From the NCBI GenBank assembly GCA_013816855.1, contig JACDDT010000006.1, positions 1-59,642 of the forward strand: a DNA stretch of 59,642 nt. Direction: 5' to 3'. The stretch comes from Gemmatimonadaceae bacterium (lineage in GTDB: Bacteria; Gemmatimonadota; Gemmatimonadetes; Gemmatimonadales; Gemmatimonadaceae). Under the pieces are notes generated by a model that worked only from the letters and a program-made list of their open reading frames with translations, was not told where the DNA came from and made no database searches. The translations under genes were made by a program, and so were the position numbers. Below, one piece after another: positions 1 to 59,642 of this stretch. Positions within the stretch are counted from its first letter, which is position 1. Each line of letters opens with the position of its first letter.

Positions 1-1
1 C

Positions 2-466
2 GCCCAGCTCGGCTCGATGAAGGTCACCGAGCAGATAGACGCCCTCAACACGCTCGGGACCGACCCGATCAAAAAGCTGGTCACGCCGCGCGTCCTCGCC
101 GCACTCATCATGGTGCCGATGCTCACCGTCGTGAACGACTTCGCCGGGATCCTCGGCGGCAGCGTCATCGCGAAGATCTACGTCGGCATTCCCTCTTCGC
201 TCTACTGGCGCACGGTTTTCGAGCAGATGATCGCCGGCGGCTTCACTTTCCGCTTCATTCCGAACGATCTCGTGCAGGGGTTGGTGAAGCCGTTTGTCTT
301 CGGAGGAATCATCTCACTCGTAGGTTGCTACTTCGGACTTAAGACGACCGGCGGCACCGAAGGAGTCGGTACCGCCACGACGCGCACAGTTGTTACCGCG
401 AGCATCATGATTCTCGTCACCGATTACTTCCTCACGCAGCTTCTGCTCGCGTTCTTCGCGCCGTGA
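2..466 (+). CDS. mlaE: MlaE-family ABC transporter permease, 5' end cut off
   Basis: This is the C-terminal 154 residues of an MlaE/YrbE permease, the inner-membrane subunit of MCE-linked lipid transporters that move phospholipid between the inner and outer membranes. The frame is open to the window edge and begins AQLGSMKVTEQIDAL, the conserved cytoplasmic coupling segment of the family, so roughly 100 N-terminal residues are missing. Several hydrophobic segments follow, including the final one near FLTQLLLAFF. The stop overlaps the GTG start of the ATPase gene by four bases (GTGA), and the MCE protein gene comes next, so the three form one transporter operon. Family assignment is firm. The substrate is inferred from the family only. 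Confidence 0.93.
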   Translation, partial: AQLGSMKVTEQIDALNTLGTDPIKKLVTPRVLAALIMVPMLTVVNDFAGILGGSVIAKIYVGIPSSLYWRTVFEQMIAGGFTFRFIPNDLVQGLVKPFVFGGIISLVGCYFGLKTTGGTEGVGTATTRTVVTASIMILVTDYFLTQLLLAFFAP

Positions 467-1410
467 CCGACGACGAGCGTTCGAGCGACGATCGCCGTGG
501 TCCCGACGCCGGCGAAGGTCCAGGGAGAGTCCGCCGCACTCAAGACGGGAAACGCTTGCGCGCAGCGATTCGCAGCGAGCTCGAGACGCATAACGAGAGC
601 GCGGGCGATGCGGACGAGAAGCCAAGGAAGCCCGAAGGAACACCTGCTCCCGAGACTACGGTGGAGCGGAAGCCGGGGCAAACAGTCATCTCTCTTGAGA
701 ATGTCTCCCTAGCCTTCGACGAACCGATTCTCCAGGACGTTTCATTCGCGGTAAAGACGGGAGAGACCGTCGTAGTCGTCGGTGAGTCGGGAACGGGGAA
801 GTCCACCATACTCAAGCTCCTGCTCCGCCTGCTCACCCCCGACAGCGGACGCGTTTGCATCGACGGCAACGACATCACCGGGCTCAAGTTCGACGATGCG
901 CTCAAGGTGCGGCAGAAGATGGGAATGGTTTTCCAGGGCGCCGCGCTCTTCGACTCCATGACAGTGTTCGAGAACATCGCGTATCCGCTGCGCGAGCATA
1001 CCACGCTGAGTGAAGAAGAGATCAAGGCGCGCGTCGCGGAGAAGCTGTCGTTCGTCGATTTAGATCCTGAGAAGGTGATGGAGCAAATGCCGTCGGAGCT
1101 TTCCGGCGGTATGAAGAAGCGCGTCGGCATCGCGCGTGGAATGGCAAACAACCCCGACATCATGCTCTACGACGAGCCGACGTCCGGACTGGATCCCCTC
1201 ACCACCGCGACCATCACTTCTTTGATCATCAAGCTTCAGCGTGAGCTCTCAGCGACCAGCGTCGTAGTCTCCCACGACATCCGCTCCGCTTTCAGGATGG
1301 GCAGCAAGATTGCGTTGCTTGCCGAGAAGAAAATCAAATTCTTTGGAACCCCAGAGGAGATGTCGGGAAGTGATGACAAATACATTCGCGACTTCCTCGG
1401 TGGCTACTGA
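463..1410 (+). CDS. mlaF: MlaF-like ABC transporter ATPase
   Basis: This is the ATPase subunit of the Mla-type lipid transporter and would energise the MlaE permease from the cytoplasm. The ABC domain begins near residue 75. It shows Walker A GESGTGKS at 107-114, a Q-loop glutamine at about 158, signature LSGGM at 213-217, Walker B IMLYDE at 233-238 and the H-loop His271. The GTG start overlaps the permease stop. The first 72 residues are an unusual hydrophilic extension rich in Asp, Glu and Arg that is not part of the ABC fold. MlaF proteins are usually about 270 residues, so this one (315) is longer by that extension. No internal ATG before the domain gives a better start, so the extension appears real. 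Confidence 0.93.
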   Translation: MTDDERSSDDRRGPDAGEGPGRVRRTQDGKRLRAAIRSELETHNESAGDADEKPRKPEGTPAPETTVERKPGQTVISLENVSLAFDEPILQDVSFAVKTGETVVVVGESGTGKSTILKLLLRLLTPDSGRVCIDGNDITGLKFDDALKVRQKMGMVFQGAALFDSMTVFENIAYPLREHTTLSEEEIKARVAEKLSFVDLDPEKVMEQMPSELSGGMKKRVGIARGMANNPDIMLYDEPTSGLDPLTTATITSLIIKLQRELSATSVVVSHDIRSAFRMGSKIALLAEKKIKFFGTPEEMSGSDDKYIRDFLGGY

Positions 1411-1424
1411 CGTGCCGGACCCAC

Positions 1425-1430
1425 TAGCTT
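1425..1430 (+). promoter_or_regulatory. TAGCTT -10-like hexamer before mlaD
   Basis: TAGCTT lies seven bases before the mlaD ATG, and no Shine-Dalgarno sequence is present in the gap. It matches the TAnnTT pattern seen in front of several other genes here. I see no convincing -35 element. It may be an internal promoter giving a leaderless mlaD transcript. Confidence 0.4.
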
Positions 1431-1437
1431 TTAAGCG

Positions 1438-2415
1438 ATGAAGCGATCCACCGCCCTCACCTGGGACCAGCTCAAAGTCGGAGCGCTGATACTCGTCGCG
1501 CTCGTGATTCTTGCGTTGACTGTGTTCAAGCTCGGTCAGGCTGCCAGCCTGTTCACCAAGCGCTACACGCTCGTCTCCTTCGTTCCGAACGCGACGGGTC
1601 TTCGCGTGGGCGGTGGCGTAACCGTGGCGGGACAGCTCGCGGGGAATATAAAGGCGATTGATTTTCTCCCCGTTGACGCGGACACGACTCGAAATCTCAA
1701 AATCATCGTCGAGGTAAACCGGAAGCTCGCCGATCAGGTGAGAAAGGATTCCAAGGCGAAGATCAAAACCCTGGGCCTTCTTGGCGACAAAGTCTTCGAC
1801 ATTGCGCCTGGCACGCCGAGGTTCGCTTTGCTCAAGGACGGCGACACCATTCCCGTGGCGCCATCGGTGGATTACGAAGCAGTCGTGCAGCAGGCCTCCG
1901 GCGCCATCGCGGAAGTGACGCTGTTGACGAAGGATCTGAAAAAGGTGACGGCCGGCATCAATCGCGGGGAAGGAACGCTCGGACAGCTGGTCACCAACCG
2001 CGCGCTGTACGACCAGGCGACGAGCGCTCTCGCGCGCACGAGCTCGCTCATGGCGCAGCTCGAGAACCCGCGCGGCACCATAGGCCACCTGTTGAACGAT
2101 CCCTCGCTGTATTACAGCTTGAATCGGACGCTAGGCTCGGTCGACACACTCGTTGCGCAAATCAACTCGAGCCAGGGAACGCTTTCGAAGCTGCTCAAGG
2201 ACGACACCCTTTACACGCACCTCGTGAGCGTCGTCGCTACGACGGATACGCTCGTGCAGCAGATGGCCCACGGCAAGGGAACAGTCTCGAAGCTCTTCAC
2301 CGATGACGAGCTTTACAACCAGCTCGTGATCGCGGTGAGCGAGCTGAATAAGGTCTTGGTGGACGTGCGACGTGATCCGCGCCGATACACCAAGGGAATG
2401 ATCAAGGTCTTCTGA
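1438..2415 (+). CDS. mlaD: MlaD-like MCE-domain protein with 34-residue repeats
   Basis: This is the membrane-anchored, substrate-binding MCE protein of the lipid transporter. One transmembrane helix covers about residues 14-32, followed by a single MCE domain at about 42-140 (with the GLRVGGGVTVAG segment). The C-terminal half is predicted helical and holds four tandem copies of a motif of the form GxGTLxxLLxDxxLY. They start at residues 177, 211, 245 and 279, an exact period of 34. In MCE proteins such helical regions can form tunnels or coiled coils across the periplasm. The gene lies 27 bases after mlaF. No MlaC or MlaB gene follows, so those parts are absent or elsewhere. Confidence 0.9.
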   Translation: MKRSTALTWDQLKVGALILVALVILALTVFKLGQAASLFTKRYTLVSFVPNATGLRVGGGVTVAGQLAGNIKAIDFLPVDADTTRNLKIIVEVNRKLADQVRKDSKAKIKTLGLLGDKVFDIAPGTPRFALLKDGDTIPVAPSVDYEAVVQQASGAIAEVTLLTKDLKKVTAGINRGEGTLGQLVTNRALYDQATSALARTSSLMAQLENPRGTIGHLLNDPSLYYSLNRTLGSVDTLVAQINSSQGTLSKLLKDDTLYTHLVSVVATTDTLVQQMAHGKGTVSKLFTDDELYNQLVIAVSELNKVLVDVRRDPRRYTKGMIKVF

Positions 2416-2420
2416 GCTCG

Positions 2421-3419
2421 ATGCAGCAGTACGATCTCGACGTCATTGTCACACGCGGAAAGGAAGTCGAGTCGACACATAGGGTGCACGCAGCTGTTGT
2501 GGGTCCCGGCGACGAGCTCATCGGCTCGGCACGTGATTCTGAATCGTTCACCTATTGGCGTTCGTGCGCTAAGCCGTTTCAGGTCATTCCTTTCATTCAG
2601 TCCGGCGGCTTCGACGAGCTCGATTGGGGCGACGAGCAGCTCGCAATCGCCTGCGCGTCCCACGGCGGTGAGCCGGAGCACGTCGCGCTCGTAGGACGCA
2701 TGCTGGACGATATCGGCCTCGAGGAGGGCGATCTTTCGTGCGGACCGCACGAGCCGCAGTCGCAGCGCGGAGCGCGAATTCTTCGCGAGTCAGGCGCCCG
2801 GCCGACGCGCCTGCACAACAACTGCTCGGGCAAGCACGCGTCGATGCTCGCTGCCGCGCAGCACAACAAGTGGCCGCACAAAGGGTATGAGCTCGCTGGG
2901 CACCCCGTCCAGAAAACAATTCTCAACGAAGTCTCACTCTGGACCGACATCCCTTCCACGAAGATCGTGCAGGCGGTCGATGGCTGTGGTGTCGTGGTCT
3001 TCGGGATGTCGCTTGAGAGGATGGCTCGTGCCTACTCGCGCTTCGCTATGGCAGCGTCGCGCGGCGACGAGTCTCCGAAGTGCGTTGTCACCGCGATGAC
3101 AAAGCACCCCTTTCTCGTCGGCGGTACCGATCGCACCGACTCGATGCTCATCGAAGGAACCAATGGAAAGGTGATTTCCAAGGTCGGAGCGGAGGGGGTG
3201 CATTGCGCCATGATCCCCGAGCGGGGAATCGGCCTCGCAGTCAAAGTCGAAGATGGTGCGCAGCGGGCACAGGTTCCCGCTCTCCTCTACCTCCTCGAAA
3301 AACTCGGCGCGCTTCCCGATGGGCCGCCGGACGGCCTCAAGTCATTCCTGCATATGCCGATCAAGAACACCCGCGGAGAGTGTGTCGGCGAAGTGATGAT
3401 GCGTGCCGATGGGCGATGA
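2421..3419 (+). CDS. L-asparaginase, Rhizobium etli AnsA type
   Basis: This belongs to the asparaginase II family (Pfam PF06089), unrelated in fold to the E. coli enzymes, which hydrolyses asparagine to aspartate and ammonia. The residues described for the R. etli enzyme appear at the same numbers: Ser48 and Lys51 in RSCAKP, Ser80 in CASHGG, the metal-site Cys135 and Lys138 in NNCSGKH, and Cys189 in DGCG. At 332 residues it is of normal length and has no signal peptide, so it should be cytoplasmic. It begins five bases after mlaD and overlaps the next gene at its 3' end. I leave the symbol empty because naming differs between species. Confidence 0.88.
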   Translation: MQQYDLDVIVTRGKEVESTHRVHAAVVGPGDELIGSARDSESFTYWRSCAKPFQVIPFIQSGGFDELDWGDEQLAIACASHGGEPEHVALVGRMLDDIGLEEGDLSCGPHEPQSQRGARILRESGARPTRLHNNCSGKHASMLAAAQHNKWPHKGYELAGHPVQKTILNEVSLWTDIPSTKIVQAVDGCGVVVFGMSLERMARAYSRFAMAASRGDESPKCVVTAMTKHPFLVGGTDRTDSMLIEGTNGKVISKVGAEGVHCAMIPERGIGLAVKVEDGAQRAQVPALLYLLEKLGALPDGPPDGLKSFLHMPIKNTRGECVGEVMMRADGR

Positions 3420-4068
3420 CATCGAAGCGCTGCCAGCAGGTATCGTAACGGAATCTTCAGTCGAGGCGATCTGCCTCGTCCGCGTTGCGGCGGCTGTCGC
3501 CGCTCTCGATGAGACTGCCGTGAGAAAAGAAATGAAAGCTGCCCACAACCGCGTTGATCCTGCTTTCGTCGAAGAAGTCATCCTCCAGTCATATCTGTTC
3601 GCCGGTTTCCCCCGGGCGCTGAATGCGGCGCGCATTTGGCGGACCTTCTCACGTGAGGCGGCAGCTGCAACGCTTGAGCAGGCGGATGACATCGCTGGCT
3701 GGCGCGAAAATGGAAAGCGGACGTGTGAAACGGTTTATGGGAGCGCGTACGAAAAACTTCGCACCAACATCCGCGAGCTTCATCCGCTCCTCGACGATTG
3801 GATGATCACAGAAGGGTATGGGAAGGTGTTGTCACGTCCGCAGCTGAGCCTGAAGCTTCGGGAGCTGTGCATTGTCGCGGCGTGCGCGGCATCGGGTCAG
3901 CAGCGCCAGCTTCATTCACATCTCCGCGGCGCGCTCAATGCCGGGGTTTCACCCGATGCCGTCGAGCGCACGCTCGACGCACTCTCGGATTTGATCTCCG
4001 CCGACCGGCTCGTGTCATACAAGCTGCTTTTCGCTCGTGTGAAACGGGGAGGCAGCGATGTTCATTGA
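3409..4068 (+). CDS. Carboxymuconolactone decarboxylase (CMD)-like protein
   Basis: The C-terminal part (about residues 130-200) matches the CMD/AhpD-like helical fold: a region reading LSLKLRELCIVAAC followed by QLHSHLRGALNAG and a DAVERTL segment. The CxxC pair that gives AhpD its peroxidase activity is missing, so a thiol peroxidase role is unlikely. The N-terminal 90 residues are helical and not recognised. I chose ATG at 3409; a GTG two codons upstream (3403) is equally possible. Both overlap the asparaginase stop, and the gene end overlaps obg by 11 bases, so it is co-translated with both. The real substrate is unknown. Confidence 0.72.
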   Translation: MGDDIEALPAGIVTESSVEAICLVRVAAAVAALDETAVRKEMKAAHNRVDPAFVEEVILQSYLFAGFPRALNAARIWRTFSREAAAATLEQADDIAGWRENGKRTCETVYGSAYEKLRTNIRELHPLLDDWMITEGYGKVLSRPQLSLKLRELCIVAACAASGQQRQLHSHLRGALNAGVSPDAVERTLDALSDLISADRLVSYKLLFARVKRGGSDVH

Positions 4069-5077
4069 CCGCGTGGTGGTGCGGGTTGAGGCGGGAACCG
4101 GCGGATCCGGGTGCACCTCCTTCCGCCGCGAGTTTCGCGTTCCGATGGGCGGGCCCGACGGCGGTGACGGCGGCCGCGGTGGCGACATCTTCGTTCGCGG
4201 CGATTCGAATCTTGCGACCCTCCTCGACTACACGTATCGCGATCGATGGGTCGCGGAGCGCGGCGAGCACGGCATGGGCTCAAACAAGAGCGGTCACGCG
4301 GGCAAAGACATCATTCTTCCTGTGCCGCCCGGTACGGTGCTACGTGACGCTGACACAAAAGAGTTGATCGGCGAGATTCTCGATGACGGTCAGGAGATTC
4401 TCATCGCACAAGGCGGGCGCGGCGGAAAGGGAAACTCCTTTTTCGCGACCGCGACGCACCAGGCTCCGCGTGAATGGCAGCCCGGGGAAGAAGGGCAAAT
4501 CCGGAGCCTCGAGCTCGAGCTCAAGCTCATTGCCGATATCGGCCTCGTCGGCCAACCGAACGCGGGGAAGTCTACGCTGCTTTCAGTGATCTCCGCAGCG
4601 CATCCAAAGATCGGCGACTACCCGTTCACGACGCTCTCGCCAAACCTTGGCGTGGTGCAGCTCAGCGACGGCCGCACATTCGTCGTAGCCGACATTCCTG
4701 GCATCATCGAGGGAGCGCACGAAGGGAAGGGGCTCGGACTCCAATTCCTCCGCCACATCGAGCGCACTCGACTCCTCGCGTTTCTCGTTCCCATCGACGC
4801 GATGGATTGGCAAGCGGAGTACGATCAATTGCGAGCGGAGATCGCGGCGTATTCCCGTGACCTTGCCGCAAAGCCGCACTGCGTTGTTTTCACCAAGCTG
4901 GACCTGCTCGGCGAGAGCTACGTCCCGCCGATCGAGGCGCCTGGCGCCTTTGGGATTTTCTCGATCAGCGCGCCCGGAAGACAGGGCCTCGACGCGCTCA
5001 CGGCAGCTTGGTGGACAGAGCTTCTCAAGCTCAAGCACCAAGCCATTGCTAAAGCCGCAACCCCTTCGCTACCCTAG
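4058..5077 (+). CDS. obgE: GTPase Obg/CgtA, ribosome assembly
   Basis: Obg is an essential GTPase that acts in late assembly of the 50S subunit and in stress signalling. The glycine-rich Obg domain fills residues 1-158 (GGPDGGDGGRGGD at about 31-43). The G domain follows, with G1 GQPNAGKS at 165-172, switch I FTT at 190-192, G3 DIPG at 212-215 and G4 TKLD at 279-282. At 339 residues it lacks the C-terminal OCT domain of the B. subtilis protein. A good Shine-Dalgarno sequence (GGGAGG) precedes the ATG, which lies inside the end of the CMD-like gene. dprA follows three bases after the stop, a common kind of neighbour pair. Confidence 0.97.
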   Translation: MFIDRVVVRVEAGTGGSGCTSFRREFRVPMGGPDGGDGGRGGDIFVRGDSNLATLLDYTYRDRWVAERGEHGMGSNKSGHAGKDIILPVPPGTVLRDADTKELIGEILDDGQEILIAQGGRGGKGNSFFATATHQAPREWQPGEEGQIRSLELELKLIADIGLVGQPNAGKSTLLSVISAAHPKIGDYPFTTLSPNLGVVQLSDGRTFVVADIPGIIEGAHEGKGLGLQFLRHIERTRLLAFLVPIDAMDWQAEYDQLRAEIAAYSRDLAAKPHCVVFTKLDLLGESYVPPIEAPGAFGIFSISAPGRQGLDALTAAWWTELLKLKHQAIAKAATPSLP

Positions 5078-5080
5078 CTT

Positions 5081-5965
5081 TTGCAAGGGCCACCTCAAGC
5101 AACTTCTGAGGTAGTCGGTCATGAGATTCTTCGCCGAGGGGAGGAGCGTTTCCCCGCCGCACTAAACGATTTATCCACCCCGCCGCATCAGCTCTTCGCA
5201 CTCGGCGACATCTCGCTTCTTGCAAAGCCTGCGGTCGCAATTGTCGGAACCCGGGACTCCACGCACTACGGTGAGAGAACCTGCCGGAATCTTGCGCGCG
5301 ACCTTGCCCGCGCGGGTGTATGTGTCGTCAGCGGAATGGCGCGCGGCATCGATGGGACCGCGCATCGAACTGCTTTGGAATTTGGCGGCGCGACGGTCGC
5401 CGTTCTCGGAACCGGCGTTGATGTTCCATACCCCGCAGGCCACCGCCGCCTTCACAGTGAGATCGCCGCACGCGGACTTGTGCTATCCGAGAATCCGCCG
5501 GGCCAGACCGCTCAACGTGGCTCTTTCCCAAAGCGCAATCGGCTCATCGCTGCGCTGGCGAGTATAACCGTCGTCGTCGAAGCGGGCCATAAGAGCGGCG
5601 CACTCAACACGGCGACTCATGCGCTCGATCTCGGACGCGTTGTCGCTGCTGTGCCGGGACAGATCGATTCGGATCAAAGCGCTGGAGCCAACCAGCTCAT
5701 CCGTGACGGCGCGGTTGTCATCACATCTTCAGCGGATTTACTGGCGCTGCTCGGCCTCGCCGAGGCACCGCCGGAAAGAACTCTTCCCACGCTGCCCGAG
5801 AACGAGCAGCGCGTGTGGCAAGCCATCGGCTTCAACTTCACCGACTCCGATGCAATCGGTCTCAAGACAGGCCTTGCTGCGCCGGAGTGTCTCGCGGCCA
5901 TCACTTCTCTCGAGCTAATGGGTATCGTCGAGTGCAGCCTCGCGGGAGAAGTGCGGAGGCGGTAA
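5081..5965 (+). CDS. dprA: DNA-processing protein DprA
   Basis: DprA loads RecA onto incoming single-stranded DNA during natural transformation. The Rossmann-like core is clear: VGTRDSTHYG, SGMARGIDGTAH, the LGTGVDVPYP stretch, FPKRNRLIA and GHKSGALNTA. At 294 residues it lacks the N-terminal SAM-like domain of longer homologues, but keeps a short C-terminal winged-helix-like segment (about 245-294). The only plausible start is TTG at 5081, directly after a TAGCTT hexamer and four bases after the obg stop. Presence of dprA suggests, but does not prove, competence; no other competence gene is in view. Confidence 0.93.
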   Translation: MQGPPQATSEVVGHEILRRGEERFPAALNDLSTPPHQLFALGDISLLAKPAVAIVGTRDSTHYGERTCRNLARDLARAGVCVVSGMARGIDGTAHRTALEFGGATVAVLGTGVDVPYPAGHRRLHSEIAARGLVLSENPPGQTAQRGSFPKRNRLIAALASITVVVEAGHKSGALNTATHALDLGRVVAAVPGQIDSDQSAGANQLIRDGAVVITSSADLLALLGLAEAPPERTLPTLPENEQRVWQAIGFNFTDSDAIGLKTGLAAPECLAAITSLELMGIVECSLAGEVRRR

Positions 5966-5993
5966 CGACCGCGAGGCGCTGACCACCAGCATT

Positions 5994-5999
5994 TATATT
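5994..5999 (+). promoter_or_regulatory. TATATT -10 hexamer before hemW
   Basis: TATATT ends six bases before the hemW GTG. The 40-base gap after dprA has no Shine-Dalgarno sequence at the start codon. The spacing would put the transcription start at or next to the GTG, giving a leaderless message. No good -35 element is visible. Confidence 0.5.
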
Positions 6000-6005
6000 G
6001 AGAAC

Positions 6006-7154
6006 GTGAACCCGCGCCACCTCTACATTCACGTTCCGTTCTGCGCCCGCCGCTGCGTGTACTGCGATTTCAGTATCGCCGTCAGGCGCATAACGCCCGT
6101 CGATGAATACATCGCCGCGCTTCGGGCCGAGCTGAGCACGCACGAACGCGGCGGCGACTGGAATCTCGACACTGTCTACCTCGGCGGCGGAACACCGTCC
6201 CGTCTTGGCGCCACTGGAATAGCGGAGGTGCTCGACCTTGTGCGCGAGCACGCCAAGATTGAGCCGACGGCGGAAGTAACCATCGAAGCGAATCCAGAGG
6301 ATGTTACTCTAGCCACCGCCGGCGCTTGGCGCGCAGCGGGAGTGAACCGGGTGTCACTCGGGGTGCAATCGTTCAACGATGAAGTTCTGAAATGGATGCA
6401 CCGGAGTCACACCGGCGCCGACGCTGAATCGGCGCTCAGAGCATTACGCGGCGCCGGAATCAACAACGTCTCCATCGATCTCATCTTCGCTTTGCCCGAA
6501 GCTCTCCGGCGCGTTTGGCTCGATGACCTCACGCGCGCGATCGCGCTTGATCCGCCTCACATCTCCGTATACGGACTCGCGGTCGAGCCCGCGACACCGC
6601 TCTCGCGCTGGGTCTCCGCCAAATCAGTGAAGCCCCTGGATGAGGATCCCTACGCGGAAGAATTCCTGACCGCGGACAAAATGCTTTCCGGCGCCGGCTA
6701 TTCGCATTACGAGGTTTCGAACTACGCGCGCGAAGGAATGAGGTCGCAACACAATTCGTCGTATTGGTCGGGGGCGGAATATCTCGGGCTGGGGCCATCC
6801 GCGCATTCGCTGATCGGCAACGAGCGAAGATGGAATGTGCGGAATTACGCGGAGTGGCAGACCCTCGCGCTATCGGGAGAATCGGTCGTCGCCGGCTCGG
6901 AAATTCTGACGGATGAGCTTCGCAGTCTTGAAAGTATTTACCTCGGACTCAGGACTAGCTCGGGTTACCACCGCCGCGGCACCGACACGGATCGAGTGAA
7001 CCGCTGGGTGAGCGCGGGGTGGTGTTCGGTCGCCGAAGACGTCGTCAAGCTCAACGCGTCCGGGTGGCTCCGTCTCGATGCGCTAGCGGCGGACCTGGGG
7101 GGAACAAGCTCCGGCCGCAACTATATTAGTAGCCATGGGAGTTCCGCAGCTTAG
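6006..7154 (+). CDS. hemW: HemW, radical-SAM heme chaperone
   Basis: HemW is related to oxygen-independent coproporphyrinogen oxidase, but in characterised cases it delivers heme to respiratory enzymes. The radical-SAM cluster cysteines are Cys13, Cys17 and Cys20 (CARRCVYC) close to the N-terminus, followed by YLGGGTPS and, later, QHNSSYW and GLGPSAHS, both typical of the HemW branch. The length of 382 residues is usual. The start is GTG; its 3' end overlaps hrcA by 20 bases. True HemN has an N-terminal extension that is absent here, so HemW is the better name. Confidence 0.93.
   Translation: MNPRHLYIHVPFCARRCVYCDFSIAVRRITPVDEYIAALRAELSTHERGGDWNLDTVYLGGGTPSRLGATGIAEVLDLVREHAKIEPTAEVTIEANPEDVTLATAGAWRAAGVNRVSLGVQSFNDEVLKWMHRSHTGADAESALRALRGAGINNVSIDLIFALPEALRRVWLDDLTRAIALDPPHISVYGLAVEPATPLSRWVSAKSVKPLDEDPYAEEFLTADKMLSGAGYSHYEVSNYAREGMRSQHNSSYWSGAEYLGLGPSAHSLIGNERRWNVRNYAEWQTLALSGESVVAGSEILTDELRSLESIYLGLRTSSGYHRRGTDTDRVNRWVSAGWCSVAEDVVKLNASGWLRLDALAADLGGTSSGRNYISSHGSSAA
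7122..7127 (+). promoter_or_regulatory. TATATT -10 hexamer before hrcA
   Basis: TATATT lies within the last codons of hemW, seven bases before the hrcA ATG, again with no Shine-Dalgarno sequence. It is likely an internal promoter allowing hrcA-dnaJ to be transcribed without hemW. No CIRCE inverted repeat is present nearby. Confidence 0.5.
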
Positions 7155-8193
7155 CGAGAGGGAAAGACGGGTTTTGGAGGCGGTCGTCCAGACGTACGTC
7201 GAGACGGCGCAGCCTGCCGGCTCGAAAGCGCTCGCGGAGCGTTTCGCATTCGGAATTTCTTCCGCCACCATTCGCAGCACGATGAGCGACCTCGAGGAGA
7301 AGGGATTTCTCTTTCACCCTCACGCGTCCGCCGGGCGCATCCCGACCGACGTGGCTTACCGCGTCTACGTTGATTCGCTCATACCTGTGCCGTCACTCCC
7401 GAACGATGAGCGCCGCCGCCTAAGCGCGCGCATCGCAACGGGAGCGTCGGCCGTCGAGGCGATTCTCCATCGCGCAGCGCAGAGTCTCGGGATTCTTACG
7501 CAAGAGCTCGGCATCGCCCTCGGGCCCCGGCTCGACAATTCCGTGCTCGAACGGATCGAGCTCATCCGCGTGTCGGCGGAGCGATTGCTCGTCGCGCTGA
7601 CGCTTACGCGCGGGGCGGTGCGAACGATCTTCGTCGACGTGAAGGGCGAGATTGCGGACGCTGCCATTCTCGAAGTCACCGCCGTTCTCAACGAGCGGCT
7701 CGCCGGACTTTCGCTGCGTGAGATCGCAATCTCTCTTGGAGAACGTCTCCGCGACACATCAGCGGGGCGCGACGCTACCGAGCTGCTCAATGTGTTCGTC
7801 GAAGAAGGGGATCAGGTTTTCGATTCCTCTCCAGACGGACAGGCGGTTCTTCTCGGACAGGCATCGGTGCTCGCCGAGCAGCCTGAGTTCGCCAGTGTGG
7901 ACAGCATGAGGAAGCTCGTCGCTCTCACCGAGACGCGCGAAAAACTCGCCGATCTCCTGCGGCGGAGAAGCCACACCGCGGGCCTGTCGATAACGATCGG
8001 CATGGAGCACGAAGATCCTGGTCTCGCGAACTTCACCGTCGTCACCGCTCCGTATCATGCGGGCCCGCTCACCGGCGTCATCGGCGTCATCGGGCCGACG
8101 CGGATGCCGTACGACAAGGTGATCTCGCTCGTGAAACACACATCCGATCTCGTGAACGATTTACTAAAGGAAAGTCCGCGCGCTCATGGCTGA
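7135..8193 (+). CDS. hrcA: HrcA heat-shock repressor
   Basis: HrcA represses chaperone genes by binding CIRCE operators, with GroEL modulating its activity. An N-terminal winged-helix domain is visible at about residues 1-75: [21 protein letters not shown], then [17 protein letters not shown] and [11 protein letters not shown], all hallmark stretches. A GAF-like domain follows. The length of 352 is normal. It overlaps dnaJ by eight bases. In many bacteria hrcA-grpE-dnaK-dnaJ are contiguous; here grpE and dnaK are missing between hrcA and dnaJ. Confidence 0.96.
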
Positions 8194-9325
8194 TTATTAC
8201 GAGACCCTCGGCGTCGACCGCACGGCCAGTGATGACGAGATCAAGAAGGCATACCGCAAGCTGGCGATGACGTATCACCCAGATCGCAACAACGGGTCTC
8301 TGGAAGCGGAAGAAAAATTCAAGAGCATTACCGAGGCGTACGACGTTCTTCGCGACGCGAATAAGCGCGCGACTTACGACCGCTACGGCGAGGCGGGACT
8401 CAGAGGAGGGGCGGGCGGATTCCACCACGTCGATCTCTCCGAAGCGCTCAGCATCTTCATGCGGGACCTTGGCGGGTTGGGCGGCCTCGGATCTTTCGGC
8501 GATTTGTTCGGTAGCGCGGGAGCACGCGGCAGCGGACTAAGAACTGGCTCGGACACTCGTCTCACGTTGAGACTCACTCTCGCCGAAGTTGCTTCGGGAG
8601 TGGAGAAGACGGTTTCAGTCCGGCTGCTACGCGAATGCGATCGCTGCTCCAGCACAGGCGCCGAAGCGGGCACGTCGTCCGCGGTCTGTACCACTTGCGT
8701 CGGCACGGGTGAGGTGAGGCGGGCGCAGCGTTCGTTCTTCGGTCAGATGATCAGCGTTGCACCTTGCCCGACATGTGCGGGCGAAGGACGCATCATCTCG
8801 TCGCCCTGCAAGCAGTGCAAAGGCGAGGGGCGGGTGAAAAAGGCTGAGGAGATAACCGTTGCGGTTCCTGCCGGCGTCGCAACCGGTCAGTACATGACGC
8901 TGCGCGGTCTCGGGAACGTAGGTCCGCGCGGCGGCCCCCGCGGTGATCTGCTCGTGGTATTTGAAGTCGAGGAAGACGAGCGGTTCGAAAGGGAAGGCGA
9001 GGATCTCTACTGCGAGATTCTCGTCACCTACCCGCAGCTGGCGCTCGGAGGCGACGTCAACGTGCCAACGGTGTCGAGCACGGTGAATCTCCGCATTCCC
9101 GCCGGCACCCAGAGCGGTCAGGTTTTCAATCTTCGCGGGCGAGGCCTTCCGCGAGTGAACTCTACGGGCATCGGAGATTTGCACGTCCGGCTTCAGCTGT
9201 GGACTCCTGACAAGCTGTCCGCGGAAGAGGAAACCATCATGAAGCGGCTCTTCGAGCTGCAGAGCGAGCCTCCCGAGCGCGCGAAAGGTCTCTGGTCGAA
9301 GATCAAGGAATCGCTCGGCGCGTGA
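8186..9325 (+). CDS. dnaJ: DnaJ chaperone (Hsp40)
   Basis: DnaJ stimulates the DnaK ATPase and presents unfolded clients. It has a J domain with HPD at residues 31-33, a Gly/Phe-rich linker at about 70-120, and a zinc domain of four CxxC pairs at 151/154, 168/171, 194/197 and 208/211. Two C-terminal substrate domains follow. The first CxxC motif reads CDRCSSTG and so lacks the usual glycine after the second Cys. A Shine-Dalgarno AAAGGAAAG precedes the start inside hrcA. The stop overlaps the prmA start. No dnaK is in this window, so its partner is encoded elsewhere. Confidence 0.96.
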
Positions 9326-10137
9326 GCTGGATCACGGTTCGCGTCACTCCCACGCGGGCCCGTGAAGAAGTCGTAGCGCTTCTCATATCCGAAGGCGCTT
9401 CGTGCGTTCAGGAAGACGGAGATTCTCTCGTTACCAGCTTCTCCGAAAATGCGCTTCCGAAAAACCTGGAGCAGCGCGTCATGGCGATCGATGACGCTGC
9501 GACGCTGCGCCTGAGCCAAATGCCGGAGCAGATATTCGACCTTCACGGAACGGTAACCGCGCGCCAAGTCGGCGATCTCTTCGTTGTTCCGCCCTGGGAT
9601 GCGCAATCGTATGAGGAATCGCGGACCATCGTCATCGAGCCGGGTGGCGCTTTCGGAACCGGCGATCACGCGACTACCCGTGGTGTGCTGCATCTTCTGC
9701 AGTCGGTAATTCGCAAAGGTAACGTAGTGGCCGATCTTGGCGCGGGAAGCGCGGTGCTTTCCATCGCAGCCGCGAAGCTGGGCGCCTCGCGAGTGGCAGC
9801 AGTCGAGCTCGATCACGACGCCATACCGAATGCAGAAGAGAACGTGGCCAGGAACGGAGTCGGCGGCATCGTCGCCGTCATCGAAGGTGATGCAGCGATC
9901 ATTCTCCCGTTGCTCGCGCCAGTGAATCTTATTCTCGCGAACATTGTCTCCGGGGCGCTGATGGGAATGCTCGAGCTGTTCAAGCGCTCCATTGCCCCGA
10001 AGGGGCACGCAATCCTCAGCGGGATTCTTTTTACAGAGCGTGATATGATGCTGAAGGCGTTTGCCGATGTTGGCTGGAAAACGGAAAATGAATACGCAGA
10101 GGACGAATGGTGGAGCGTACTGATCAGCCCACGGTAG
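9322..10137 (+). CDS. prmA: Ribosomal protein L11 methyltransferase
   Basis: PrmA methylates ribosomal protein L11 using S-adenosylmethionine. The SAM site appears as [21 protein letters not shown] near residues 135-155, preceded by [13 protein letters not shown], which is diagnostic of Prm[11 protein letters not shown] is the catalytic-site segment. It starts with GTG in a GTGA overlap with dnaJ and overlaps rsmE by 31 bases. The dnaJ-prmA-rsmE order occurs in many bacteria, which supports the call. Confidence 0.93.
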
Positions 10138-10856
10138 CGACGTTCTTTTCTCCGGACCCGTTCTCGGCGGGCACTCCGCTCACGCTCGGCGAGGAAGTCG
10201 CGCACCATGCAAGAGTGACGCGGCTGGGAGTAGGCGCGCGCATCGGCCTGCGCGATGGCGCGGGTGCGATCGGCGCCGGCTCGATAACACGGATCTCGAA
10301 GACAATGGTGGTAGTGGACGTTGACGAGTATCGCGTCGTTCCGCGCGCGACCGCGATTCATCTTCTCCCGCCCGTCGCCGACCGTGAACGGATGCTGTGG
10401 CTCGGCGAAAAAGCGGCGGAGTTCGGTATCGCGAGCTGGCGGCCCGTCATGTGGAAGAGGTCCAAGAGCGTTTCTCCACGCGGAGAAGGGCCCACTTTCC
10501 AGGCGAAGTTGAAGGCGAGAATGGTGTCCGCACTCATCCAGAGCGGCGGCGCGTGGCTTCCCGACATTTTTCCCGAGGCTGCCGTGGAGTCCGCGGTGAT
10601 GGCCACCCCACCCGGTACGCGCGTCATCCTCGACAAGCTCGCGGATGAGGACGATTCCACACCTTTTTCGGTGCCTGTCTCGATCGCGGTGGGGCCGGAA
10701 GGGGGAATCGAGCGCGCCGAGATGGACGCATTTGTCGGCGGAAATTTCCGGCGCATCAGACTCGCTGCTTCTACGCTGCGTTTCGAAACGGCAGGCATCG
10801 CCGGAATTGCAGTTGTGATTTCGAAGCTTTCCTCAACCCAATCTGCAAATGGCTGA
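10107..10856 (+). CDS. rsmE: 16S rRNA (uracil-1498-N3)-methyltransferase
   Basis: RsmE is a SPOUT-class methyltransferase that modifies U1498 of 16S rRNA in the 30S subunit. The C-terminal knot is recognisable from AVGPEGGIERAEMDAF and RIRLAASTLRFETAGIA, and the N-terminal PUA-like part from HHARVTRLGVGARIGLRDG. At 249 residues its length is normal. It begins inside prmA and ends eight bases into the HIT gene. Confidence 0.92.
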   Translation: MVERTDQPTVATFFSPDPFSAGTPLTLGEEVAHHARVTRLGVGARIGLRDGAGAIGAGSITRISKTMVVVDVDEYRVVPRATAIHLLPPVADRERMLWLGEKAAEFGIASWRPVMWKRSKSVSPRGEGPTFQAKLKARMVSALIQSGGAWLPDIFPEAAVESAVMATPPGTRVILDKLADEDDSTPFSVPVSIAVGPEGGIERAEMDAFVGGNFRRIRLAASTLRFETAGIAGIAVVISKLSSTQSANG

Positions 10857-11190
10857 ACCGTGCATCTTCTGCCGAATCGTTCGCGGTGAAATCCCCGCAC
10901 AGCTGCTGGTTAACACGACCGACTGCGTCGCGTTCAGAGATCTCAGCCCCCAGGCGCCCGTTCACATACTCATCATTCCGAAAAAGCACGTCGCTTCCCT
11001 GGACGACGTGACCGATTTGGAAATTGCGGGTAAGATGACAATGCTCGCGGTGGCGCTCGCACGGCAGGAAGGTATTGCGGCTTCCGGCTACCGTACGGTC
11101 ATCAACACGGGGGCGGACGGCGGCCAGAGCGTGTTCCACCTTCATCTCCACCTCCTGGGCGGGAGGGCGATGACATGGCCGCCAGGTTGA
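10849..11190 (+). CDS. HIT-family (HinT-like) nucleotide hydrolase
   Basis: This small cytoplasmic histidine-triad protein hydrolyses nucleoside phosphoramidates and related compounds. The triad HLHLHLL places its histidines at residues 97, 99 and 101. The start MAEPCIFCRIVRGEIPA carries the CxxC pair (Cys5, Cys8) that often helps bind zinc in this family. At 113 residues it is typical of HinT. It overlaps rsmE; 80 bases separate it from rpsU. Confidence 0.93.
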   Translation: MAEPCIFCRIVRGEIPAQLLVNTTDCVAFRDLSPQAPVHILIIPKKHVASLDDVTDLEIAGKMTMLAVALARQEGIAASGYRTVINTGADGGQSVFHLHLHLLGGRAMTWPPG

Positions 11191-11270
11191 CCCTCTCTCA
11201 GTGTACGGCTAAGTTGTTATGTCTGTACACATTCCGGCGCCGAAAGCGCTACGAAGGGGGGAAGTAGATT

Positions 11271-11459
11271 TTGTCGGAAGTCATCATTCACGACGACGAA
11301 AATTTCGAGCGCGCACTCAAGCGCTTCAAAAAGAAGTGCGAGAAGGCGGGTATCCTCTCCGATCTTCGGAAGCATCGTCATTACGAGAAGCCGAGCGAAA
11401 AGCGCAAGCGCAAGCTGAACACCGCGCAGCGTAAGAACCGCCGCACCCGTCACGGTTAA
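11271..11459 (+). CDS. rpsU: 30S ribosomal protein S21
   Basis: S21 (62 residues) is a small basic protein of the 30S platform that helps base-pairing at the anti-Shine-Dalgarno. It reads [21 protein letters not shown] and ends in a run rich in Lys and Arg. The start is TTG behind a strong purine-rich Shine-Dalgarno region (AAGGGGGGAAG). Its TAA shares a base with the ATG of the yqeY-like gene, a common partner of rpsU. Confidence 0.96.
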
Positions 11460-11905
11460 TGGCAGCTGAGCTGTTCGCCCGCCTCCAGGGCGACCTCAAC
11501 AACTCCAGAAAAGTCCAGGACAAGGCGACAACATTGCTGCTAGGCACAGTGTTGTCCGAGGTAAAGAACAAGCAGATCGAGCTCCGCCGTGAGCCCACCG
11601 ACGACGATGTGGTGGACGTGATCAGAAAAGCGATCAAGAAGCGGCGCGAGTCGATCGATGTCTACACCAAAGCCGGACGAGCCGACCGCGCAGAGCAGGA
11701 GAAGGGCGAGGCGGACGCGCTTGCGAAATATCTTCCGGCGCAGGTTGGTGAAGATGAGCTTCGTGCGGCGGTCAAAGCCGCCATCGCGGGCGGCGCCAAT
11801 AATATCGGCGCAGTAATGGGAAAGGTTCTCGCTCAGTACAAGGGCAAGGCGGAAGGCGGCACCATCAACGCCATCGCCCGAGAGGAGCTGGGAAAGCAGG
11901 GGTGA
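11459..11905 (+). CDS. GatB/YqeY-domain protein
   Basis: This 148-residue protein resembles the tRNA-binding tail domain of GatB (YqeY family). Recognisable parts are LGTVLSEVKNKQIEL, the QEKGEADALAKYLPAQ segment and IGAVMGKVLAQYKGKAEG near the C-terminus. Family members are thought to bind tRNA, but no definite role is established. It follows rpsU with a one-base overlap and is the last gene before a strong terminator, so it closes the hemW-yqeY run. Confidence 0.92.
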   Translation: MAAELFARLQGDLNNSRKVQDKATTLLLGTVLSEVKNKQIELRREPTDDDVVDVIRKAIKKRRESIDVYTKAGRADRAEQEKGEADALAKYLPAQVGEDELRAAVKAAIAGGANNIGAVMGKVLAQYKGKAEGGTINAIAREELGKQG

Positions 11906-11924
11906 TCTCCGTCACCCTGCTGCA

Positions 11925-11964
11925 AAAACCCGAACTCGCGAAGACACTCGCAGGTTCGGGTTTT
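11925..11964 (+). terminator. Intrinsic terminator after yqeY
   Basis: A perfect 11-base-pair stem, AAAACCCGAAC at 11925-11935 pairing with GTTCGGGTTTT at 11954-11964, with an 18-base loop. The descending arm ends in T residues, so it works as a Rho-independent terminator. The A-run on the other arm would also allow termination in the reverse direction. Confidence 0.88.
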
Positions 11965-11987
11965 GTCATTTCAGGGCATACGCAACG

Positions 11988-14375
11988 ATGAATTCGCACG
12001 CGCTGTCGATCCTCGAATTTCCGCGGGTGCTCGGCCTGGTTGCTGATCGGGCGCAGAGCGCGCTCGGCGCGGAGCGCGTGCGCAGTCTGGCACCCACGCT
12101 TTCTCTGGGAGAGATTAGCGCCGAACACGAGCGTGTACGCGCAGTTCGCACCCTGCTCACCGCGGAAGAGCCCTGGCAACCGGAAAACATTCCTGACGCG
12201 CGCTCCGGTATGGCGCGTCTCGGCGTCGGCAATGCGTCCCTAAGTGCTTCCGATTTTCTGCCCATCGCGGGCTTGCTCTCCGTCTCGCGGAGAACGCGGG
12301 AGGCGCTTAGCAAAGAGAAATTCGCGGAGATCACGCTCGCTCTCATTTCGCATCTTACGGCACTGCTCACGAGCAACCAGAAGCTCGAGGGGGCTATCGC
12401 TCGCGTGGTGGATGAAGAGGGGGAAGTGCGCGACGATGCATCAGGCGCCCTCCGGAAGATTCGCCGGGAGATGCGAGGCGCTCAGAGCGAGCTCGTTCGT
12501 CTTCTCGAAAAGACAATGGCGTCGCTCGAGCCGCACCAACGCGTGAACGATATGTCTGTCACTCTTCGAAACGGACGCTACGTGATTCCCGTGCGCCGGG
12601 ACGCGAAGGATTTCATCGGTGGCATCGTGCACGACGCGTCTTCCACAGGGGGCACATTGTTCGTCGAGCCGCCAGCGGCGGTGGCGGCGGGGAACCGGAT
12701 CCGCGAGCTCGAGAGCGAGGAGATCTCTGAAATCGAGCGCATCCTAGCCGAGCTCACGGAAAGCGTGCGGCCGGCGCACGACGAAATGGACGCCGCCCTG
12801 GAAGCGCTCACCGAGCTCGACTCGCTCGTCGCGCGAGCGCGGTACGCGCATGATGTCGCAGCCGGCACGGTCGATTTCACCCCTTCAGTAAATGGCTTTT
12901 CCATTTCACAGGGCCGCCATCCGCTGCTGGTCGCGCAAGGAATAGAAGTCGTGCCGTTCGACCTTGAGATGAACGCCGATGAGCGAACGCTCCTCGTGTC
13001 CGGACCGAACACCGGCGGAAAGACGGTTCTGCTTAAGGCGCTCGGGCTTCTTTCGGCGCTCGCACAAAGCGGAATCCCTGTACCGGCGGCGAGCGGGTCG
13101 GTCATCCCGCTCTTCGACGACATTTACGCCGACGTCGGCGACGAGCAGTCAATCGCCGCAAGTCTCTCGACATTCAGCGCGCACCTCAAGAACCTCTCGG
13201 AGATTTTGCTTCGTGCCTCCCGCGACTCTCTCGTTCTCATCGACGAGCTCGGTTCGGGAACGGATCCCGTCGAGGGCGCGGCGCTGGGCGGAGCCATCCT
13301 CGAGACGCTTACGCGTCGAGGCGCCTTTACCGTCGCCACGACCCACCTCGGCGCGCTCAAGGAGCTTCCTTCGGAAGTAAAAGGCGTCGTAAATGCATCG
13401 CTTCAGTTCGACGGAGTGGCCCTCGCCCCGACGTATCGTTTGGTGAAGGGGATTCCCGGCGGGTCGTACGGAATTAGCATCGCGCGCAGGCTGCACCTAC
13501 CGGAGGAGGTTCTTGTCCGGGCCGAGGAGCGGGTACCGCAGACGGAGCGGCGTATCTCCGCGCTCGTCGATGAGCTGGAGCGAAGGGAAAGAGCGCTGAC
13601 GGAAACCGAAAAGGATTTGAACGAGATCTCTGAGCGTGCGTCGGAGGGCTTACGGCGAGTGAGCGAGCGGGAGCAGGACGTGCGCGCTCGCGAGCGTGAT
13701 CTCGAGAAACAATCCCGCAGCGAAGCACGGAAATATCTACTCGAGGCGCGGACGGAGGTCGAAGCCGCCATTCGTGATCTGCGTGTGAGCGCCACCGATG
13801 AATCCGCCGCGCGTGAAGCGAGGAGAAGGGTGGAGCAGCTCGCCGAATCCCACAGCTCGGCGTTGCGTGACATCGAGCGCAAGCCTGAGCGTCCCGCGGT
13901 TCGCACCGGAGCGGACGACATCGAGCCCGCCGGCATCGAAGTCGGCGATTTCGTAGTGGCACCCGCGCTCGGCTCCAAGCCCGCGCGGGTGATGGAGCTT
14001 CGCGGCGACGAGGCCGTTGTCGCTATCGGGTCGATCAAGCTGGCCGTTCCACTCGATTCGCTTCGAAAATCATCGTCCCGCCCCGATCCCGAAGTGCGAG
14101 TGGCCGTGAAAGGCGACCTGCCCGTAGAGGAAGCCAAAACCGAAATCGATCTCCGCGGCTTTCGCGCGGGCGAAATAGAAGAGCAGGTGATGCACGCCGT
14201 TGACGCCGCGGTGCGCGCGGACCTCAAGACGCTTCGCATCATTCACGGGAAGGGAACTGGCGCTCTCCGCGAGCGTGTTGCGGAGATGCTGCGCAAGGAA
14301 TCGCGGGTCGCGAACTTCAGACTCGGCGCGTGGAACGAAGGCGGTACCGGCGTCACAGTCGCGGAGATCGGATGA
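11988..14375 (+). CDS. mutS2: MutS2 / endonuclease MutS2
   Basis: MutS2 is a MutS-like ATPase with a C-terminal nuclease domain; it limits recombination and, in some bacteria, helps rescue collided ribosomes. The ATPase has Walker A GPNTGGKT at about 339-346 and Walker B VLIDELGSGTDP. A long coiled coil covers about 510-620. The Smr domain sits at about 718-795, with the DLRG motif (EIDLRGFRAGE) and HGKGTGALR. At 795 residues it is complete. It starts 23 bases after the upstream terminator, with no obvious Shine-Dalgarno sequence, and overlaps dnaG by four bases. Confidence 0.95.
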   Translation: MNSHALSILEFPRVLGLVADRAQSALGAERVRSLAPTLSLGEISAEHERVRAVRTLLTAEEPWQPENIPDARSGMARLGVGNASLSASDFLPIAGLLSVSRRTREALSKEKFAEITLALISHLTALLTSNQKLEGAIARVVDEEGEVRDDASGALRKIRREMRGAQSELVRLLEKTMASLEPHQRVNDMSVTLRNGRYVIPVRRDAKDFIGGIVHDASSTGGTLFVEPPAAVAAGNRIRELESEEISEIERILAELTESVRPAHDEMDAALEALTELDSLVARARYAHDVAAGTVDFTPSVNGFSISQGRHPLLVAQGIEVVPFDLEMNADERTLLVSGPNTGGKTVLLKALGLLSALAQSGIPVPAASGSVIPLFDDIYADVGDEQSIAASLSTFSAHLKNLSEILLRASRDSLVLIDELGSGTDPVEGAALGGAILETLTRRGAFTVATTHLGALKELPSEVKGVVNASLQFDGVALAPTYRLVKGIPGGSYGISIARRLHLPEEVLVRAEERVPQTERRISALVDELERRERALTETEKDLNEISERASEGLRRVSEREQDVRARERDLEKQSRSEARKYLLEARTEVEAAIRDLRVSATDESAAREARRRVEQLAESHSSALRDIERKPERPAVRTGADDIEPAGIEVGDFVVAPALGSKPARVMELRGDEAVVAIGSIKLAVPLDSLRKSSSRPDPEVRVAVKGDLPVEEAKTEIDLRGFRAGEIEEQVMHAVDAAVRADLKTLRIIHGKGTGALRERVAEMLRKESRVANFRLGAWNEGGTGVTVAEIG

Positions 14376-16240
14376 TTCCCGACGAAGTGATCGAGCAGGT
14401 CCGCGAGTCCGCCGACATCGTTCAGATCATCGGCGAGTACGTCAATCTCAAACGCACCGGCACCGATTACCGCGGTCCCTGTCCCTTTCATCAAGGGACG
14501 CACCGCAACTTTTCCGTGTCGCCAAAAAAGAAGATGTTCTACTGCTTCGTCTGTAAGGAAGCGGGAGACGTCTTCACTTTCCTCCAGAAGCGCCTCGGCA
14601 TGGAATGGCCGGCAGCGGTGCGGCTCGTAGGTGAGAAATCGGGAATCGAAGTGCGTGAAGTTGAAACGCGCAGGGAAGGACCGGACCCGCGCGAGCCTTT
14701 TTGGGAAGTCAACGCATCGGCTGCGGAGTACTTCCAGAAATTTCTGTGGAACGATCCGCTCGCTTCTTCGGCGCGAGATTATCTCGCGAAGCGTGACATC
14801 CCGCGCGAGCTTTCGGAAGAAGTCGGCATCGGCTTTGCGCCCCGTGAGATCGGCTTGATGCGCACCTACTTGAACACACTCGGGTTCGACGACAATCGCC
14901 TCGTCGAGTCGGGCATGCTTGTTGTTCCCGAAGAAGGAAGCGAGCCGCGTCCAAGATTTCGCGGACGGCTCATCTTTCCAATCTTCGACGCGATGGGCCG
15001 CACGGTCGGGTTCGGCGGAAGAATTCTTGGACAGGGCGAGCCCAAATATCTGAACTCGGCCGAGGGGCCCGTCTTCTCCAAAGGAAAGCTTCTCTACGGG
15101 CTGAACTGGGCGAAGAATGAAATCCGCCGCGAAGATCGCGTTTTCGTGGTCGAGGGTTACTTCGACGCCGTACGCCTACGCGCTGCTGGTGTCAATTGCG
15201 TCGTCGCTCCACTCGGGACTGCGCTTACGACCGACCAGGCCGCACTCCTAACCCGACTGACCAAGAATGTGTATTTGCTTTACGACAGCGATCGGGCAGG
15301 GCTCAAGGCGACGTTCCGCTCTGGAGACGAGCTGCTTGCGCAGGGAATGTCGGTGCGCGTCGTCACTCTCCCCGAGGGCGAGGATCCCGACACGTTCGTA
15401 CGCGCGAACGGCGCCGCGGGACTCGAGAGCGCAGCGAACAGCTCCATCGACGTATTCGAGAGAAAGATCCAGCTCCTCGAGCGCGCCGGCTGGTTTGCCG
15501 AGCTTCAGAAGAAACGCAGAGCACTCGACCGGCTGCTGCCGACGTTGCGTGTCACCTCCGACGAGATAATGCGGGATCTGTATCTAGCGCGCACGAGTGA
15601 AGTCACCGGCGTGGCGAAGGAAGTTCTCACTCGCGAGATGGGCCCCCGGCGGAGAGGAGCGCGAACGGAAACAGAAGAGCGCTCGCTTACCCCTCCGCCA
15701 CCCCTCGCTCCGAGGGTTCGTCGCAGCGAGCGAGGAACGTCGCGTCAGGAGGCGGGGGCTTCAGCGGAGCGCGAACTCATTCGGGCGATGCTGCCGCCGG
15801 ACACGGCACGCATCGAAGTGATAGCAGAGCAGGTCGGACCGGAGAGTTTTCGCGACGGGCACTATCGCGCGATTTATGAGGCGCTCATCGCCGTTGGGGA
15901 CTCCGGGAATCTCGAGACGATTGCCGCGTCGCTTGAGCCCGACGAGATCGAAACGATGGAAGAGCTCGCTGCCGACAAGGCGAGTCAGCTATCGAGCGCC
16001 GCGGATACGGAGAAGGCGGTCATGAATTCGGGTCGCGCCATCGCCGACAGCATCGCCGGGCTCCGTGCGCGTGACATCTCCGACCGGATGGCGGAGCTCG
16101 ACCGAATCATCCCTGTCGCGTCAGATAGCGAGAAGGACCAGCTCATGATGGAAAAGGAAAAGCTCCGAGAGGAGAAGCAACAGCTTGGGCAGGCAGGCAC
16201 ACACTCATTCAAGGCATTCCGCCTCGGGAGAAGGACATGA
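14372..16240 (+). CDS. dnaG: DNA primase DnaG
   Basis: DnaG makes RNA primers at the replication fork. The CHC2 zinc ribbon is complete (Cys37, His40, Cys58, Cys61 in CPFH and CFVC). The TOPRIM core shows VVEGYFDAVRL and LLYDSDRAGLKA. The C-terminal helicase-binding region begins near residue 460, after a Pro/Arg-rich linker that contains LTPPPPLAPRVRR. I chose ATG at 14372, in a GATGA overlap with the mutS2 stop, over an in-frame ATG 42 bases earlier, because MIPDEVIEQVRE is the usual N-terminus. Length is 622 residues. Unlike many genomes, no rpoD gene follows. Confidence 0.96.
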   Translation: MIPDEVIEQVRESADIVQIIGEYVNLKRTGTDYRGPCPFHQGTHRNFSVSPKKKMFYCFVCKEAGDVFTFLQKRLGMEWPAAVRLVGEKSGIEVREVETRREGPDPREPFWEVNASAAEYFQKFLWNDPLASSARDYLAKRDIPRELSEEVGIGFAPREIGLMRTYLNTLGFDDNRLVESGMLVVPEEGSEPRPRFRGRLIFPIFDAMGRTVGFGGRILGQGEPKYLNSAEGPVFSKGKLLYGLNWAKNEIRREDRVFVVEGYFDAVRLRAAGVNCVVAPLGTALTTDQAALLTRLTKNVYLLYDSDRAGLKATFRSGDELLAQGMSVRVVTLPEGEDPDTFVRANGAAGLESAANSSIDVFERKIQLLERAGWFAELQKKRRALDRLLPTLRVTSDEIMRDLYLARTSEVTGVAKEVLTREMGPRRRGARTETEERSLTPPPPLAPRVRRSERGTSRQEAGASAERELIRAMLPPDTARIEVIAEQVGPESFRDGHYRAIYEALIAVGDSGNLETIAASLEPDEIETMEELAADKASQLSSAADTEKAVMNSGRAIADSIAGLRARDISDRMAELDRIIPVASDSEKDQLMMEKEKLREEKQQLGQAGTHSFKAFRLGRRT

Positions 16241-16255
16241 CAATTTGGAGGTACG

Positions 16256-16960
16256 ATGCAGCAGGAAATTGAAGCGCTTCTCGCGGTACAGTCTGATGAT
16301 TCCGAAATTCGCGAGCTGGAAAAAGAGCTGAACGCCCTCGATCCGGAGCTCGCGGATCTCGATCGCCGGCGAGCCCAGGCAGCGGCGGCAGTGGCAAGGG
16401 CGGAAGCGGGGGTAGAAGCGGAGGAAAAACGACAGCGTGAGATCCAGACACGGCTCGCGCAGCATAAGCAGCAGCAGGAACGAAATCTCGCCCAGCTCGA
16501 TGAAGTGAAGCGGCTCAAAGAGGCGACCGCGGCGACGGCGCAGGTCGAGACGACGAAGCGAATGATGGCCGAGGATGAGAGCGAAGTGCAGGCGTGCACC
16601 AAACGCCTCGCGGATCTCAGCGCGGCTGTGACGTCTTCGACGAAAGTTCTCAACGATGTCGAAGCCGAGCAGGAAACCGCGCGCTCGGAGATCGGTGCCA
16701 AGAAGGACGCGCTCAATGAGAAGCTCGGCGCCGCTCGCTCGATTCGCGACAAGAAATCCACAGGCATCCCTCGGTCGCTGCTCGCAAAGTACGATCGCAT
16801 TCGTGGCCGCAAACCGCAGGCGCTCTTTTCATTGCGTGAGGGTTCTTGTGGCAACTGCGATACGGCCCTTCCGCTGCAACGTCGGAACATGATGACGGGA
16901 ACGGGCCAGATCGAAGTGTGCGAAGCGTGCGGAGTTCTGCTGTACTCCGAGACGGCGTGA
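16256..16960 (+). CDS. Coiled-coil protein with C4 zinc ribbon
   Basis: A long antiparallel coiled coil (about residues 1-175, rich in Glu, Ala, Lys and Arg) is followed by a zinc ribbon with GNCDTALP and CEACGVLLY, that is, two CxxC pairs. This layout is the C4-type zinc-ribbon family (DUF164, CT398-like), sometimes implicated in nucleic-acid or secretion-chaperone functions but not well characterised. A strong Shine-Dalgarno GGAGG precedes the ATG. It lies between dnaG and recJ in the same direction. Confidence 0.88.
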   Translation: MQQEIEALLAVQSDDSEIRELEKELNALDPELADLDRRRAQAAAAVARAEAGVEAEEKRQREIQTRLAQHKQQQERNLAQLDEVKRLKEATAATAQVETTKRMMAEDESEVQACTKRLADLSAAVTSSTKVLNDVEAEQETARSEIGAKKDALNEKLGAARSIRDKKSTGIPRSLLAKYDRIRGRKPQALFSLREGSCGNCDTALPLQRRNMMTGTGQIEVCEACGVLLYSETA

Positions 16961-16988
16961 TTGGATCTACCGCGGGCGGCGTGTACGA

Positions 16989-18707
16989 ATGGTGATGAAG
17001 AGGACGACGCGATGGGTGATGGGCGGAGCGCCGGACGAATCCGCAGTCGCCGCGCTCGCCGGGTCGCTGCTGCTGCCAGCTCCGTTGTGCCGTCTTTTGC
17101 TTTCACGCGGTCACGTGGATCCCGAGGCGGCCAAGCTGTTTCTTAGACCGCGTCTCGAGCGGCTGCATGACCCGTATACCATGCTCACTCTCGATCGCGC
17201 AGTGGAGAGACTGGCACGCGCCATCAACAACAGTGAGACGATATTCGTTCACGGCGATTATGACGTGGACGGGATTTGCTCCACGACTCTCCTCGTGCGC
17301 GCGATTCGCGGGCTGGGAGGGAACGCTGTTCCATTCATCCCTCGCCGCGTGGAGGATGGCTACGATCTCACCGATGCGGGTGTAAATGCCGCCATCGCCG
17401 CCAGCGCGAAGGTTGTGGTGACGTGCGACTGCGGGACGAGCGCGGTCGCCCCGGTCGCGCGGCTTTGCAAGATGGGCGTCGATGTAATCGTCACAGACCA
17501 CCATCTCCCGGGCGGCGCGCTTCCTGACTGCGTCGCTGTTCTCAATCCGCGACAGCCAGATTGCGGATATCCCGACAAGGACTTGGCAGCCGTGGGCGTC
17601 GCGTTCAAGCTGTCGCTCGCCCTCGCGAAGGCGCTCGACAAGTCCGACAACTTCATCTGGGGAATGCTGGACCTCGTCGCACTGGCCACCGTCGCAGACG
17701 TGGCGCCGCTCCGTGGCGAGAACCGGGTCTTTGTCCGCTACGGTTTAAAGATGATGGCCGAAACGCGAAATTTCGGGCTTCGCGCTCTCATCCGCGCTGC
17801 CGGTCTCGATGGCAAGCCGCTCACGAGTGGCCGCATTGGATTCATCCTCGCGCCGCGACTCAACGCGGTGGGAAGGTTGGGACACGCGATTCGAGGGGTA
17901 GAGCTTCTATTGTGCGATAACGAGCACGACGCAAACGTCATTGCGCGCGAGCTCGAGGAGCTGAATCAACGAAGGCAGCGTCTCGACCGCGAGATCCTCG
18001 ACGAAGCGCGCGAGATGATCGCGAAGCTCGATCTCGACGACACGTTTGGAATCGTGCTCGCGAAGGAGGGGTGGCATCCCGGAGTCATCGGCATCGTCGC
18101 CTCGCGCGTGGTGGAGGAATTCGGAAGACCGGCGGTGCTTATCGGCATCGATGGGGAAATCGGGAAAGGCTCCGGAAGATCCATCTCCGCATTCGACCTC
18201 CACGGCGCGCTCTCGGAATGCTCGGATTTGTTCACCCGCTTTGGCGGGCACCGCGCGGCGGCAGGAGTAACCATTCCACGCGCGAATATCGATGCCTTCA
18301 GGCACCGTTTCAACGAGGTGGCGAAGAGGCGTCTCACGCCCGACGATCTGGTGCCCGAGATTCGCATCGATCTTGAAGTTCCTCTCGAACAGGTGAACGA
18401 GGAGCTCGAAGCGATGCTGCGCCATTTCGAGCCATATGGAATGGGCAACCCTTCGCCCGTACTTGTCGCGCGCTCCGTCACGCTTTCGGGTGTGCCGCGC
18501 GCAATCGGGCGAGACGGTATGAAGACGATTCTCCAGGCGGGTGCCGGAAGTCTGGATGCAATCGGGTGGGGAATGGCTGATCGAATTCCGCATCTTCCGC
18601 CCGGAGCTGTGGTCGACATCGCGTTTCGCCTCGAGCGCGATGAGTACCAGGGGGTGAGCCGGCTCCAGGCGCGCATCGCTGATATTCGCACGGCGGCCGA
18701 CGGCTGA
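16989..18707 (+). CDS. recJ: Single-stranded-DNA exonuclease RecJ
   Basis: RecJ is a 5'-3' exonuclease of recombination and mismatch or base-excision repair. DHH-family motifs are clear: VHGDYDVDGICS (motif I), VTCDCGTS, VTDHHLPGG (the DHH motif) and ATVADVAPL; the DHHA1 part has RFGGHRAAAGVTI. At 572 residues it is normal. Two further in-frame starts (GTG 16992, ATG 16995) follow the chosen ATG. The TGA overlaps the rsmD ATG by one base. Confidence 0.95.
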   Translation: MVMKRTTRWVMGGAPDESAVAALAGSLLLPAPLCRLLLSRGHVDPEAAKLFLRPRLERLHDPYTMLTLDRAVERLARAINNSETIFVHGDYDVDGICSTTLLVRAIRGLGGNAVPFIPRRVEDGYDLTDAGVNAAIAASAKVVVTCDCGTSAVAPVARLCKMGVDVIVTDHHLPGGALPDCVAVLNPRQPDCGYPDKDLAAVGVAFKLSLALAKALDKSDNFIWGMLDLVALATVADVAPLRGENRVFVRYGLKMMAETRNFGLRALIRAAGLDGKPLTSGRIGFILAPRLNAVGRLGHAIRGVELLLCDNEHDANVIARELEELNQRRQRLDREILDEAREMIAKLDLDDTFGIVLAKEGWHPGVIGIVASRVVEEFGRPAVLIGIDGEIGKGSGRSISAFDLHGALSECSDLFTRFGGHRAAAGVTIPRANIDAFRHRFNEVAKRRLTPDDLVPEIRIDLEVPLEQVNEELEAMLRHFEPYGMGNPSPVLVARSVTLSGVPRAIGRDGMKTILQAGAGSLDAIGWGMADRIPHLPPGAVVDIAFRLERDEYQGVSRLQARIADIRTAADG

Positions 18708-19228
18708 TGCGAATTGTCGCCGGCCAGTGGAAGGGGCGAAGGATCTCCGCGCCATCGGGCACCGATGTCCGTCCTACTCTCGACCGTGTGCGCGAAGCTT
18801 GGATGAGCATTCTCCAAATGGAGATTCCGGGGGCGAAGGTGCTCGATTTGTATTCCGGGTCTGGAGCGCTTGGTCTCGAGGCACTTTCGCGCGGCGCAGC
18901 TTCCGCCGATTTCGTTGAAAATGCATCGCGGACCATCGCCGCCCTCGAGGAGAACATTCAATCACTCGGCGCCGTCAGGCTTTCGCGCGTGCACCGCATG
19001 CAGTCGCTGAAATTCGTGAAAACGCTGCCCGCCCATTCATTCGACCTCACTTTCGCCGACCCTCCGTACTCCGAAGGGGAAGCGGAAAAGCTGGCGGAGG
19101 TCTGGATAAAGACGCCTTTCAGCGCGATTCTCAGTGTCGAGCACGGCAGGGACGCGACTATGCCCGAGGGCGGAGAAACGCGCCGCTACGGCACTGCTTC
19201 CATCACCATTTATCGATGCGCGGAGTGA
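18707..19228 (+). CDS. rsmD: 16S rRNA (guanine-966-N2)-methyltransferase
   Basis: RsmD methylates G966 of 16S rRNA. The SAM-binding loop reads VLDLYSGSGALGLEALSRGA, and the catalytic motif is FADPPY. At 173 residues it is of usual size. It sits between recJ and coaD; rsmD-coaD is one of the most conserved pairs in bacteria. The TGATG junction with recJ indicates coupled translation. Confidence 0.94.
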   Translation: MRIVAGQWKGRRISAPSGTDVRPTLDRVREAWMSILQMEIPGAKVLDLYSGSGALGLEALSRGAASADFVENASRTIAALEENIQSLGAVRLSRVHRMQSLKFVKTLPAHSFDLTFADPPYSEGEAEKLAEVWIKTPFSAILSVEHGRDATMPEGGETRRYGTASITIYRCAE

Positions 19229-19232
19229 ACGA

Positions 19233-19724
19233 GTGACGATTGCGATTTACGCCGGCAGCTTCGACCCGCTCACCCGCGGACACGAGGACCTCATTCGCCG
19301 AAGCTGCGAGTTCGTCGACGAATTGGTCGTTGCCATCGCCAACAACGTGAATAAGAAACCTCTCTTCACGCTCGACGAGCGCACAGCGCTCATTCGCAGC
19401 GCGGTTGGTGAGGACAAGAAGATTCAGATCAAGACATTCGACGGACTGCTCGTCGATTTCGCGAAGCAGGTCGGCGCGTCGCTGATCATCCGTGGACTCC
19501 GCGCCGTAAGCGATTTCGAATATGAGTTCCAGATGGCGCTCATGAACCGGCACATGTCACCAGGACTTGAGACGGTGTTCATGGTGCCGTCGGTGGAGAC
19601 GACCTACATCAGCTCGAGCGTGGTGCGCGAAGTGGCGCAGCACGGCGGGAAGCTCGAAGGTCTCGTCCATCCGAGTGTGGCCGAGGCGCTCCGCAAGAAG
19701 TACGGCGTGAAGTCAGCGGGCTGA
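19233..19724 (+). CDS. coaD: Phosphopantetheine adenylyltransferase
   Basis: CoaD joins AMP to 4'-phosphopantetheine in coenzyme A synthesis. The nucleotidyltransferase motif is [14 protein letters not shown] (TRGH in place of the common TNGH), and the C-terminal [10 protein letters not shown] segment is diagnostic. I chose GTG at 19233, just after the rsmD stop, because the protein begins [12 protein letters not shown]; an upstream ATG at 19134 lies well inside rsmD. Length is 163 residues, normal for the family. Confidence 0.95.
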
Positions 19725-19725
19725 A

Positions 19726-20619
19726 ATGTCGTTCGTAGCCGGCCTCCGCTCGCGCGCCAGCGCGCTTCAGCGGACGGTGGTCTTCGCCGAAGGCGACGAT
19801 CAGCGCGTCCACCTCGCCGCAGAAAAATTCTCGGAGCTTCGCGTCGGCAAGGCGATCGTCGTCGTCTCGGCACAGAAGTCGGCAGGAAACGGAGTCGAAT
19901 ACGTCCAGTCGTCGGCCGAGGCCCGACTCGAGATCTCTCACACGATGGTCGCGAAAGGCCGCGCCCATGCGTGCGTTGCCGGAGCGGTGCACTCAACTGC
20001 GGAAGTGATGAGGAGCGCCCTCAAGCACATCGGCGTTGCCCCGGGGATCAAGCTTGTCTCCAGCGCTTTCTATATGGTGTTCGACGGCCGGAGTGATCTG
20101 CCAAGCGAAGTCATCACTTTCACCGATTGCGCGGTGATCCCTTACCCGACTGCTCAGAATCTTTGCGACATCGCGCTCGCCGCCGCCGCGGACCGGCGGC
20201 GAATTGTCGGTGATGAGCCGCGCGTCGCACTGCTGTCATTCAGCACGCATGGCAGCGCCGACGGCGCGAGCGTCACGCTCGTTCGCGAAGCGCTCGCGCT
20301 CGTCAGGTCTCGCGCTCCGAAGCTGGTCGTGGACGGAGAATTGCAAGGTGACGCCGCGCTGGTTGCAGGGATAGCGGAGAGAAAGGCGCCGGGAAGTGCT
20401 ACAGGTGGCAGAGCGAACGTTCTCGTATTTCCTTCGCTCGACGCCGGCAATATCGCGTATAAGCTGGTGGAGCGGCTGGGTGGTGCGGTAGCTATCGGTC
20501 CCATCCTGCAAGGGCTCGCGAAACCTGCTGCCGATCTCTCGCGCGGCGCCACTGTGGAGGACATTATTAATGTTGCGGCTGTCGCCGCTCTGCAGTCTGT
20601 GCAGGATCGCGCGATCTGA
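19726..20619 (+). CDS. Phosphate acetyl/butyryltransferase-like protein
   Basis: The 297-residue protein matches the catalytic domain of phosphotransacetylases (PTA_PTB family), which exchange CoA and phosphate on acyl groups. Visible features are [17 protein letters not shown] at the start, a [17 protein letters not shown] segment, [14 protein letters not shown] and the end motif [23 protein letters not shown]. The regulatory domains of long Pta are absent. No acetate kinase gene is adjacent. It starts one base after the coaD stop. Acetyl versus butyryl preference cannot be read from the sequence. Confidence 0.86.
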
Positions 20620-20645
20620 CGACGAATAACACTCGGAGAACAGGA

Positions 20646-20978
20646 ATGAGTTTTTCTATTAAGAAGCAGGGCGAAGTAGTCGTCGTTGACGTCGAGGGCC
20701 AGCTCATTGTCGGGAACCGTCAGGAGCTGAAACAGAAAGTTCTCGACGAGCTCGAGAAGGGCGAGAAGAAATTCCTCATCGACTTCAGCCAAACTGGCTA
20801 CATCGACAGCTCGGGTCTGGGCGTTTTGGTGTCCCTCTCGAAAAAAATCCGGGAGCAGGGTGGCGAGCTGCGGCTGGCCAACCTGAACGACGATCTGCAG
20901 ACGCTGTTTGAGCTGACCAAGCTCGACACGCTCTTTCAGATCTCCGACACACGGGAGCGGGCGCTAGAGAGCTTTTGA
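20646..20978 (+). CDS. STAS-domain anti-sigma factor antagonist (RsbV/SpoIIAA type)
   Basis: This 110-residue STAS domain protein is the switchable partner in a sigma-factor control module. The phosphorylation site lies in YIDSSGLGVLVSL, with the candidate serines at residues 55 and 56. The unphosphorylated form binds the anti-sigma kinase and frees the sigma factor. A clear Shine-Dalgarno (GGAGAACAGGA) precedes the ATG. The next two genes supply the kinase and phosphatase that act on it. Confidence 0.93.
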   Translation: MSFSIKKQGEVVVVDVEGQLIVGNRQELKQKVLDELEKGEKKFLIDFSQTGYIDSSGLGVLVSLSKKIREQGGELRLANLNDDLQTLFELTKLDTLFQISDTRERALESF

Positions 20979-21397
20979 TGGGTGGCGCCACGGTCGCCTT
21001 CGACCTCAGCATTCCAAGTGACGTCCAGTACATCGAAGGCATAGTCGAGCTCGCGCGCCAACGCTGCCGCGAGCTCAAGTTCCCCGCGCAGAAATGTTCA
21101 CTCAACGTTCCGGTCGCTCTCTCCGAGGCGCTCTCGAACGCAATTCTGCGTGGGAATGAATCACTGCCGAATAAGCACGTCCGCGTTCGCGCCATCATCG
21201 ACGGCGGGAGTCTCGTCTTCGAGGTTGTCGACGAGGGCGCCGGTTTCGACCTCAAGTCTTCCAACATCGACTGCACCACCCCGGAGAATGTTGAGAAGGA
21301 AGAGGGCCGCGGGCTTTTCCTCATGCAGCGCTTGATGGATAGCGTCGAGAGTTTCGTTGACGACGGCAACGGCGTGCGGCTGACTCTGCGGCGGTAA
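20978..21397 (+). CDS. Anti-sigma serine kinase, GHKL ATPase (RsbW/SpoIIAB-like)
   Basis: This 139-residue HATPase_c protein is the kinase and anti-sigma partner of the STAS protein. The Bergerat fold shows the N-box SEALSNAILRGN, the G1 box DEGAGFDL and the G2 box EEGRGLFLMQRLMD. The ATG forms a TGATG junction with the antagonist stop; a TTG one codon earlier is a less likely start. In the family it phosphorylates the antagonist and holds a sigma factor. The target sigma gene is not in this window. Confidence 0.9.
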   Translation: MGGATVAFDLSIPSDVQYIEGIVELARQRCRELKFPAQKCSLNVPVALSEALSNAILRGNESLPNKHVRVRAIIDGGSLVFEVVDEGAGFDLKSSNIDCTTPENVEKEEGRGLFLMQRLMDSVESFVDDGNGVRLTLRR

Positions 21398-21399
21398 AT

Positions 21400-22986
21400 G
21401 TGAGGGAGCTGGAAGCCGTCCTCATCGCCTTCCGGGAAGGCACCCATTGCGAGGCGGCCGTGTGGGCGCAGAGCGAGAACCAAACGAAACCAACGAGCAT
21501 CGGTCGCTCGAGCTCCGCGGCGGAAATGCCCGACGTCTTTCCTGAAGAAGTCGGCGAGCTCGCATCTGCGCGTGATGGATCGATGACAGTGACGCGCCTC
21601 CTCGGACAGCGTCCAGTCTGGCTCGCGCTGGGCCCGTGTGAACCCGAGCACCGCCTCGATCCGCGCCACGTGAAGCTGCTGCTCCCGGTCGTCGCGCAGT
21701 TCATGCGATCGTCGCTCGAGGTCGAGCACGCCGCTATGGAGCTCGCCGAGCGATATGAAGAGATCAATCTCCTCTATACCATTGGGGAAATACTCGGCCG
21801 TACCGTTACGCTCGAGGACGCGACAACAACCATCCTCACCGAGATTTCCGAGACCGTCGGCGCCCGCCACGCTTCCATACTTGTCCACGAGCCCGAGACC
21901 AACGAGCTTCGCGCCGTCGCCGCTCTCGGTATTCCTGCCTCAGAGATCAGGCCGATTCCGGTAGACGATCCGATTAGCGTCTCGGCGCGCGTGTTTCGCA
22001 CTCAGCATCCGGTGATCATCGTCGGCAAAGAGGAGATAACGGGGAAGGAATCGCCCTATGGCCGCGGCGAGATGCTTTCCGTTCCCATCATGTGGACCAC
22101 TCCTGGTGGGGGCGAGCCGCTCGGGGTCGTCAATCTCGCGGACCGGCGCTCACGCCAGCGATACACGGCAGGCGATATGAAGCTCGTTACCGCCATTGCC
22201 ACTCAAATCGGCACCGCCATTCAGAACAGCAGGCTGGTGAGCTCGTCTCTCGAACAGCAGCGACTTCTCCAGGAGCTGAGTCTCGCGCACGATCTCCAGA
22301 TGAAGCTTCTCCCCTCGACGGACCTCGTCGCGCCGGAAGCGCAGGTGACGGCGCGCGTCATTCCCGCGGAGAGCGTTGGCGGAGATTTCTATCAGCTCTT
22401 TCGGTTGGGGGAGCAGGGAATCGGAGTGATGATCGGCGACGTCTCCGGGCACGGATACCGCGCCGCGCTCATCATGGCGCTCGCGATGAGTGCCTCCGCT
22501 ATTCACGCGCAGAATTCCGCGGGGCCCGCACAAATGCTTACGGCGTTGCTCGGATCTTTGCGCGAAGAGCTCGAGACGACGGAGATGTTCATCTCAGTTT
22601 TTTATGCGGAGGTCGACGCCCCCCGCGGAAAGCTGACTTACGCGAACACGGGACACCCGCACGCGTTCGTCGTGCGCGACGACGGAACCGTCATTCGCCT
22701 CTCCGCGGAATCGCCTCCGCTGGGCATGACGGAAACGGCGCCGAGTGCGTTGTCAGTGGACTGGAAGAAGGGAAGCGACTTGCTCGTGCTCTTCACCGAC
22801 GGAATCAGCGACGCCCGCAACGCCGCTGACGAGAGGCTCGGCGAGGAGGCGGTACTAAAAGTGATCGCCGCGCACCGGGCGCTCCCGACGGCAGATATCG
22901 TAGAGGAAGTTTTCACAATGCTTGGCGGCCACATCACGAACGTCCGCATCCGCGACGATCTGACGCTCGTAATTCTCCGCAGTTAG
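21400..22986 (+). CDS. GAF-domain SpoIIE/PP2C serine phosphatase (RsbU-like)
   Basis: This 528-residue protein should dephosphorylate the STAS antagonist and so release the sigma factor. An N-terminal region of about 110 residues is not recognised. A GAF sensor domain follows (about 125-280, starting near ERYEEINLLYTIGEIL), then a short helix (SLAHDLQMKLLPS) and a SpoIIE-type PP2C domain (about 300-528) with GGDFYQLF, IGDVSGHGYRAAL, YANTGHPHAFV and FTDGISDARN. It has no transmembrane segment. The start is GTG, two bases after the kinase stop. The GAF domain probably senses a ligand, but which one is unknown. Confidence 0.92.
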   Translation: MRELEAVLIAFREGTHCEAAVWAQSENQTKPTSIGRSSSAAEMPDVFPEEVGELASARDGSMTVTRLLGQRPVWLALGPCEPEHRLDPRHVKLLLPVVAQFMRSSLEVEHAAMELAERYEEINLLYTIGEILGRTVTLEDATTTILTEISETVGARHASILVHEPETNELRAVAALGIPASEIRPIPVDDPISVSARVFRTQHPVIIVGKEEITGKESPYGRGEMLSVPIMWTTPGGGEPLGVVNLADRRSRQRYTAGDMKLVTAIATQIGTAIQNSRLVSSSLEQQRLLQELSLAHDLQMKLLPSTDLVAPEAQVTARVIPAESVGGDFYQLFRLGEQGIGVMIGDVSGHGYRAALIMALAMSASAIHAQNSAGPAQMLTALLGSLREELETTEMFISVFYAEVDAPRGKLTYANTGHPHAFVVRDDGTVIRLSAESPPLGMTETAPSALSVDWKKGSDLLVLFTDGISDARNAADERLGEEAVLKVIAAHRALPTADIVEEVFTMLGGHITNVRIRDDLTLVILRS

Positions 22987-23813
22987 TGCCGCGACGGCCG
23001 GCGGACAGCGGTCGGAATCCACCCGTCCTAAAAAAGTTCGGCCAGCATTTTCTCACGGACCTTTCTGTGTTGCAGTCGATCGCCGACGCAATCGCTCCGA
23101 CGGACGCGGATACGGTTCTCGAGATAGGCCCCGGGCGTGGTGCGCTTACAGACCTTCTCGTTCCGCGCGCCGGTAGGGTGGTTGCAGTCGAGCTCGACCG
23201 CGCGCTCGCTGCCCAGCTCGTCGAGCGTTACCGTGGAAACCCGAAGGTCAGCATCGTTCAGGAAGACATTCTCGAGACCGATATCCGTTCGCTCGTTGGC
23301 GATGACTACATACTCGCCGGCAACGTGCCCTATTACATCACGACGCCGATCATCTTCAAGTCGATCGAGCCGCCCGTGTCCCGGCGCTCCGTGTTTCTCG
23401 TACAGCGCGAGGTCGCCCAGCGTATGGCGGCGAATGCAAACGACGACGAATTCGGTGCGCTCACGGTGAACGTCGCCGCGACATCCGAAGTGGAGATCAT
23501 TCGCGACGTTGAGCCCGGCTCGTTCTCACCACCGCCTAAAGTCGAATCTGCGGTTATCCGGTTAAAACCGCGCGCGCAGCCCCTCATCGAGCGCGAGAAT
23601 GTGCCGGCCTTTCGCGTGTTCGTGCAGGCGGCATTTGGTCAGAGGCGAAAGCAGATTCAGCGCGTGCTTCGATCGGTGCGCGCGCTTTCTGTCGAAGAGG
23701 TGACGCGCGTTCTCGAGCGCTGTAGCATCGAACCCACCGCGAGGCCGGAGACGATAACGCCGGAAAAATTCGTGGAGCTGTTTAGTGTTCTCGCCGAGCC
23801 TCGCGCGAGCTAG
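22986..23813 (+). CDS. rsmA: 16S rRNA dimethyladenosine transferase (KsgA)
   Basis: RsmA dimethylates A1518 and A1519 near the 3' end of 16S rRNA. It begins near KKFGQHFLTD, the family signature, with the SAM loop VLEIGPGRGALTDLL and the catalytic NVPYYITTPI. At 275 residues it is normal. The GTG start overlaps the phosphatase stop by one base, so it is probably transcribed with the Rsb module. It converges with rex, nine bases apart, and no strong terminator is visible between them. Confidence 0.96.
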   Translation: MPRRPADSGRNPPVLKKFGQHFLTDLSVLQSIADAIAPTDADTVLEIGPGRGALTDLLVPRAGRVVAVELDRALAAQLVERYRGNPKVSIVQEDILETDIRSLVGDDYILAGNVPYYITTPIIFKSIEPPVSRRSVFLVQREVAQRMAANANDDEFGALTVNVAATSEVEIIRDVEPGSFSPPPKVESAVIRLKPRAQPLIERENVPAFRVFVQAAFGQRRKQIQRVLRSVRALSVEEVTRVLERCSIEPTARPETITPEKFVELFSVLAEPRAS

Positions 23814-23822
23814 CAGCCGCGT

Positions 23823-24449
23823 CTAACGGGCGCGATTGGTGAGCGCGAAGGACAGTCCCTCTAGCTCGATCGCCATGTTCACCGCGCGCACGGTGACATC
23901 CGAGGGGACAGTGAGCTGCGTAGGCGCGAAGTTCAAAATCGCCTTTATCCCTGCCTCGACGATCACTTTCACGACTTCCGCCGCACTCTCCGGCGGCGTC
24001 GCCACCACCGCGATGTCAAATCGCTCGGACAATGCGTCTTTCGCGAGATTTGCGACGTCCCTAATCGCCTGGCTTTCCCACTTCTTCCCCAGCTTCGCCG
24101 GATCGCTATCGTAGACCGCGGCAATTACGAACCCGCGCTCGGCGAATCCCCTATACCGCGCGAGGGCCGCGCCGATTTTTCCGGCGCCGACGATACACAC
24201 CCGCCATTGCTTCTCCAGGCCAAGAATCTCGCGCAGCTTTCCCGAAAGCTCCGGGATCGAGTAGCCGAGGCCGCGCTTGCCGAATGATCCGAAAAGCGAA
24301 AGATCCTTTCGGACCTGCGCGGACGTTGTCCCGCCGAGGTGCGCGAGCTCGTCACTCGAGATGGTATTGACCCGGTCGCGCTCTCTCTGCTCCAGGAAGC
24401 TGAGGTAGAGTGAAAGACGGCGAACGGTTGATTCTGCGATGCGCTTCAC
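23823..24449 (-). CDS. rex: Redox-sensing transcriptional repressor Rex
   Basis: Rex senses the NADH/NAD+ ratio and represses fermentation and respiration genes when NADH is low. A winged helix covers about 1-75 (SSDELAHLGGTTSAQVRKDL, GSFGKRGLGY). The Rossmann domain has VGAGKIGAALARY at about 87-99 and NFAPTQLTVP near the C-terminus. Length is 208, typical. The start is GTG; a perfect Rex-type operator begins four bases upstream and overlaps the predicted promoter, so the gene is very likely autorepressed. Confidence 0.96.
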   Translation of the reverse strand: MKRIAESTVRRLSLYLSFLEQRERDRVNTISSDELAHLGGTTSAQVRKDLSLFGSFGKRGLGYSIPELSGKLREILGLEKQWRVCIVGAGKIGAALARYRGFAERGFVIAAVYDSDPAKLGKKWESQAIRDVANLAKDALSERFDIAVVATPPESAAEVVKVIVEAGIKAILNFAPTQLTVPSDVTVRAVNMAIELEGLSFALTNRAR

Positions 24450-24453
24450 TTGG

Positions 24454-24475
24454 CCTTGTGAAATTCTTCACAAGG
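24454..24475. promoter_or_regulatory. Rex operator (ROP) palindrome
   Basis: A perfect nine-base inverted repeat, CCTTGTGAA and TTCACAAGG, is separated by ATTC. The core TTGTGAA-N4-TTCACAA is the known Rex recognition pattern. It lies directly upstream of rex and overlaps its predicted -10 element and transcription start. It could also affect the divergent exonuclease gene, whose start is 160 bases away. Confidence 0.9.
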
Positions 24476-24500
24476 TACAAAAATGACTCGCTCGGAGCAA
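24472..24500 (-). promoter_or_regulatory. Predicted rex promoter
   Basis: Read on the minus strand: TTGCTC (24495-24500), a 17-base spacer, then TACCTT (24472-24477). The start site would fall near 24465, inside the Rex operator, leaving a leader of about 15 bases. The last four bases of the -10 hexamer are part of the operator arm, the classic arrangement for steric repression. Confidence 0.6.
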
Positions 24501-24620
24501 GAAAAAAATCTCGCGGTCATCGCAGAATCGCGTTCGGCTGCGCGGCATCGCGTTTCGCCGGTTCACCGGCGCGTTTTTCCAGCTCTGATTTCGCACTTAG
24601 TCGTTTCGCGTTCCCCGTTG

Positions 24621-24626
24621 TATTTT
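24621..24626 (+). promoter_or_regulatory. TATTTT -10-like hexamer before the DnaQ-like gene
   Basis: TATTTT ends eight bases before the ATG at 24635, with no Shine-Dalgarno sequence in between. A weak TTAGTC lies 18 bases upstream (24597-24602). It fits the leaderless pattern seen at other genes in the window. Confidence 0.42.
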
Positions 24627-24634
24627 TCGAGCAG

Positions 24635-25555
24635 ATGAATCCACCGATGGGTGTCTCCGCCGAGCCGGAAAAAACTCTTCTCACCGAGCGGGCGATCGAA
24701 TTTCTCGCCGCCGGTCCGGCTGATGTCGTCGATCTCATCGGTCACGTTTGCAATCTTCCGGGCGCTCCTCGCATAGTGGCCGAGCACATGGCCCGCGCCA
24801 TGTTCGCTGGCCGGAGAGAATTCGTTTGCGCCGCAGATGGCCGGTGGGTGATTTGCTCCGAGCCGGTGCCGTACGACTCTCCCGCACCGGGCGGCCCTTC
24901 GGCGTCACCCGCCGAGTGCCTGCGTAATCATTCCTACGTGGTGGTGGACGTAGAGACGACGGGTGCGCGGCCGTACGCAGGCGATCGCATCACCGAGATC
25001 GCGGCCGTCGTCGTCCGGAACGGCGAGATTGCCGAAGTGTTCGAGACTTTGGTCAACCCGCAGCGCTCGATTCCGGCTTTCATCACCCAGCTCACCAACA
25101 TCACCTGGGAAATGGTGAAGGACTCTCCGCCGTTCGCTGAGATAGCGAGCGATGTCATCGGCGTGCTCGATGGAAAGGTTTTTGTGGCGCACAATGCGGC
25201 TTTCGATTGGCGTTTCGTCTCTGCCGAGCTGTCGCGTACGGCGGGACGCCAGCTCATGGGACGGAAGCTCTGCACCGTGAAGCTCGCGAGAAAGCTTCTC
25301 CCTCAGCTGCCGCGCCGCTCCCTCGATCACGTGGCGCGCTATTATGGCGTCGACATCAACGGCCGCCACCGCGCAGCCGGCGACGCCCTCGCCACCGCGC
25401 ACTGTTTGTTACGGATGATCGACGATCTCTCCGGCCGTGGCTGCGAGAGCTGGAACGATCTCGAGACGTTCCTCGGAGCCACGGGTACGAAGCGAAGGAC
25501 GACGCGCCGCGCCCCGGCGATGCCGACTCCCGTCTCACGGGACACGACGGCGTGA
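24635..25555 (+). CDS. DnaQ-like 3'-5' exonuclease
   Basis: A DEDDh exonuclease domain covers about residues 95-265: VVVDVETTGARPY (motif I, DxE), FVAHNAAFDWRF (motif II) and HRAAGDALATAHCLL (motif III with its His and Asp). This is the type found in DNA polymerase III epsilon subunits and in stand-alone exonucleases. The N-terminal 90 residues (LTERAIEFLAAGPADVVDLIGHVCNLPGAP) look like a winged-helix domain, as in the N-terminal part of some DnaQ/UvrC-like fusions. The start at 24635 was chosen over an in-frame start at 24410 that would run through the rex operator and part of rex. No polymerase-binding clamp motif was identified. Length is 306. Confidence 0.85.
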   Translation: MNPPMGVSAEPEKTLLTERAIEFLAAGPADVVDLIGHVCNLPGAPRIVAEHMARAMFAGRREFVCAADGRWVICSEPVPYDSPAPGGPSASPAECLRNHSYVVVDVETTGARPYAGDRITEIAAVVVRNGEIAEVFETLVNPQRSIPAFITQLTNITWEMVKDSPPFAEIASDVIGVLDGKVFVAHNAAFDWRFVSAELSRTAGRQLMGRKLCTVKLARKLLPQLPRRSLDHVARYYGVDINGRHRAAGDALATAHCLLRMIDDLSGRGCESWNDLETFLGATGTKRRTTRRAPAMPTPVSRDTTA

Positions 25556-26436
25556 CGCGTCCCGATCCGCTCGTCCAAACGACGAGGATCGGTGATCTCA
25601 CCGTCCATGCGATTCAGGCCGGAGGTCAGAAGCTCGACGGTGGCGCCATGTTCGGCGTCGTCCCGAAGCCGCTTTGGGAAAAACGGATTGCCGCCGACGA
25701 GAGAAATCGGATTCAGCTCGGCATGCGCTGCCTTCTCATCGAGCATCCCGAGGGACTTGTGCTGATCGATACCGGAGCCGGCAACAAAGAGAGCGCAAAG
25801 TTTCACGACATCTACGGACTCGAGAATGAAGGGGCGGACAAGGGAACGGCGCTCGACGACGGATTGAAGCAGCTGAACATCGCGCCGAAGGACATCCCAG
25901 TCGTCATCAACACACATCTCCATTTCGATCATGCCGGCGGCAACACCCGGTTAGGCGAAACGGGCGAAGTCGAGATCTCGTTTCCGAACGCGACGTACTA
26001 TGTGCGCGCCGGCGAGTACGACTACGCCATGAATCCGAACGAGCGCACCGCGGCAAGCTACTTCGAGCGCAACTATGTACCGCTCAAGAAGAGCGGACAG
26101 CTGCAGCTCGTGTCCTCCGACCGAGAGATCGTGGCTGGCATTCGGGTGATGCACACTCCGGGACATACGCCGCATCACCAGAGCATCCTCATCGAGTCAG
26201 CGGGGGAGCGTGCGCTCTACCTCGGCGATCTTTGCCCAACGAGCTCTCACCTCGCGCTGCCGTGGATCATGGGCTACGACGTGGAGCCTTTGGTTACGCT
26301 CGAGACAAAGCGCCGAATTCTGGCGCAGGCCGAGAACGAGAACTGGTGTCTCATCTTCGAGCACGACGCTACGACGCCGTGGTCGCGCATCCGCCACGAC
26401 GGCAAATCCTACGTCGCCGCGGGGTGGGGGAAGTAG
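25552..26436 (+). CDS. MBL-fold metallohydrolase
   Basis: A metallo-beta-lactamase-fold hydrolase of 294 residues. The zinc motif is THLHFDHAGG (HxHxDH) at about residues 122-131, with later ligands in TPGHTPHH and YLGDLCPTSSH. No signal peptide is seen. Family members include lactonases and other hydrolases, so the substrate cannot be named. The start is GTG in a GTGA overlap with the exonuclease gene; a longer frame exists upstream but lies within the exonuclease. It ends one base from the convergent VOC gene. Confidence 0.87.
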   Translation: MTRPDPLVQTTRIGDLTVHAIQAGGQKLDGGAMFGVVPKPLWEKRIAADERNRIQLGMRCLLIEHPEGLVLIDTGAGNKESAKFHDIYGLENEGADKGTALDDGLKQLNIAPKDIPVVINTHLHFDHAGGNTRLGETGEVEISFPNATYYVRAGEYDYAMNPNERTAASYFERNYVPLKKSGQLQLVSSDREIVAGIRVMHTPGHTPHHQSILIESAGERALYLGDLCPTSSHLALPWIMGYDVEPLVTLETKRRILAQAENENWCLIFEHDATTPWSRIRHDGKSYVAAGWGK

Positions 26437-26437
26437 C

Positions 26438-26842
26438 TCAGCCGGCTGGCTGGTACAGCTCGATTTTGTTTCCTTCGGGATCGTGAATCCACGCGAAGAG
26501 TCCGTACTCGGCGTAGTCCACTTCCTTCTCGATCTCGATGCCCGCTTCACGGAGCTGCCGCACCAGGCCCGCGAGATCTCTCACCCGATAATTGACGACC
26601 GCCTGGTTCCGCTCTGAGGCCAGCGGAGTGGGTGAGTTTTGGATGGAATACACCGTTGCGTCGGTTCGCTTGGGGTCATCGAGATTCGTGTATTTGAACT
26701 CAGTTCCAAAATTCTTTCCTTCCTCGTAAGTCGTCATCGAAATGCCGAGGTGGGTGGCATACCAATCTGCCAACGCCTTCGCGTCATTCGCGTAGATGAA
26801 CACACCCCCGATTCCGTCTACTGCCACTCGTTTTTCTGTCAT
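26438..26842 (-). CDS. VOC-family (glyoxalase-like) protein
   Basis: This 134-residue protein has the paired beta-alpha-beta-beta-beta layout of the vicinal-oxygen-chelate superfamily: GIGGVFIYANDAKALADWYATHLG at the start and YGLFAWIHDPEGNKIELYQP at the end, with metal ligands likely at the final Glu and His positions. Members include glyoxalases and resistance proteins, and no specific function can be assigned. It is transcribed alone, against the MBL gene, and carries a TAAATTTG element six bases before its ATG. Confidence 0.87.
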   Translation of the reverse strand: MTEKRVAVDGIGGVFIYANDAKALADWYATHLGISMTTYEEGKNFGTEFKYTNLDDPKRTDATVYSIQNSPTPLASERNQAVVNYRVRDLAGLVRQLREAGIEIEKEVDYAEYGLFAWIHDPEGNKIELYQPAG

Positions 26843-26848
26843 TGTACA

Positions 26849-26854
26849 AATTTA
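26849..26854 (-). promoter_or_regulatory. TAAATT -10 hexamer before the VOC gene
   Basis: On the minus strand TAAATTTG precedes the ATG; the hexamer ends six bases before it. This equals the TAnnTTTG -7 consensus described for Bacteroidetes promoters. There is no Shine-Dalgarno sequence and no evident -35 element. Confidence 0.5.
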
Positions 26855-27043
26855 CGGTCCGAAAGAGGCAGCCGTCTCCAGCCTACAGTTCCCATCCAGA
26901 AACGAACGGTCGTTGGTGCAGTTGCTTGCAGCTATTTCTCGACCTTTGGCAGTAGGCTCCCCGCGTTCAGTTGCTCAGTCCACAGTTCCTTGCATTGGAG
27001 CCGTGTAGAGACTAACTTTCAGCCAGATAACGAGATACCAAGC

Positions 27044-27063
27044 GACCGATCGGGCGATCGGTC
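27044..27063. repeat. Perfect inverted repeat in the infC leader
   Basis: GACCGATCG and CGATCGGTC are separated by GG. The repeat could be an RNA hairpin with a tight loop or a dimeric-protein operator. Its position 130 bases before the terminator-like hairpin suggests a role in leader control. Confidence 0.6.
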
Positions 27064-27140
27064 CACCCTTCGGCCCTCTTTCGAGGCGCGCTGCTGGAGT
27101 TCAAGCCAACGGATTGGGACCATGGTCCCCGTCCCGCGCG

Positions 27141-27171
27141 CGCGGATTCCTACAAAGGGTCCGCGTTTTTT
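27141..27171 (+). terminator. Terminator-like hairpin in the infC leader (attenuator)
   Basis: The stem CGCGGA (27141-27146) pairs with TCCGCG (27160-27165), with a 13-base loop, followed at once by TTTTTT. It lies 25 bases before the infC start codon, so it would end transcription before infC unless an alternative fold forms. The CG-rich bases just before it (27133-27140) could be part of an antiterminator. Confidence 0.65.
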
Positions 27172-27196
27172 GTTTTACTCAACAAAGGGACTTCAT

Positions 27197-27712
27197 ATCC
27201 AGGACACCACCAAGAGAGTTCGCGTCAACAAGCAGATCCGCATTAGCCCGATCAGAGTGATCGCGGCCGACGGAGCTCAGCTGGGAATCATGGAAGTTGA
27301 CGCGGCGCTGGCGCAGGCGATCGAACAGGGGCTCGATCTCGTGGAAGTCGCTCCAATGGCTCGCCCGCCCGTGGCGAGAATCATGGATTACGGGAAGTTC
27401 AAGTTTGAGCAGGCGAAGATGGCGCGGCAGGCCAAGAAAAAGCAGCACGTCATCCACTTGAAGGAAGTGAAGTTCCGTCCGGGAATCGACGAGCACGACT
27501 TCATGACGAAGACGCGGCACGCGAGAGAGTTTCTCGGCGAGGGCAACAAGGTGAAGGTCACGCTGATGTTCCGCGGGCGGCAGATCGCCCACCCGGAGCT
27601 GGGGCGCGAAGTGGTGAACAGAGTCGCCACAGAGCTCGCCGACGTGGCGAAGATCGAAGCGGATGCAAAGTTCGAAGGAAAGTTCATGACGATGATCCTG
27701 GCGCCCAAGTAG
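27197..27712 (+). CDS. infC: Translation initiation factor IF-3, ATC start
   Basis: IF-3 binds the 30S subunit, prevents 50S joining and checks the start codon. RVNKQIRISPIRVIAADG and QLGIMEVDAAL mark the N domain, a Lys-rich linker (MARQAKKKQHV) follows, and the C domain carries KEVKFRPGIDEHDF and VKVTLMFRGRQ. The predicted start is ATC at 27197, behind a near-perfect Shine-Dalgarno AAAGGGA with a six-base spacing. Rare AUU/AUC starts in infC are known and give autoregulation because IF-3 itself discriminates against them. The result is 171 residues, a normal size. The alternative is the ATG at 27122, which would add 25 residues read through the terminator hairpin. Confidence 0.93.
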   Translation: MQDTTKRVRVNKQIRISPIRVIAADGAQLGIMEVDAALAQAIEQGLDLVEVAPMARPPVARIMDYGKFKFEQAKMARQAKKKQHVIHLKEVKFRPGIDEHDFMTKTRHAREFLGEGNKVKVTLMFRGRQIAHPELGREVVNRVATELADVAKIEADAKFEGKFMTMILAPK

Positions 27713-27748
27713 CGCCGCTCGCGTCATTCACATAGGAACGAGACAGAC

Positions 27749-27946
27749 ATGCCGAAAATGAAGAGTCACAAGGGCGCGAGAAAGCGCTTCAAGATCACCG
27801 GCACAGGAAAGGTGAAGCGGATGAAGGCGTTCAAGAGCCACATCCTCACGAAGAAGACGTCCAAGCGTAAGCGTCGTCTCCGTCAGAGCACGGTCATCAC
27901 CAATCGCGGCGAGACCAAGAACATCAAGCGCCTGCTTCAGGCTTAA
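27749..27946 (+). CDS. rpmI: 50S ribosomal protein L35
   Basis: The 65-residue basic protein reads [20 protein letters not shown], the L35 signature, and continues with [16 protein letters not shown]. It is part of the classical infC-rpmI-rplT operon. A Shine-Dalgarno AGGAACGAG precedes the ATG, which is 36 bases after infC. Confidence 0.97.
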
Positions 27947-27958
27947 GGAGAAGGGAAC

Positions 27959-28321
27959 ATGCCACGCGTCAGATCGAACGTAACGCGCCTCAAGCGCAAG
28001 AAGCAGGTGATGAAGGCCGCCCGCGGCGCCTTCGGTGCACGCAGCAAGCTTTGGAAAGCAGCGAAGGAGAACGTCGAGCGCGGATGGAAGTACGCGTATC
28101 GCGATCGCAAAAATAAGAAGCGCGATTTCCGCCGTCTCTGGATTCAGAGAATCAACGCTGGCGCGCGCCTCCACGACATGTCGTACAGCGTCTTCATGAA
28201 CGGCCTCAAGAAGGCGGGCATCGAAGTCGATCGCAAAGTTCTTTCGGATATCGCGATCAACGACCCTTCGGCGTTCCAGGCTCTCGCGGAAAAGGCGAGA
28301 TCGGCGCTCGACGCTGCGTAA
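27959..28321 (+). CDS. rplT: 50S ribosomal protein L20
   Basis: L20 is an early 23S-binding assembly protein and, in several bacteria, represses its own operon by binding the leader. It begins [20 protein letters not shown] and shows [19 protein letters not shown] in the middle. At 120 residues it is typical. AAGGAGAAGG precedes the ATG 13 bases after rpmI. The structured infC leader makes autoregulation plausible here. Confidence 0.97.
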
Positions 28322-28345
28322 GCGGCACGTCCGTTTGCTCCTTTC

Positions 28346-28400
28346 AGGGGGCTCAGTCTTCGCCGATAATACGTCGAAGGCCGGGCCCCCTTTAATTTTT
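28346..28400 (+). terminator. Hairpin with T-run between rplT and pheS
   Basis: AGGGGGC (28346-28352) pairs with GCCCCCT (28385-28391), and an inner stem CTTCG/CGAAG lies at 28358-28379. TTTAATTTTTT follows directly. It looks like a terminator for the ribosomal operon or an attenuator for pheST. The T-run also contains TAATTT seven bases before the pheS GTG, so the same bases may serve as a -10 element on DNA. Confidence 0.62.
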
Positions 28401-28405
28401 TAGTC

Positions 28406-29437
28406 GTGAATCCCAGCGAATTCGCAGCGCAGGCAATGAAGATTGGTGAGGAAGCGTCGGCGGCGATCGCCGGCGCGTCGGATCTTGCCGCGCTCGACGT
28501 CGTGCGCACCGCGCTGCTCGGCCGCAAAGCGGGCCAGGTCACCGAGCTGCTCAAGATTCTCCCCCAGCTGCCGCCCGACGATCGCAGAGAAGCGGGCGCC
28601 GTTGTCAACGCGCTCAAGACTGCAGTGGGTGAAAAACTCGACGAGCGCAACGCGGAGCTTTCGAAGGCTGCGCCCGCCGCTGCAAGCGATGCCGATCTTA
28701 CGATGCCTGGCCGCGCACGATGGCTTGGCGCCAAGCACCCGATCACGCTCGTCATTGAGGAAATCGAGGAGATTTTCAGAGACCTCGGCTTCACCATCGC
28801 CGTCGGACCGGAAGCGGAGACCGAGTGGTACAACTTCACGTCGCTCAATTTCCCAGCCGACCATCCCGCGATGGACATGCACGACACGCTCTACCTGTCA
28901 GAGGGCGTGCTTCTCCGCACACACACGTCGCCGGTGCAGATGCGGACGATGCAGAGCCACAAGCCACCCATTCGCGTGCTGAGCCCGGGCAATGTTTATC
29001 GCCGGGATTTCTTCGACGCGTCACACGCGCCGATGTTCGCGCAGATAGAAGGACTCTGTGTCGACGAAGGAATATCATTCGTCGACCTCAAGGCGGTGCT
29101 CACGCACTTCGCCAATCGTTTCTTCGGCAAGACGAAGACGCGCTTTCGCCCGAGCTTCTTCCCGTTCACCGAGCCGTCTGCGGAGATGGATGTGGAGTGC
29201 GTCATCTGTGGCGGGTCCGGCTGCGCCAGCTGCAAGGGAACGGGCTGGATGGAAATACTAGGCTCCGGCATGGTGCACCCCCGCGTATTAAAGGCGGCTG
29301 GAATCGACGACGAGAAATACACAGGCTGGGCGTTCGGAATGGGGCCGGCCCGCATCGCGAAGCTGCGCTACAACATTCCCGACATAAGAATTCTTTACGA
29401 TTCGGACGTGCGCTTCCTCGAGCAGGTAGCCCGATGA
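28406..29437 (+). CDS. pheS: Phenylalanyl-tRNA synthetase alpha subunit
   Basis: PheS is the catalytic class II subunit of the alpha2-beta2 enzyme that charges tRNA-Phe. The N-terminal coiled coil spans about 1-100, followed by HPITLVIEEIEEIF, TSPVQMRTMQ, the CVICGGSGCASCKGTGWMEI segment and the motif 3 region FGMGPARIAKLRY. Length is 343. The start is GTG with no Shine-Dalgarno sequence, just after the T-run. The stop overlaps pheT (ATGA). Confidence 0.96.
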   Translation: MNPSEFAAQAMKIGEEASAAIAGASDLAALDVVRTALLGRKAGQVTELLKILPQLPPDDRREAGAVVNALKTAVGEKLDERNAELSKAAPAAASDADLTMPGRARWLGAKHPITLVIEEIEEIFRDLGFTIAVGPEAETEWYNFTSLNFPADHPAMDMHDTLYLSEGVLLRTHTSPVQMRTMQSHKPPIRVLSPGNVYRRDFFDASHAPMFAQIEGLCVDEGISFVDLKAVLTHFANRFFGKTKTRFRPSFFPFTEPSAEMDVECVICGGSGCASCKGTGWMEILGSGMVHPRVLKAAGIDDEKYTGWAFGMGPARIAKLRYNIPDIRILYDSDVRFLEQVAR

Positions 29438-31833
29438 ACGCTTCGTACGAATGGCTGCGCGCGTTCGTCAACTTCGATCTTTCGCCCAGCGAGCTCGCGG
29501 ATCTTTTGACGCGTCGTTGCGCGACCGTGGACGGAGTGGTCGGCATGCGCGACGATCTCAAGGACATCGTCATCGCCAGAGTCGTCGAGGCAGGACCGCA
29601 CCCGGACTCCGACCATCTCTGGGTTACGAAGGTTGACGCCGGGGGCGAGCTCCTCGATGTCGTTTGCGGCGCGCCGGTCGTGACGAAGGGAACACTGTAT
29701 CCATTCGCACCGGTCGGCGCGACACTTCCCGGCGGCCTCAAAATCGAAAAAAGAAAAATTCGCGGAGAGACTTCCAACGGAATGCTCTGCTCGGCGCGTG
29801 AGCTTCAGCTCGGCAGCGATCACGCCGGCATCATGGCTCTCGACATCGACGCGCAACCGGGCGCGGGCTTCCTCGACGCAATGAAGGTGGGTGATTCGCG
29901 CATCGTGGTAGATGTCCTCCCGAACCGCCCTGATCTGCTCTCGCATCGCGGACTTGCCCGGGAGATAGCCGCCGCTCTCCACAAGCAAGTGAACGATCCC
30001 AAGATTCCGGGCACGGCTGCTTCCGTTCCGGTGTCGTTCGTGTCCGCGCCAGGAAAGAAAGAAGCCAAGGCCGCCAACATCACCGTCCGGCTCGAGGACG
30101 CCGTGGGGTGTCCGCGCTACGCCGGCGCAGTGATCAAGGGCGTAAAGATCGGACCCAGTCCCGAGTGGCTGTCGCAGCGCATCGTGTCCGCAGGCGGTCG
30201 CTCGATCAACAACGTCGTTGACGTCACGAACTACATGCTGCTCGGATTCGGCCAGCCGATGCACGCGTTCGACGCTGCAAGGCTCCAGGGGAATACAATC
30301 ATCATTCGGCGTGCGTCCGCGAATGAGCCGATTCGCACGCTTGACGGAGCGGACAGAAAACTTTCGCGCGACATGGTCGTCATCGCCGACGAAGCGAAGG
30401 TTCAGGCGATTGCCGGCGTCATCGGCGGAAGCACGAGCGAAGTCACTGACGGCACAACGGAAATCTTCCTGGAAGTCGCCGCGTTTGACCCGAAGCTTAC
30501 ACGCGCAACGCGCAAGGCACTCGGAGTTACCACTGACGCCAGCTATCGCTTCGAGCGGGGAATAGACACGGAAGCAATCCCGGAGCTACTCGCGTACGCC
30601 GTTCGCCTCATGATCGCGGTTGCAGGCGGAACGCTTTCCGGAAAAGCGATCGACATTTATCCGGTTGCCGCCAAGCAGGAGCCGGTCAAGCTGCGGATGC
30701 CGCGCGTCGCGACAGTCCTCGGCGAGACCTTCGCACCGGCTGACATCCGAAACGATCTCAAGGGGTTGGGATTCCAGGTCCGCGCCGGAACGGGCACAAA
30801 CGCCCTCGCCGTCGTTCCGCCTTCGTGGCGGCGCGATGTGATCGACGAGATCGATCTCATCGAGGAGATCGCGCGCAGCCGTGGATATGACAGCTTTTCG
30901 TCGGAGCTGCTTCCGTTCAGACCGAGCGGCGTTCCCGACGCGCCCGCGTATCTCCTCGAAAGAAAAGTTCGCGAGCTTCTCGTAGGTCTGGGATTGCTCG
31001 AGGTCCGCCCCATGCCTTTCGTGGCGGATGGGAAGGGCGCGACCGTGCGCGTGTCCAATCCGCTTGCGGAAGATGAGCCGTTCCTCCGCAGCAGCATTCT
31101 CGACTCACTTGCGACGCTCGCCGAGTACAACCTTGCGCGGCTTCAGAAAAACGTTCGCCTCTTCGAGATCGGGACCGTTTTCAGCGCGGCGGGGAAGGGC
31201 ACGTCGCCCGCACTTCCTGTCGAAGCGATGCACGCAGGGATGGTGCTGTTGGGCCAGAGTGAGCCCTCGCACTTCAGCCAAAGCGGCACCCGGAATTTCG
31301 ATGAGTGGGACGCAAAATGGGTTGCCCAAGTCGTTGCAGAAGCGGCGTTTGGCGCTGCTGACTTAAGGCTAAATGTGATTAGCGACGGGCTTTGGGAAAT
31401 CGCGTCAGGCGGTAAGAGTGTGGGACGCGTCTCACGGCTCAATCTCAATGTCCCCGTATGGGCAGCGCCCGCGTTCGGAATCGAGATCGATCTTACCCCG
31501 GCGATTGGTCTCAAATCGCCCGCAACGACGTATCGCTCACTGCCCAATACCCCCCCGGTCGAGGTTGATCTCGCGCTCCTCGTTCCCGCCGCGGCAACTT
31601 CGGAACAGATCGAAGAAGTCATCAGAAAGGAAGCGGGCGATCTCCTCGAGAGCGTGATGCTCTTCGACGAGTTCAGAGGAAAAGGGATTCCGGACGGCAC
31701 GCGCAGTCTCGCGTGGCGATTGACGTTCCGCAGTCCGGAGCGCACACTAAAAGACAAGGAAGTGCAGGGCCGCACGGCAAAGATCGTTCGCTCACTCGAG
31801 GAGAAACTGGGTGTCAGACAGCGCACGTCCTGA
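29434..31833 (+). CDS. pheT: Phenylalanyl-tRNA synthetase beta subunit
   Basis: PheT carries the tRNA-binding and editing domains of PheRS. From the N-terminus: a short cap (MNASYEWLRAFVNFDLSP), a tRNA-binding OB-fold (about 40-150), the B3/4 editing domain (PRYAGAVIKGVKIGPSPEWL, about 215-390), the B5 domain, a catalytic-like core and a C-terminal anticodon-binding FDX domain (about 705-799). I chose ATG at 29434 in an ATGA overlap with pheS; an open frame further upstream lies inside pheS. Length is 799, normal. The next gene starts inside its last codons. Confidence 0.96.
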   Translation: MNASYEWLRAFVNFDLSPSELADLLTRRCATVDGVVGMRDDLKDIVIARVVEAGPHPDSDHLWVTKVDAGGELLDVVCGAPVVTKGTLYPFAPVGATLPGGLKIEKRKIRGETSNGMLCSARELQLGSDHAGIMALDIDAQPGAGFLDAMKVGDSRIVVDVLPNRPDLLSHRGLAREIAAALHKQVNDPKIPGTAASVPVSFVSAPGKKEAKAANITVRLEDAVGCPRYAGAVIKGVKIGPSPEWLSQRIVSAGGRSINNVVDVTNYMLLGFGQPMHAFDAARLQGNTIIIRRASANEPIRTLDGADRKLSRDMVVIADEAKVQAIAGVIGGSTSEVTDGTTEIFLEVAAFDPKLTRATRKALGVTTDASYRFERGIDTEAIPELLAYAVRLMIAVAGGTLSGKAIDIYPVAAKQEPVKLRMPRVATVLGETFAPADIRNDLKGLGFQVRAGTGTNALAVVPPSWRRDVIDEIDLIEEIARSRGYDSFSSELLPFRPSGVPDAPAYLLERKVRELLVGLGLLEVRPMPFVADGKGATVRVSNPLAEDEPFLRSSILDSLATLAEYNLARLQKNVRLFEIGTVFSAAGKGTSPALPVEAMHAGMVLLGQSEPSHFSQSGTRNFDEWDAKWVAQVVAEAAFGAADLRLNVISDGLWEIASGGKSVGRVSRLNLNVPVWAAPAFGIEIDLTPAIGLKSPATTYRSLPNTPPVEVDLALLVPAAATSEQIEEVIRKEAGDLLESVMLFDEFRGKGIPDGTRSLAWRLTFRSPERTLKDKEVQGRTAKIVRSLEEKLGVRQRTS

Positions 31834-32101
31834 AAAAGCATTCTCCGAGCTCGAGCGGCTCGTACGTCATCTCGGCGAGGAGCTGGCATCGTTCCGCCGC
31901 AGAGCGCAGCAAGCTGAGGCGAAGCTGAAAGAGTTCGACTCCAAGAGCTCGGCAGGTTCGGTGTCGCCGCAGCGCATTCAAAAGCTCGAAAAGGAGAACG
32001 CCGAGCTCACGAAGCGCCTCAACGCCGCACGGACACGCACGAGGCAGATGGTCGAGCGGGTCCGGTTCCTCAGGCAGCAGCACGAGGGCGCCGCACGATG
32101 A
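31811..32101 (+). CDS. Small coiled-coil protein upstream of zapA
   Basis: A 96-residue protein that is almost entirely heptad-like helix: a SELERLVRHLGEELASFRRRAQQAEAKL stretch and a second one near IQKLEKENAELTKRL. It has no membrane segment or domain I recognise. It starts with GTG inside pheT and ends four bases into zapA, so it is translated with both. Size and context suggest a ZapB-like division accessory or a ZapA partner, but this is inferred from position and coiled-coil content only. Confidence 0.72.
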   Translation: MSDSARPEKAFSELERLVRHLGEELASFRRRAQQAEAKLKEFDSKSSAGSVSPQRIQKLEKENAELTKRLNAARTRTRQMVERVRFLRQQHEGAAR

Positions 32102-32400
32102 CGACGAAGAAGGCCGTCAACGTCGTCAAAGTTTCCATACTCGGCGACGAGTATTCCATTCGAAGCGATGCCAGCCCGGAGCAGACGCGGGCCGTTGCGG
32201 AATACGTGGACAAGGTTATTCGCCAGATCATGTCCGGCAGCCAAATGGTTGAATCCCACAAAGCAGCCATTCTGGCCGCCTTAAGCATCACCGGAGAGCT
32301 ATTCGAGGCGCGGGACGGGGCATACGCGCTGTCCGGCTCGATGCAGAAGCTCTCCGCCGAGATCAAGCCCTGGCTCCCCCCCGCGAAAAGAAAAGATTAG
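32098..32400 (+). CDS. zapA: Cell division protein ZapA
   Basis: ZapA cross-links FtsZ filaments at mid-cell. The 100-residue protein has VKVSILGDEYSIRSDASPEQTRAVAEYVDKVI, typical of the ZapA N-terminal head, followed by a helical dimerisation region. It lies between pheT and rny, a context repeated in several phyla. A 74-base gap follows with no recognisable element. Confidence 0.9.
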   Translation: MTTKKAVNVVKVSILGDEYSIRSDASPEQTRAVAEYVDKVIRQIMSGSQMVESHKAAILAALSITGELFEARDGAYALSGSMQKLSAEIKPWLPPAKRKD

Positions 32401-32474
32401 CTTAGCGGTGACACGCGACCACTTTCGGGCGCGATCGGGGCCGCCTGTGACCTTACGTCGCGGGCTCTACATAG

Positions 32475-34070
32475 ATGCACATGACCAACACGGCATTGTA
32501 TGCCGCGGCAGGCATTGCAGCGTTATTAATTGCCAGCGCGGCGTTTCTAATACTTGGCCTCAGACTCGGCGCGAAGCGCGAGATCGAGCGCCAACAACGA
32601 AGTAAATCGACCGCCGAGGAAACAGCCCGGCGCATCACCGCCGACGCCGAGCGCGAGGCGGAAACCCTTCGGAAGACCGCGCTCCTATCTGGTAAAGAGG
32701 AGCTGATCAAGCTTCGCGAGGCGTGGGAGGGCGAATCCAGGGGCCGGCGAGAGGAGATCGAGAAGGAAGAGCGGAAGGCCGGCGACCGCGAAGGCGTACT
32801 CAACCGCAAATACGACATGCTCGAGCAGCGCGACCGCGAAACCGCGCGACGGTCGGAAGAGCTGCAGAAACGAGATCAGGCGCTGGGCGAGCGCGAGAAA
32901 GAGGTCGATCGCCTCCTCGCCGAAGAGCGCAGACGGCTCGAGCAGCTGGCAGGACTCTCGGCAGCCGACGCCAAAGCCGAGCTCATTCATCGGATGGAGG
33001 AGGAGGCTCACGCTGACGCCGCCAATCGCATCCGCGAGATCCGCGAGACAGCGAAGCGGAATTCCGAGCGCGAAGCGAAGAAGATCATCGCTCTCGCAAT
33101 TCAGCGGATCTCCGCCGAGCAGAGCGTTGAGGCGACAGTGTCTGCGGTTGCGCTCCCTAATGACGAGATGAAGGGGCGCATCATCGGCCGCGAGGGCCGG
33201 AACATTCGCGCGTTCGAGCTTGCAACCGGAGTGGACGTAATCATCGACGACACCCCTGACACGGTTGTCGTTTCCTGCTTCGATCCCGTTCGCCGCGAGG
33301 TGGCGCGACTTGCGCTCGAGAAGCTGGTCGCCGACGGCAGAATTCATCCGGGGCGCATCGAGGAAGTCGTCAACAAATCGAAGGAAGAAGTCGACAAGGG
33401 GATTATCGAGACCGGCGAGCGTGCCGCGTACGAGAGCGGCGTGCACGGACTGCATCAGGAGCTGATCAAGCTCATCGGGCGGATGCGTTGGCGGTCGAGC
33501 TACGGCCAGAACATTCTCAATCACTCGAAGGAAGTGGCGTGGCTCGCCGGCATCATGGCGGCGGAGCTCGGCCTCGACGTGGCGATGGCGAGACGCGGCG
33601 CGCTGCTCCACGACATCGGGAAGGTTCTCACGCACGAGCACGAGGGGACGCACGTACAGCTCGGCGTGGAGATGGCGACGCGGTACGGAGAGAATCCGCT
33701 GGTCGTCAACTGCATCGCGGCCCACCACGACGACGTTCCTCACGAGACGGAAGTCTCGGTGCTCGTTCAGGCCGCGGATGCGATATCAGGTGCGCGTCCC
33801 GGTGCGAGGCGCGAAGCATTCGAAACGTACGTGAAGCGCCTCGAGGGATTGGAGCGTATTGCATCGAGCTACAAGGGCGTGGAAAAGGTGTTTGCGATTC
33901 AGGCGGGAAGAGAAGTGCGCGTGATCGTCACTGCCGACGACGTCAACGACGAGCGGATGACGACACTCGCGGAGGAGATAGCGCGGCGCATCGAGACCGA
34001 GCTTCAGTATCCGGGACAAATCAAGGTCGTGCTCATTCGCGAGACGCGCGCGGTGGACTTTGCCCGCTGA
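32475..34070 (+). CDS. rny: Ribonuclease Y
   Basis: RNase Y is a membrane-anchored endoribonuclease that starts mRNA decay. A single N-terminal transmembrane helix (about 6-27) is followed by a long charged coiled coil (about 30-210), a KH domain with GRIIGREGRNIRAFE, and an HD domain with LLHDIGKVLTHEHEG and AAHHDD. At 531 residues it is normal. Two ATGs, at 32475 and 32481, are both possible; neither has a Shine-Dalgarno sequence. The 3' end overlaps folD by 11 bases. Confidence 0.96.
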   Translation: MHMTNTALYAAAGIAALLIASAAFLILGLRLGAKREIERQQRSKSTAEETARRITADAEREAETLRKTALLSGKEELIKLREAWEGESRGRREEIEKEERKAGDREGVLNRKYDMLEQRDRETARRSEELQKRDQALGEREKEVDRLLAEERRRLEQLAGLSAADAKAELIHRMEEEAHADAANRIREIRETAKRNSEREAKKIIALAIQRISAEQSVEATVSAVALPNDEMKGRIIGREGRNIRAFELATGVDVIIDDTPDTVVVSCFDPVRREVARLALEKLVADGRIHPGRIEEVVNKSKEEVDKGIIETGERAAYESGVHGLHQELIKLIGRMRWRSSYGQNILNHSKEVAWLAGIMAAELGLDVAMARRGALLHDIGKVLTHEHEGTHVQLGVEMATRYGENPLVVNCIAAHHDDVPHETEVSVLVQAADAISGARPGARREAFETYVKRLEGLERIASSYKGVEKVFAIQAGREVRVIVTADDVNDERMTTLAEEIARRIETELQYPGQIKVVLIRETRAVDFAR

Positions 34071-34944
34071 GCTGCTCGACGGAAAGCGGATTGCGCAGGA
34101 GATACGCGGCGAAGTAGCCGAGCGTGTGAAGAAGCTCGTCGCGCGCGGAGTGACGCCCGGACTGAGCGTCATTCTCGTTGGTGACGATGCGGCGAGTGCG
34201 GTTTACGTCGCGGCCAAGGGGAAGGCGTCGGAAGAAGTCGGGATCAAGAGCGAGAAGGTTCGTCTACCTGCGGATACGACGCAGGAAGATTTGCTCGCGC
34301 GGATTGTGGCGCTTAACGCCGACGAGAGCGTGCACGGAATCCTCGTTCAATTTCCGCTGCCTAAGCACATCGACGCGGAGCAGGTAATACTTGCGATCGA
34401 TCCGAAGAAGGACGTTGACTGCTTTCACCCCGTCAACGTCGGCAAGATGCTCATCGGTGATCGAGACGGGTTTCTTCCGTGCACGCCGGCGGGAGTGCAG
34501 GAGATGCTCAAGCGCGCCGGTGTAAAGACGAGCGGCAAACACTGCGTCATCGTCGGGCGCAGCAATATCGTGGGGAAGCCGATGGCCGCGCTGATGATGC
34601 AGCCGGGAGAAAATGCCAACTGCACTGTGACCGTTTGTCACAGCGGGACGAAAGATCTGGGCGCGGAGACCCGCCGCGCCGACATCCTTATCGCCGCGAC
34701 GGGGAAGGCCGGCCTCATCACGCGGGAGATGGTGAAGGCGGGCGCGGTTGTTGTCGATGTCGGAATGAATCGCATCCCTGATGCGTCTTCGAAAAACGGA
34801 AAGCGGCTCGTAGGGGACGTGGACTTCGACGACGTGCGCGAGATTGCGTCGCTCATAACCCCCGTGCCCGGCGGCGTCGGTCCAATGACGATCGCGATGC
34901 TGTTGGCAAATACGGTTCGATCGGCGGAGAACAGCCTGCGCTAG
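34060..34944 (+). CDS. folD: Bifunctional methylene-THF dehydrogenase/cyclohydrolase
   Basis: FolD interconverts 5,10-methylene-, methenyl- and 10-formyl-tetrahydrofolate. It has VGDDAASAVYVAAKGKASEEVGI with the catalytic Lys and Tyr, GILVQFPLPKHID, VDCFHPVNVGKM and GRSNIVGKPMAALM before the NADP site. PVPGGVGPMTIAML closes the protein. Length is 294. The start must be TTG at 34060, inside the end of rny, as no ATG or GTG fits. Confidence 0.95.
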   Translation: MPAELLDGKRIAQEIRGEVAERVKKLVARGVTPGLSVILVGDDAASAVYVAAKGKASEEVGIKSEKVRLPADTTQEDLLARIVALNADESVHGILVQFPLPKHIDAEQVILAIDPKKDVDCFHPVNVGKMLIGDRDGFLPCTPAGVQEMLKRAGVKTSGKHCVIVGRSNIVGKPMAALMMQPGENANCTVTVCHSGTKDLGAETRRADILIAATGKAGLITREMVKAGAVVVDVGMNRIPDASSKNGKRLVGDVDFDDVREIASLITPVPGGVGPMTIAMLLANTVRSAENSLR

Positions 34945-34963
34945 CAATATTGCCGGATCAGTG

Positions 34964-34991
34964 TTGGCGCGCCCTCGAGCATTTGTATACA
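34964..34991 (+). promoter_or_regulatory. Candidate promoter for the DUF1624-like gene
   Basis: TTGGCG (34964-34969), a 16-base spacer and TATACA (34986-34991), the last continuing as TACATTTTG. The start site would lie about 35 bases before the ATG, which has its own Shine-Dalgarno GGAGA. Confidence 0.45.
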
Positions 34992-35032
34992 TTTTGCGCG
35001 CGAAGAAACTGGCATCACCTCACGGAGACGAC

Positions 35033-36301
35033 ATGAGCGCGACGGTTCCGCTTACGCAGGAAATTTCATTCGATCGTGCTGCGTCCGCTTCGGTTGCCGA
35101 GAAGCGCCGCGTTGATTCAGTCGATCTCCTGCGCGGCCTCATCATGGTCATCATGATGCTCGATCATACGCGGGACTTTGTTCACCGTGACGCGTTCACG
35201 TTCGATCCCACCGACGTTAACAAAACGTGGCCGCTCCTATTTTTCACACGCTGGATAACCCATTTCTGCGCGCCACTGTTCGTCTTTCTTGCCGGCACCG
35301 GGTCCTACTTCCAGGGAATGCGCGGGAAAGCTAAGTCCGACCTCTCGCGTTTCCTGGTGAGCCGAGGTATCTGGCTCATCGTTCTCGAGCTGCTCGTCAT
35401 TCGGCCGCTCATCTTCTTCAATTTCCATTACAACATTCTTGTCGCGTTTCTACAAGTGATGTGGGCGATCGGCTGGAGCATGATCGTGCTGGCCGCCGTC
35501 ATCCACCTCCCCCGGCGCGCGATAATCATATCGAGCATCGCTGTGATCGCGCTGCACAATCTCCTCGACAGCGTTCACACAACCACCTGGCGGGGACCCG
35601 GCTCGCCGGTGCCGGGGTTCTTGGCGTCGCTCTGGAAGATACTCCACGAGCAGTCGGTAATTTTCCCATTTGGTGCGCACGGACCGATGGCGCTGGCGTT
35701 GTATCCGCTTATCCCGTGGGTGGCGGTGATGGCGGCAGGCTACGCAGTGGGAAGCGTGTACGGATTGGAGGGGAAGACGCGCCGCGAGCTTCTGTACAAG
35801 ATGGGAGGGGCGACCACGCTGGGCTTCTTCATCCTCCGCGGAATCAACGTTTATGGCGATCCGGTGAAGTGGGCCCACTATCCCACGCTCGCGAAGACTG
35901 TGATGTCTTTTTTCGCGGTGAGCAAGTACCCTCCCTCGCTCCTTTACTTGATGATGACAATCGGGCCCGGCCTCATCTTTCTGGCTTGGTTTGATGACCG
36001 GAAGCGCGGCGCGTTATCCAGGATTTTTATCGTATATGGACGAGTGCCGCTCTTCTTCTACGTGCTGCAGTGGCTAACCGCGCACACCATCGCCGTAGTG
36101 GCCAGTCTCATTGTGGGAAAGCCGACGGCCTTCCTGTTCAGCGACCTTGGCTTCGGCCCGCCGCCTCCGTCAACATTCGGGTTCGGCCTTGGCACGGTGT
36201 TCGTCTTCTGGCTGATCGGAGCGGCGCTCCTCTATCCGCTCTGTAAGTGGTTCGCCGGCGTGAAGGCGAGGAGGAAAGATTGGTGGCTGAGCTACATGTA
36301 G
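35033..36301 (+). CDS. DUF1624-type membrane acyltransferase-like protein
   Basis: A 422-residue integral membrane protein with about ten hydrophobic segments. The N-terminal RRVDSVDLLRGLIMVIMMLDHTRDFV stretch is typical of the DUF1624 / heparan-alpha-glucosaminide N-acetyltransferase-like family. These multi-pass acetyltransferases move acyl groups across the membrane to sugars or cell-wall material. The conserved Asp and His in the first helix (MLDHTRD) are consistent with this. The start was set at ATG 35033, which has a Shine-Dalgarno sequence (CACGGAGACGAC). The gene stands alone after folD. Its substrate is unknown. Confidence 0.83.
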   Translation: MSATVPLTQEISFDRAASASVAEKRRVDSVDLLRGLIMVIMMLDHTRDFVHRDAFTFDPTDVNKTWPLLFFTRWITHFCAPLFVFLAGTGSYFQGMRGKAKSDLSRFLVSRGIWLIVLELLVIRPLIFFNFHYNILVAFLQVMWAIGWSMIVLAAVIHLPRRAIIISSIAVIALHNLLDSVHTTTWRGPGSPVPGFLASLWKILHEQSVIFPFGAHGPMALALYPLIPWVAVMAAGYAVGSVYGLEGKTRRELLYKMGGATTLGFFILRGINVYGDPVKWAHYPTLAKTVMSFFAVSKYPPSLLYLMMTIGPGLIFLAWFDDRKRGALSRIFIVYGRVPLFFYVLQWLTAHTIAVVASLIVGKPTAFLFSDLGFGPPPPSTFGFGLGTVFVFWLIGAALLYPLCKWFAGVKARRKDWWLSYM

Positions 36302-36315
36302 CGGGCGAAGCACAA

Positions 36316-36471
36316 CAACTGAACGGGTAAGAGGCATGAGGAGAACAGGTTTGAGGGAAGAGGTTACGACTCAACGACTTTTCATATCGAGGGAAGACGA
36401 CTAGGTGAGTCGCCGAGAAGTCGCCTCCCAACACTCACCTGTGCGACTCGAACCTCTTACCCGTTCAGTTG
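36316..36471. repeat. 156-base imperfect palindrome with 19-base perfect terminal arms
   Basis: CAACTGAACGGGTAAGAGG (36316-36334) is repeated in exact inverted form at 36453-36471. The interior is also largely self-complementary, for example ACAGGT/ACCTGT and CGACTCA/TGAGTCG. It fills most of the gap between the membrane protein gene and rpsO. It could be a miniature inverted-repeat element (MITE), a palindromic repeat of the REP kind, or a structured RNA. No T-run follows it, so a simple terminator is unlikely. No coding potential is visible. Confidence 0.8.
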
Positions 36472-36595
36472 CAGTGATGTGGATTTGTGCCGTGCCAATG
36501 CCTTTACAGGCGGTCGTAACTCCGCTAAGTTTCAAGGCTTACAGAGATTAGGCCACTTAAGGGAAGCCGCGCTGGGCGCAAGAGAAAAAAAGACA

Positions 36596-36856
36596 ATGGC
36601 ATTTGAGAAACAACCCACCGTTCAGAAGTACCGTACCCACGAAACCGATTCAGGCTCGACGGAAGTTCAGGTCGCCGTTCTGACAGAACGCATCAACTAC
36701 CTGACAGATCACTTCCGCGCTCACGCCAAAGACCATCACAGCCGCCGAGGGCTGCTCAAAATGGTCGGCAAGAGACGCCGCCTCCTCGACTATCTGAGGC
36801 GCACGAATCTGGAAGGGTACCGCAAGATCATCGCTGATCTTGGCCTCCGCTATTAA
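36596..36856 (+). CDS. rpsO: 30S ribosomal protein S15
   Basis: S15 binds the central domain of 16S rRNA. The 86-residue protein shows [52 protein letters not shown] and the usual end. The start is ATG at 36596, where the conserved part begins; a longer in-frame start upstream (36479) would add 39 unrelated residues. The 124 bases between the palindrome and rpsO may hold a leader. TTTACA-17-TAAGTT (36502-36530) is a weak promoter candidate there. Confidence 0.95.
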
Positions 36857-36875
36857 GAAGTCGCTCTGATCTCGC

Positions 36876-36904
36876 CGCGCGCCAGCAAATGAGCTGGACG
36901 CGCG
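36876..36904 (+). terminator. Hairpin between rpsO and pnp
   Basis: An 11-pair stem with one bulged A: CGCGCGCCAGC (36876-36886) against GCTGG-A-CGCGCG (36893-36904), with a six-base loop. Only a short TTTT follows after six further bases. In E. coli the same gene pair is separated by a terminator and RNase processing sites that control pnp; this hairpin may play the same part. Confidence 0.6.
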
Positions 36905-36936
36905 GTTCGCGTTTTACAGCACACCACAAAGAAAAC

Positions 36937-39210
36937 ATGCAACGCATCGAAAAGAATTTCGCCGGCCGCAAGCTCATCATTGAGACCGGACGCATGGCGA
37001 AACAAGCAGCAGGCTCCTGCCTGGTGCAGTATGGCGAGACGATGGTTCTCGCGTCAGTCACGGTGAGCCCGAATGAGAGCCAGCTCTCCTTCTTCCCGCT
37101 CCTCGTCGAATACCGCGACAAGGCTTACGCCGCAGGAAAGATCCCCGGCGGATTCATCAAGAGAGAAGGCCGGCCGCACGATTCCGAGATTCTCAAGGCG
37201 AGAATCATCGATCGCTCCATCCGCCCGCTCTTCCCGGAAGGATTCAAGAACGAAGTTCAGGTCTTCATCTACGTTATCTCCGCCGATCAGGAGAACGACG
37301 CCGACGTGATGGCGCTCGTCGCCGCCTCGTTCGCGCTCAACGTTTCGAAGATCCCGTTCATGGGGCCAATCGCCGCCGTTCGCGTCGGACGCGCGCAGGA
37401 GAAGTGGCTGCTCAATCCCACTTTCCAGCAGCTCCCCTACAGCGAGATGGACATCGTCGTCGCCGGATCGAACGACTCGATCATGATGGTCGAAGGCAGC
37501 GCTCTCGAAACGAGCGAAGCCGACGTTCTCGAAGCGATCACTGTCGGTCACCGCGGCATCAAGGAGCTCATTGGCTTCCAGGAAGAGATGCTCGCCAAGA
37601 GCCGCGCCGATAAAATGCCGTGGAAGAAGGCCGAGATTCCGTCGAATGTCAGCGCCCGCGTCGCCGAGCTTGGCAAGTCAAAGATCAACGAGGCGCTCAA
37701 CCAGGCCGACAAGCACACGCGGATCGAAGCAGTCGAGAAGGTGAAGGCGGATGTGAAGACGCAGTGCCTCTCCGAATTCCCCGACAACTCGAAGGACATC
37801 GGCGGACTCGTCGAGGACATCGAGTACAATGCCCTCCGCTCGCAGGTGCTCGACACCGGGAAGCGCGTTGACGGCAGAGCGACGACCGAAGTTCGCGCTA
37901 TCAGCATCGACACCACCGTTCTGCCCCGCGCCCACGGTTCCGCGCTCTTCACGCGCGGCCAGACGCAGGCGCTAGTCGCTATCACGCTTGGAACCGCTAA
38001 CGACGTACAACGCCTCGACTCGATCGACGAGAAGGGCGAGACCACGAAGTCGTTCATGCTCCACTACAACTTCCCGCCGTTCTCCACCGGTGAAGTGCGT
38101 CCGATGCGCGGTACCTCACGCCGGGAGATCGGCCACGGTAACCTCGCCGAGCGCGCTCTTCAAGGTGTGCTGCCGGCGTTCGAGGAATTCCCGTACACCA
38201 TCCGCATCGTTTCCGACGTTCTCGAGTCGAACGGCTCTTCATCGATGGCATCCGTCTGCGGCGGCGCGCTCGCGCTCATGGACGGAGGCGTTCCGATTCG
38301 CTCTGCAGTTGCAGGCGTGGCGATGGGACTCATCAAGGAAGGATCCAAGTACGCGGTTCTCACCGACATCCTTGGCACCGAGGATCACCTCGGCGACATG
38401 GACTTCAAGGTCGCGGGAACAGAGACGGGAATCACCGCCATTCAGATGGACATCAAGATCCAGGGTCTCGACCTTGGAATCGTGAAAGAAGCGCTCGCGC
38501 AGGCGAGAGAGGGACGTCTGCACATCCTCGGCGAGATGAAGAAGGCGCTCGCGGCACCGCGCAGCGATCTGTCCGCCTACGCCCCGCGCATCGTGACGCT
38601 GATGATCAGCCCCGAGAAGATCGGCGATCTCATCGGACCGAAGGGTAAGACGATCCGCGGTATTCAGGATGAGACCGGAGCCGAGCTCACCGTCGACGAC
38701 ACCGGACTGGTGACGATCGCGGCAGTGGGGGGCGAAGCGATGGAGCGCGCGAGAGAAATGATCCGCGCGTTGACCGCGGAGCCGATCATCGGCGACACGT
38801 ACGAGGGAACTGTGAAGAGCACGACGGCATTCGGCGCGTTCGTCGAGATCATGCCGGGAACGGAAGGACTCGTTCACATCTCCGAGCTCAAGCACGGCCG
38901 CACCGAAAAGACGGAAGACGTGGTTAAGAAGGGCGACCGCGTCCGCGTGAAGCTGCTCGAGCGTGACGAGCGCGGCAGACTTCGCCTCTCGATGAAGGCG
39001 CTGGAAGCGAAGCCGGAAGGCGACTCTTCATCTGCGCCGCGCAGCGAAGACGCAGGCTCGCCCTTCGCCGGCGAGGGCGATGCGTCGTCCGAGGCCGGGT
39101 CCGAAGGCGGCTCCGATGAAGGACGCAGCGGAGGACGCTCGCGTCGCCCGCCGCGCAGCCGCGCGTCGCGTGGTGAAGGGAATGGAGGAGGCGGGCGCTC
39201 CGCGGAGTGA
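36937..39210 (+). CDS. pnp: Polynucleotide phosphorylase
   Basis: PNPase degrades RNA from the 3' end using phosphate. Two RNase PH-like domains are present (GSALFTRGQTQALVAITLG in the second), then a KH domain with GDLIGPKGKTIRGIQDETGA and an S1 domain with GTVKSTTAFGAFVEIMPGTEGLVHISEL. I chose ATG 36937 over ATG 36889, because the latter lies in the hairpin and the conserved start reads MQRIEKNFAGRKL. Length is 757. The last 66 residues form a low-complexity tail: first Ser, Gly and acidic, then Arg-rich, longer than usual. Confidence 0.96.
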   Translation: MQRIEKNFAGRKLIIETGRMAKQAAGSCLVQYGETMVLASVTVSPNESQLSFFPLLVEYRDKAYAAGKIPGGFIKREGRPHDSEILKARIIDRSIRPLFPEGFKNEVQVFIYVISADQENDADVMALVAASFALNVSKIPFMGPIAAVRVGRAQEKWLLNPTFQQLPYSEMDIVVAGSNDSIMMVEGSALETSEADVLEAITVGHRGIKELIGFQEEMLAKSRADKMPWKKAEIPSNVSARVAELGKSKINEALNQADKHTRIEAVEKVKADVKTQCLSEFPDNSKDIGGLVEDIEYNALRSQVLDTGKRVDGRATTEVRAISIDTTVLPRAHGSALFTRGQTQALVAITLGTANDVQRLDSIDEKGETTKSFMLHYNFPPFSTGEVRPMRGTSRREIGHGNLAERALQGVLPAFEEFPYTIRIVSDVLESNGSSSMASVCGGALALMDGGVPIRSAVAGVAMGLIKEGSKYAVLTDILGTEDHLGDMDFKVAGTETGITAIQMDIKIQGLDLGIVKEALAQAREGRLHILGEMKKALAAPRSDLSAYAPRIVTLMISPEKIGDLIGPKGKTIRGIQDETGAELTVDDTGLVTIAAVGGEAMERAREMIRALTAEPIIGDTYEGTVKSTTAFGAFVEIMPGTEGLVHISELKHGRTEKTEDVVKKGDRVRVKLLERDERGRLRLSMKALEAKPEGDSSSAPRSEDAGSPFAGEGDASSEAGSEGGSDEGRSGGRSRRPPRSRASRGEGNGGGGRSAE

Positions 39211-40472
39211 CCGCCACGTTCACCGGCGCAGCGACTGATCTGCGCCGAACGGTTCTTCCCAATGGTCTGACCGTACTCTCGGAATACATGCCGGGAGTAC
39301 GGTCGGTCGCTTTGGGGACGTGGGTGCGCGCAGCTTCCGTTCACGAGCAGCGCGAAAAGATGGGCATCTCGCACATGCTCGAGCACATGGTGTTCAAGGG
39401 AACGCCGACGCGCACGCCAAAGGATCTGGCGTTGGCGCTGGAGACTCTGGGCGGCTCTCTGGACGCATACACGTCGCGGGAGCACACCTCGTATCAGGCT
39501 CACTGCCTCGACGAGCACGTGGGCGTTGCAGCGGATGTGCTGGCGGATCTGATCTTCCGCCCGCTGCTTCGCCAATCCGATCTCGATCTCGAAAAAAACG
39601 TCGTACTCGAGGAGATCTCGACGGTCGACGACACTCCCGACGACCTGATCTTCGAGCTGCATAACGAACTGCTCTGGGGCGATCACCCTTACGGGTATTC
39701 GATCCTCGGCACACGGGAGAGCGTGAAAGCGCTCACGGCGGACGACATGCAGGCGCTTCACTCGACCGCTTATCACCCGGACCAGATGGTCCTCGCCGCG
39801 GCGGGAAGCATCGAGCACGAAGATTTGCTGGAGCACCTCTCGCGCGCCGGCTGGAGCGATATCGCCGCCGGCGGGCAGTCCCGCTTGGCCCGCACCGCTC
39901 CTCCGGAGCTGCCTCCGGTCACGTCCCATTTTGAGCGCGATACGGCTCAAACGCACGTCGTGATCGGCAGCCGCGCGATGTCCCATAATGACCCGCGCCG
40001 TTATGCGATGACGCTCATCGGAACGCTCCTCGGGGGAGGCATGAGCTCCCGCCTTTTTCAGAGAATTCGTGAGGAGCTTGGGCTGGCTTACGCTGTGCAC
40101 ACCTTTCAGAGCTTTCACGCCGATACCGGGGTGCACGGAGTGTACGTAGGAACGATGCCCGAGAATGCGAGGCCCGCGATGGATGCGATCAACGAGGAGC
40201 TTGCCAGAATTTCCCGGGAAGGGCTCAGCGAAGAGGAGCTTGCCGCTGGAAAAAACCAGGCTCGCGGGCAGATTACCCTGTCTCTGGAGACGCCCGCTTC
40301 ACGGATGTACCGCGCAGCTGGCGCCGAGCTTTACGAAGAGCCGTATCTCACGCTGGATGAAGTGCTCGCCAAGATCGATGCGATCGACGGCGAAGTTGTC
40401 GCGGAAGTTTGTTCTACGATGTTCGCACCGGAGCTGCAGACCGTCGTCACTCTCGGTCCATCAGCGCCTTAA
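39207..40472 (+). CDS. M16-family zinc peptidase
   Basis: This belongs to the processing-peptidase family of zinc proteases. The inverted zinc motif HMLEH is at residues 56-60 (GISHMLEHMVFKG), with a third ligand in NVVLEEISTVDD. A second M16-like domain fills the C-terminal half. Length is 421, a single-protein two-domain form as in the B. subtilis YmxG/MlpA group, which is often encoded next to pnp. It starts GTG in a GTGA overlap with pnp. No signal peptide is visible, so it appears cytoplasmic. Confidence 0.9.
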   Translation: MTATFTGAATDLRRTVLPNGLTVLSEYMPGVRSVALGTWVRAASVHEQREKMGISHMLEHMVFKGTPTRTPKDLALALETLGGSLDAYTSREHTSYQAHCLDEHVGVAADVLADLIFRPLLRQSDLDLEKNVVLEEISTVDDTPDDLIFELHNELLWGDHPYGYSILGTRESVKALTADDMQALHSTAYHPDQMVLAAAGSIEHEDLLEHLSRAGWSDIAAGGQSRLARTAPPELPPVTSHFERDTAQTHVVIGSRAMSHNDPRRYAMTLIGTLLGGGMSSRLFQRIREELGLAYAVHTFQSFHADTGVHGVYVGTMPENARPAMDAINEELARISREGLSEEELAAGKNQARGQITLSLETPASRMYRAAGAELYEEPYLTLDEVLAKIDAIDGEVVAEVCSTMFAPELQTVVTLGPSAP

Positions 40473-40499
40473 CGAAGCCCACTCACCCGAAAGGTTGAC

Positions 40500-41615
40500 A
40501 TGAAGATCGGCGTACCGAAGGAGATCAAGACGAACGAGAATCGAGTTGCTCTCGTTCCAGCTGGGGCTGAAGCGCTTGTGGCCGCCGGCCACAGCGTGAT
40601 GGTGGAGCAGGGAGCAGGCGAGGGAAGCGGCTTCTCCGACGAAATGTACACGTCTGTGGGCGCGACGATCGGCAAGGATGCGGATGCCGTTTGGCGCGGC
40701 GCGGAGATGATCATGAAGGTGAAAGAGCCGATCGCGCCCGAGTGGCCACGAATGAAAAAGGGCCAGCTCATCTTCACGTATTTTCACTTCGCAGCGGATA
40801 AAAAGCTGACCGAAGCGCATCTCGCGAGCGGCGCCGTGTGCGTTGCGTACGAAACCGTCGAGCTTCCGACGCGCGAGCTGCCGCTCCTCACGCCGATGTC
40901 CGAAGTGGCGGGAAGAATGGCGGTACAGGAGGGCGCGAAATATCTGGAAAAACTCTATGGCGGCCGCGGCGTGCTTCTCGGCGGAGTGCCGGGCGTGGCA
41001 CCCGCGAAAGTCGTCATCCTCGGCGGTGGAATAGTCGGCATCAACGCGGCGAAGATGGCCGCGGGAATGGGAGCGAAGGTGACGGTTCTCGATCTGTCGC
41101 TCGAGCGGCTCCGTTACCTTTCCGATGTAATGCCCGCCAACGTCACGCTCATTTATTCGAACCGTCACAACATTCTCGAGCAAATCTCAACCGCGGATCT
41201 GGTGGTGGGTGCGGTGCTCATTCCGGGCGCCGTCGCACCGAGACTCATTCGCCGGGAAGACTTGAAGACGATGCAGCCGGGCTCGGTTATCGTGGACGTC
41301 GCGATTGACCAGGGCGGGTGCGTCGAGACGATCAAAGCGACCACGCACGAGAACCCCACTTATGTCGTTGACGGGGTCATTCACTATGGCGTGGCAAACA
41401 TGCCGGGCGGAGTGCCGCGCACTTCGACGCTCGCGCTTACGAACGCGACCTTCCCCTATGCCATGCAGCTTGCGAACAAGGGATGGCGTCGCGCTCTGAA
41501 AGAGAACTCCGCTCTGAAGAGAGGACTCAATGTCGTGGACGGCGTTGTTACATACGCTGCGGTCGCCGAAGCGTTCGGCTTGCCGTTTAGTGACCCTGAC
41601 TCATATTTGACTTAA
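40500..41615 (+). CDS. ald: Alanine dehydrogenase
   Basis: Ald converts L-alanine to pyruvate and ammonia with NAD+. It has [22 protein letters not shown] at the N-terminus, the catalytic Lys in MIMKVKEP, and the NAD loop [51 protein letters not shown] near the end is also diagnostic. Length is 371. A Shine-Dalgarno GAAAGG precedes the ATG. Its TAA shares one base with the mreB start; the pairing with cell-shape genes is probably accidental. Confidence 0.96.
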
Positions 41616-42652
41616 TGCGCTGGCCATTCTTTAAGGCGGGTAACCTCTTTCCCGCCAACGCGATCGCCGTAGATCTCGGCACCGCCAACACGCTCATCTA
41701 CGTGAAAGGTGAAGGCATCGTTCTCAACGAGCCTTCTGTAGTAGCGCTTGATCGCGAGACAAAAAAGATCAAGGCCGTCGGTCTCGAAGCGAAAAGAATG
41801 CTCGGTCGCACTCCGGAAGGAGTGGTCGCGGTGCGGCCGATGAAGGACGGCGTCATCGCCGACTTCGACGTTACTGAAAAGATGCTGCGCTATTTCCTGG
41901 CGCTCATCATCGAGAACCACGTCTTCAAGGTGAAGCCGCGGGTGATTGTGTGCGTGCCGTCTGGGATTACCGAAGTGGAAAAGCGCGCGGTTCGCGACTC
42001 CGCGCTCGGCGCCGGCGCGAAAGAAGTGTTCATGGTCGCGGAGCCGATGGCGGCAGCGATCGGTGTCGGGCTTCCGGTGGAAACACCGACGGGCAACATG
42101 GTCATCGACATTGGCGGCGGCACTACAGAGATCGCGGTCATCGCCCTTTCCGGCATCGTGAGCGACACGTCGATCAGGACCGGCGGCGACGAGCTCGACA
42201 TGGCGATTGTACAGTTCATGCGTAAGAACTACAACCTGCTCACCGGTGAAGCGACCGCGGAGCAGGTGAAGATTCAGATCGGGTCGGCCGCGAACGTCGG
42301 AGACGAGCGCGAGATGGACGTGAAGGGGCGTGACCTCGTCTCCGGAATTCCGCGGACGGTGCGCGTTCATTCGTCGGAGATCAGGGAGGCGGTGCAGGAG
42401 CCGATTCAGCAGATCGTGGACGCTGTCCGGCGCGCTTTGGAGATAACACCGCCCGAGCTGGCTGCCGACATCGTCGATCGTGGAATCGTGATGACCGGCG
42501 GCGGAGCGCTCATTCGCGGACTCGACGTTCTGCTCTCGCAGGAAACCGGACTTCCGATTCACGTGGATGAGGATCCGCTCACCTGCGTCGTTCGTGGAAC
42601 GGGAAGAATTCTCGACGACGAAGCTAAATACTGGTCAGTACTGGCAACCTGA
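41615..42652 (+). CDS. mreB: Rod shape-determining protein MreB
   Basis: MreB is the bacterial actin that guides sidewall peptidoglycan synthesis. Actin-fold signatures are [24 protein letters not shown] at the N-terminus, [16 protein letters not shown] for phosphate 2, and [15 protein letters not shown] for the adenosine loop. Length is 345. It begins with an ATG overlapping the ald stop and leads the mreBCD-mrdA-mrdB cluster, which points to a rod-shaped cell. Confidence 0.97.
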
Positions 42653-42661
42653 GGTAACGCT

Positions 42662-43852
42662 GTGGCTCGCGCTGTTCGCAGCAACAACCGGATCGATCTG
42701 ATTTTGCTGCTCGTGTGCGCACTGCTGGCGGTGATTGCGCGCGCGCTGCCCGACACCATGCGTGAGCCCACCGCGATGGGGTTGAGGCGCACCTTTCTCT
42801 CCCCGATGGTGATGCTGCAGGAATGGGCGGAGTCGAGCCGCCGCTCAATGTCGCTCGCGCCGGCCCGCACAGCCCTTCGAGACAGCGTCGCACTCAAGGC
42901 GATGACCGCGGCATCGCTCGAAGTGGAGAACGAGCGGCTGCGCCAGCTCATCGGTCTTGGCACGCGGCTCAAGTGGGGATTCGTTCCCGCCGAGGCCCTG
43001 CACGGGCGCGGCATCCGCGACGAGAGCAATGTCATTCTCAGCGCGGGGAGCAGAGCTGGTATCGTGCGCCTCAGTCCTGTCGTCGCGCCCGAAGGATTGG
43101 TTGGAGTCGTCGATCAAGTCGATCCGACGATGAGTCACGCGATGTTATGGACGAACCCGGACTTCCGCGTTAGCGCGATGTCCGCCGATGCCGCCGCATT
43201 CGGGATCGTGCAGGCGCATCTCGCCAGCGCGACGGGCGGATATCTCCTCGAGATGCGCGGTGTACCATTCCGCGCCACGCTCAAGCCCGGTGCTCTGATC
43301 GTTAGCTCGGGGCTCGGAGGAGTGTGGCCGCGCGGAATTCCCGTCGGCACCGTTCTCTCCGAGATAAAAACGAGTGAAGGATGGGCGCGCACGTACCTCC
43401 TTCGTCCAGCTGTTTTTCCCGCCGACGTCTACAACGTGATGATTCTCCGCTCTGATCGAGTGGCGAAGGGTTTCGACGGAGTGTGGCCGAGCGTGGCCGC
43501 TGCCGATGCGGCGGCACAGCGGATCGTCGTCGCGGGAGATTCGGCTGTGAAACAAGCTGCACTCGCCGAAGCGGCCGCACGACGTGCCGTGATGGACAGT
43601 GCGACGGCCGAGCCGCCTCTTCGCGATTCAACCGGCGCGATCATTCCGCGGCCCCGGCCCAGACCTCGGCCGCCGGTGGCGCGTGATTCGGCGGGCGGGA
43701 TCATTCGCGCGGGTGATTCAGGCGGGCGGGCGGTTACACCACCGGCGCCGCGCACGAACCGCGACTCGATTCCCGGTCTCATCCGGGTGAATCGCGACTC
43801 TTCGCGCCGTGACAGCATTCTCAATCCAATACAGCCGGGAGCGTCGAGATGA
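42662..43852 (+). CDS. mreC: Rod shape-determining protein MreC with an RDS-repeat tail
   Basis: MreC links MreB to the periplasmic elongation machinery. It has one transmembrane helix (about 11-29), a coiled coil (about 72-98) and the beta-rich MreC domain (about 105-275, with LSAGSRAGIVRLSPVVAPEGLVGVV). At 396 residues it is about 100 longer than usual. The extra tail contains repeated RDS motifs at about 321, 341, 367, 378 and 383, several followed by a G-I-I-R-like group, and a Pro/Arg run. A GAGGT Shine-Dalgarno precedes the GTG start. It overlaps mreD (ATGA). Confidence 0.93.
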   Translation: MARAVRSNNRIDLILLLVCALLAVIARALPDTMREPTAMGLRRTFLSPMVMLQEWAESSRRSMSLAPARTALRDSVALKAMTAASLEVENERLRQLIGLGTRLKWGFVPAEALHGRGIRDESNVILSAGSRAGIVRLSPVVAPEGLVGVVDQVDPTMSHAMLWTNPDFRVSAMSADAAAFGIVQAHLASATGGYLLEMRGVPFRATLKPGALIVSSGLGGVWPRGIPVGTVLSEIKTSEGWARTYLLRPAVFPADVYNVMILRSDRVAKGFDGVWPSVAAADAAAQRIVVAGDSAVKQAALAEAAARRAVMDSATAEPPLRDSTGAIIPRPRPRPRPPVARDSAGGIIRAGDSGGRAVTPPAPRTNRDSIPGLIRVNRDSSRRDSILNPIQPGASR

Positions 43853-44337
43853 CCCTCGGGGGCGCCATTCGCGCGGTTCTCAGCTTTCTCGTTTTCGTTT
43901 TGCTGCATTACACGCTCCGGCCTCTCCTTGGCTGGCGCGCGCCGATGGACTTCCTGCTCATCGCATTGCTGCTTGCATCAGTGAGAGTGAGGCCCGGCAC
44001 CGCGGCGATCATCGGATTTCTCGTTGGACTGATCTCTGACTCGCTCGCACCCGGCGCGCTAGGAGCAGGCGCGCTTGCGATGACCGCCGTTGGATTTTCC
44101 GCTTCGTATCTCAAGGCAGTGTTCTTTGCGGACAATCTCGCGCTGAATGCGCTCTTCTTCTTCCTCGGAAAGTGGATGTTCGATCTCATCTACTTCCTGG
44201 TGGAGCATCGGGTGCGTGGTGTCGAGCTCGTACAGCAGCTTCTGCTCTGGTCGCCACTGTCGGCGGCGGTGACAGCGGCCGTCGGTGTTCTTTTGCTCTT
44301 CTTGATGCGCCCGCTGTTGGATCCGAGCCCCGCGTGA
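43849..44337 (+). CDS. mreD: Rod shape-determining protein MreD
   Basis: A 162-residue polytopic membrane protein of the elongasome. It has about five hydrophobic segments, including FLVFVLLHYTLRPLLGW and the TAAIIGFLVGLISDSLAPGALG stretch that carries the family's GLxxD motif. Sequence conservation in MreD is low, and the call rests mostly on this motif and on its place between mreC and the PBP2 gene. It overlaps both neighbours by four bases. Confidence 0.9.
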   Translation: MTLGGAIRAVLSFLVFVLLHYTLRPLLGWRAPMDFLLIALLLASVRVRPGTAAIIGFLVGLISDSLAPGALGAGALAMTAVGFSASYLKAVFFADNLALNALFFFLGKWMFDLIYFLVEHRVRGVELVQQLLLWSPLSAAVTAAVGVLLLFLMRPLLDPSPA

Positions 44338-46109
44338 GCTTTCACCCGAATGACATCTCCCGCCGGGCGGGGATAAGCAAGATCGCGCTGTGTGTCGGCT
44401 TCGTGCTCCTGGTGGGTGCATTCTTCAACACTCAGGTTCTTCACCACCAGAAGTATGTGATGCAGTCGGAGGAGAATCGCCTCCGTCCGATTCCTCTTCC
44501 CGCGCCGCGCGGAATTATCTACGACCGCAACGGCCTCGTCATCGCCGAGAATCTTCCCGGTTATTCGGTGTCGATCACGGCGCAGAATGTGGATTCGCTT
44601 CGCGCTTCGCTCGCACGACTGGCCTCGACGCTCCAGCTCTCGAACGACCAGGTCGAAGCCGCTGTGCGGAGATTCCGCCGCGCCCCTACTCGTCCGACGG
44701 TGGTTCTCGCCGACGCTTCGATCGACGTCATTTCGGTTCTCGAAGAGCATCGTCTCGATTATCCGCGCCTCGTCATCCAGTCGGTGCCGAAGAGGTATTA
44801 TCCCGACGCGCAGGCCGTCGCATCGTTCGTCGGATATACGGGAGAAATAACCGAATCCGAGCTCAATTCGCCGCAGTACGACGCCTATAAGCCCGGACAG
44901 CAAATCGGGAAAGGCGGGCTGGAAAAGCAGTACGAGAAGCAGCTGCGCGGCCGCGAGGGTGTGCGCTTCGATGAAGTCGATGCGCGGGGCAGGCCCGTGC
45001 GCGGCGATGGTCCGCGGCCTGATCTTACGCCTGAAGGCGCGCCTCCGCTCTACACCAATATCGATTTGGATCTGCAGCGATTCGCCGTCGGCGTCTTCGG
45101 CGATTCTCTGCAGGGTGGTGTCGTCGCGCTCGATCCGAACACGGGGGGCGTGCTAGCGCTTTACAGCGCACCCAGCTTCGATCCGAACAAGTTCACCGGC
45201 GGAATTCCCGCCGAGTACTACAAGCAGCTTCTCACCGACGAGCGCAGACCGCTCCTCAACAAAGCGGTGCAGGGGCGCTATCCGCCGGGCTCTACTTTCA
45301 AGCTCGCCACGGCGGTGACAGGAATCACGAACGGCGTGGTCGGTTTGAACGATCACATGCCCGTTTCGTGCAGCGGCGGTTACCAGTACGGCAGTAGATA
45401 CTTCCGCTGCTGGGATAAGAGAGGCCACGGCTCGCTATCGCTTTACGGCGCAGTGAAACATTCGTGCGACGTGTACTTCTATCAGCTCGGTCTCAGGATC
45501 GGGCTGAACAAGCTGGTCGCGGGAGGAATCTCCCTGAGCATGCGCGAGCGCTCCGGCATAGATCTGCCCGAGGAAAAGCGTCCCGACTTCCCAAGCATCG
45601 ACGTCAAGAGTTACTACAACAAGAAATTCGGAGCGGGACGGTGGAGCAACGCCGAAACGTTGAACCTATCGATCGGGCAGGGCGCCAATTCACAGACCGT
45701 CGTGAATATGGCAAAGTTCTACACCGCGCTTGCCACGGACGGCCACGCCGCCCAGCCGATGATCGTGAAGGGTACACCGGTGCGGAAACCGATTTTTCAT
45801 CTGACATCAGTGCAGGATTCCGCCATTCGTGCTGCGCTTGCGGGCGTCGTCGAGGCAGGCGGAACAGCGGCTGCGTCAGCGATTCAAGGTGTCGTGCTAG
45901 CCGGAAAAACGGGAACGGCGCAAAACGCGGGGAAGGCGGATCACGGCTGGTTCGTGGGCTTCGCGCCGGCTGACAAGCCTAAAATCGTCGTTGCCGTATT
46001 ACTGGAGTTCGGAGAGCACGGCTCGCGTGCGGCGCACATCGCTTCTTCTATCATCGCGCATTATCTGAAAATTCAGCCGGCCGCTGATGCACTGGAGACT
46101 GGCGGCTGA
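44334..46109 (+). CDS. mrdA: Penicillin-binding protein 2
   Basis: PBP2 is the transpeptidase that cross-links peptidoglycan during elongation, with RodA as its glycosyltransferase. One transmembrane helix (about 17-35) is followed by a dimerisation domain (PAPRGIIYDRNG) and the transpeptidase domain. The active-site motifs are SxxK in PPGSTFKLATAV, S-C-D in VKHSCDVYFYQLG and KTG in LAGKTGTAQN. I placed the start at GTG 44334, overlapping the mreD stop; an open frame reaching further upstream is inside mreD. Length is 591. Confidence 0.95.
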   Translation: MSFHPNDISRRAGISKIALCVGFVLLVGAFFNTQVLHHQKYVMQSEENRLRPIPLPAPRGIIYDRNGLVIAENLPGYSVSITAQNVDSLRASLARLASTLQLSNDQVEAAVRRFRRAPTRPTVVLADASIDVISVLEEHRLDYPRLVIQSVPKRYYPDAQAVASFVGYTGEITESELNSPQYDAYKPGQQIGKGGLEKQYEKQLRGREGVRFDEVDARGRPVRGDGPRPDLTPEGAPPLYTNIDLDLQRFAVGVFGDSLQGGVVALDPNTGGVLALYSAPSFDPNKFTGGIPAEYYKQLLTDERRPLLNKAVQGRYPPGSTFKLATAVTGITNGVVGLNDHMPVSCSGGYQYGSRYFRCWDKRGHGSLSLYGAVKHSCDVYFYQLGLRIGLNKLVAGGISLSMRERSGIDLPEEKRPDFPSIDVKSYYNKKFGAGRWSNAETLNLSIGQGANSQTVVNMAKFYTALATDGHAAQPMIVKGTPVRKPIFHLTSVQDSAIRAALAGVVEAGGTAAASAIQGVVLAGKTGTAQNAGKADHGWFVGFAPADKPKIVVAVLLEFGEHGSRAAHIASSIIAHYLKIQPAADALETGG

Positions 46110-47353
46110 TGCTGCGTCGAATCGTCTCCGATTATCCGCTTCTCATCGCGGCCTCGCTCCTCTCCCTTTTCGGAGTGGCGATGGTGTATTCCGCTGGCCA
46201 GACCGACACCCCGACTTACGTTGCGACGATGTACCGCTCGCAGATGGTCTGGACGATTGCGGGTGTGTTGATCGCCTACGGCGTGACGCGTTCCTCCGTT
46301 CGCTTCATCGAGTGGATGACGGTTCCGCTTTATCTCCTCTCGATTGTGCTGCTGGGTCTCACTCTTGTCATCGGAAAGGGAGCCGGCACCGCGGCGAGCA
46401 CGAAGAGCTGGCTGGCTATCGGAAGCCATCGCCTTGGCCAGCCGTCCGAGATTGCAAAAGTCACCGTCGTCCTCATGCTTGCGCGAGTTCTCGCTTCGCG
46501 GCGCGATGCCCCGCGGTCACTGCTCGATCTTTGGAAGCCCGCACTCGTCGTGGGCATTCCGTGGGTGATCATCATGCTGCAGCCGGACCTTGGCACCGGC
46601 ATCGTCTTCATCGGAATCTTTTTTGGAATGCTTTACTGGTCCGGCGTCTCGTGGCCGCTGCTCATCCTCCTCGGCAGCCCCGCGGTGAGTCTCGTTCTCT
46701 CGTTCAGCACTGGATTGTGGGGCGCGTGGTTTTTCATTCTCGTCGCCCTCGTGCTGTGGTATCGCCCGTATCTGGTCGAAGGGATCGTGCTCATGATGGC
46801 GAATGTGGCGACTGGCGTCGTCGCGCCGCTGCTGTGGGAGAAGCTCGCGCCGTATCAACAGAACCGTCTGAAAGTGTTTCTGGATCCCTCTGCTGATCCG
46901 CGCGCTTCGGGCTACCACGTAATTCAGTCGAAAGTCGCCATCGGCTCGGGCGGAATTTTCGGCAAAGGATTCACCCTCGGCACGCAGAAGCGCCTCGCCT
47001 TTCTTCCGGAACAGCACACCGATTTCATTTTCTCCGTCGTCGGGGAAGAGGTTGGGTTCATCGGCGTCACGGTCGCACTTACGCTCTTTCTGTGGCTTTT
47101 CTTCCGTATCACGCAGATTTCGCAGCGCGCTAATGATTCGTACAGCAGCCTCGTCGCATTCGGGCTGATGACGAGCTGGTTCGTCCACGTCCTCGTCAAC
47201 GTCGGCATGACGCTCAATTTGATGCCGATCACCGGAATCCCTCTGCCGTTCTTCAGCTACGGCGGCTCCTTCATGCTTGCCTGCTGGCTCGGAGTCGGGG
47301 TGTTGATGCGGATTTCGGGCGAAGGAAGAGGCCGAACGAAGATACGGGCGTAG
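46109..47353 (+). CDS. mrdB: RodA, SEDS peptidoglycan polymerase
   Basis: RodA is the SEDS-family glycosyltransferase that polymerises lipid II with PBP2. It has about ten transmembrane helices. Typical sequences are GAGTAASTKSWLAIGSHRLGQPSEIAKV and VAIGSGGIFGKGFTLGTQKRLAFLPEQHTDFIFSV, and GIPLPFFSYGGSFML near the end. Length is 414. It starts in a TGATG junction with mrdA. Confidence 0.96.
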   Translation: MLRRIVSDYPLLIAASLLSLFGVAMVYSAGQTDTPTYVATMYRSQMVWTIAGVLIAYGVTRSSVRFIEWMTVPLYLLSIVLLGLTLVIGKGAGTAASTKSWLAIGSHRLGQPSEIAKVTVVLMLARVLASRRDAPRSLLDLWKPALVVGIPWVIIMLQPDLGTGIVFIGIFFGMLYWSGVSWPLLILLGSPAVSLVLSFSTGLWGAWFFILVALVLWYRPYLVEGIVLMMANVATGVVAPLLWEKLAPYQQNRLKVFLDPSADPRASGYHVIQSKVAIGSGGIFGKGFTLGTQKRLAFLPEQHTDFIFSVVGEEVGFIGVTVALTLFLWLFFRITQISQRANDSYSSLVAFGLMTSWFVHVLVNVGMTLNLMPITGIPLPFFSYGGSFMLACWLGVGVLMRISGEGRGRTKIRA

Positions 47354-47364
47354 CCTCAGCGGCT

Positions 47365-47370
47365 TAAATT
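47365..47370 (+). promoter_or_regulatory. TAAATT -10 hexamer before accD
   Basis: TAAATTT ends six bases before the accD ATG, within the 23-base gap after rodA. There is no Shine-Dalgarno sequence. I find no -35 element at the proper distance. It fits the leaderless pattern. Confidence 0.45.
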
Positions 47371-47376
47371 TCCTGG

Positions 47377-48240
47377 ATGGCCTGGTTCCGGAAAGAGAAA
47401 AAGCCCCGTTTACCCCGGCACGAAAAGCACGAAATCCCTCCCGATGCCTGGGAGAAGTGCGAGATCTGCGGGCACACCGACATCCGCGAGAAGTTCGAGC
47501 GGAATCTCAACGTGTGCCCGAATTGCGGCCATCACCGCCGCATCAGGGCGATCGAGTATGCGAACATCCTCCTCGACGACGGCACCGCGGATGAGACCGA
47601 GATGGACATCCGGTCCACCGACCCGCTCGGCTTTCCGGAATACACCGCACGCCTGAAGAAGGCAACGAACTCGGCCGGTGAAGGCGACGCGATTCTCACC
47701 TTCACCGGAAAGCTCGGTGACATGCCGGTATGTCTCGGCGTAATGGACTTCGCGTTCATGGGCGGGTCGATGGGCTCCGTCGTCGGAGAAAAGATCGCGC
47801 GCCTTGGCCAGCTCTCACTCGAAAAGAAGTATCCGCTGATCATCATCTCCGCATCGGGCGGCGCGAGAATGCAGGAGGGTGTGCTTTCTCTGATGCAGAT
47901 GGCAAAAGCGGCGGCGATGCTCTCGCAGCTTTCCGAAAGAAGAGTCCCGTTCGTTTCCATTCTTACCAATCCCACCACGGGCGGCGTAAGCGCTAGCTAC
48001 GCTATGCTGGGTGACGCGATCGTAGCCGAGCCTGGCGCGGTCATCGGTTTTGCAGGTCCGCGTGTCATCAAGCAGACGATCGGCCAGGAGCTACCCGAAG
48101 GATTTCAAACGGCGGAGTTTCTCCTCGAGCATGGAATCGTCGACGTCGTCTGCGCCCGAAAGGATTTGAAGCAGACGGTTGGCCAGCTCCTTCGGCACAT
48201 GACCGGCAAGGCGGCAGCCACCGGCTGGTCGACCGCCTGA
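47377..48240 (+). CDS. accD: Acetyl-CoA carboxylase carboxyltransferase subunit beta
   Basis: AccD is half of the carboxyltransferase of acetyl-CoA carboxylase, the first step of fatty acid synthesis. A zinc ribbon (Cys28, Cys31, Cys47, Cys50) stands at the N-terminus. The crotonase-fold core shows SASGGARMQEGVLSLMQMAK and NPTTGGVSASYAMLGD. At 287 residues it is normal. accA is not adjacent. accD-folC is a common pair; the folC coding frame continues past the accD stop. Confidence 0.96.
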   Translation: MAWFRKEKKPRLPRHEKHEIPPDAWEKCEICGHTDIREKFERNLNVCPNCGHHRRIRAIEYANILLDDGTADETEMDIRSTDPLGFPEYTARLKKATNSAGEGDAILTFTGKLGDMPVCLGVMDFAFMGGSMGSVVGEKIARLGQLSLEKKYPLIIISASGGARMQEGVLSLMQMAKAAAMLSQLSERRVPFVSILTNPTTGGVSASYAMLGDAIVAEPGAVIGFAGPRVIKQTIGQELPEGFQTAEFLLEHGIVDVVCARKDLKQTVGQLLRHMTGKAAATGWSTA

Positions 48241-49520
48241 CAACAGAGGGATTTCGTTCCGCGATAGACGCGCTCTTCGCGAGAACCACCGCGGGCACGA
48301 AGTTCGGCCTCGAGCGCACGCAACAGCTTCTCAAAAGTCTCGGGAATCCGGAACGCCGCTTCAAATCGATTCACGTCGCCGGCACCAACGGAAAGGGCAG
48401 CGTCGTCGCGATGTGCGATGCGATGTTCCAGGCGAAGGGACTGCGCGTCGGCAGGTATACATCGCCGCACCTCATCGATTTCCGGGAGCGGATTCTCGTG
48501 AACGGGGAGCCGATAAGCGAATCGGCGGTGCTCACATTCCTCGAGCGGACGACGCCTCTCGCGGAGAAAATCGGAGCGACGTTTTTCGAGCTAACTACCG
48601 CTCTTGCATTCGCTCACTTCGAGGCAGCGCACGCCGATGTCGCGGTAATCGAGACGGGGCTGGGAGGCCGCCTCGACTCGACGAACGTCATCACTCCGGT
48701 CACTGCCACCGTCACATCGATCGGGCTGGATCACACCGACCTCCTCGGCGACACCATCGAGCTCATCGCGAAAGAGAAAGCAGGAATCTTCAAACCGGAC
48801 GTGCCTGCGATCGTCGGGGACACGAACCCGGAAACAATATCGATACTTCGTGCGAGCGCTGCGGCAGTGGGGGCGGCCCCTATCCGCGTTGTTGCGCACG
48901 AGCTTCAGCTTTCGCGCGTAACAGTGTCGTCTGCGGGAACATCGTTCGTGCTCGAAACGAAAATGGGGTTGCGCGCTTTGCGCACCAATCTGGTTGGTGC
49001 GCATCAATCTCAGAATGCCGCCGTGGCGATTGCAACGGTGCGCGCGGCGACTCGCGGCCTGGAGCCCGAGTGGGATGAAATCGAGAGAGGTCTGGTGAAC
49101 GCGCGTCTTCCCGGGCGATTCCAGATGCAGGGGAGATACATCTTCGACGTCGCCCACAACCCGGCGGCAGCTCGGACTCTAACCCAGACTCTGAACGCTG
49201 TCGCACCGCAGCGGCCGATGAACGCGGTGATCGCTGTACTCTCGGACAAAGATTGGCGCGGGGTGCTACGCGAAATCGGGCCCCTGGTAGACCGCGTGAT
49301 CATCACCCACGCGCCCTCTGCGCCTCCCGAGCGTCAGTGGGACATCGATGCAGCGATGGCGTATTGCGGCGAAATCGGTGTGAATTGCGTGTGCGAGGCC
49401 GAACTCGACGACGCGCTTCGCCTCGCGCGCGACGGGGCCGCGACGGTGCTCGTGACGGGGTCCTTTCATACTGTCGGAGATTCGATGTCGCGCTTGCAGG
49501 TATCTCCTTTCGTCCCATAG
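48237..49520 (+). CDS. folC: Folylpolyglutamate / dihydrofolate synthase, probable CTG start
   Basis: FolC adds glutate to folate. The ATP-binding loop HVAGTNGKGSVVAM and later VIETGLGGRLDSTNVI and GLDHTDLLGDT are conserved. FolC normally has about 40-55 residues before the loop; here the homologous stretch (FGLERTQQLLKSLGNPERRF) is in frame, but no ATG, GTG or TTG occurs before 48411. The best start is CTG at 48237, forming a CTGA overlap with the accD stop, which gives 427 residues. ATG 48411 would cut the protein inside its P-loop region. Function is sure; the start is an inference. Confidence 0.9.
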   Translation: MTTEGFRSAIDALFARTTAGTKFGLERTQQLLKSLGNPERRFKSIHVAGTNGKGSVVAMCDAMFQAKGLRVGRYTSPHLIDFRERILVNGEPISESAVLTFLERTTPLAEKIGATFFELTTALAFAHFEAAHADVAVIETGLGGRLDSTNVITPVTATVTSIGLDHTDLLGDTIELIAKEKAGIFKPDVPAIVGDTNPETISILRASAAAVGAAPIRVVAHELQLSRVTVSSAGTSFVLETKMGLRALRTNLVGAHQSQNAAVAIATVRAATRGLEPEWDEIERGLVNARLPGRFQMQGRYIFDVAHNPAAARTLTQTLNAVAPQRPMNAVIAVLSDKDWRGVLREIGPLVDRVIITHAPSAPPERQWDIDAAMAYCGEIGVNCVCEAELDDALRLARDGAATVLVTGSFHTVGDSMSRLQVSPFVP

Positions 49521-49523
49521 CTT
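49494..49523 (+). promoter_or_regulatory. Predicted hisS promoter
   Basis: TTGCAG (49494-49499), an 18-base spacer and TAGCTT (49518-49523), which ends six bases before the ATG. No Shine-Dalgarno sequence is present between. It predicts transcription starting at or next to the start codon. Confidence 0.55.
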
Positions 49524-49529
49524 TCCCGA

Positions 49530-50798
49530 ATGTCACGCGGACCGTTGCCAGGATTCAGGGATTTTTATCCCGAGCAGCTCGCCGAGCGCGCTTATATAAC
49601 CGGCGTGTGGCGTGACATAGCGAGACGATTCGCCTTCGTTGAGTACGACGGCCCCCCGCTGGAAACTCTCGAGCTGTATACGCGGAAGAGCGGCGAAGAG
49701 ATCGTCGGGCAGCTTTACAACTTCACGGACAAGGGCGACCGCGAAGTTGCTCTTCGCCCGGAGATGACGCCGACGTTGGCGCGAATGGTGGCGGCGAAAG
49801 CAAACGCTCTCAGAAAGCCCGTGCGCTGGTTTTCCATTCCACAGCTCTTTCGATATGAGCGCCAACAGAAGGGAAGACTGCGCGAGCATTTTCAGCTCAA
49901 CGTAGACATACTCGGCGAGCCCGGCGTCACGGCGGATGCAGAACTCCTCGCCGTCGCAATCGAAATCATGCGCGCATACGGGCTTGGGCCGAAGGATGTT
50001 CGCGCTCGCGTCTCGGATCGCCGTCTTCTGAACGCGCTCCTCACCTCCGCCGGTGTGAAGGCAGACCAGCTCGGCCCCGTTTACGCGGCGATCGATAAAC
50101 TTGGCCGCGAGCCATTGGAAGTGACACGTGAAAAATGGCTAAAGGCAACGGGCGATGAAGATGTCGCGATACGTCTTGAACAAACGATCCTACAAAAGGA
50201 TTTCGGCAAGCTGCGCGCGACTCCTGAAATGGGAGCAGATGTTCACACGGCGATGGAGGAGTTCGGAAAGTACCTCGAGCTTCTCGACGCGCTCGGTGTG
50301 CGAGAATGGGTGGACTTCGATCTCTCTATAGTGCGCGGACTCGCTTATTATACGGGAACTGTTTTCGAGCTGTTCGATGCGAGCGGTGAGTTCCGCGCGA
50401 TCTGCGGCGGCGGACGCTACGACGATCTCCTCGATGCGATTGGCGGAGTGTCGATGCCTGCGCTGGGGTTCGGAATGGGCGACGTGGTGATCGGAGAGCT
50501 GCTCCGTGCCCGCGGCCTCATGCGCCGAAACGAAATCGGTCCGGATTACTGGATCGCATCGGATTCCGAAAAGCTGCTGTCGAAGGTGATGCAGGTAGCC
50601 TCGCGGGTGCGTGCGGCGGGGAAAAGCGCCGAATATTCGCTCCGCTTGCAAACGCTCTCGCGTCAAATGAAGACTGCGTCGTCCGCGGGCGCGCGAGAAG
50701 TGATCATCGTCGCGGCGGACGAAGCAGTTGCCGTCAAGAATCTTGCAGACGGCTCGGAGAAAAGACTGACACTTAACGAACTTATCGCATCGCTTTGA
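49530..50798 (+). CDS. hisS: Histidyl-tRNA synthetase
   Basis: HisRS is a class II enzyme. [13 protein letters not shown] at the start, motif 2 [30 protein letters not shown] and the histidine A loop [14 protein letters not shown] (about 271-284) identify it. A C-terminal anticodon domain of about 100 residues follows. Length is 422. ATG 49530 has no Shine-Dalgarno sequence and sits behind a TAGCTT element. proS follows seven bases later. Confidence 0.96.
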
Positions 50799-50805
50799 GC
50801 GACTA

Positions 50806-52275
50806 ATGGCCGACGACAAGAAGCTTCCTACACGCGCCGCTGATTTCAGCGCCTGGTACAACGAGGTGGTCCTCCGCTCGGAGTTGGCGGACTATTCGCC
50901 CGTCCGCGGCTGCATGGTGATTCGCCCACGCGGCTACGGCATCTGGGAGCGGATGCAGCGCCAGCTCGACACGATGTTCAAGGATACGGGCCATGAGAAC
51001 GCATACTTTCCGCTTTTCATTCCGGAGAGTTTTCTCAAGAAGGAAGCTCAGCACGTGGAAGGCTTTGCGCCGGAGCTCGCGGTAGTCACACACGGCGGAG
51101 GGAAAAAGCTGGAAGAGCCGCTCGTCGTGCGCCCCACTTCCGAGACGATCATCTACGCGATGTACGCGAAGTGGGTGCAGAGCTATCGCGACCTCCCCAT
51201 CCTCATCAACCAGTGGGCGAACGTGGTCCGCTGGGAGATGCGCACACGCCTTTTCCTGAGAACGACAGAATTTCTCTGGCAGGAGGGCCACACGGCGCAC
51301 GCCACTCCGGAGGAAGCGGAGGAAGAGACACGCAAGATGCTCGGCGTCTATCGCGATTTTATGGAAAGCTACATGGCGATGCCGGTCGTCACGGGAATGA
51401 AGAGCGACGCGGAAAAATTCGCCGGGGCAGTGCGCACGTACGCCGTCGAAGCGATGATGCAGGACAACAAGGGTCTCCAGGCGGGGACGTCACACAACCT
51501 TGGTCAGAATTTCTCGAAGGCGTTCGACTTCACATTCCAGACGGAAGCGGGCGGTACCGAGTACGCTTGGAATACGAGCTGGGGAGTGTCCACCCGGATG
51601 ATTGGCGGATTGGTCATGACTCACGGCGACGACAAGGGAATTCAGGTACCCCCGCTGCTCGCGCCAATTGAAGTCGTGATCGTTCCCATCTACAAAGCGG
51701 ACGACGAGCGCGCGCGCATGCTCGAGGCGGCAGAAAAGGTGCGCGCCGAGCTGCACGCCTGGGAGCGCCGCGCACCCGGCAAGCTCCGCGTGCACGTGGA
51801 TAAGCGAGAGGGAATCAAGCCCGGCGCGAAGTACTACGAGTGGGAGCTACGGGGAATTCCGATCCGCATGGAGCTTGGTCCGCGCGACATCGAGAAGAAT
51901 CAGGCGGTGCTCGTGCGCCGGGATACTGGAGTGAAGACCACGGTGAGCCTTGAGACGATCGGCGAGGACGTCGCTGATCTTCTCCACGCCATCCAGGACT
52001 CGATGCTCACCGCTGCACGTGACCGCCGCGAGAGTAACAGTTATCGCGGTGAGATCACCTACGAGCGGTTCCGCGAAATCATAGAGGGGCCTGGGGGCTT
52101 CGTTTACGCTGGATGGTGCGGTGGTGCTGCGTGCGAGGCCGCCATCAAGGAAGAAACGAAAGCGACCATTCGTGTCCTTCCCGATGAAGAGTTCAGATCG
52201 GCGGAGCCGATGAAGAACTGCCTTAAGTGCGGGGCGAACGCTGTCTTCGAGGCGCTGTGGGCGAAGGCGTACTGA
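50806..52275 (+). CDS. proS: Prolyl-tRNA synthetase, archaeal/eukaryote type
   Basis: This 489-residue ProRS is the shorter type found in archaea, eukaryotes and some bacteria, without the long bacterial editing insertion. The start region is [29 protein letters not shown]. Later come [31 protein letters not shown] and [18 protein letters not shown]. The C-terminal zinc-binding cysteines are in WCGGAACE and CLKCGA, and the protein ends AKAY, with the Tyr characteristic of this type. Confidence 0.96.
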
Positions 52276-52301
52276 CCGCGCCCGCAAGCGAGCGTCCTCG
52301 G

Positions 52302-53564
52302 ATGACCGCGCAGCGCATCGGATTCAACCGCACACGGGAAGGACTGCTCTGTGACGCAGTACCTGTCGAGCGCATTGCCAAGGAATGCGGCACGCCCGTC
52401 TACATCTATAGCGCGAGCGCAATTCGAGATCAGTACGCGCGCCTCGAGGAAGCACTCGGCAAACTGAACCATCGGCTTCATTACAGCGTCAAGGCGAATT
52501 CCAATCTCGCCATTCTCAAGCTCCTCAAAGAGCTTGGCGCGGGCGTGGACATCGTTTCAGGCGGCGAGCTCTATCGCGCGCTCCTCGCCGGATTCAAGGG
52601 AAGCGATATCGTCTTCAGTGGAGTCGGGAAGACCGAGCGCGAGATGGAAGAGGCGCTGCGTGCCGATGTGCTTCTTTTCAACGTCGAGTCGGATCAGGAG
52701 CTGCAGGTGCTGGCGGAGGTCGCGCAGCGGATGAACACACGCGCTCGCGTTGCGCTCCGTGTGAACCCTGAGGTGATGGTCGATACTCCGCATCCCTACA
52801 CGCGCACCGGCGGAAAGGGGATGAAGTTCGGGATCGCCTTCGACGAAGCTCTTATCGTTGCGGCAGCGGCGCTGAACCTGTCGAGCATCGAGCTTGTCGG
52901 GCTCGACATGCACGTCGGTTCTCAGATCTCTCAGCTCGCTCCATACGAAGCCGGTCTCAACAGGCTCCTTCACCTGCGCACGGAGATAGAGCGTAGCGCG
53001 AACGTGAAGCTCGAATATCTTGACATGGGCGGCGGACTCGCTGTCTCATATGAGTCCAACGATGCGATGGACGTCGAGGCATTCGGGAAAGGCATCAACA
53101 CTCTTCTCGGCGATATTGGGATGCGCGTGCTCCTCGAGCCGGGCCGTTTCCTGGTTGGCAATGCGGGCGCGCTCGTGACCAGGGTGCTGTACCGGAAGCG
53201 GAGCGGGGGAAAGAACTTCATAATCACCGACGCCGGAATGAACGATTTACTTCGCCCGTCGCACTACAACGCGTATCACCGTATCGAAGCGGTGGGCCAA
53301 ATCGGAGTGGGCACGATTGCCGATGTGGTCGGCCCCGTGTGCGAGAGCGGAGACTTCTTCGCTATCGACCGCCAGGTCGATGATGTGGTGCGCGGAGACC
53401 TCATCGCAGTTCACTCCGCCGGTGCCTACGGTTTCGTGATGGCGTCCAACTACAACTCGCGCCCTCGCCCGAGCGAAGTGCTCGTTGATGGCTCGTCATA
53501 CACAGTAGTCACGCGGCGTGAGACCTACGAAGATTTGGTGAGAGCCGAGCAGGGAGGCGGATGA
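52302..53564 (+). CDS. lysA: Diaminopimelate decarboxylase
   Basis: LysA removes CO2 from meso-diaminopimelate to give lysine. It is a PLP enzyme of alanine-racemase fold. The PLP lysine is Lys64 in HYSVKANSN. Other signatures are DMHVGSQI, DMGGGLAVSYE, EPGRFLVGNAGALVTRV and the active-site GPVCESGDFF. Length is 420. ATG 52302 was chosen, where the conserved start MTAQRIGFNR begins, 26 bases after proS. It overlaps the next gene by four bases. Confidence 0.96.
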   Translation: MTAQRIGFNRTREGLLCDAVPVERIAKECGTPVYIYSASAIRDQYARLEEALGKLNHRLHYSVKANSNLAILKLLKELGAGVDIVSGGELYRALLAGFKGSDIVFSGVGKTEREMEEALRADVLLFNVESDQELQVLAEVAQRMNTRARVALRVNPEVMVDTPHPYTRTGGKGMKFGIAFDEALIVAAAALNLSSIELVGLDMHVGSQISQLAPYEAGLNRLLHLRTEIERSANVKLEYLDMGGGLAVSYESNDAMDVEAFGKGINTLLGDIGMRVLLEPGRFLVGNAGALVTRVLYRKRSGGKNFIITDAGMNDLLRPSHYNAYHRIEAVGQIGVGTIADVVGPVCESGDFFAIDRQVDDVVRGDLIAVHSAGAYGFVMASNYNSRPRPSEVLVDGSSYTVVTRRETYEDLVRAEQGGG

Positions 53565-54052
53565 TGCGGATTGGAGTGATGGCTGACACGCACGACCGTT
53601 TGCCCGCGATAGAAGAGCTGCTCGCGAAGCTCACCGAGAAAGGCGCCAGCATGATCATGCACGCAGGCGACTACTGCTCTCCATTCGCGTTGGCGCCCTT
53701 CCAGAAAGCCGGCATTCCCCTCCTTGGAGTATTCGGCAGAAATGACGGCGACCACCAGACACTCGAAGCCACGGCCTCGCAGGGGTTCGGGGCAGAGATT
53801 TATGAGTCGCCGCACAGCTTCGAAGTCGGTGGGCACAAAATCATGATCGTGCACGAGCTCGGCGAGATCAACAAAAGGTCCATCGCATCCCACGATTTCG
53901 TGATTTATGGATCTACGCACAAGCTCGAGCAAACGAAGCGTGACAAGACTCTCCTTATCAACCCCGGCGAGGCGTGCGGCTGGCTCACGGGAAAATCCAC
54001 GGCGATGCTCGTCGATCTCGATTCGGGAGAGGTTGAAGTCATAACGCTATGA
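53561..54052 (+). CDS. YfcE/MJ0936-type metallophosphoesterase
   Basis: A 163-residue calcineurin-like phosphodiesterase. Metal ligands lie in [11 protein letters not shown] (DxH), [17 protein letters not shown] (GNxD) and IYGSTHKLE (GHTH-like, here GSTH). Relatives cleave phosphodiesters, but the natural substrate is not known. The double ATG at 53561 makes either codon a possible start. It is coupled to lysA and guaA by four-base overlaps. Confidence 0.9.
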
Positions 54053-55593
54053 GCAGCCGGATCCTCATCATCGATTTCGGCTCACAGTTCACACAGTTGA
54101 TTGCGCGCAGGGTTCGCGAAGCGCGCGTGTATTCCGAGATTCATCCGCCCACGCGCTCCCTCGAGTGGATACGCAGCTGGAATCCGACCGGGATCATCCT
54201 CAGCGGCGGCCCGAATTCGGTGTATGGCGAAAACGTTCCGCTCGCCGAACATGAGCTCCTCGACATCGCCCCGATCCTCGGCATCTGTTACGGTATGCAG
54301 CTCATCGCGCATCTCGAGGGTGCGAAGGTCATCCGGAGCGACAAGCGCGAATACGGGCGCGCTGAAACTAAAGTAATCGCGCCTGGCGGGCTGTTCGCTG
54401 GTTTCGACAAGGGCGAATCCCTTACCACGTGGACGAGTCACGGCGATCACATAGATGAGCCGCCAAAGGGCTATCAAGTAGTGGCGGAGAGCGCGAGAAA
54501 TCCGGTGAGTGCGTTCCGGCACGAGTCGCGCCCGATCTACGGAGTGCAGTTCCACCCCGAGGTCGCGCACACGCCACGCGGCGCCGAGCTCATCTCGAAT
54601 TTTCTTTTCGGCGTTTGCAACGCCGAGGCTTCGTGGACGCCGGGCGCGTTTGTTGAGGAAGAAATCACGAAGATCAAAAAGTTGGTAGGGAAGTCGCGCG
54701 TCATCTGCGGGCTTTCGGGCGGAGTCGATTCGTCCGTGGCCGCCGCCCTCGTCCACCGTGCGATCGGCGAACAGCTTACGTGCATCTTCGTAGACACAGG
54801 GCTGATGCGGCTTCACGAGCGGGACCAAGTAGAGCGCACCTTCAAGTCCAGCCTTGGAGTGAAGCTTGTCGCGGTGGACGCGTCGGAGCAGTTCCTCACC
54901 CGGCTCGCAGGGGTGAGTGAGCCCGAGGAGAAGCGAAAGATCATCGGGCATACCTTCATCGATGTTTTTGAGGAAGCGGCGGCAAAGGTCGGCGATGACG
55001 TGGATTTTCTGGTGCAGGGAACACTCTATCCCGATGTGATCGAATCCGCGTCGCCGTCTGGCGGTCCGTCGGTGACCATCAAGACGCACCACAACGTCGG
55101 CGGACTCAAGCCGGGAATGGCGTTCAAGCTCATCGAGCCACTTCGCGAACTATTTAAGGATGAGGTTCGGAATGTCGGGCGCGAGCTCGCTCTCCCGGAA
55201 GAGATGGTCGCGCGTCACCCGTTCCCCGGACCGGGGCTGGCGATTCGCATCCTATCTGACGTGACCAAGGAGAAGCTCGACCTTCTCCGCGCGGCGGATG
55301 CGATTTATCTAGAGGAGATTCGCGAGGCGGGACTCTACGATGAAATCTGGCAGGCGTTTGCGGTGCTGCTGCCGGTGCGGAGCGTTGGCGTCATGGGCGA
55401 CGAGCGCACCTATGAGAACGTTCTTGGGCTCCGCGCTGTCACCAGTGTGGATGGCATGACTGCGGATTGGTACCCATTTCCGCACGACGTGCTCGGACGG
55501 ATCTCGAACCGCATCATCAATACTCTGCCGGGAATCAATCGCGTGGTGTACGACGTGAGCTCGAAGCCTCCCGCCACGATTGAGTGGGAGTGA
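54049..55593 (+). CDS. guaA: GMP synthase, glutamine hydrolysing
   Basis: GuaA converts XMP to GMP. The class I amidotransferase domain has GICYGMQL with the catalytic Cys, and [11 protein letters not shown]. The ATP pyrophosphatase loop is [15 protein letters not shown] (about 222-236). The dimerisation domain ends PATIEWE. Length is 514. ATGA overlap with the phosphoesterase gene. It converges with the ptsN-like gene, one base apart. Confidence 0.97.
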
Positions 55594-55594
55594 G

Positions 55595-56047
55595 CTAGAC
55601 TCCCTTCTCCTTCAGCAGCTCCATGAATTCAGCGGGCTGCGCGAGCTTGAGCAGTCGCTCTGGAACGTCCGCCTCCTTGCTGAACTGAGCAATCTTCCCC
55701 AGCACGGGCAGATATTGGTTCGAGACTTCGAGCGGCGGCGCGACAATGAGAAAGAAAAAATTCACCGGCTTCTCATCGATCGCGGTGAAATCGAGTCCGT
55801 TCGTTTTCCTGCCGAATGCGACACGCAGCTTTGAAACGACGAGCGAGCGGCAGTGTGGAATGGCGATGCCACGGCCAATACCGGTTGAGCCAAGGTTTTC
55901 ACGCCGCTTCAGCATCTTGAATAGCATGCCTTCGGACTTGTCGTCCAAGCCGAGGAGGCCGATGAGCTCTTTAAGAACGTCGTCCTTCGTTGTGCCCTCT
56001 AGCTCGAGCTTAACGGCATCTTCCGAAAAAAAATCGCGTAGCTCCAT
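55595..56047 (-). CDS. PTS EIIA-Ntr-like protein (PtsN)
   Basis: This 150-residue EIIA domain is of the fructose/nitrogen type. The phosphorylated histidine is His65 in GIAIPHCR. Related proteins receive phosphate from PtsP/NPr and regulate nitrogen, potassium and stress pathways, and do not move sugar. No other PTS gene is in view. It is transcribed from a consensus-like promoter that ends six bases before its ATG, divergent from dus. Confidence 0.88.
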   Translation of the reverse strand: MELRDFFSEDAVKLELEGTTKDDVLKELIGLLGLDDKSEGMLFKMLKRRENLGSTGIGRGIAIPHCRSLVVSKLRVAFGRKTNGLDFTAIDEKPVNFFFLIVAPPLEVSNQYLPVLGKIAQFSKEADVPERLLKLAQPAEFMELLKEKGV

Positions 56048-56053
56048 TTCGCC

Positions 56054-56082
56054 AAGTTACCCGCGTCATCGGGCAGTGTCAA
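56054..56082 (-). promoter_or_regulatory. Consensus-like promoter of the ptsN-like gene
   Basis: Read on the minus strand: TTGACA (56077-56082), a 17-base spacer, TAACTT (56054-56059), then six bases to the ATG. The -35 is a perfect consensus and the spacer is ideal. Transcription should begin at or very near the start codon. No Shine-Dalgarno sequence is present. Confidence 0.8.
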
Positions 56083-56091
56083 ACGGTGTCG

Positions 56092-56120
56092 TTGCAAGCA
56101 CTTGAGAGCGTACTTAGCTT
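56092..56120 (+). promoter_or_regulatory. Predicted dus promoter
   Basis: TTGCAA (56092-56097), a 17-base spacer and TAGCTT (56115-56120), ending six bases before the GTG. It is back to back with the ptsN promoter; the two -35 elements are only nine bases apart. Confidence 0.7.
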
Positions 56121-56126
56121 CCAAAT

Positions 56127-57122
56127 GTGAACCGTTTCCCCTACAAAGTAGACGCGACTGTTCCGCTCTACCTCGCCCCGATGGCCGGTGTATCGGAGTC
56201 GCCTTTCCGGCGACTCTGCCGCCGCTTTGGCGCCGACGTGGTGGTGACGGAGTTCCTCTCCGCCGAAGGCATCCGAAGGGAGAACGCGGCGACGCTCGAC
56301 AAGCTGCGATTTGGAAGCGACGAGCGACCGATCGGGGTCCAGATTTTCGGCGCGGACCCCGAGGCTATGGGGGATGCGGCGCGTCTCGTAACGGATGTCT
56401 TCGGGCCAGAGTTCATTGACATCAACTTCGGCTGTCCTGTCAAGAAAGTTGTGCGCCGGAACGGTGGTTCTGGCTGCCTAAAGGATCTCGATCTCGTCGA
56501 GAGAGTGATCAAGGCGGTTTCCGCCGCGACGCCGCTGCCGGTGACGGTGAAGATCCGCAGCGGCTGGAGCGAAGAGATGCGCGACCCCGTGAAAATCGGT
56601 TTGCGCTGTCAGGATGCCGGCGCACGCGCCCTCGCTCTGCACCCGCGCACGCGCACGCAGATGTACAGCGGCGCCGCCCGCTGGGAGGAGATCGCGCTGC
56701 TCGTTGACGCGCTCGAGATTCCGGTGATCGGCAACGGCGACATCAAGAACGCCGAGGACGCTGCGAAGATGCAGAAGCAAACGGGATGCGCGGCGGTGAT
56801 GATCGGCCGGGGCGCTTTCGGACAGCCGTGGATCTTCGATCAGACGCGCGCGCTGCTCGACGGAAAGCCGAAGCCGGAAGCACCGCCGCTAGGGCGCAGA
56901 TTCGAAATCGCGCTCGAGCATGCGAAGATGGCCGAGGAGTATGAGAATGATCCACGTGGCGCCGCCATCGAATTTCGGAAGCACCTTGGCTGGTACGTCA
57001 AAGGCCTGCACAATTCCGCTGACCTCAGAAAAAAGCTGCACGCGGTGGATTCATTCGCCGAAGTGGAAGGTATTTTCCGCGAGTATTTGGTCACGGACGG
57101 GGCGCTGCAATCGGCAGCTTAA
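56127..57122 (+). CDS. tRNA-dihydrouridine synthase
   Basis: Dus enzymes reduce uridine in the tRNA D-loop with FMN and NADPH. Family motifs are APMAGVSESPFRRL, the catalytic Cys103 in DINFGCPVKKVVRRNGGSGCL, VKIRSGW, and the FMN-binding VIGNGDIKNAEDA and MIGRGAFGQPWIF. Length is 331, as in the DusB group. The GTG start has no Shine-Dalgarno sequence and follows a TAGCTT element. An ATG at 56125 is followed directly by a stop. I leave the subtype symbol open. Confidence 0.93.
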   Translation: MNRFPYKVDATVPLYLAPMAGVSESPFRRLCRRFGADVVVTEFLSAEGIRRENAATLDKLRFGSDERPIGVQIFGADPEAMGDAARLVTDVFGPEFIDINFGCPVKKVVRRNGGSGCLKDLDLVERVIKAVSAATPLPVTVKIRSGWSEEMRDPVKIGLRCQDAGARALALHPRTRTQMYSGAARWEEIALLVDALEIPVIGNGDIKNAEDAAKMQKQTGCAAVMIGRGAFGQPWIFDQTRALLDGKPKPEAPPLGRRFEIALEHAKMAEEYENDPRGAAIEFRKHLGWYVKGLHNSADLRKKLHAVDSFAEVEGIFREYLVTDGALQSAA

Positions 57123-57227
57123 ACGCACGGGCTCGACGACCTCGTTCCGTCCATTTGGGGTTGTCAGGTAAGGGCGCGGGCTATGGAATGTGGACGCCCG
57201 AGCTTCATCCAGGAAAATCTGGGTTAG

Positions 57228-58067
57228 TCAGACGGCGCGCATCACCCGGTATCGCGCGGTTGCAATCTCGAACACGCCAAACGCAATCAACCCAAGAGCG
57301 ACGCCGCCGTAGAGAATTCGCCCCATCGGCTCACGCGCGAGCGCGTTGAGCGACTCCCTGATTCCGCCCGCCTTCGATGGATCGTATGTCATGCCGGCCC
57401 TGATCAGCAGCACGCCGATCATTCCGAATACCACTCCACGCGCGGCAATTCCGAATTTGCCGGCTCGCTCGACGCCTTGGCGCAGTTCGCTTTTCGCCGA
57501 TGTCAAATCGAGCCGCTTGAGAAACTTTCCCGAATACGCGCGGTAAAGCTGATATACGGCGTAGCCGATCATTCCCAAGCCCGCCGCGATTACCACCCAC
57601 CGCCCTCCGGGCATTCCCATCACGCGATCGGTCAGAGTGCGGGTTTGATTGCCGCCCCCGGCGTGACGGGCCGTCAGAAACTTAAAAGTCCAGATGGCGA
57701 GAGTCCCATACGCCAGGCCGCGCAACGCATCACCAACTCGAAGCGCGATGCCTTTCGGCTCGCTCCCTCTGCCTTCGGCGTCGGTCACCGCACTCGTCAA
57801 CCGCCAGACTGCGTACCCGAATAGGCCGATCATCGTAACGCCGAGCGCGAATTTGCCAAAGCTAGCCTCGCCGATCGCGCGAAGCGCTCCCTTGGTGTCG
57901 GTGGTGCGCCCGCCGAATCCGAACGCAGCCTCGGTGGCGAGAAATCCCATCACGATGTAGACGGCTCCTTTGGATGCGTATCCGAGCCTGGCCAGCTTGA
58001 CGATCCACGGCGAGCTGTGTCGGAGAGCGCTCGCGGGGGAGGGAATATTCCTACTCGAAAGGGTCAT
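57228..58067 (-). CDS. DUF1206 membrane protein
   Basis: A 279-residue membrane protein with six hydrophobic helices arranged as three similar pairs. Each pair contains an ARxGYxxKGxVY-like or related motif (LARLGYASKGAVYIVMG, LRGLAYGTLAIW, GIAARGVVFGMIGVLL), which is the DUF1206 pattern. Function is unknown. I chose ATG at 58067; an upstream ATG at 58118 is possible but adds 17 residues that are not hydrophobic. It converges with dus across 105 bases in which I see no strong terminator. Confidence 0.85.
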   Translation of the reverse strand: MTLSSRNIPSPASALRHSSPWIVKLARLGYASKGAVYIVMGFLATEAAFGFGGRTTDTKGALRAIGEASFGKFALGVTMIGLFGYAVWRLTSAVTDAEGRGSEPKGIALRVGDALRGLAYGTLAIWTFKFLTARHAGGGNQTRTLTDRVMGMPGGRWVVIAAGLGMIGYAVYQLYRAYSGKFLKRLDLTSAKSELRQGVERAGKFGIAARGVVFGMIGVLLIRAGMTYDPSKAGGIRESLNALAREPMGRILYGGVALGLIAFGVFEIATARYRVMRAV

Positions 58068-58072
58068 TGGGT

Positions 58073-58324
58073 ATGAATTGGGTGGGTCCGTTAAATCCAA
58101 AGATGCAGAAAAAGGCATCCGAACATGCGGCGGCCAAATCCGGCGAAACGGACTCGTTCGAGCAACGCTTCAAAGCCGCAGCGTATTTCCTGGATGAATC
58201 GTCGCCGACTTCGCGATGTATTCGCCACCGAGTCAAAGTTTGGCCTGGCGATATACCGGTGGCCATCTCAGTGGAGAACTTCTCCGCACTCGCCGCCCTG
58301 GCGGCCCTGCTGTTGCACGACTAG
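58073..58324 (+). CDS. Small hypothetical protein
   Basis: An 83-residue frame with no recognised domain. The first half is polar and charged (KMQKKASEHAAAKSGETDSFEQ); the C-terminus ends in a hydrophobic ISVENFSALAALAALLLHD stretch. AAAGGG lies nine bases before the ATG and would serve as Shine-Dalgarno. GC-rich third positions, stronger in the second half, support coding. It is divergent from the DUF1206 gene with a five-base gap and precedes the tmRNA promoter. It may not be real. Confidence 0.42.
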   Translation: MNWVGPLNPKMQKKASEHAAAKSGETDSFEQRFKAAAYFLDESSPTSRCIRHRVKVWPGDIPVAISVENFSALAALAALLLHD

Positions 58325-58412
58325 TTCGTAAATTTCGCCAAGACTGGTTAAGTGCCTAATATCGAGGCACTTACAACGTCTCACTTAATTCGTTTTGTGA
58401 AGGCGCAAAACA

Positions 58413-58441
58413 TTGACTTAACCACCCGTTCCGATTAACCT
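58413..58441 (+). promoter_or_regulatory. tmRNA promoter
   Basis: TTGACT (58413-58418), a 17-base spacer and TAACCT (58436-58441), eight bases before the mature tmRNA 5' end. This is a good sigma-70-type match at the expected position. Confidence 0.75.
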
Positions 58442-58449
58442 ACATGGAC

Positions 58450-58806
58450 GGGGGCGACTGGCTTCGACGGGACCTGTGAAGCTGTGGCCGCGTGCCGAGG
58501 TCTCTGGATCCTCGTAAAACCTTCGGAACGATTCACAACTGCCAACTCTAACCTGGCACTGGCTGCGTAACTCTTAGGAGTTACTGCACCTGCTCTTAGA
58601 TCAGCCCTCCTGAGGCGGGTTTAAGAGTATCGCAAATTCGGGATAGTCCGTTGTCGCGTCTTCAGGCGGCGGGCGAAAATTTAGAAGACTTGTTCAGCAG
58701 TGGGCCGTCCACTGGCCAGCGGCTGGAGACATCAATCGGTGGACTACGCACGTAGAAGCTGTGGTGAATCTATTCTCGGACCGGGGTTCGAATCCCCGCG
58801 CCTCCA
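58450..58806 (+). ncRNA. ssrA: Transfer-messenger RNA (tmRNA)
   Basis: tmRNA frees stalled ribosomes and tags their products for proteolysis. The 5' end reads GGGGGCGACTGGCTTCGACG and pairs with the 3' CGCCTCC of the acceptor stem. The T-arm GGACCGGGGTTCGAATCCCC is near the 3' end. The tag frame ends GCACTGGCTGCGTAA (ALAA-stop) at 58556-58570. The resume codon is most likely GCC at 58541, 92 bases from the 5' end, giving the tag ANSNLALAA. The genomic CCA is not encoded (CTC follows the discriminator A at 58806), so CCA must be added enzymatically. Confidence 0.95.
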
Positions 58807-58818
58807 CTCCGTAAACAG

Positions 58819-58847
58819 AACGGCGCTTCGAAAAGAGGCGCCGTTTT
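58819..58847 (+). terminator. Terminator after ssrA
   Basis: AACGGCGC (58819-58826) pairs with GCGCCGTT (58838-58845), with an 11-base loop that contains GAAAAGA, and the stem runs into TTTT. It is a Rho-independent terminator. Confidence 0.85.
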
Positions 58848-58995
58848 GCGTTCTCGTTGGAATGGATCGGCCTTTAGGTCAGATAGTTCCTTCGCCAGCG
58901 GGAACGCGAGAGCTCAGCAGGGTCGGAGCGGTTATTGCGCTATCCGTCACCAACCGGTAGCGCATTCTCAGCCACCGAACTCAACTGGAGCAAGA

Positions 58996-59415
58996 ATGAA
59001 ACTGCCGACGAAAGTGATCCTCTCAGCTGCGATATCGATTGCATCTCTCCTTTTTTCAGCGCCAGCTCGAGCGCAGGCACTTTCAGTCTGCAAGGACGGC
59101 ACAACGTCCACTGCTGCTGGTAGCGGAACTTGCTCAGGACACGGGGGCGTCAACGCTGGGGCGAAGATCATATCCCGGTGCGTCGATGGCACCGTATCGA
59201 ACTCGAACGGCAGCGGCGCTTGCTCCGGGCACGGGGGCGTAAAACGCGTGGCGGTGGTGAAGGTGCGAAGGAAGTCAGCATCCGTCGGTTCCGAAGCGAC
59301 CTTCAACACGAACCCCAAGGGCGCGGTTGCCCGCTGCAAGGACGGTTTGTATGCTCACGCGAAAAAGAGTGCTGCCGTATGTGCAAAGCACGGTGGCGTA
59401 GCTAGTCTCAATTGA
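58996..59415 (+). CDS. Secreted DUF3761 protein with three Cys repeats
   Basis: A 139-residue exported protein. A signal peptide covers about residues 1-27 (LPTKVILSAAISIASLLFSAPARAQA). Two close copies of the DUF3761 motif C-x-DG-x7-8-GxC-S-GHGGV follow (about 32-52 and 62-82), and a diverged third copy near the C-terminus (CKDGLYAH to AVCAKHGGVA). Each has two cysteines that could form a disulfide in the periplasm. Function is unknown. The ATG has a Shine-Dalgarno GGAG. It lies between ssrA and an insertion sequence. Confidence 0.8.
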   Translation: MKLPTKVILSAAISIASLLFSAPARAQALSVCKDGTTSTAAGSGTCSGHGGVNAGAKIISRCVDGTVSNSNGSGACSGHGGVKRVAVVKVRRKSASVGSEATFNTNPKGAVARCKDGLYAHAKKSAAVCAKHGGVASLN

Positions 59416-59516
59416 GACGCAGCTTTATCTTCTCTTTTCCCAGCGCCTCTGCTAAGTCGAATACCTGTTAAGCGCTGCGGCGTCCTCTTCGGGCGCCCCT
59501 TTGCTTAATAACACGG

Positions 59517-59642
59517 TGTGAGCTGTACCCGGTTCCAAAGACACCTCATTTAGGTTCTTTTTGGAATTCGGAGGTGGGAGATGGGATCACGACGGCGGTT
59601 CAGCCGGGAGTTTAAGCAGGAAGCGGTTCGTCTGGTACGTGA
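59517..59642 (+). mobile_element. Left edge of an IS3-like insertion sequence
   Basis: From about 59517 the sequence TGTGAGCTGTACCCGGTTC begins, as an IS3-family terminal repeat might (TG at the tip), about 60 bases before a transposase start. The element runs off the window, so the right end, target duplication and exact family cannot be checked. A weak GC hairpin (59479-59497, GGCGTCC with GGGCGCC) lies just outside it. Confidence 0.6.
59581..59642 (+). CDS. Transposase OrfA, N-terminal fragment (cut by window end)
   Basis: The first 20 residues, MGSRRRFSREFKQEAVRLVR, match the start of the helix-turn-helix transposase OrfA of IS3-family elements (FSREFKxEAVRL). A good Shine-Dalgarno GGAGGTGGGAG precedes the ATG. 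The rest is outside the window. Confidence 0.8.
   Translation, partial: MGSRRRFSREFKQEAVRLVR

Follow-up and report, generated by a model that had tools for sequence, protein, structure and literature searches.

Gemmatimonadota are common in soil and count few cultured members. The stretch of DNA analyzed here (59,642 nucleotides; hereafter the window) comes from a metagenome-assembled genome (MAG) of Gemmatimonadaceae, in which an initial annotation had noticed a hexamer, TAnnTT, recurring shortly before start codons. The question raised by this locus is whether the hexamer is a promoter box placed so close to the gene that the mRNA begins at the start codon. Leaderless expression is a known, minority mode; in the literature searched, no paper describing promoters or leaderless genes of Gemmatimonadota was found.

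All ten hexamers of the window were recovered at the positions and gaps (bases between hexamer and start codon) originally assigned to them (Table 1). When all in-frame starts of the 54 predicted window genes were considered, exactly these ten carried TAnnTT at a gap of 5–9, and no others. Eight of the ten starts were picked by a gene finder blind to the upstream sequence. For the DnaQ-like gene and pheS it put the start 12 and 30 bases further in, respectively, and the match of pheS to its family model does not set in before residue 47 (counted from the claimed start), so these two starts are uncertain. The hrcA box sits within the 3′ end of hemW (end at 7154). In the whole window TAnnTT is not over-represented (67 occurrences vs. 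96 in shuffles); it is the position of the hexamer, not its abundance, that is special.

Table 1. Predicted promoter elements in the window (positions counted from the first nucleotide of the window).
Element	Predicted role	Positions	Strand	Start codon	Gap	Remarks
TAGCTT	-10 box, mlaD	1425..1430	+	1438 ATG	7	MCE/MlaD family match
TATATT	-10 box, hemW	5994..5999	+	6006 GTG	6	TIGR00539
TATATT	-10 box, hrcA	7122..7127	+	7135 ATG	7	TIGR00331 from residue 7
TATTTT	-10 box, DnaQ-like exonuclease gene	24621..24626	+	24635 ATG (uncertain)	8	
TAAATT	-10 box, VOC/glyoxalase-like gene	26849..26854	-	26842 ATG	6	
TAATTT	possible -10 box, pheS	28393..28398	+	28406 GTG (uncertain)	7	
TAAATT	-10 box, accD	47365..47370	+	47377 ATG	6	
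TTGC	-35 core, hisS	49494..49497	+			18 bp after six-base -35
TAGCTT	-10 box, hisS	49518..49523	+	49530 ATG	6	
TAACTT	-10 box, ptsN-like gene	56054..56059	-	56047 ATG	6	
TTTGAC	-35 box, ptsN-like gene	56078..56083	-			18 bp to -10 box
TTGC	-35 core, dus	56092..56095	+			19 bp to TAGCTT, i.e., 17 after six-base -35
TAGCTT	-10 box, dus	56115..56120	+	56127 GTG	6	

The genome-wide set covered 1.82 of the 2.47 Mb of the MAG and comprised 1,436 usable genes, whose start codons were picked without any upstream motif; gene starts are predictions throughout. The earliest contigs had been sampled for having a gap-6 match, a mild bias that was diluted by contigs added later. Chance levels were derived from 100 dinucleotide shuffles and from column composition. 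TAnnTT was found at gap 6 in 52 genes, compared with 2.5 in the shuffles (sd 1.7, maximum 7 among the 100) and 3.8 expected from column composition, and at gaps 5–9 in 102 genes, compared with 11.5 (maximum 23); gaps 3, 4, 10, and 11 yielded 1–2 each. The shuffle comparison proposed with the initial annotation thus gives a sharp maximum at gap 6 with shoulders at 5–9, and the claim of a fixed offset far above chance, made for the window, holds for the genome. When four-base patterns of ten kinds were scanned without bias at gaps 0–13, TAnnTT at gap 6 was the top upstream word (z = 24.7), followed by GGAG at gap 5 (z = 19.3), and no Shine-Dalgarno (SD) word ranked above it. The excess of exact hexamers amounts to 91 genes, to which three-of-four-base variants add about 19; exact hexamers would imply that at least about 6% of genes are leaderless. 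An EM mixture (leaderless plus SD motif) for the leaderless share gave 0.30 and 0.38 and was dropped, because true and control regions gave similar shares. A Gemmatirosa plasmid (73% GC, 497 genes) proved a weak independent gene set, too GC-rich and with few matches (only six TAnnTT at gaps 5–8, and 0–1 at each of the other gaps).

An SD word was present in 2 of the 102 genes with TAnnTT at gaps 5–9, compared with 388 of the 1,334 others (29%; P = 3e-12), which agrees with the original observation that hexamer-bearing starts lack SD sequences; the majority of genes (946/1,436) have neither an SD word nor TAnnTT. The frequency of TAnnTT at these gaps was 14% in divergent genes, 12% at distances of 15–49 bp and 2.5% at <15 bp; genes packed tightly into operons are avoided, as had been suggested. 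Enrichment was strongest in the divergent genes (46/326, 6 expected). In tandem gaps the hexamer pointed forward 205 times and in reverse 65 times, and it was scarce between convergent genes.

Upstream of the hexamer lies a partner sequence. TTGnnn-N17-TAnnTT showed a single spacing peak, with 43 cases at spacing 17 vs. about 5 at spacings 11–15 (14 vs. 0 for the TTGAC form), and in 1.3 Mb of coding DNA spacings of 16–18 gave no TTGAC-TAnnTT and 10 TTG-TAnnTT. Little or no such peak was seen for TAnnAT, TAnnCT, and TAnnGT (TAnnAT at spacing 17 in the same genome: 8 vs. 43 for TAnnTT). Among the 63 TAnnnT at gap 6 the fifth base was T in 52, A in 9, C in 1, and G in 1. TAnnAT was rejected as the main box (41 at gap 6 vs. 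47 at gap 14, with little TTG spacing peak); relatives show a weak gap-6 enrichment of TAnnAT (1.5-fold). The partner at 17 bp supports the promoter role first proposed for the hexamer, and TAnnTT is a well-supported candidate for the -10 element of a housekeeping promoter with the consensus TTG(AC/C)-N17-TAnnTT.

The hexamer could also be read as an element of translation, either an AU-rich enhancer or an S1 site, in leadered mRNAs, with the promoter further upstream. One proposal for non-SD genes takes AU-rich upstream stretches to be S1 sites (PMC5397173), and TAnnTT does stand near the start codons of genes without SD words; however, exact T, A, T, and T at set positions are required, not A/T richness, and the spacing to the TTG partner is strict. 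In ptsN orthologues TTTGAC-18-TAnnTT is constant, pair and spacing being the same in nearly all orthologues where the pair is found, while the gap to the start codon ranges from 6 to 105 bases; SD sequences occur in 0 of 5 leaderless forms and 9 of 19 leadered forms. Since TAnnTT of ptsN keeps to the -35 box and not to the start codon, it behaves as part of a promoter and not as a translation signal, and we regard a translation element as very unlikely.

Alternatively, the promoter may be real and the starts mis-assigned, the true starts lying downstream behind ordinary leaders. Gene finders may indeed pick starts too far upstream, and pheS and the DnaQ-like gene are possible cases, but chance start codons would not produce a single-base peak (gap 6) to RTG, SD words are, as described above, lacking at the predicted starts of TAnnTT genes, and the starts of hisS, accD, and dus either coincide exactly with those of orthologues or lie one to three codons away. 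Such mis-assignment therefore has very little probability as a general explanation.

Promoter boxes abutting the start codon, the reading we prefer, recur in related genomes. The hisS gene has TAnnTT at gap 5 or 6 in 75 of 77 Gemmatimonadota loci. The TAG of its TAGCTT doubles as the upstream gene's stop codon; in the orthologues this stop is never TGA, which ends 47% of the genes of the genome, and the final TT is kept. Most hisS orthologues retain the -35 TTG, which there serves as coding sequence for the upstream protein as well. That the hexamer merely reflects upstream stop codons (TAG/TAA) and T-rich sequence, plus chance, as the shared TAG of hisS might suggest, is extremely improbable, given that the most enriched genes are the divergent ones, which have no same-strand upstream stop, that hisS keeps its final TT and never uses TGA, and that the enrichment persists when genes lying <15 bp after a stop are left out. 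For dus, 27 of 30 orthologues have TAnnTT at gap 5–9 (first start tried), and in most of them TTGC lies 19 bases upstream of it. Strict conservation in accD was found in only 6 of 30 orthologues; (T/C)AnnTT, mostly CAnnTT, occupies the equivalent place in 23 of 30 genomes, which is weaker evidence because this variant was noticed after looking. In a pattern search across 121 genomes, TAnnTT-14-ATG was taken as the control, since the reversed pattern is a poor one. TAnnTT-6-ATG exceeded it 3.9-fold in the family (43/43 genomes above 1.5) and 3.2-fold in the next family (27/29); the ratio in another class was 0.98 (0/4).

The genome encodes three RpoD-like sigma factors. An RpoD-type sigma of 285 aa (contig C107) has its best match in Bacteroidota RpoD (53–57% identity), and a 25-residue stretch of its region 2.4 is identical to that of Parabacteroides and Hymenobacter and differs from those of Enterococcus and Deinococcus. 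TAnnTT is probably read by a short RpoD-type sigma of the Bacteroidota kind.

What the computations show is the peak in position, the build of the promoter, the exclusion of SD sequences, the conservation and the sigma similarity. As TAnnTT lies one -10 distance ahead of the start, the mRNAs probably start at the start codon, and it is highly likely that the abutting box makes them leaderless, a proposal of the initial annotation that the computational evidence supports for the about 6% of genes with exact hexamers. In the model, a minority of genes, at least about 6% of all and about 14% of those divergently transcribed, would have a box that ends six bases before the start codon (5–9 allowed), and RNA polymerase would initiate at the start codon or within about three bases of it. 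Genes with a gap of 8–9 would carry a 2–3 base leader or a displaced transcription start. With transcription starting there, the mRNA would have neither leader nor SD sequence, and 70S ribosomes, or 30S subunits loaded with initiator tRNA, may bind the 5′-terminal AUG or GUG. The remaining genes would have the same promoter plus a leader, or be operon-internal with SD sequences. The exact transcription start, the identity of the sigma factor and the mode of ribosome binding are the parts of the model that we infer.

For the class, we lean moderately toward the view that most members share TTGnnn-17-TAnnTT and a Bacteroidota-type primary sigma, with leaderless housekeeping mRNAs (hisS, dus, accD) since the common ancestor, a fusion of box and stop in hisS and leader switching in ptsN. 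If so, the hisS -10 box would be fused to the upstream stop, making TGA forbidden there, and ptsN lineages would toggle between leaderless and leadered forms by shifting the start relative to a fixed promoter, a natural series in which one promoter serves both versions of a gene. A promoter consensus with a list of leaderless genes should improve start prediction in the many MAGs of this phylum, and the consensus could guide expression tools.

Among known systems, the leaderless genes of Deinococcus-Thermus and Actinobacteria, as described in two reports (Zheng 2011, PMC3160421; Zhong 2025, PMC12340547), are similar in having a TA-type -10 some 12 bases ahead of the start, no SD sequence and coexisting SD-led genes; the ORF-adjacent motif of Deinococcus is shown there to function as a -10 box. 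Their consensus is TANNNT, whereas here the fifth position is T, and their average leaderless shares are 19–39%, compared with about 6% (exact hexamer) here; the table of Zheng 2011 (PMC3160421) has no row for Gemmatimonadetes. The canonical sigma-70 promoter, TTGACA-17-TATAAT, has the -35 core and the 17-bp spacing in common with the present one and differs in the A at the fifth position of its -10 box. The likeness to the Bacteroidetes -7 consensus, also proposed initially, holds for TAnnTT, with backing from the sigma factor, and is not supported for the TG extension: after gap-6 TAnnTT, T occupies -6 in 38% and G occupies -5 in 23%. The Flavobacterium TAnnTTTG box occupies -12 to -5 (PMC9723704), so gap 6 would set +1 at the A of ATG. 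Shared with Bacteroidetes sigma-A (sigma-ABfr) promoters are (i) TA at -12/-11 and TT at -8/-7, counted here from the start codon (PMC7366714, PMC9723704), (ii) the identical region 2.4 stretch and a short sigma with no room for region 1.1, and (iii) TTTG/TTG near -33, matched here by the TTG peak at spacer 17 and TTTGAC in ptsN. Unlike those promoters, this genome lacks TG at -6/-5 and has a clear TTGAC/TTGC -35 at 17 bp, together with SD use; very short leaders make up just 3.7–5.5% of mRNAs in Bacteroides and Flavobacterium (PMC7366714, PMC9723704). A -10 box and sigma region common with Bacteroidota, yet with SD sequences kept, bear on how Bacteroidota lost theirs.

All ten TAnnTT hexamers listed in the initial annotation were found in the window, with the coordinates and gaps (bases between the hexamer end and the start codon) assigned to them there, and a scan of every in-frame start of the 54 predicted genes detected the hexamer at precisely these sites. 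Family models back the identification of mlaD/MCE, hemW, hrcA, a DnaQ-type exonuclease, a VOC/glyoxalase-like protein, pheS, accD, hisS, a PtsN/fructose IIA-like protein and dusB; confidence in the start is lowest for pheS and the DnaQ-like gene. The source genome comprises 2.47 Mb in 170 contigs (GC content 59%), the window being contig C61.

The genome-wide count by distance from the start, proposed with the initial annotation, was performed on 1.82 Mb of this genome, in which genes were predicted with a codon model blind to the upstream sequence and their starts were picked from the coding score and the type of start codon. TAnnTT peaked sharply at gap 6 (52 genes), with 15, 14, 9 and 12 cases at gaps 5, 7, 8 and 9, respectively, and 0-9 at each remaining gap. 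The gap 6 value compares with 2.5 in dinucleotide shuffles (maximum 7) and 3.8 expected from column composition, and the total for gaps 5-9 was 102 vs. 11.5 (maximum 23) in shuffles; the excess of exact hexamers over background is about 91 genes, or 6% of those analyzed. No word tested at gaps 0-13 had a higher z than TANNTT at gap 6 (24.7); the runner-up was the Shine-Dalgarno (SD) word GGAG at gap 5 (z = 19.3). The genome thus employs both SD-led starts and the TAnnTT signal. As the initial annotation had claimed, hexamer genes are depleted of SD words (2 of 102 vs. 388 of the 1,334 remaining genes; P = 3e-12). The signal was carried by 14% of divergently transcribed genes, 12% of genes lying 15-49 bp behind a same-strand neighbor and 2.5% of those closer than 15 bp.

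The hexamer is a promoter element. It is directional in tandem gaps, depleted between convergent genes and preceded by TTG, enriched 19-21 bases upstream. Across all gene-upstream regions, TTGnnn-TAnnTT occurred 43 times at spacing 17, 17 times at 16, 11 times at 18 and about 2-8 times elsewhere, and the TTGAC version 14 times at spacing 17 vs. 0-3 elsewhere. Within 1.3 Mb of coding DNA, spacings 16-18 yielded 10 TTG-TAnnTT pairs and none with TTGAC. TAnnAT, TAnnCT and TAnnGT showed little or no peak at spacing 17 (8, 11 and 7).

Features located in the window
Feature	Coordinates	Remarks
hisS -10 box	49518-49523	overlap with the preceding gene's stop codon, seen in nearly all relatives
ptsN/dus spacer	56054-56120	79 bp; two back-to-back promoters, -35 boxes 8 bp apart
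tmRNA gene	58450-58807	tag ANSNLALAA (ARAGORN)

Upstream of hisS, whose best relatives are from Gemmatimonadaceae and other Gemmatimonadota MAGs (at most 66% identity), TAnnTT stands at gap 5 or 6 in 75 of 77 loci. In 68 loci its first three bases double as the in-frame stop codon that closes a long upstream frame. This codon is always TAG or TAA and never TGA among the relatives examined, although TGA terminates 47% of the genes of the window's genome; the hisS promoter constrains stop-codon choice in the upstream gene. One Gemmatimonadota-type hisS (60% identity) lies in a record titled Candidatus Kuenenia stuttgartiensis (CALQGY020000012.1; locus L104), probably a mislabelled or mixed MAG.

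The dus hexamer is kept at gap 5-9 in 27 of 30 orthologues, mostly with TTGC 19 bases before it. For accD (30 orthologues, L224-L253) the same place holds TAnnTT in 6 and CAnnTT, a form noticed post hoc on viewing the orthologues, in 17 (shifted controls, 0.2). CAnnTT, often with TTGC upstream, is perhaps a weakened -10 box. The ptsN pair TTTGAC-18-TAnnTT recurs in 24 of 29 orthologues (TAnnAT instead in three) with a nearly constant spacer (17-19) and a distance to the start of 6-105 bases; the hexamer stays with the -35 box and not with the start codon, which distinguishes a promoter from a translation signal. All five orthologues at gap 6-8 are without an SD word, which 9 of the 19 others have. 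The back-to-back ptsN/dus arrangement is kept in most relatives, though ptsN has usually gained a leader.

Breadth was measured in 121 genomes as the ratio of TAnnTT-6-ATG to TAnnTT-14-ATG. It reached 3.9 in the window's family (above 1.5 in 43/43 genomes), 3.2 in the order's second family (27/29) and 1.4-2.1 in several further families of the class; the first two families also showed a weak, 1.5-fold enrichment of TAnnAT. Family f9 (G001, G003, G005 and G007), the sole family sampled from another class, gave 0.98 (0/4 above 1.5) and no TAnnAT enrichment at gap 6, and may use another promoter or be without leaderless genes.

The window's genome encodes three RpoD-like proteins (about 285-318 aa). 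The best of these (285 aa, leaving no room for region 1.1) shares 53-57% identity with the RpoD of Bacteroidota, about 44-46% with that of Firmicutes and 40-43% with that of Deinococcus. Its region 2.4 stretch is identical to that of Parabacteroides and Hymenobacter, whereas Enterococcus and Deinococcus have FSTYATWWIRQAI(T/N)RAIADQARTIR. The proposed likeness of TAnnTT(TG) to the Bacteroidetes -7 box is upheld on the side of the sigma factor, but the TG was not seen after TAnnTT in the genes of this genome. The Flavobacterium sigma-A box TAnnTTTG spans -12 to -5 (PMC9723704), and in this register, with a TAnnTT that ends six bases before the start codon, the codon's first base would be +1.

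The best reading is that a Bacteroidota-like -10 box and an ordinary -35 box are set so that transcription would begin at the start codon, and a minority of genes would thereby give mRNAs that lack a leader; the transcription start site, the identity of the sigma factor and the ribosome mode are those that we infer. Initiation on leaderless mRNAs by 70S or preloaded 30S ribosomes is established for other bacteria. A full-text literature search found no account of leaderless genes in Gemmatimonas; the Gemmatimonad- literature mentioning leaderless genes includes a translation-initiation paper in which the class is positioned according to its anti-SD profile. Leaderless genes next to a -10 box have been described before, chiefly in Deinococcus-Thermus and Actinobacteria (PMC3160421; PMC12340547), and the latter paper, a 2025 survey, sorts -10 motifs across bacteria into five forms, among which Gemmatimonadota may already be counted.

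Follow-up and report, generated by a model that had tools for sequence, protein, structure and literature searches.

Leaderless genes have been marked in silico in many phyla by a TAnnnT motif some 12 bp ahead of the start codon (PMC3160421). The survey of Zheng et al. (2011) does not name Gemmatimonadota (PMC3160421), and the literature that we searched, which covers the subject in part, gave no report of leaderless genes in that phylum. In Mycobacterium tuberculosis, prpD (Rv1130) and Rv1129c form a divergent leaderless pair, as seen by 5'-end sequencing (Cortes et al. 2013, PMC3898074), and closely placed divergent promoters are called common in the same transcriptome (PMC3898074). Supercoiling coupling is a known interaction of back-to-back promoters (PMC4469952).

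Here we analyse the 79-bp intergenic region (56048-56126) between divergent ptsN-like and dus coding sequences, in a window of 59,642 nucleotides that forms one contig of a Gemmatimonadaceae draft assembly; all named relatives recovered by a search with the dus protein were Gemmatimonadetes/Gemmatimonadaceae. As in the TA-led genes of Zheng et al. 2011 (PMC3160421), the first T of the -10 element lies 12 bp before the start codon of both genes, the leaderless state is deduced, and that state differs between related genomes. Unlike the TA-led genes (PMC3160421), the -10 element here has the form TAnnTT, a good -35 element is present and two such genes stand back to back. We propose, at a probability of about 0.82, that the region carries back-to-back promoters of the primary sigma factor with a lineage-specific TAnnTT -10 element, that both genes yield leaderless mRNAs, and that this state is old in dus and labile in ptsN.

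Promoter elements of the intergenic region

The dus product is identified as DusB by TIGR00737 (339.9 bits against a cut-off of 293.3) and also matches PF01207. The product of the ptsN-like gene scores above the Pfam cut-off for the broad family PF00359 (E=2.1e-27) and for that model only: it reaches 65.3 bits against a cut-off of 138.7 for PtsN (TIGR01419) and stays below the cut-off of the FruA NCBIfam model. The features of the locus are as follows.

55595-56047, minus strand: ptsN-like gene, encoding a PTS EIIA type-2 protein of 150 aa, with its ATG at 56047
56048-56053, minus strand: 6 nt from the ptsN -10 element to the ATG; predicted start site, the A of the ATG (56047)
56059-56054, minus strand: ptsN -10 element, TAACTT, which holds the in-frame stop codon TAA
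56060-56076, minus strand: ptsN spacer of 17 bp; its sequence varies widely among relatives, nearly all of which keep a length of 17 or 18 bp
56082-56077, minus strand: ptsN -35 element, TTGACA, with a TTGAC core nearly invariant within the family
56083-56091, unstranded: gap of 9 bp between the two -35 elements
56092-56097, plus strand: dus -35 element, TTGCAA, of which TTGC is near invariant in relatives
56098-56114, plus strand: dus spacer of 17 bp; the initial GCACTTG is conserved in the genus and the TT at 56102-56103 in the family
56115-56120, plus strand: dus -10 element, TAGCTT, which holds the in-frame stop codon TAG and is of the same type as in tRNA promoters
56121-56126, plus strand: 6 nt from the dus -10 element to the GTG; predicted start site, the G of the GTG (56127)
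56127-57122, plus strand: dusB, tRNA dihydrouridine synthase, 331 aa, GTG start

The hexamers, the 17-bp spacers, the 6-nt start distances and the 9-bp gap of the original prediction are all exact on direct reading, and the region contains a complete promoter on each strand, the two -35 ends facing each other. The dus -35 element matches TTGACA at four of six positions. Read in frame, the -10 elements run into the genes as TAA CTT GGC GAA ATG (ptsN) and TAG CTT CCA AAT GTG (dus). Because each -10 element contains a stop codon, neither gene can have a start codon further upstream than its own -10 element and, if the promoters are used, the leader can be at most a few nucleotides long.

The predicted transcription starts of both genes were placed by the standard spacing from -10 to +1. 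Since each -10 element ends 6 nt ahead of the start codon, transcription is expected to start on the first base of that codon. The region would thus act as two housekeeping promoters, read by the primary sigma factor through TAnnTT elements, and the resulting mRNAs would load ribosomes directly, with no Shine-Dalgarno pairing. As only 6 nt follow each -10 element, no Shine-Dalgarno sequence lies between either predicted transcription start and its start codon. From this layout we infer the exact start sites, the leaderless translation and the sigma factor; a start site a few nucleotides downstream, or a promoter further upstream, may be used instead.

The original prediction had called both promoters full. 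This is borne out against the -10 consensus of the lineage itself and fails against TATAAT, and a scan with a TATAAT-type consensus flagged neither the ptsN nor the dus promoter because TAACTT and TAGCTT each match it at only three of six positions. Regions upstream of tRNA genes (L136-L195), where a promoter is compulsory, served as an independent set. Within the two main position bins, TAnnTT was present as the -10 element in 11 of 25 regions of this genome and 9 of 25 of a sister genome, against a single TAnnAT in the same bins of both genomes together; the variants found at the expected place were TAGCTT, TAACTT, TACTTT and TATCTT. As tRNA genes use TAnnTT, TAACTT and TAGCTT are good -10 elements for this lineage, and the TATAAT scan was dropped as a test of these promoters. 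The primary -10 element of the lineage thus appears, from these comparisons, to be TAnnTT and not TATAAT, in which case standard promoter scans of Gemmatimonadota would miss most promoters.

Genome-wide counts, with mechanically called gene starts, cover about 446 kb of the window genome and 400 kb of a sister genome (G011). In this genome a TAnnTT lies 5-8 nt ahead of 21 of 317 sampled starts (shuffle mean, 1.8), and the full arrangement TTG-N19..21-TAnnTT-N5..8-start, with the TTG at 16-18 bp spacing, precedes 6 of the 317 (mean of dinucleotide shuffles, 0.1), two of the six being ptsN and dus. The corresponding counts in the sister genome are 7 and 2 of 301 starts. Starts that look leaderless are therefore about 6% of those sampled here and about 2% of those in the sister genome, which would make leaderless initiation a minority mode. 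Among the 35 divergent pairs less than 400 bp apart in the sampled genome, ptsN/dus is the sole pair in which both genes are TA-led, and no such pair was present in the 400 kb of the sister genome; the description of this locus as the cleanest case for leaderless initiation thus stands for the sampled genome.

Within the window, five further plus-strand starts (1438, 6006, 7135, 47377 and 49530) have a TAnnTT 6-7 nt upstream, and their products resemble, by eye, an MCE/MlaD protein, HemW, HrcA, AccD and HisS; of these five only the HisS-like gene at 49530 has a TTG at -35.

Conservation of the promoters and turnover of the ptsN leader

Whole-genome searches and genome contigs yielded 113 distinct ptsN/dus intergenic regions from relatives, in which promoters were called as the best pair of TTG and TAnnnT, with some freedom on the ptsN side, for which no distance to the start is set. 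Of the 113 regions, 104 retain the dus promoter, the calling rule finding none in the remaining nine or so, and 108 retain the ptsN promoter. A stricter TTG-TAnnTT pattern still recovers the dus promoter from 93 of 110 homologous regions, where mononucleotide shuffles give 0.1 on average. Information content peaks on the four hexamers and drops in the distal spacers and the leaders. Alignment of the relatives, which the original prediction had proposed as a check, shows both promoters and their spacing kept, and the hexamers persist in close relatives.

In 102 of the 104 regions with a dus promoter, the -10 element ends 5-9 nt before the dus start, most often 6-7 nt. The 8-9 nt seen in some relatives could mean leaders of 1-3 nt. 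Across the order, dus is most economically read as leaderless, and the dus promoter with its predicted leaderless start is, by this comparison, old, stable and order-wide. One relative (L021) has its dus promoter displaced by a long insertion with repeated sequence, and there ptsN is leaderless by its distance (7 nt).

The ptsN leader is bimodal behind the same conserved promoter, measuring 5-12 nt in 29 regions and 23-158 nt in 79. A leaderless start is therefore the prediction for dus almost everywhere, but for ptsN it is not a general trait, most relatives in the family having a longer leader. A protein tree, built by a quick method and with some long branches, gives eight changes of ptsN leader state, at least seven of which are forced by the starred branches. 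On this tree the window genome lies inside a leadered clade and is the only one among its nearest kin with a leaderless ptsN. Alignment with those kin shows that the ptsN leader, about 35-50 nt in close relatives and often with a Shine-Dalgarno-like sequence, is absent from the window genome, which would render ptsN leaderless here as well.

Shine-Dalgarno-like 4-mers, 3-7 nt from the ATG, occur in 42 of the 79 leadered ptsN regions (shuffle mean 24.0, maximum 36). The leaderless ptsN regions have no such excess (8 of 29, shuffle mean 6.2), and in leaderless ptsN and dus regions alike the Shine-Dalgarno signal stays within the shuffle range. Sequence comparison establishes the elements of both promoters, their conservation and the switching of ptsN leader length. 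The ptsN promoter is fixed, and the predicted leaderless state comes and goes between relatives. The ptsN genes would form a natural series, with repeated switches between Shine-Dalgarno-led and leaderless initiation; since the promoter is fixed, the cost or benefit of a leader is directly testable with the same promoter and protein. The comparison is one of draft genomes with mechanically called gene starts, and within that scope it argues strongly for the existence of leaderless genes in Gemmatimonadota.

The 9-bp gap and alternative readings

The gap between the two -35 elements measures 9 bp in 81 of 87 regions within the family; the 15 regions from outside the family range from -15 to 43 bp. 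At ten bases from the first base of the dus -35 element, a TT is found in 84 of 89 family members, and a T occupies the matching place of the ptsN -35 element in 72 of 91; neither is conserved outside the family. In the window the dus promoter has the +10 TT and the ptsN promoter lacks the +10 T. We identified no known element that corresponds to this feature, and by inspection no general -25 TT element of the lineage was evident in the tRNA promoters. In another family of the order (L044, L047 and L049) the two promoters interlock, each -35 element lying inside the 17-bp spacer of the other, and the 43-bp core of L049 is 79% palindromic (AACGTAATGAC...GTCATTACGTT). Together these features suggest a constraint on the core, which may reflect contact between two polymerases, a factor or overlapping upstream contacts. 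Helical phasing is no more than a lead: a few family exceptions of 20 or 41 bp correspond to 9 bp plus about one or about three turns, but such cases are scarce and the gaps seen in other families do not follow the rule.

The original prediction held that two polymerases could hardly bind together and that the genes compete for polymerase, so that the promoters would be mutually exclusive and expression of ptsN and dus coupled. Such competition is a plausible hypothesis, and we consider it rather unlikely. The near invariance of the gap in the family, even though the ptsN leader beside it spans anything from 5 to 158 nt, would agree with it, and in the three relatives with interlocked promoters of the same pair joint occupancy is impossible if both promoters are real. 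In the window, however, the predicted start sites are about 80 bp apart; by standard footprint sizes, the upstream edges of two polymerases would come to lie side by side at about -40, with no core elements shared. A few relatives have gaps of 20-43 bp and have lost neither promoter. Moreover, in Escherichia coli, basal transcription from promoters that share a -10 element is too weak for competition (PMC12825309), and overlapping promoters with start sites 10-23 bp apart compete only on strong activation (PMC12825309).

A family-specific DNA-binding regulator of both genes that sits on the core between and over the two -35 elements, with the 9-bp gap as operator geometry, is less probable still. 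It would account for conservation beyond the hexamers that is confined to the family, namely the gap bases, the GCAnTTG after the dus -35 element and the T at +10 of both promoters. However, the site in its genus form, TTGCAAGCACTT, is essentially a single-copy sequence in each genome of the genus, leaving no visible regulon; dyad symmetry in the window is weak (42%); the ptsN promoter of the window lacks the T at +10; and the dus TT is retained even in relatives whose ptsN promoter lies further off (L018, L020 and L217). A palindromic operator in the window was rejected on the same weak symmetry, and a shared regulon found no support, TTGCAAGCACTT, alone or with GTCAAA, being essentially unique to the ptsN/dus locus. 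The looser pattern TTGCA-N5-TT-TAnnTT was also discarded as a regulon mark, its occurrence being near control rates except at conserved trpS and glnA promoters.

At those genes, assigned by sequence resemblance as tryptophanyl-tRNA synthetase (trpS; L281, L296, L299, L301 and L303, five genomes of the same genus) and glutamine synthetase (glnA; L283, one genome), a TTGCA...TAnnTT arrangement ends 6-7 nt before the ATG, and both are further conserved leaderless candidates.

We are similarly doubtful that the Gemmatimonadaceae ptsN/dus core forms one coupled bidirectional unit, in which the 9-bp gap and the -25 T elements are required by two polymerases, or by one polymerase together with a family-specific factor; if this were true, a tRNA-modifying enzyme would be locked to a PTS regulator in its expression, and a lineage could make the ptsN mRNA leaderless with the promoter untouched. 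Finally, that the hexamers match by chance, with other promoters serving the two genes, is scarcely credible, as the poor agreement of the -10 elements with TATAAT and the silent consensus scan are outweighed by order-wide conservation, the shuffle controls and the same -10 element ahead of tRNA genes.

Comparison with known systems

Our preferred reading, two back-to-back promoters with leaderless mRNAs, has counterparts in several described systems. The M. tuberculosis prpD/Rv1129c pair likewise consists of two divergent genes that are both leaderless, by prediction in the case of ptsN/dus; unlike ptsN/dus, which is housekeeping in type and predicted only, that pair joins a regulator to its target, is induced by starvation and has been mapped. 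The ilvY/ilvC promoters, too, occupy opposite strands and point their -35 ends at each other (PMC4469952), but they are coupled by supercoiling, and any coupling of ptsN/dus is hypothetical. Bidirectional promoters with a shared symmetric -10 element similarly produce divergent mRNAs from short DNA (PMC10268837, PMC12825309), but have a single -10 element and start sites 7-25 bp apart; with separate -10 elements and the far wider spacing of its predicted start sites, ptsN/dus was rejected as a member of this class.

The Bacteroidetes promoters (TTTG / TAnnTTTG, PMC6847099) resemble those described here in the T at -8 and -7 and the A at -11 of the -10 element. They differ in that the promoters of the present lineage have no conserved TG after the hexamer and have a clear TTG(A/C) -35 element, and in that Shine-Dalgarno-like sequences are found here in leadered genes. 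Taken together, the ptsN/dus locus is best viewed, from its sequence and that of its relatives, as a further predicted case of the known leaderless and divergent leaderless genes, to which is added a probable family-specific constraint on the core.
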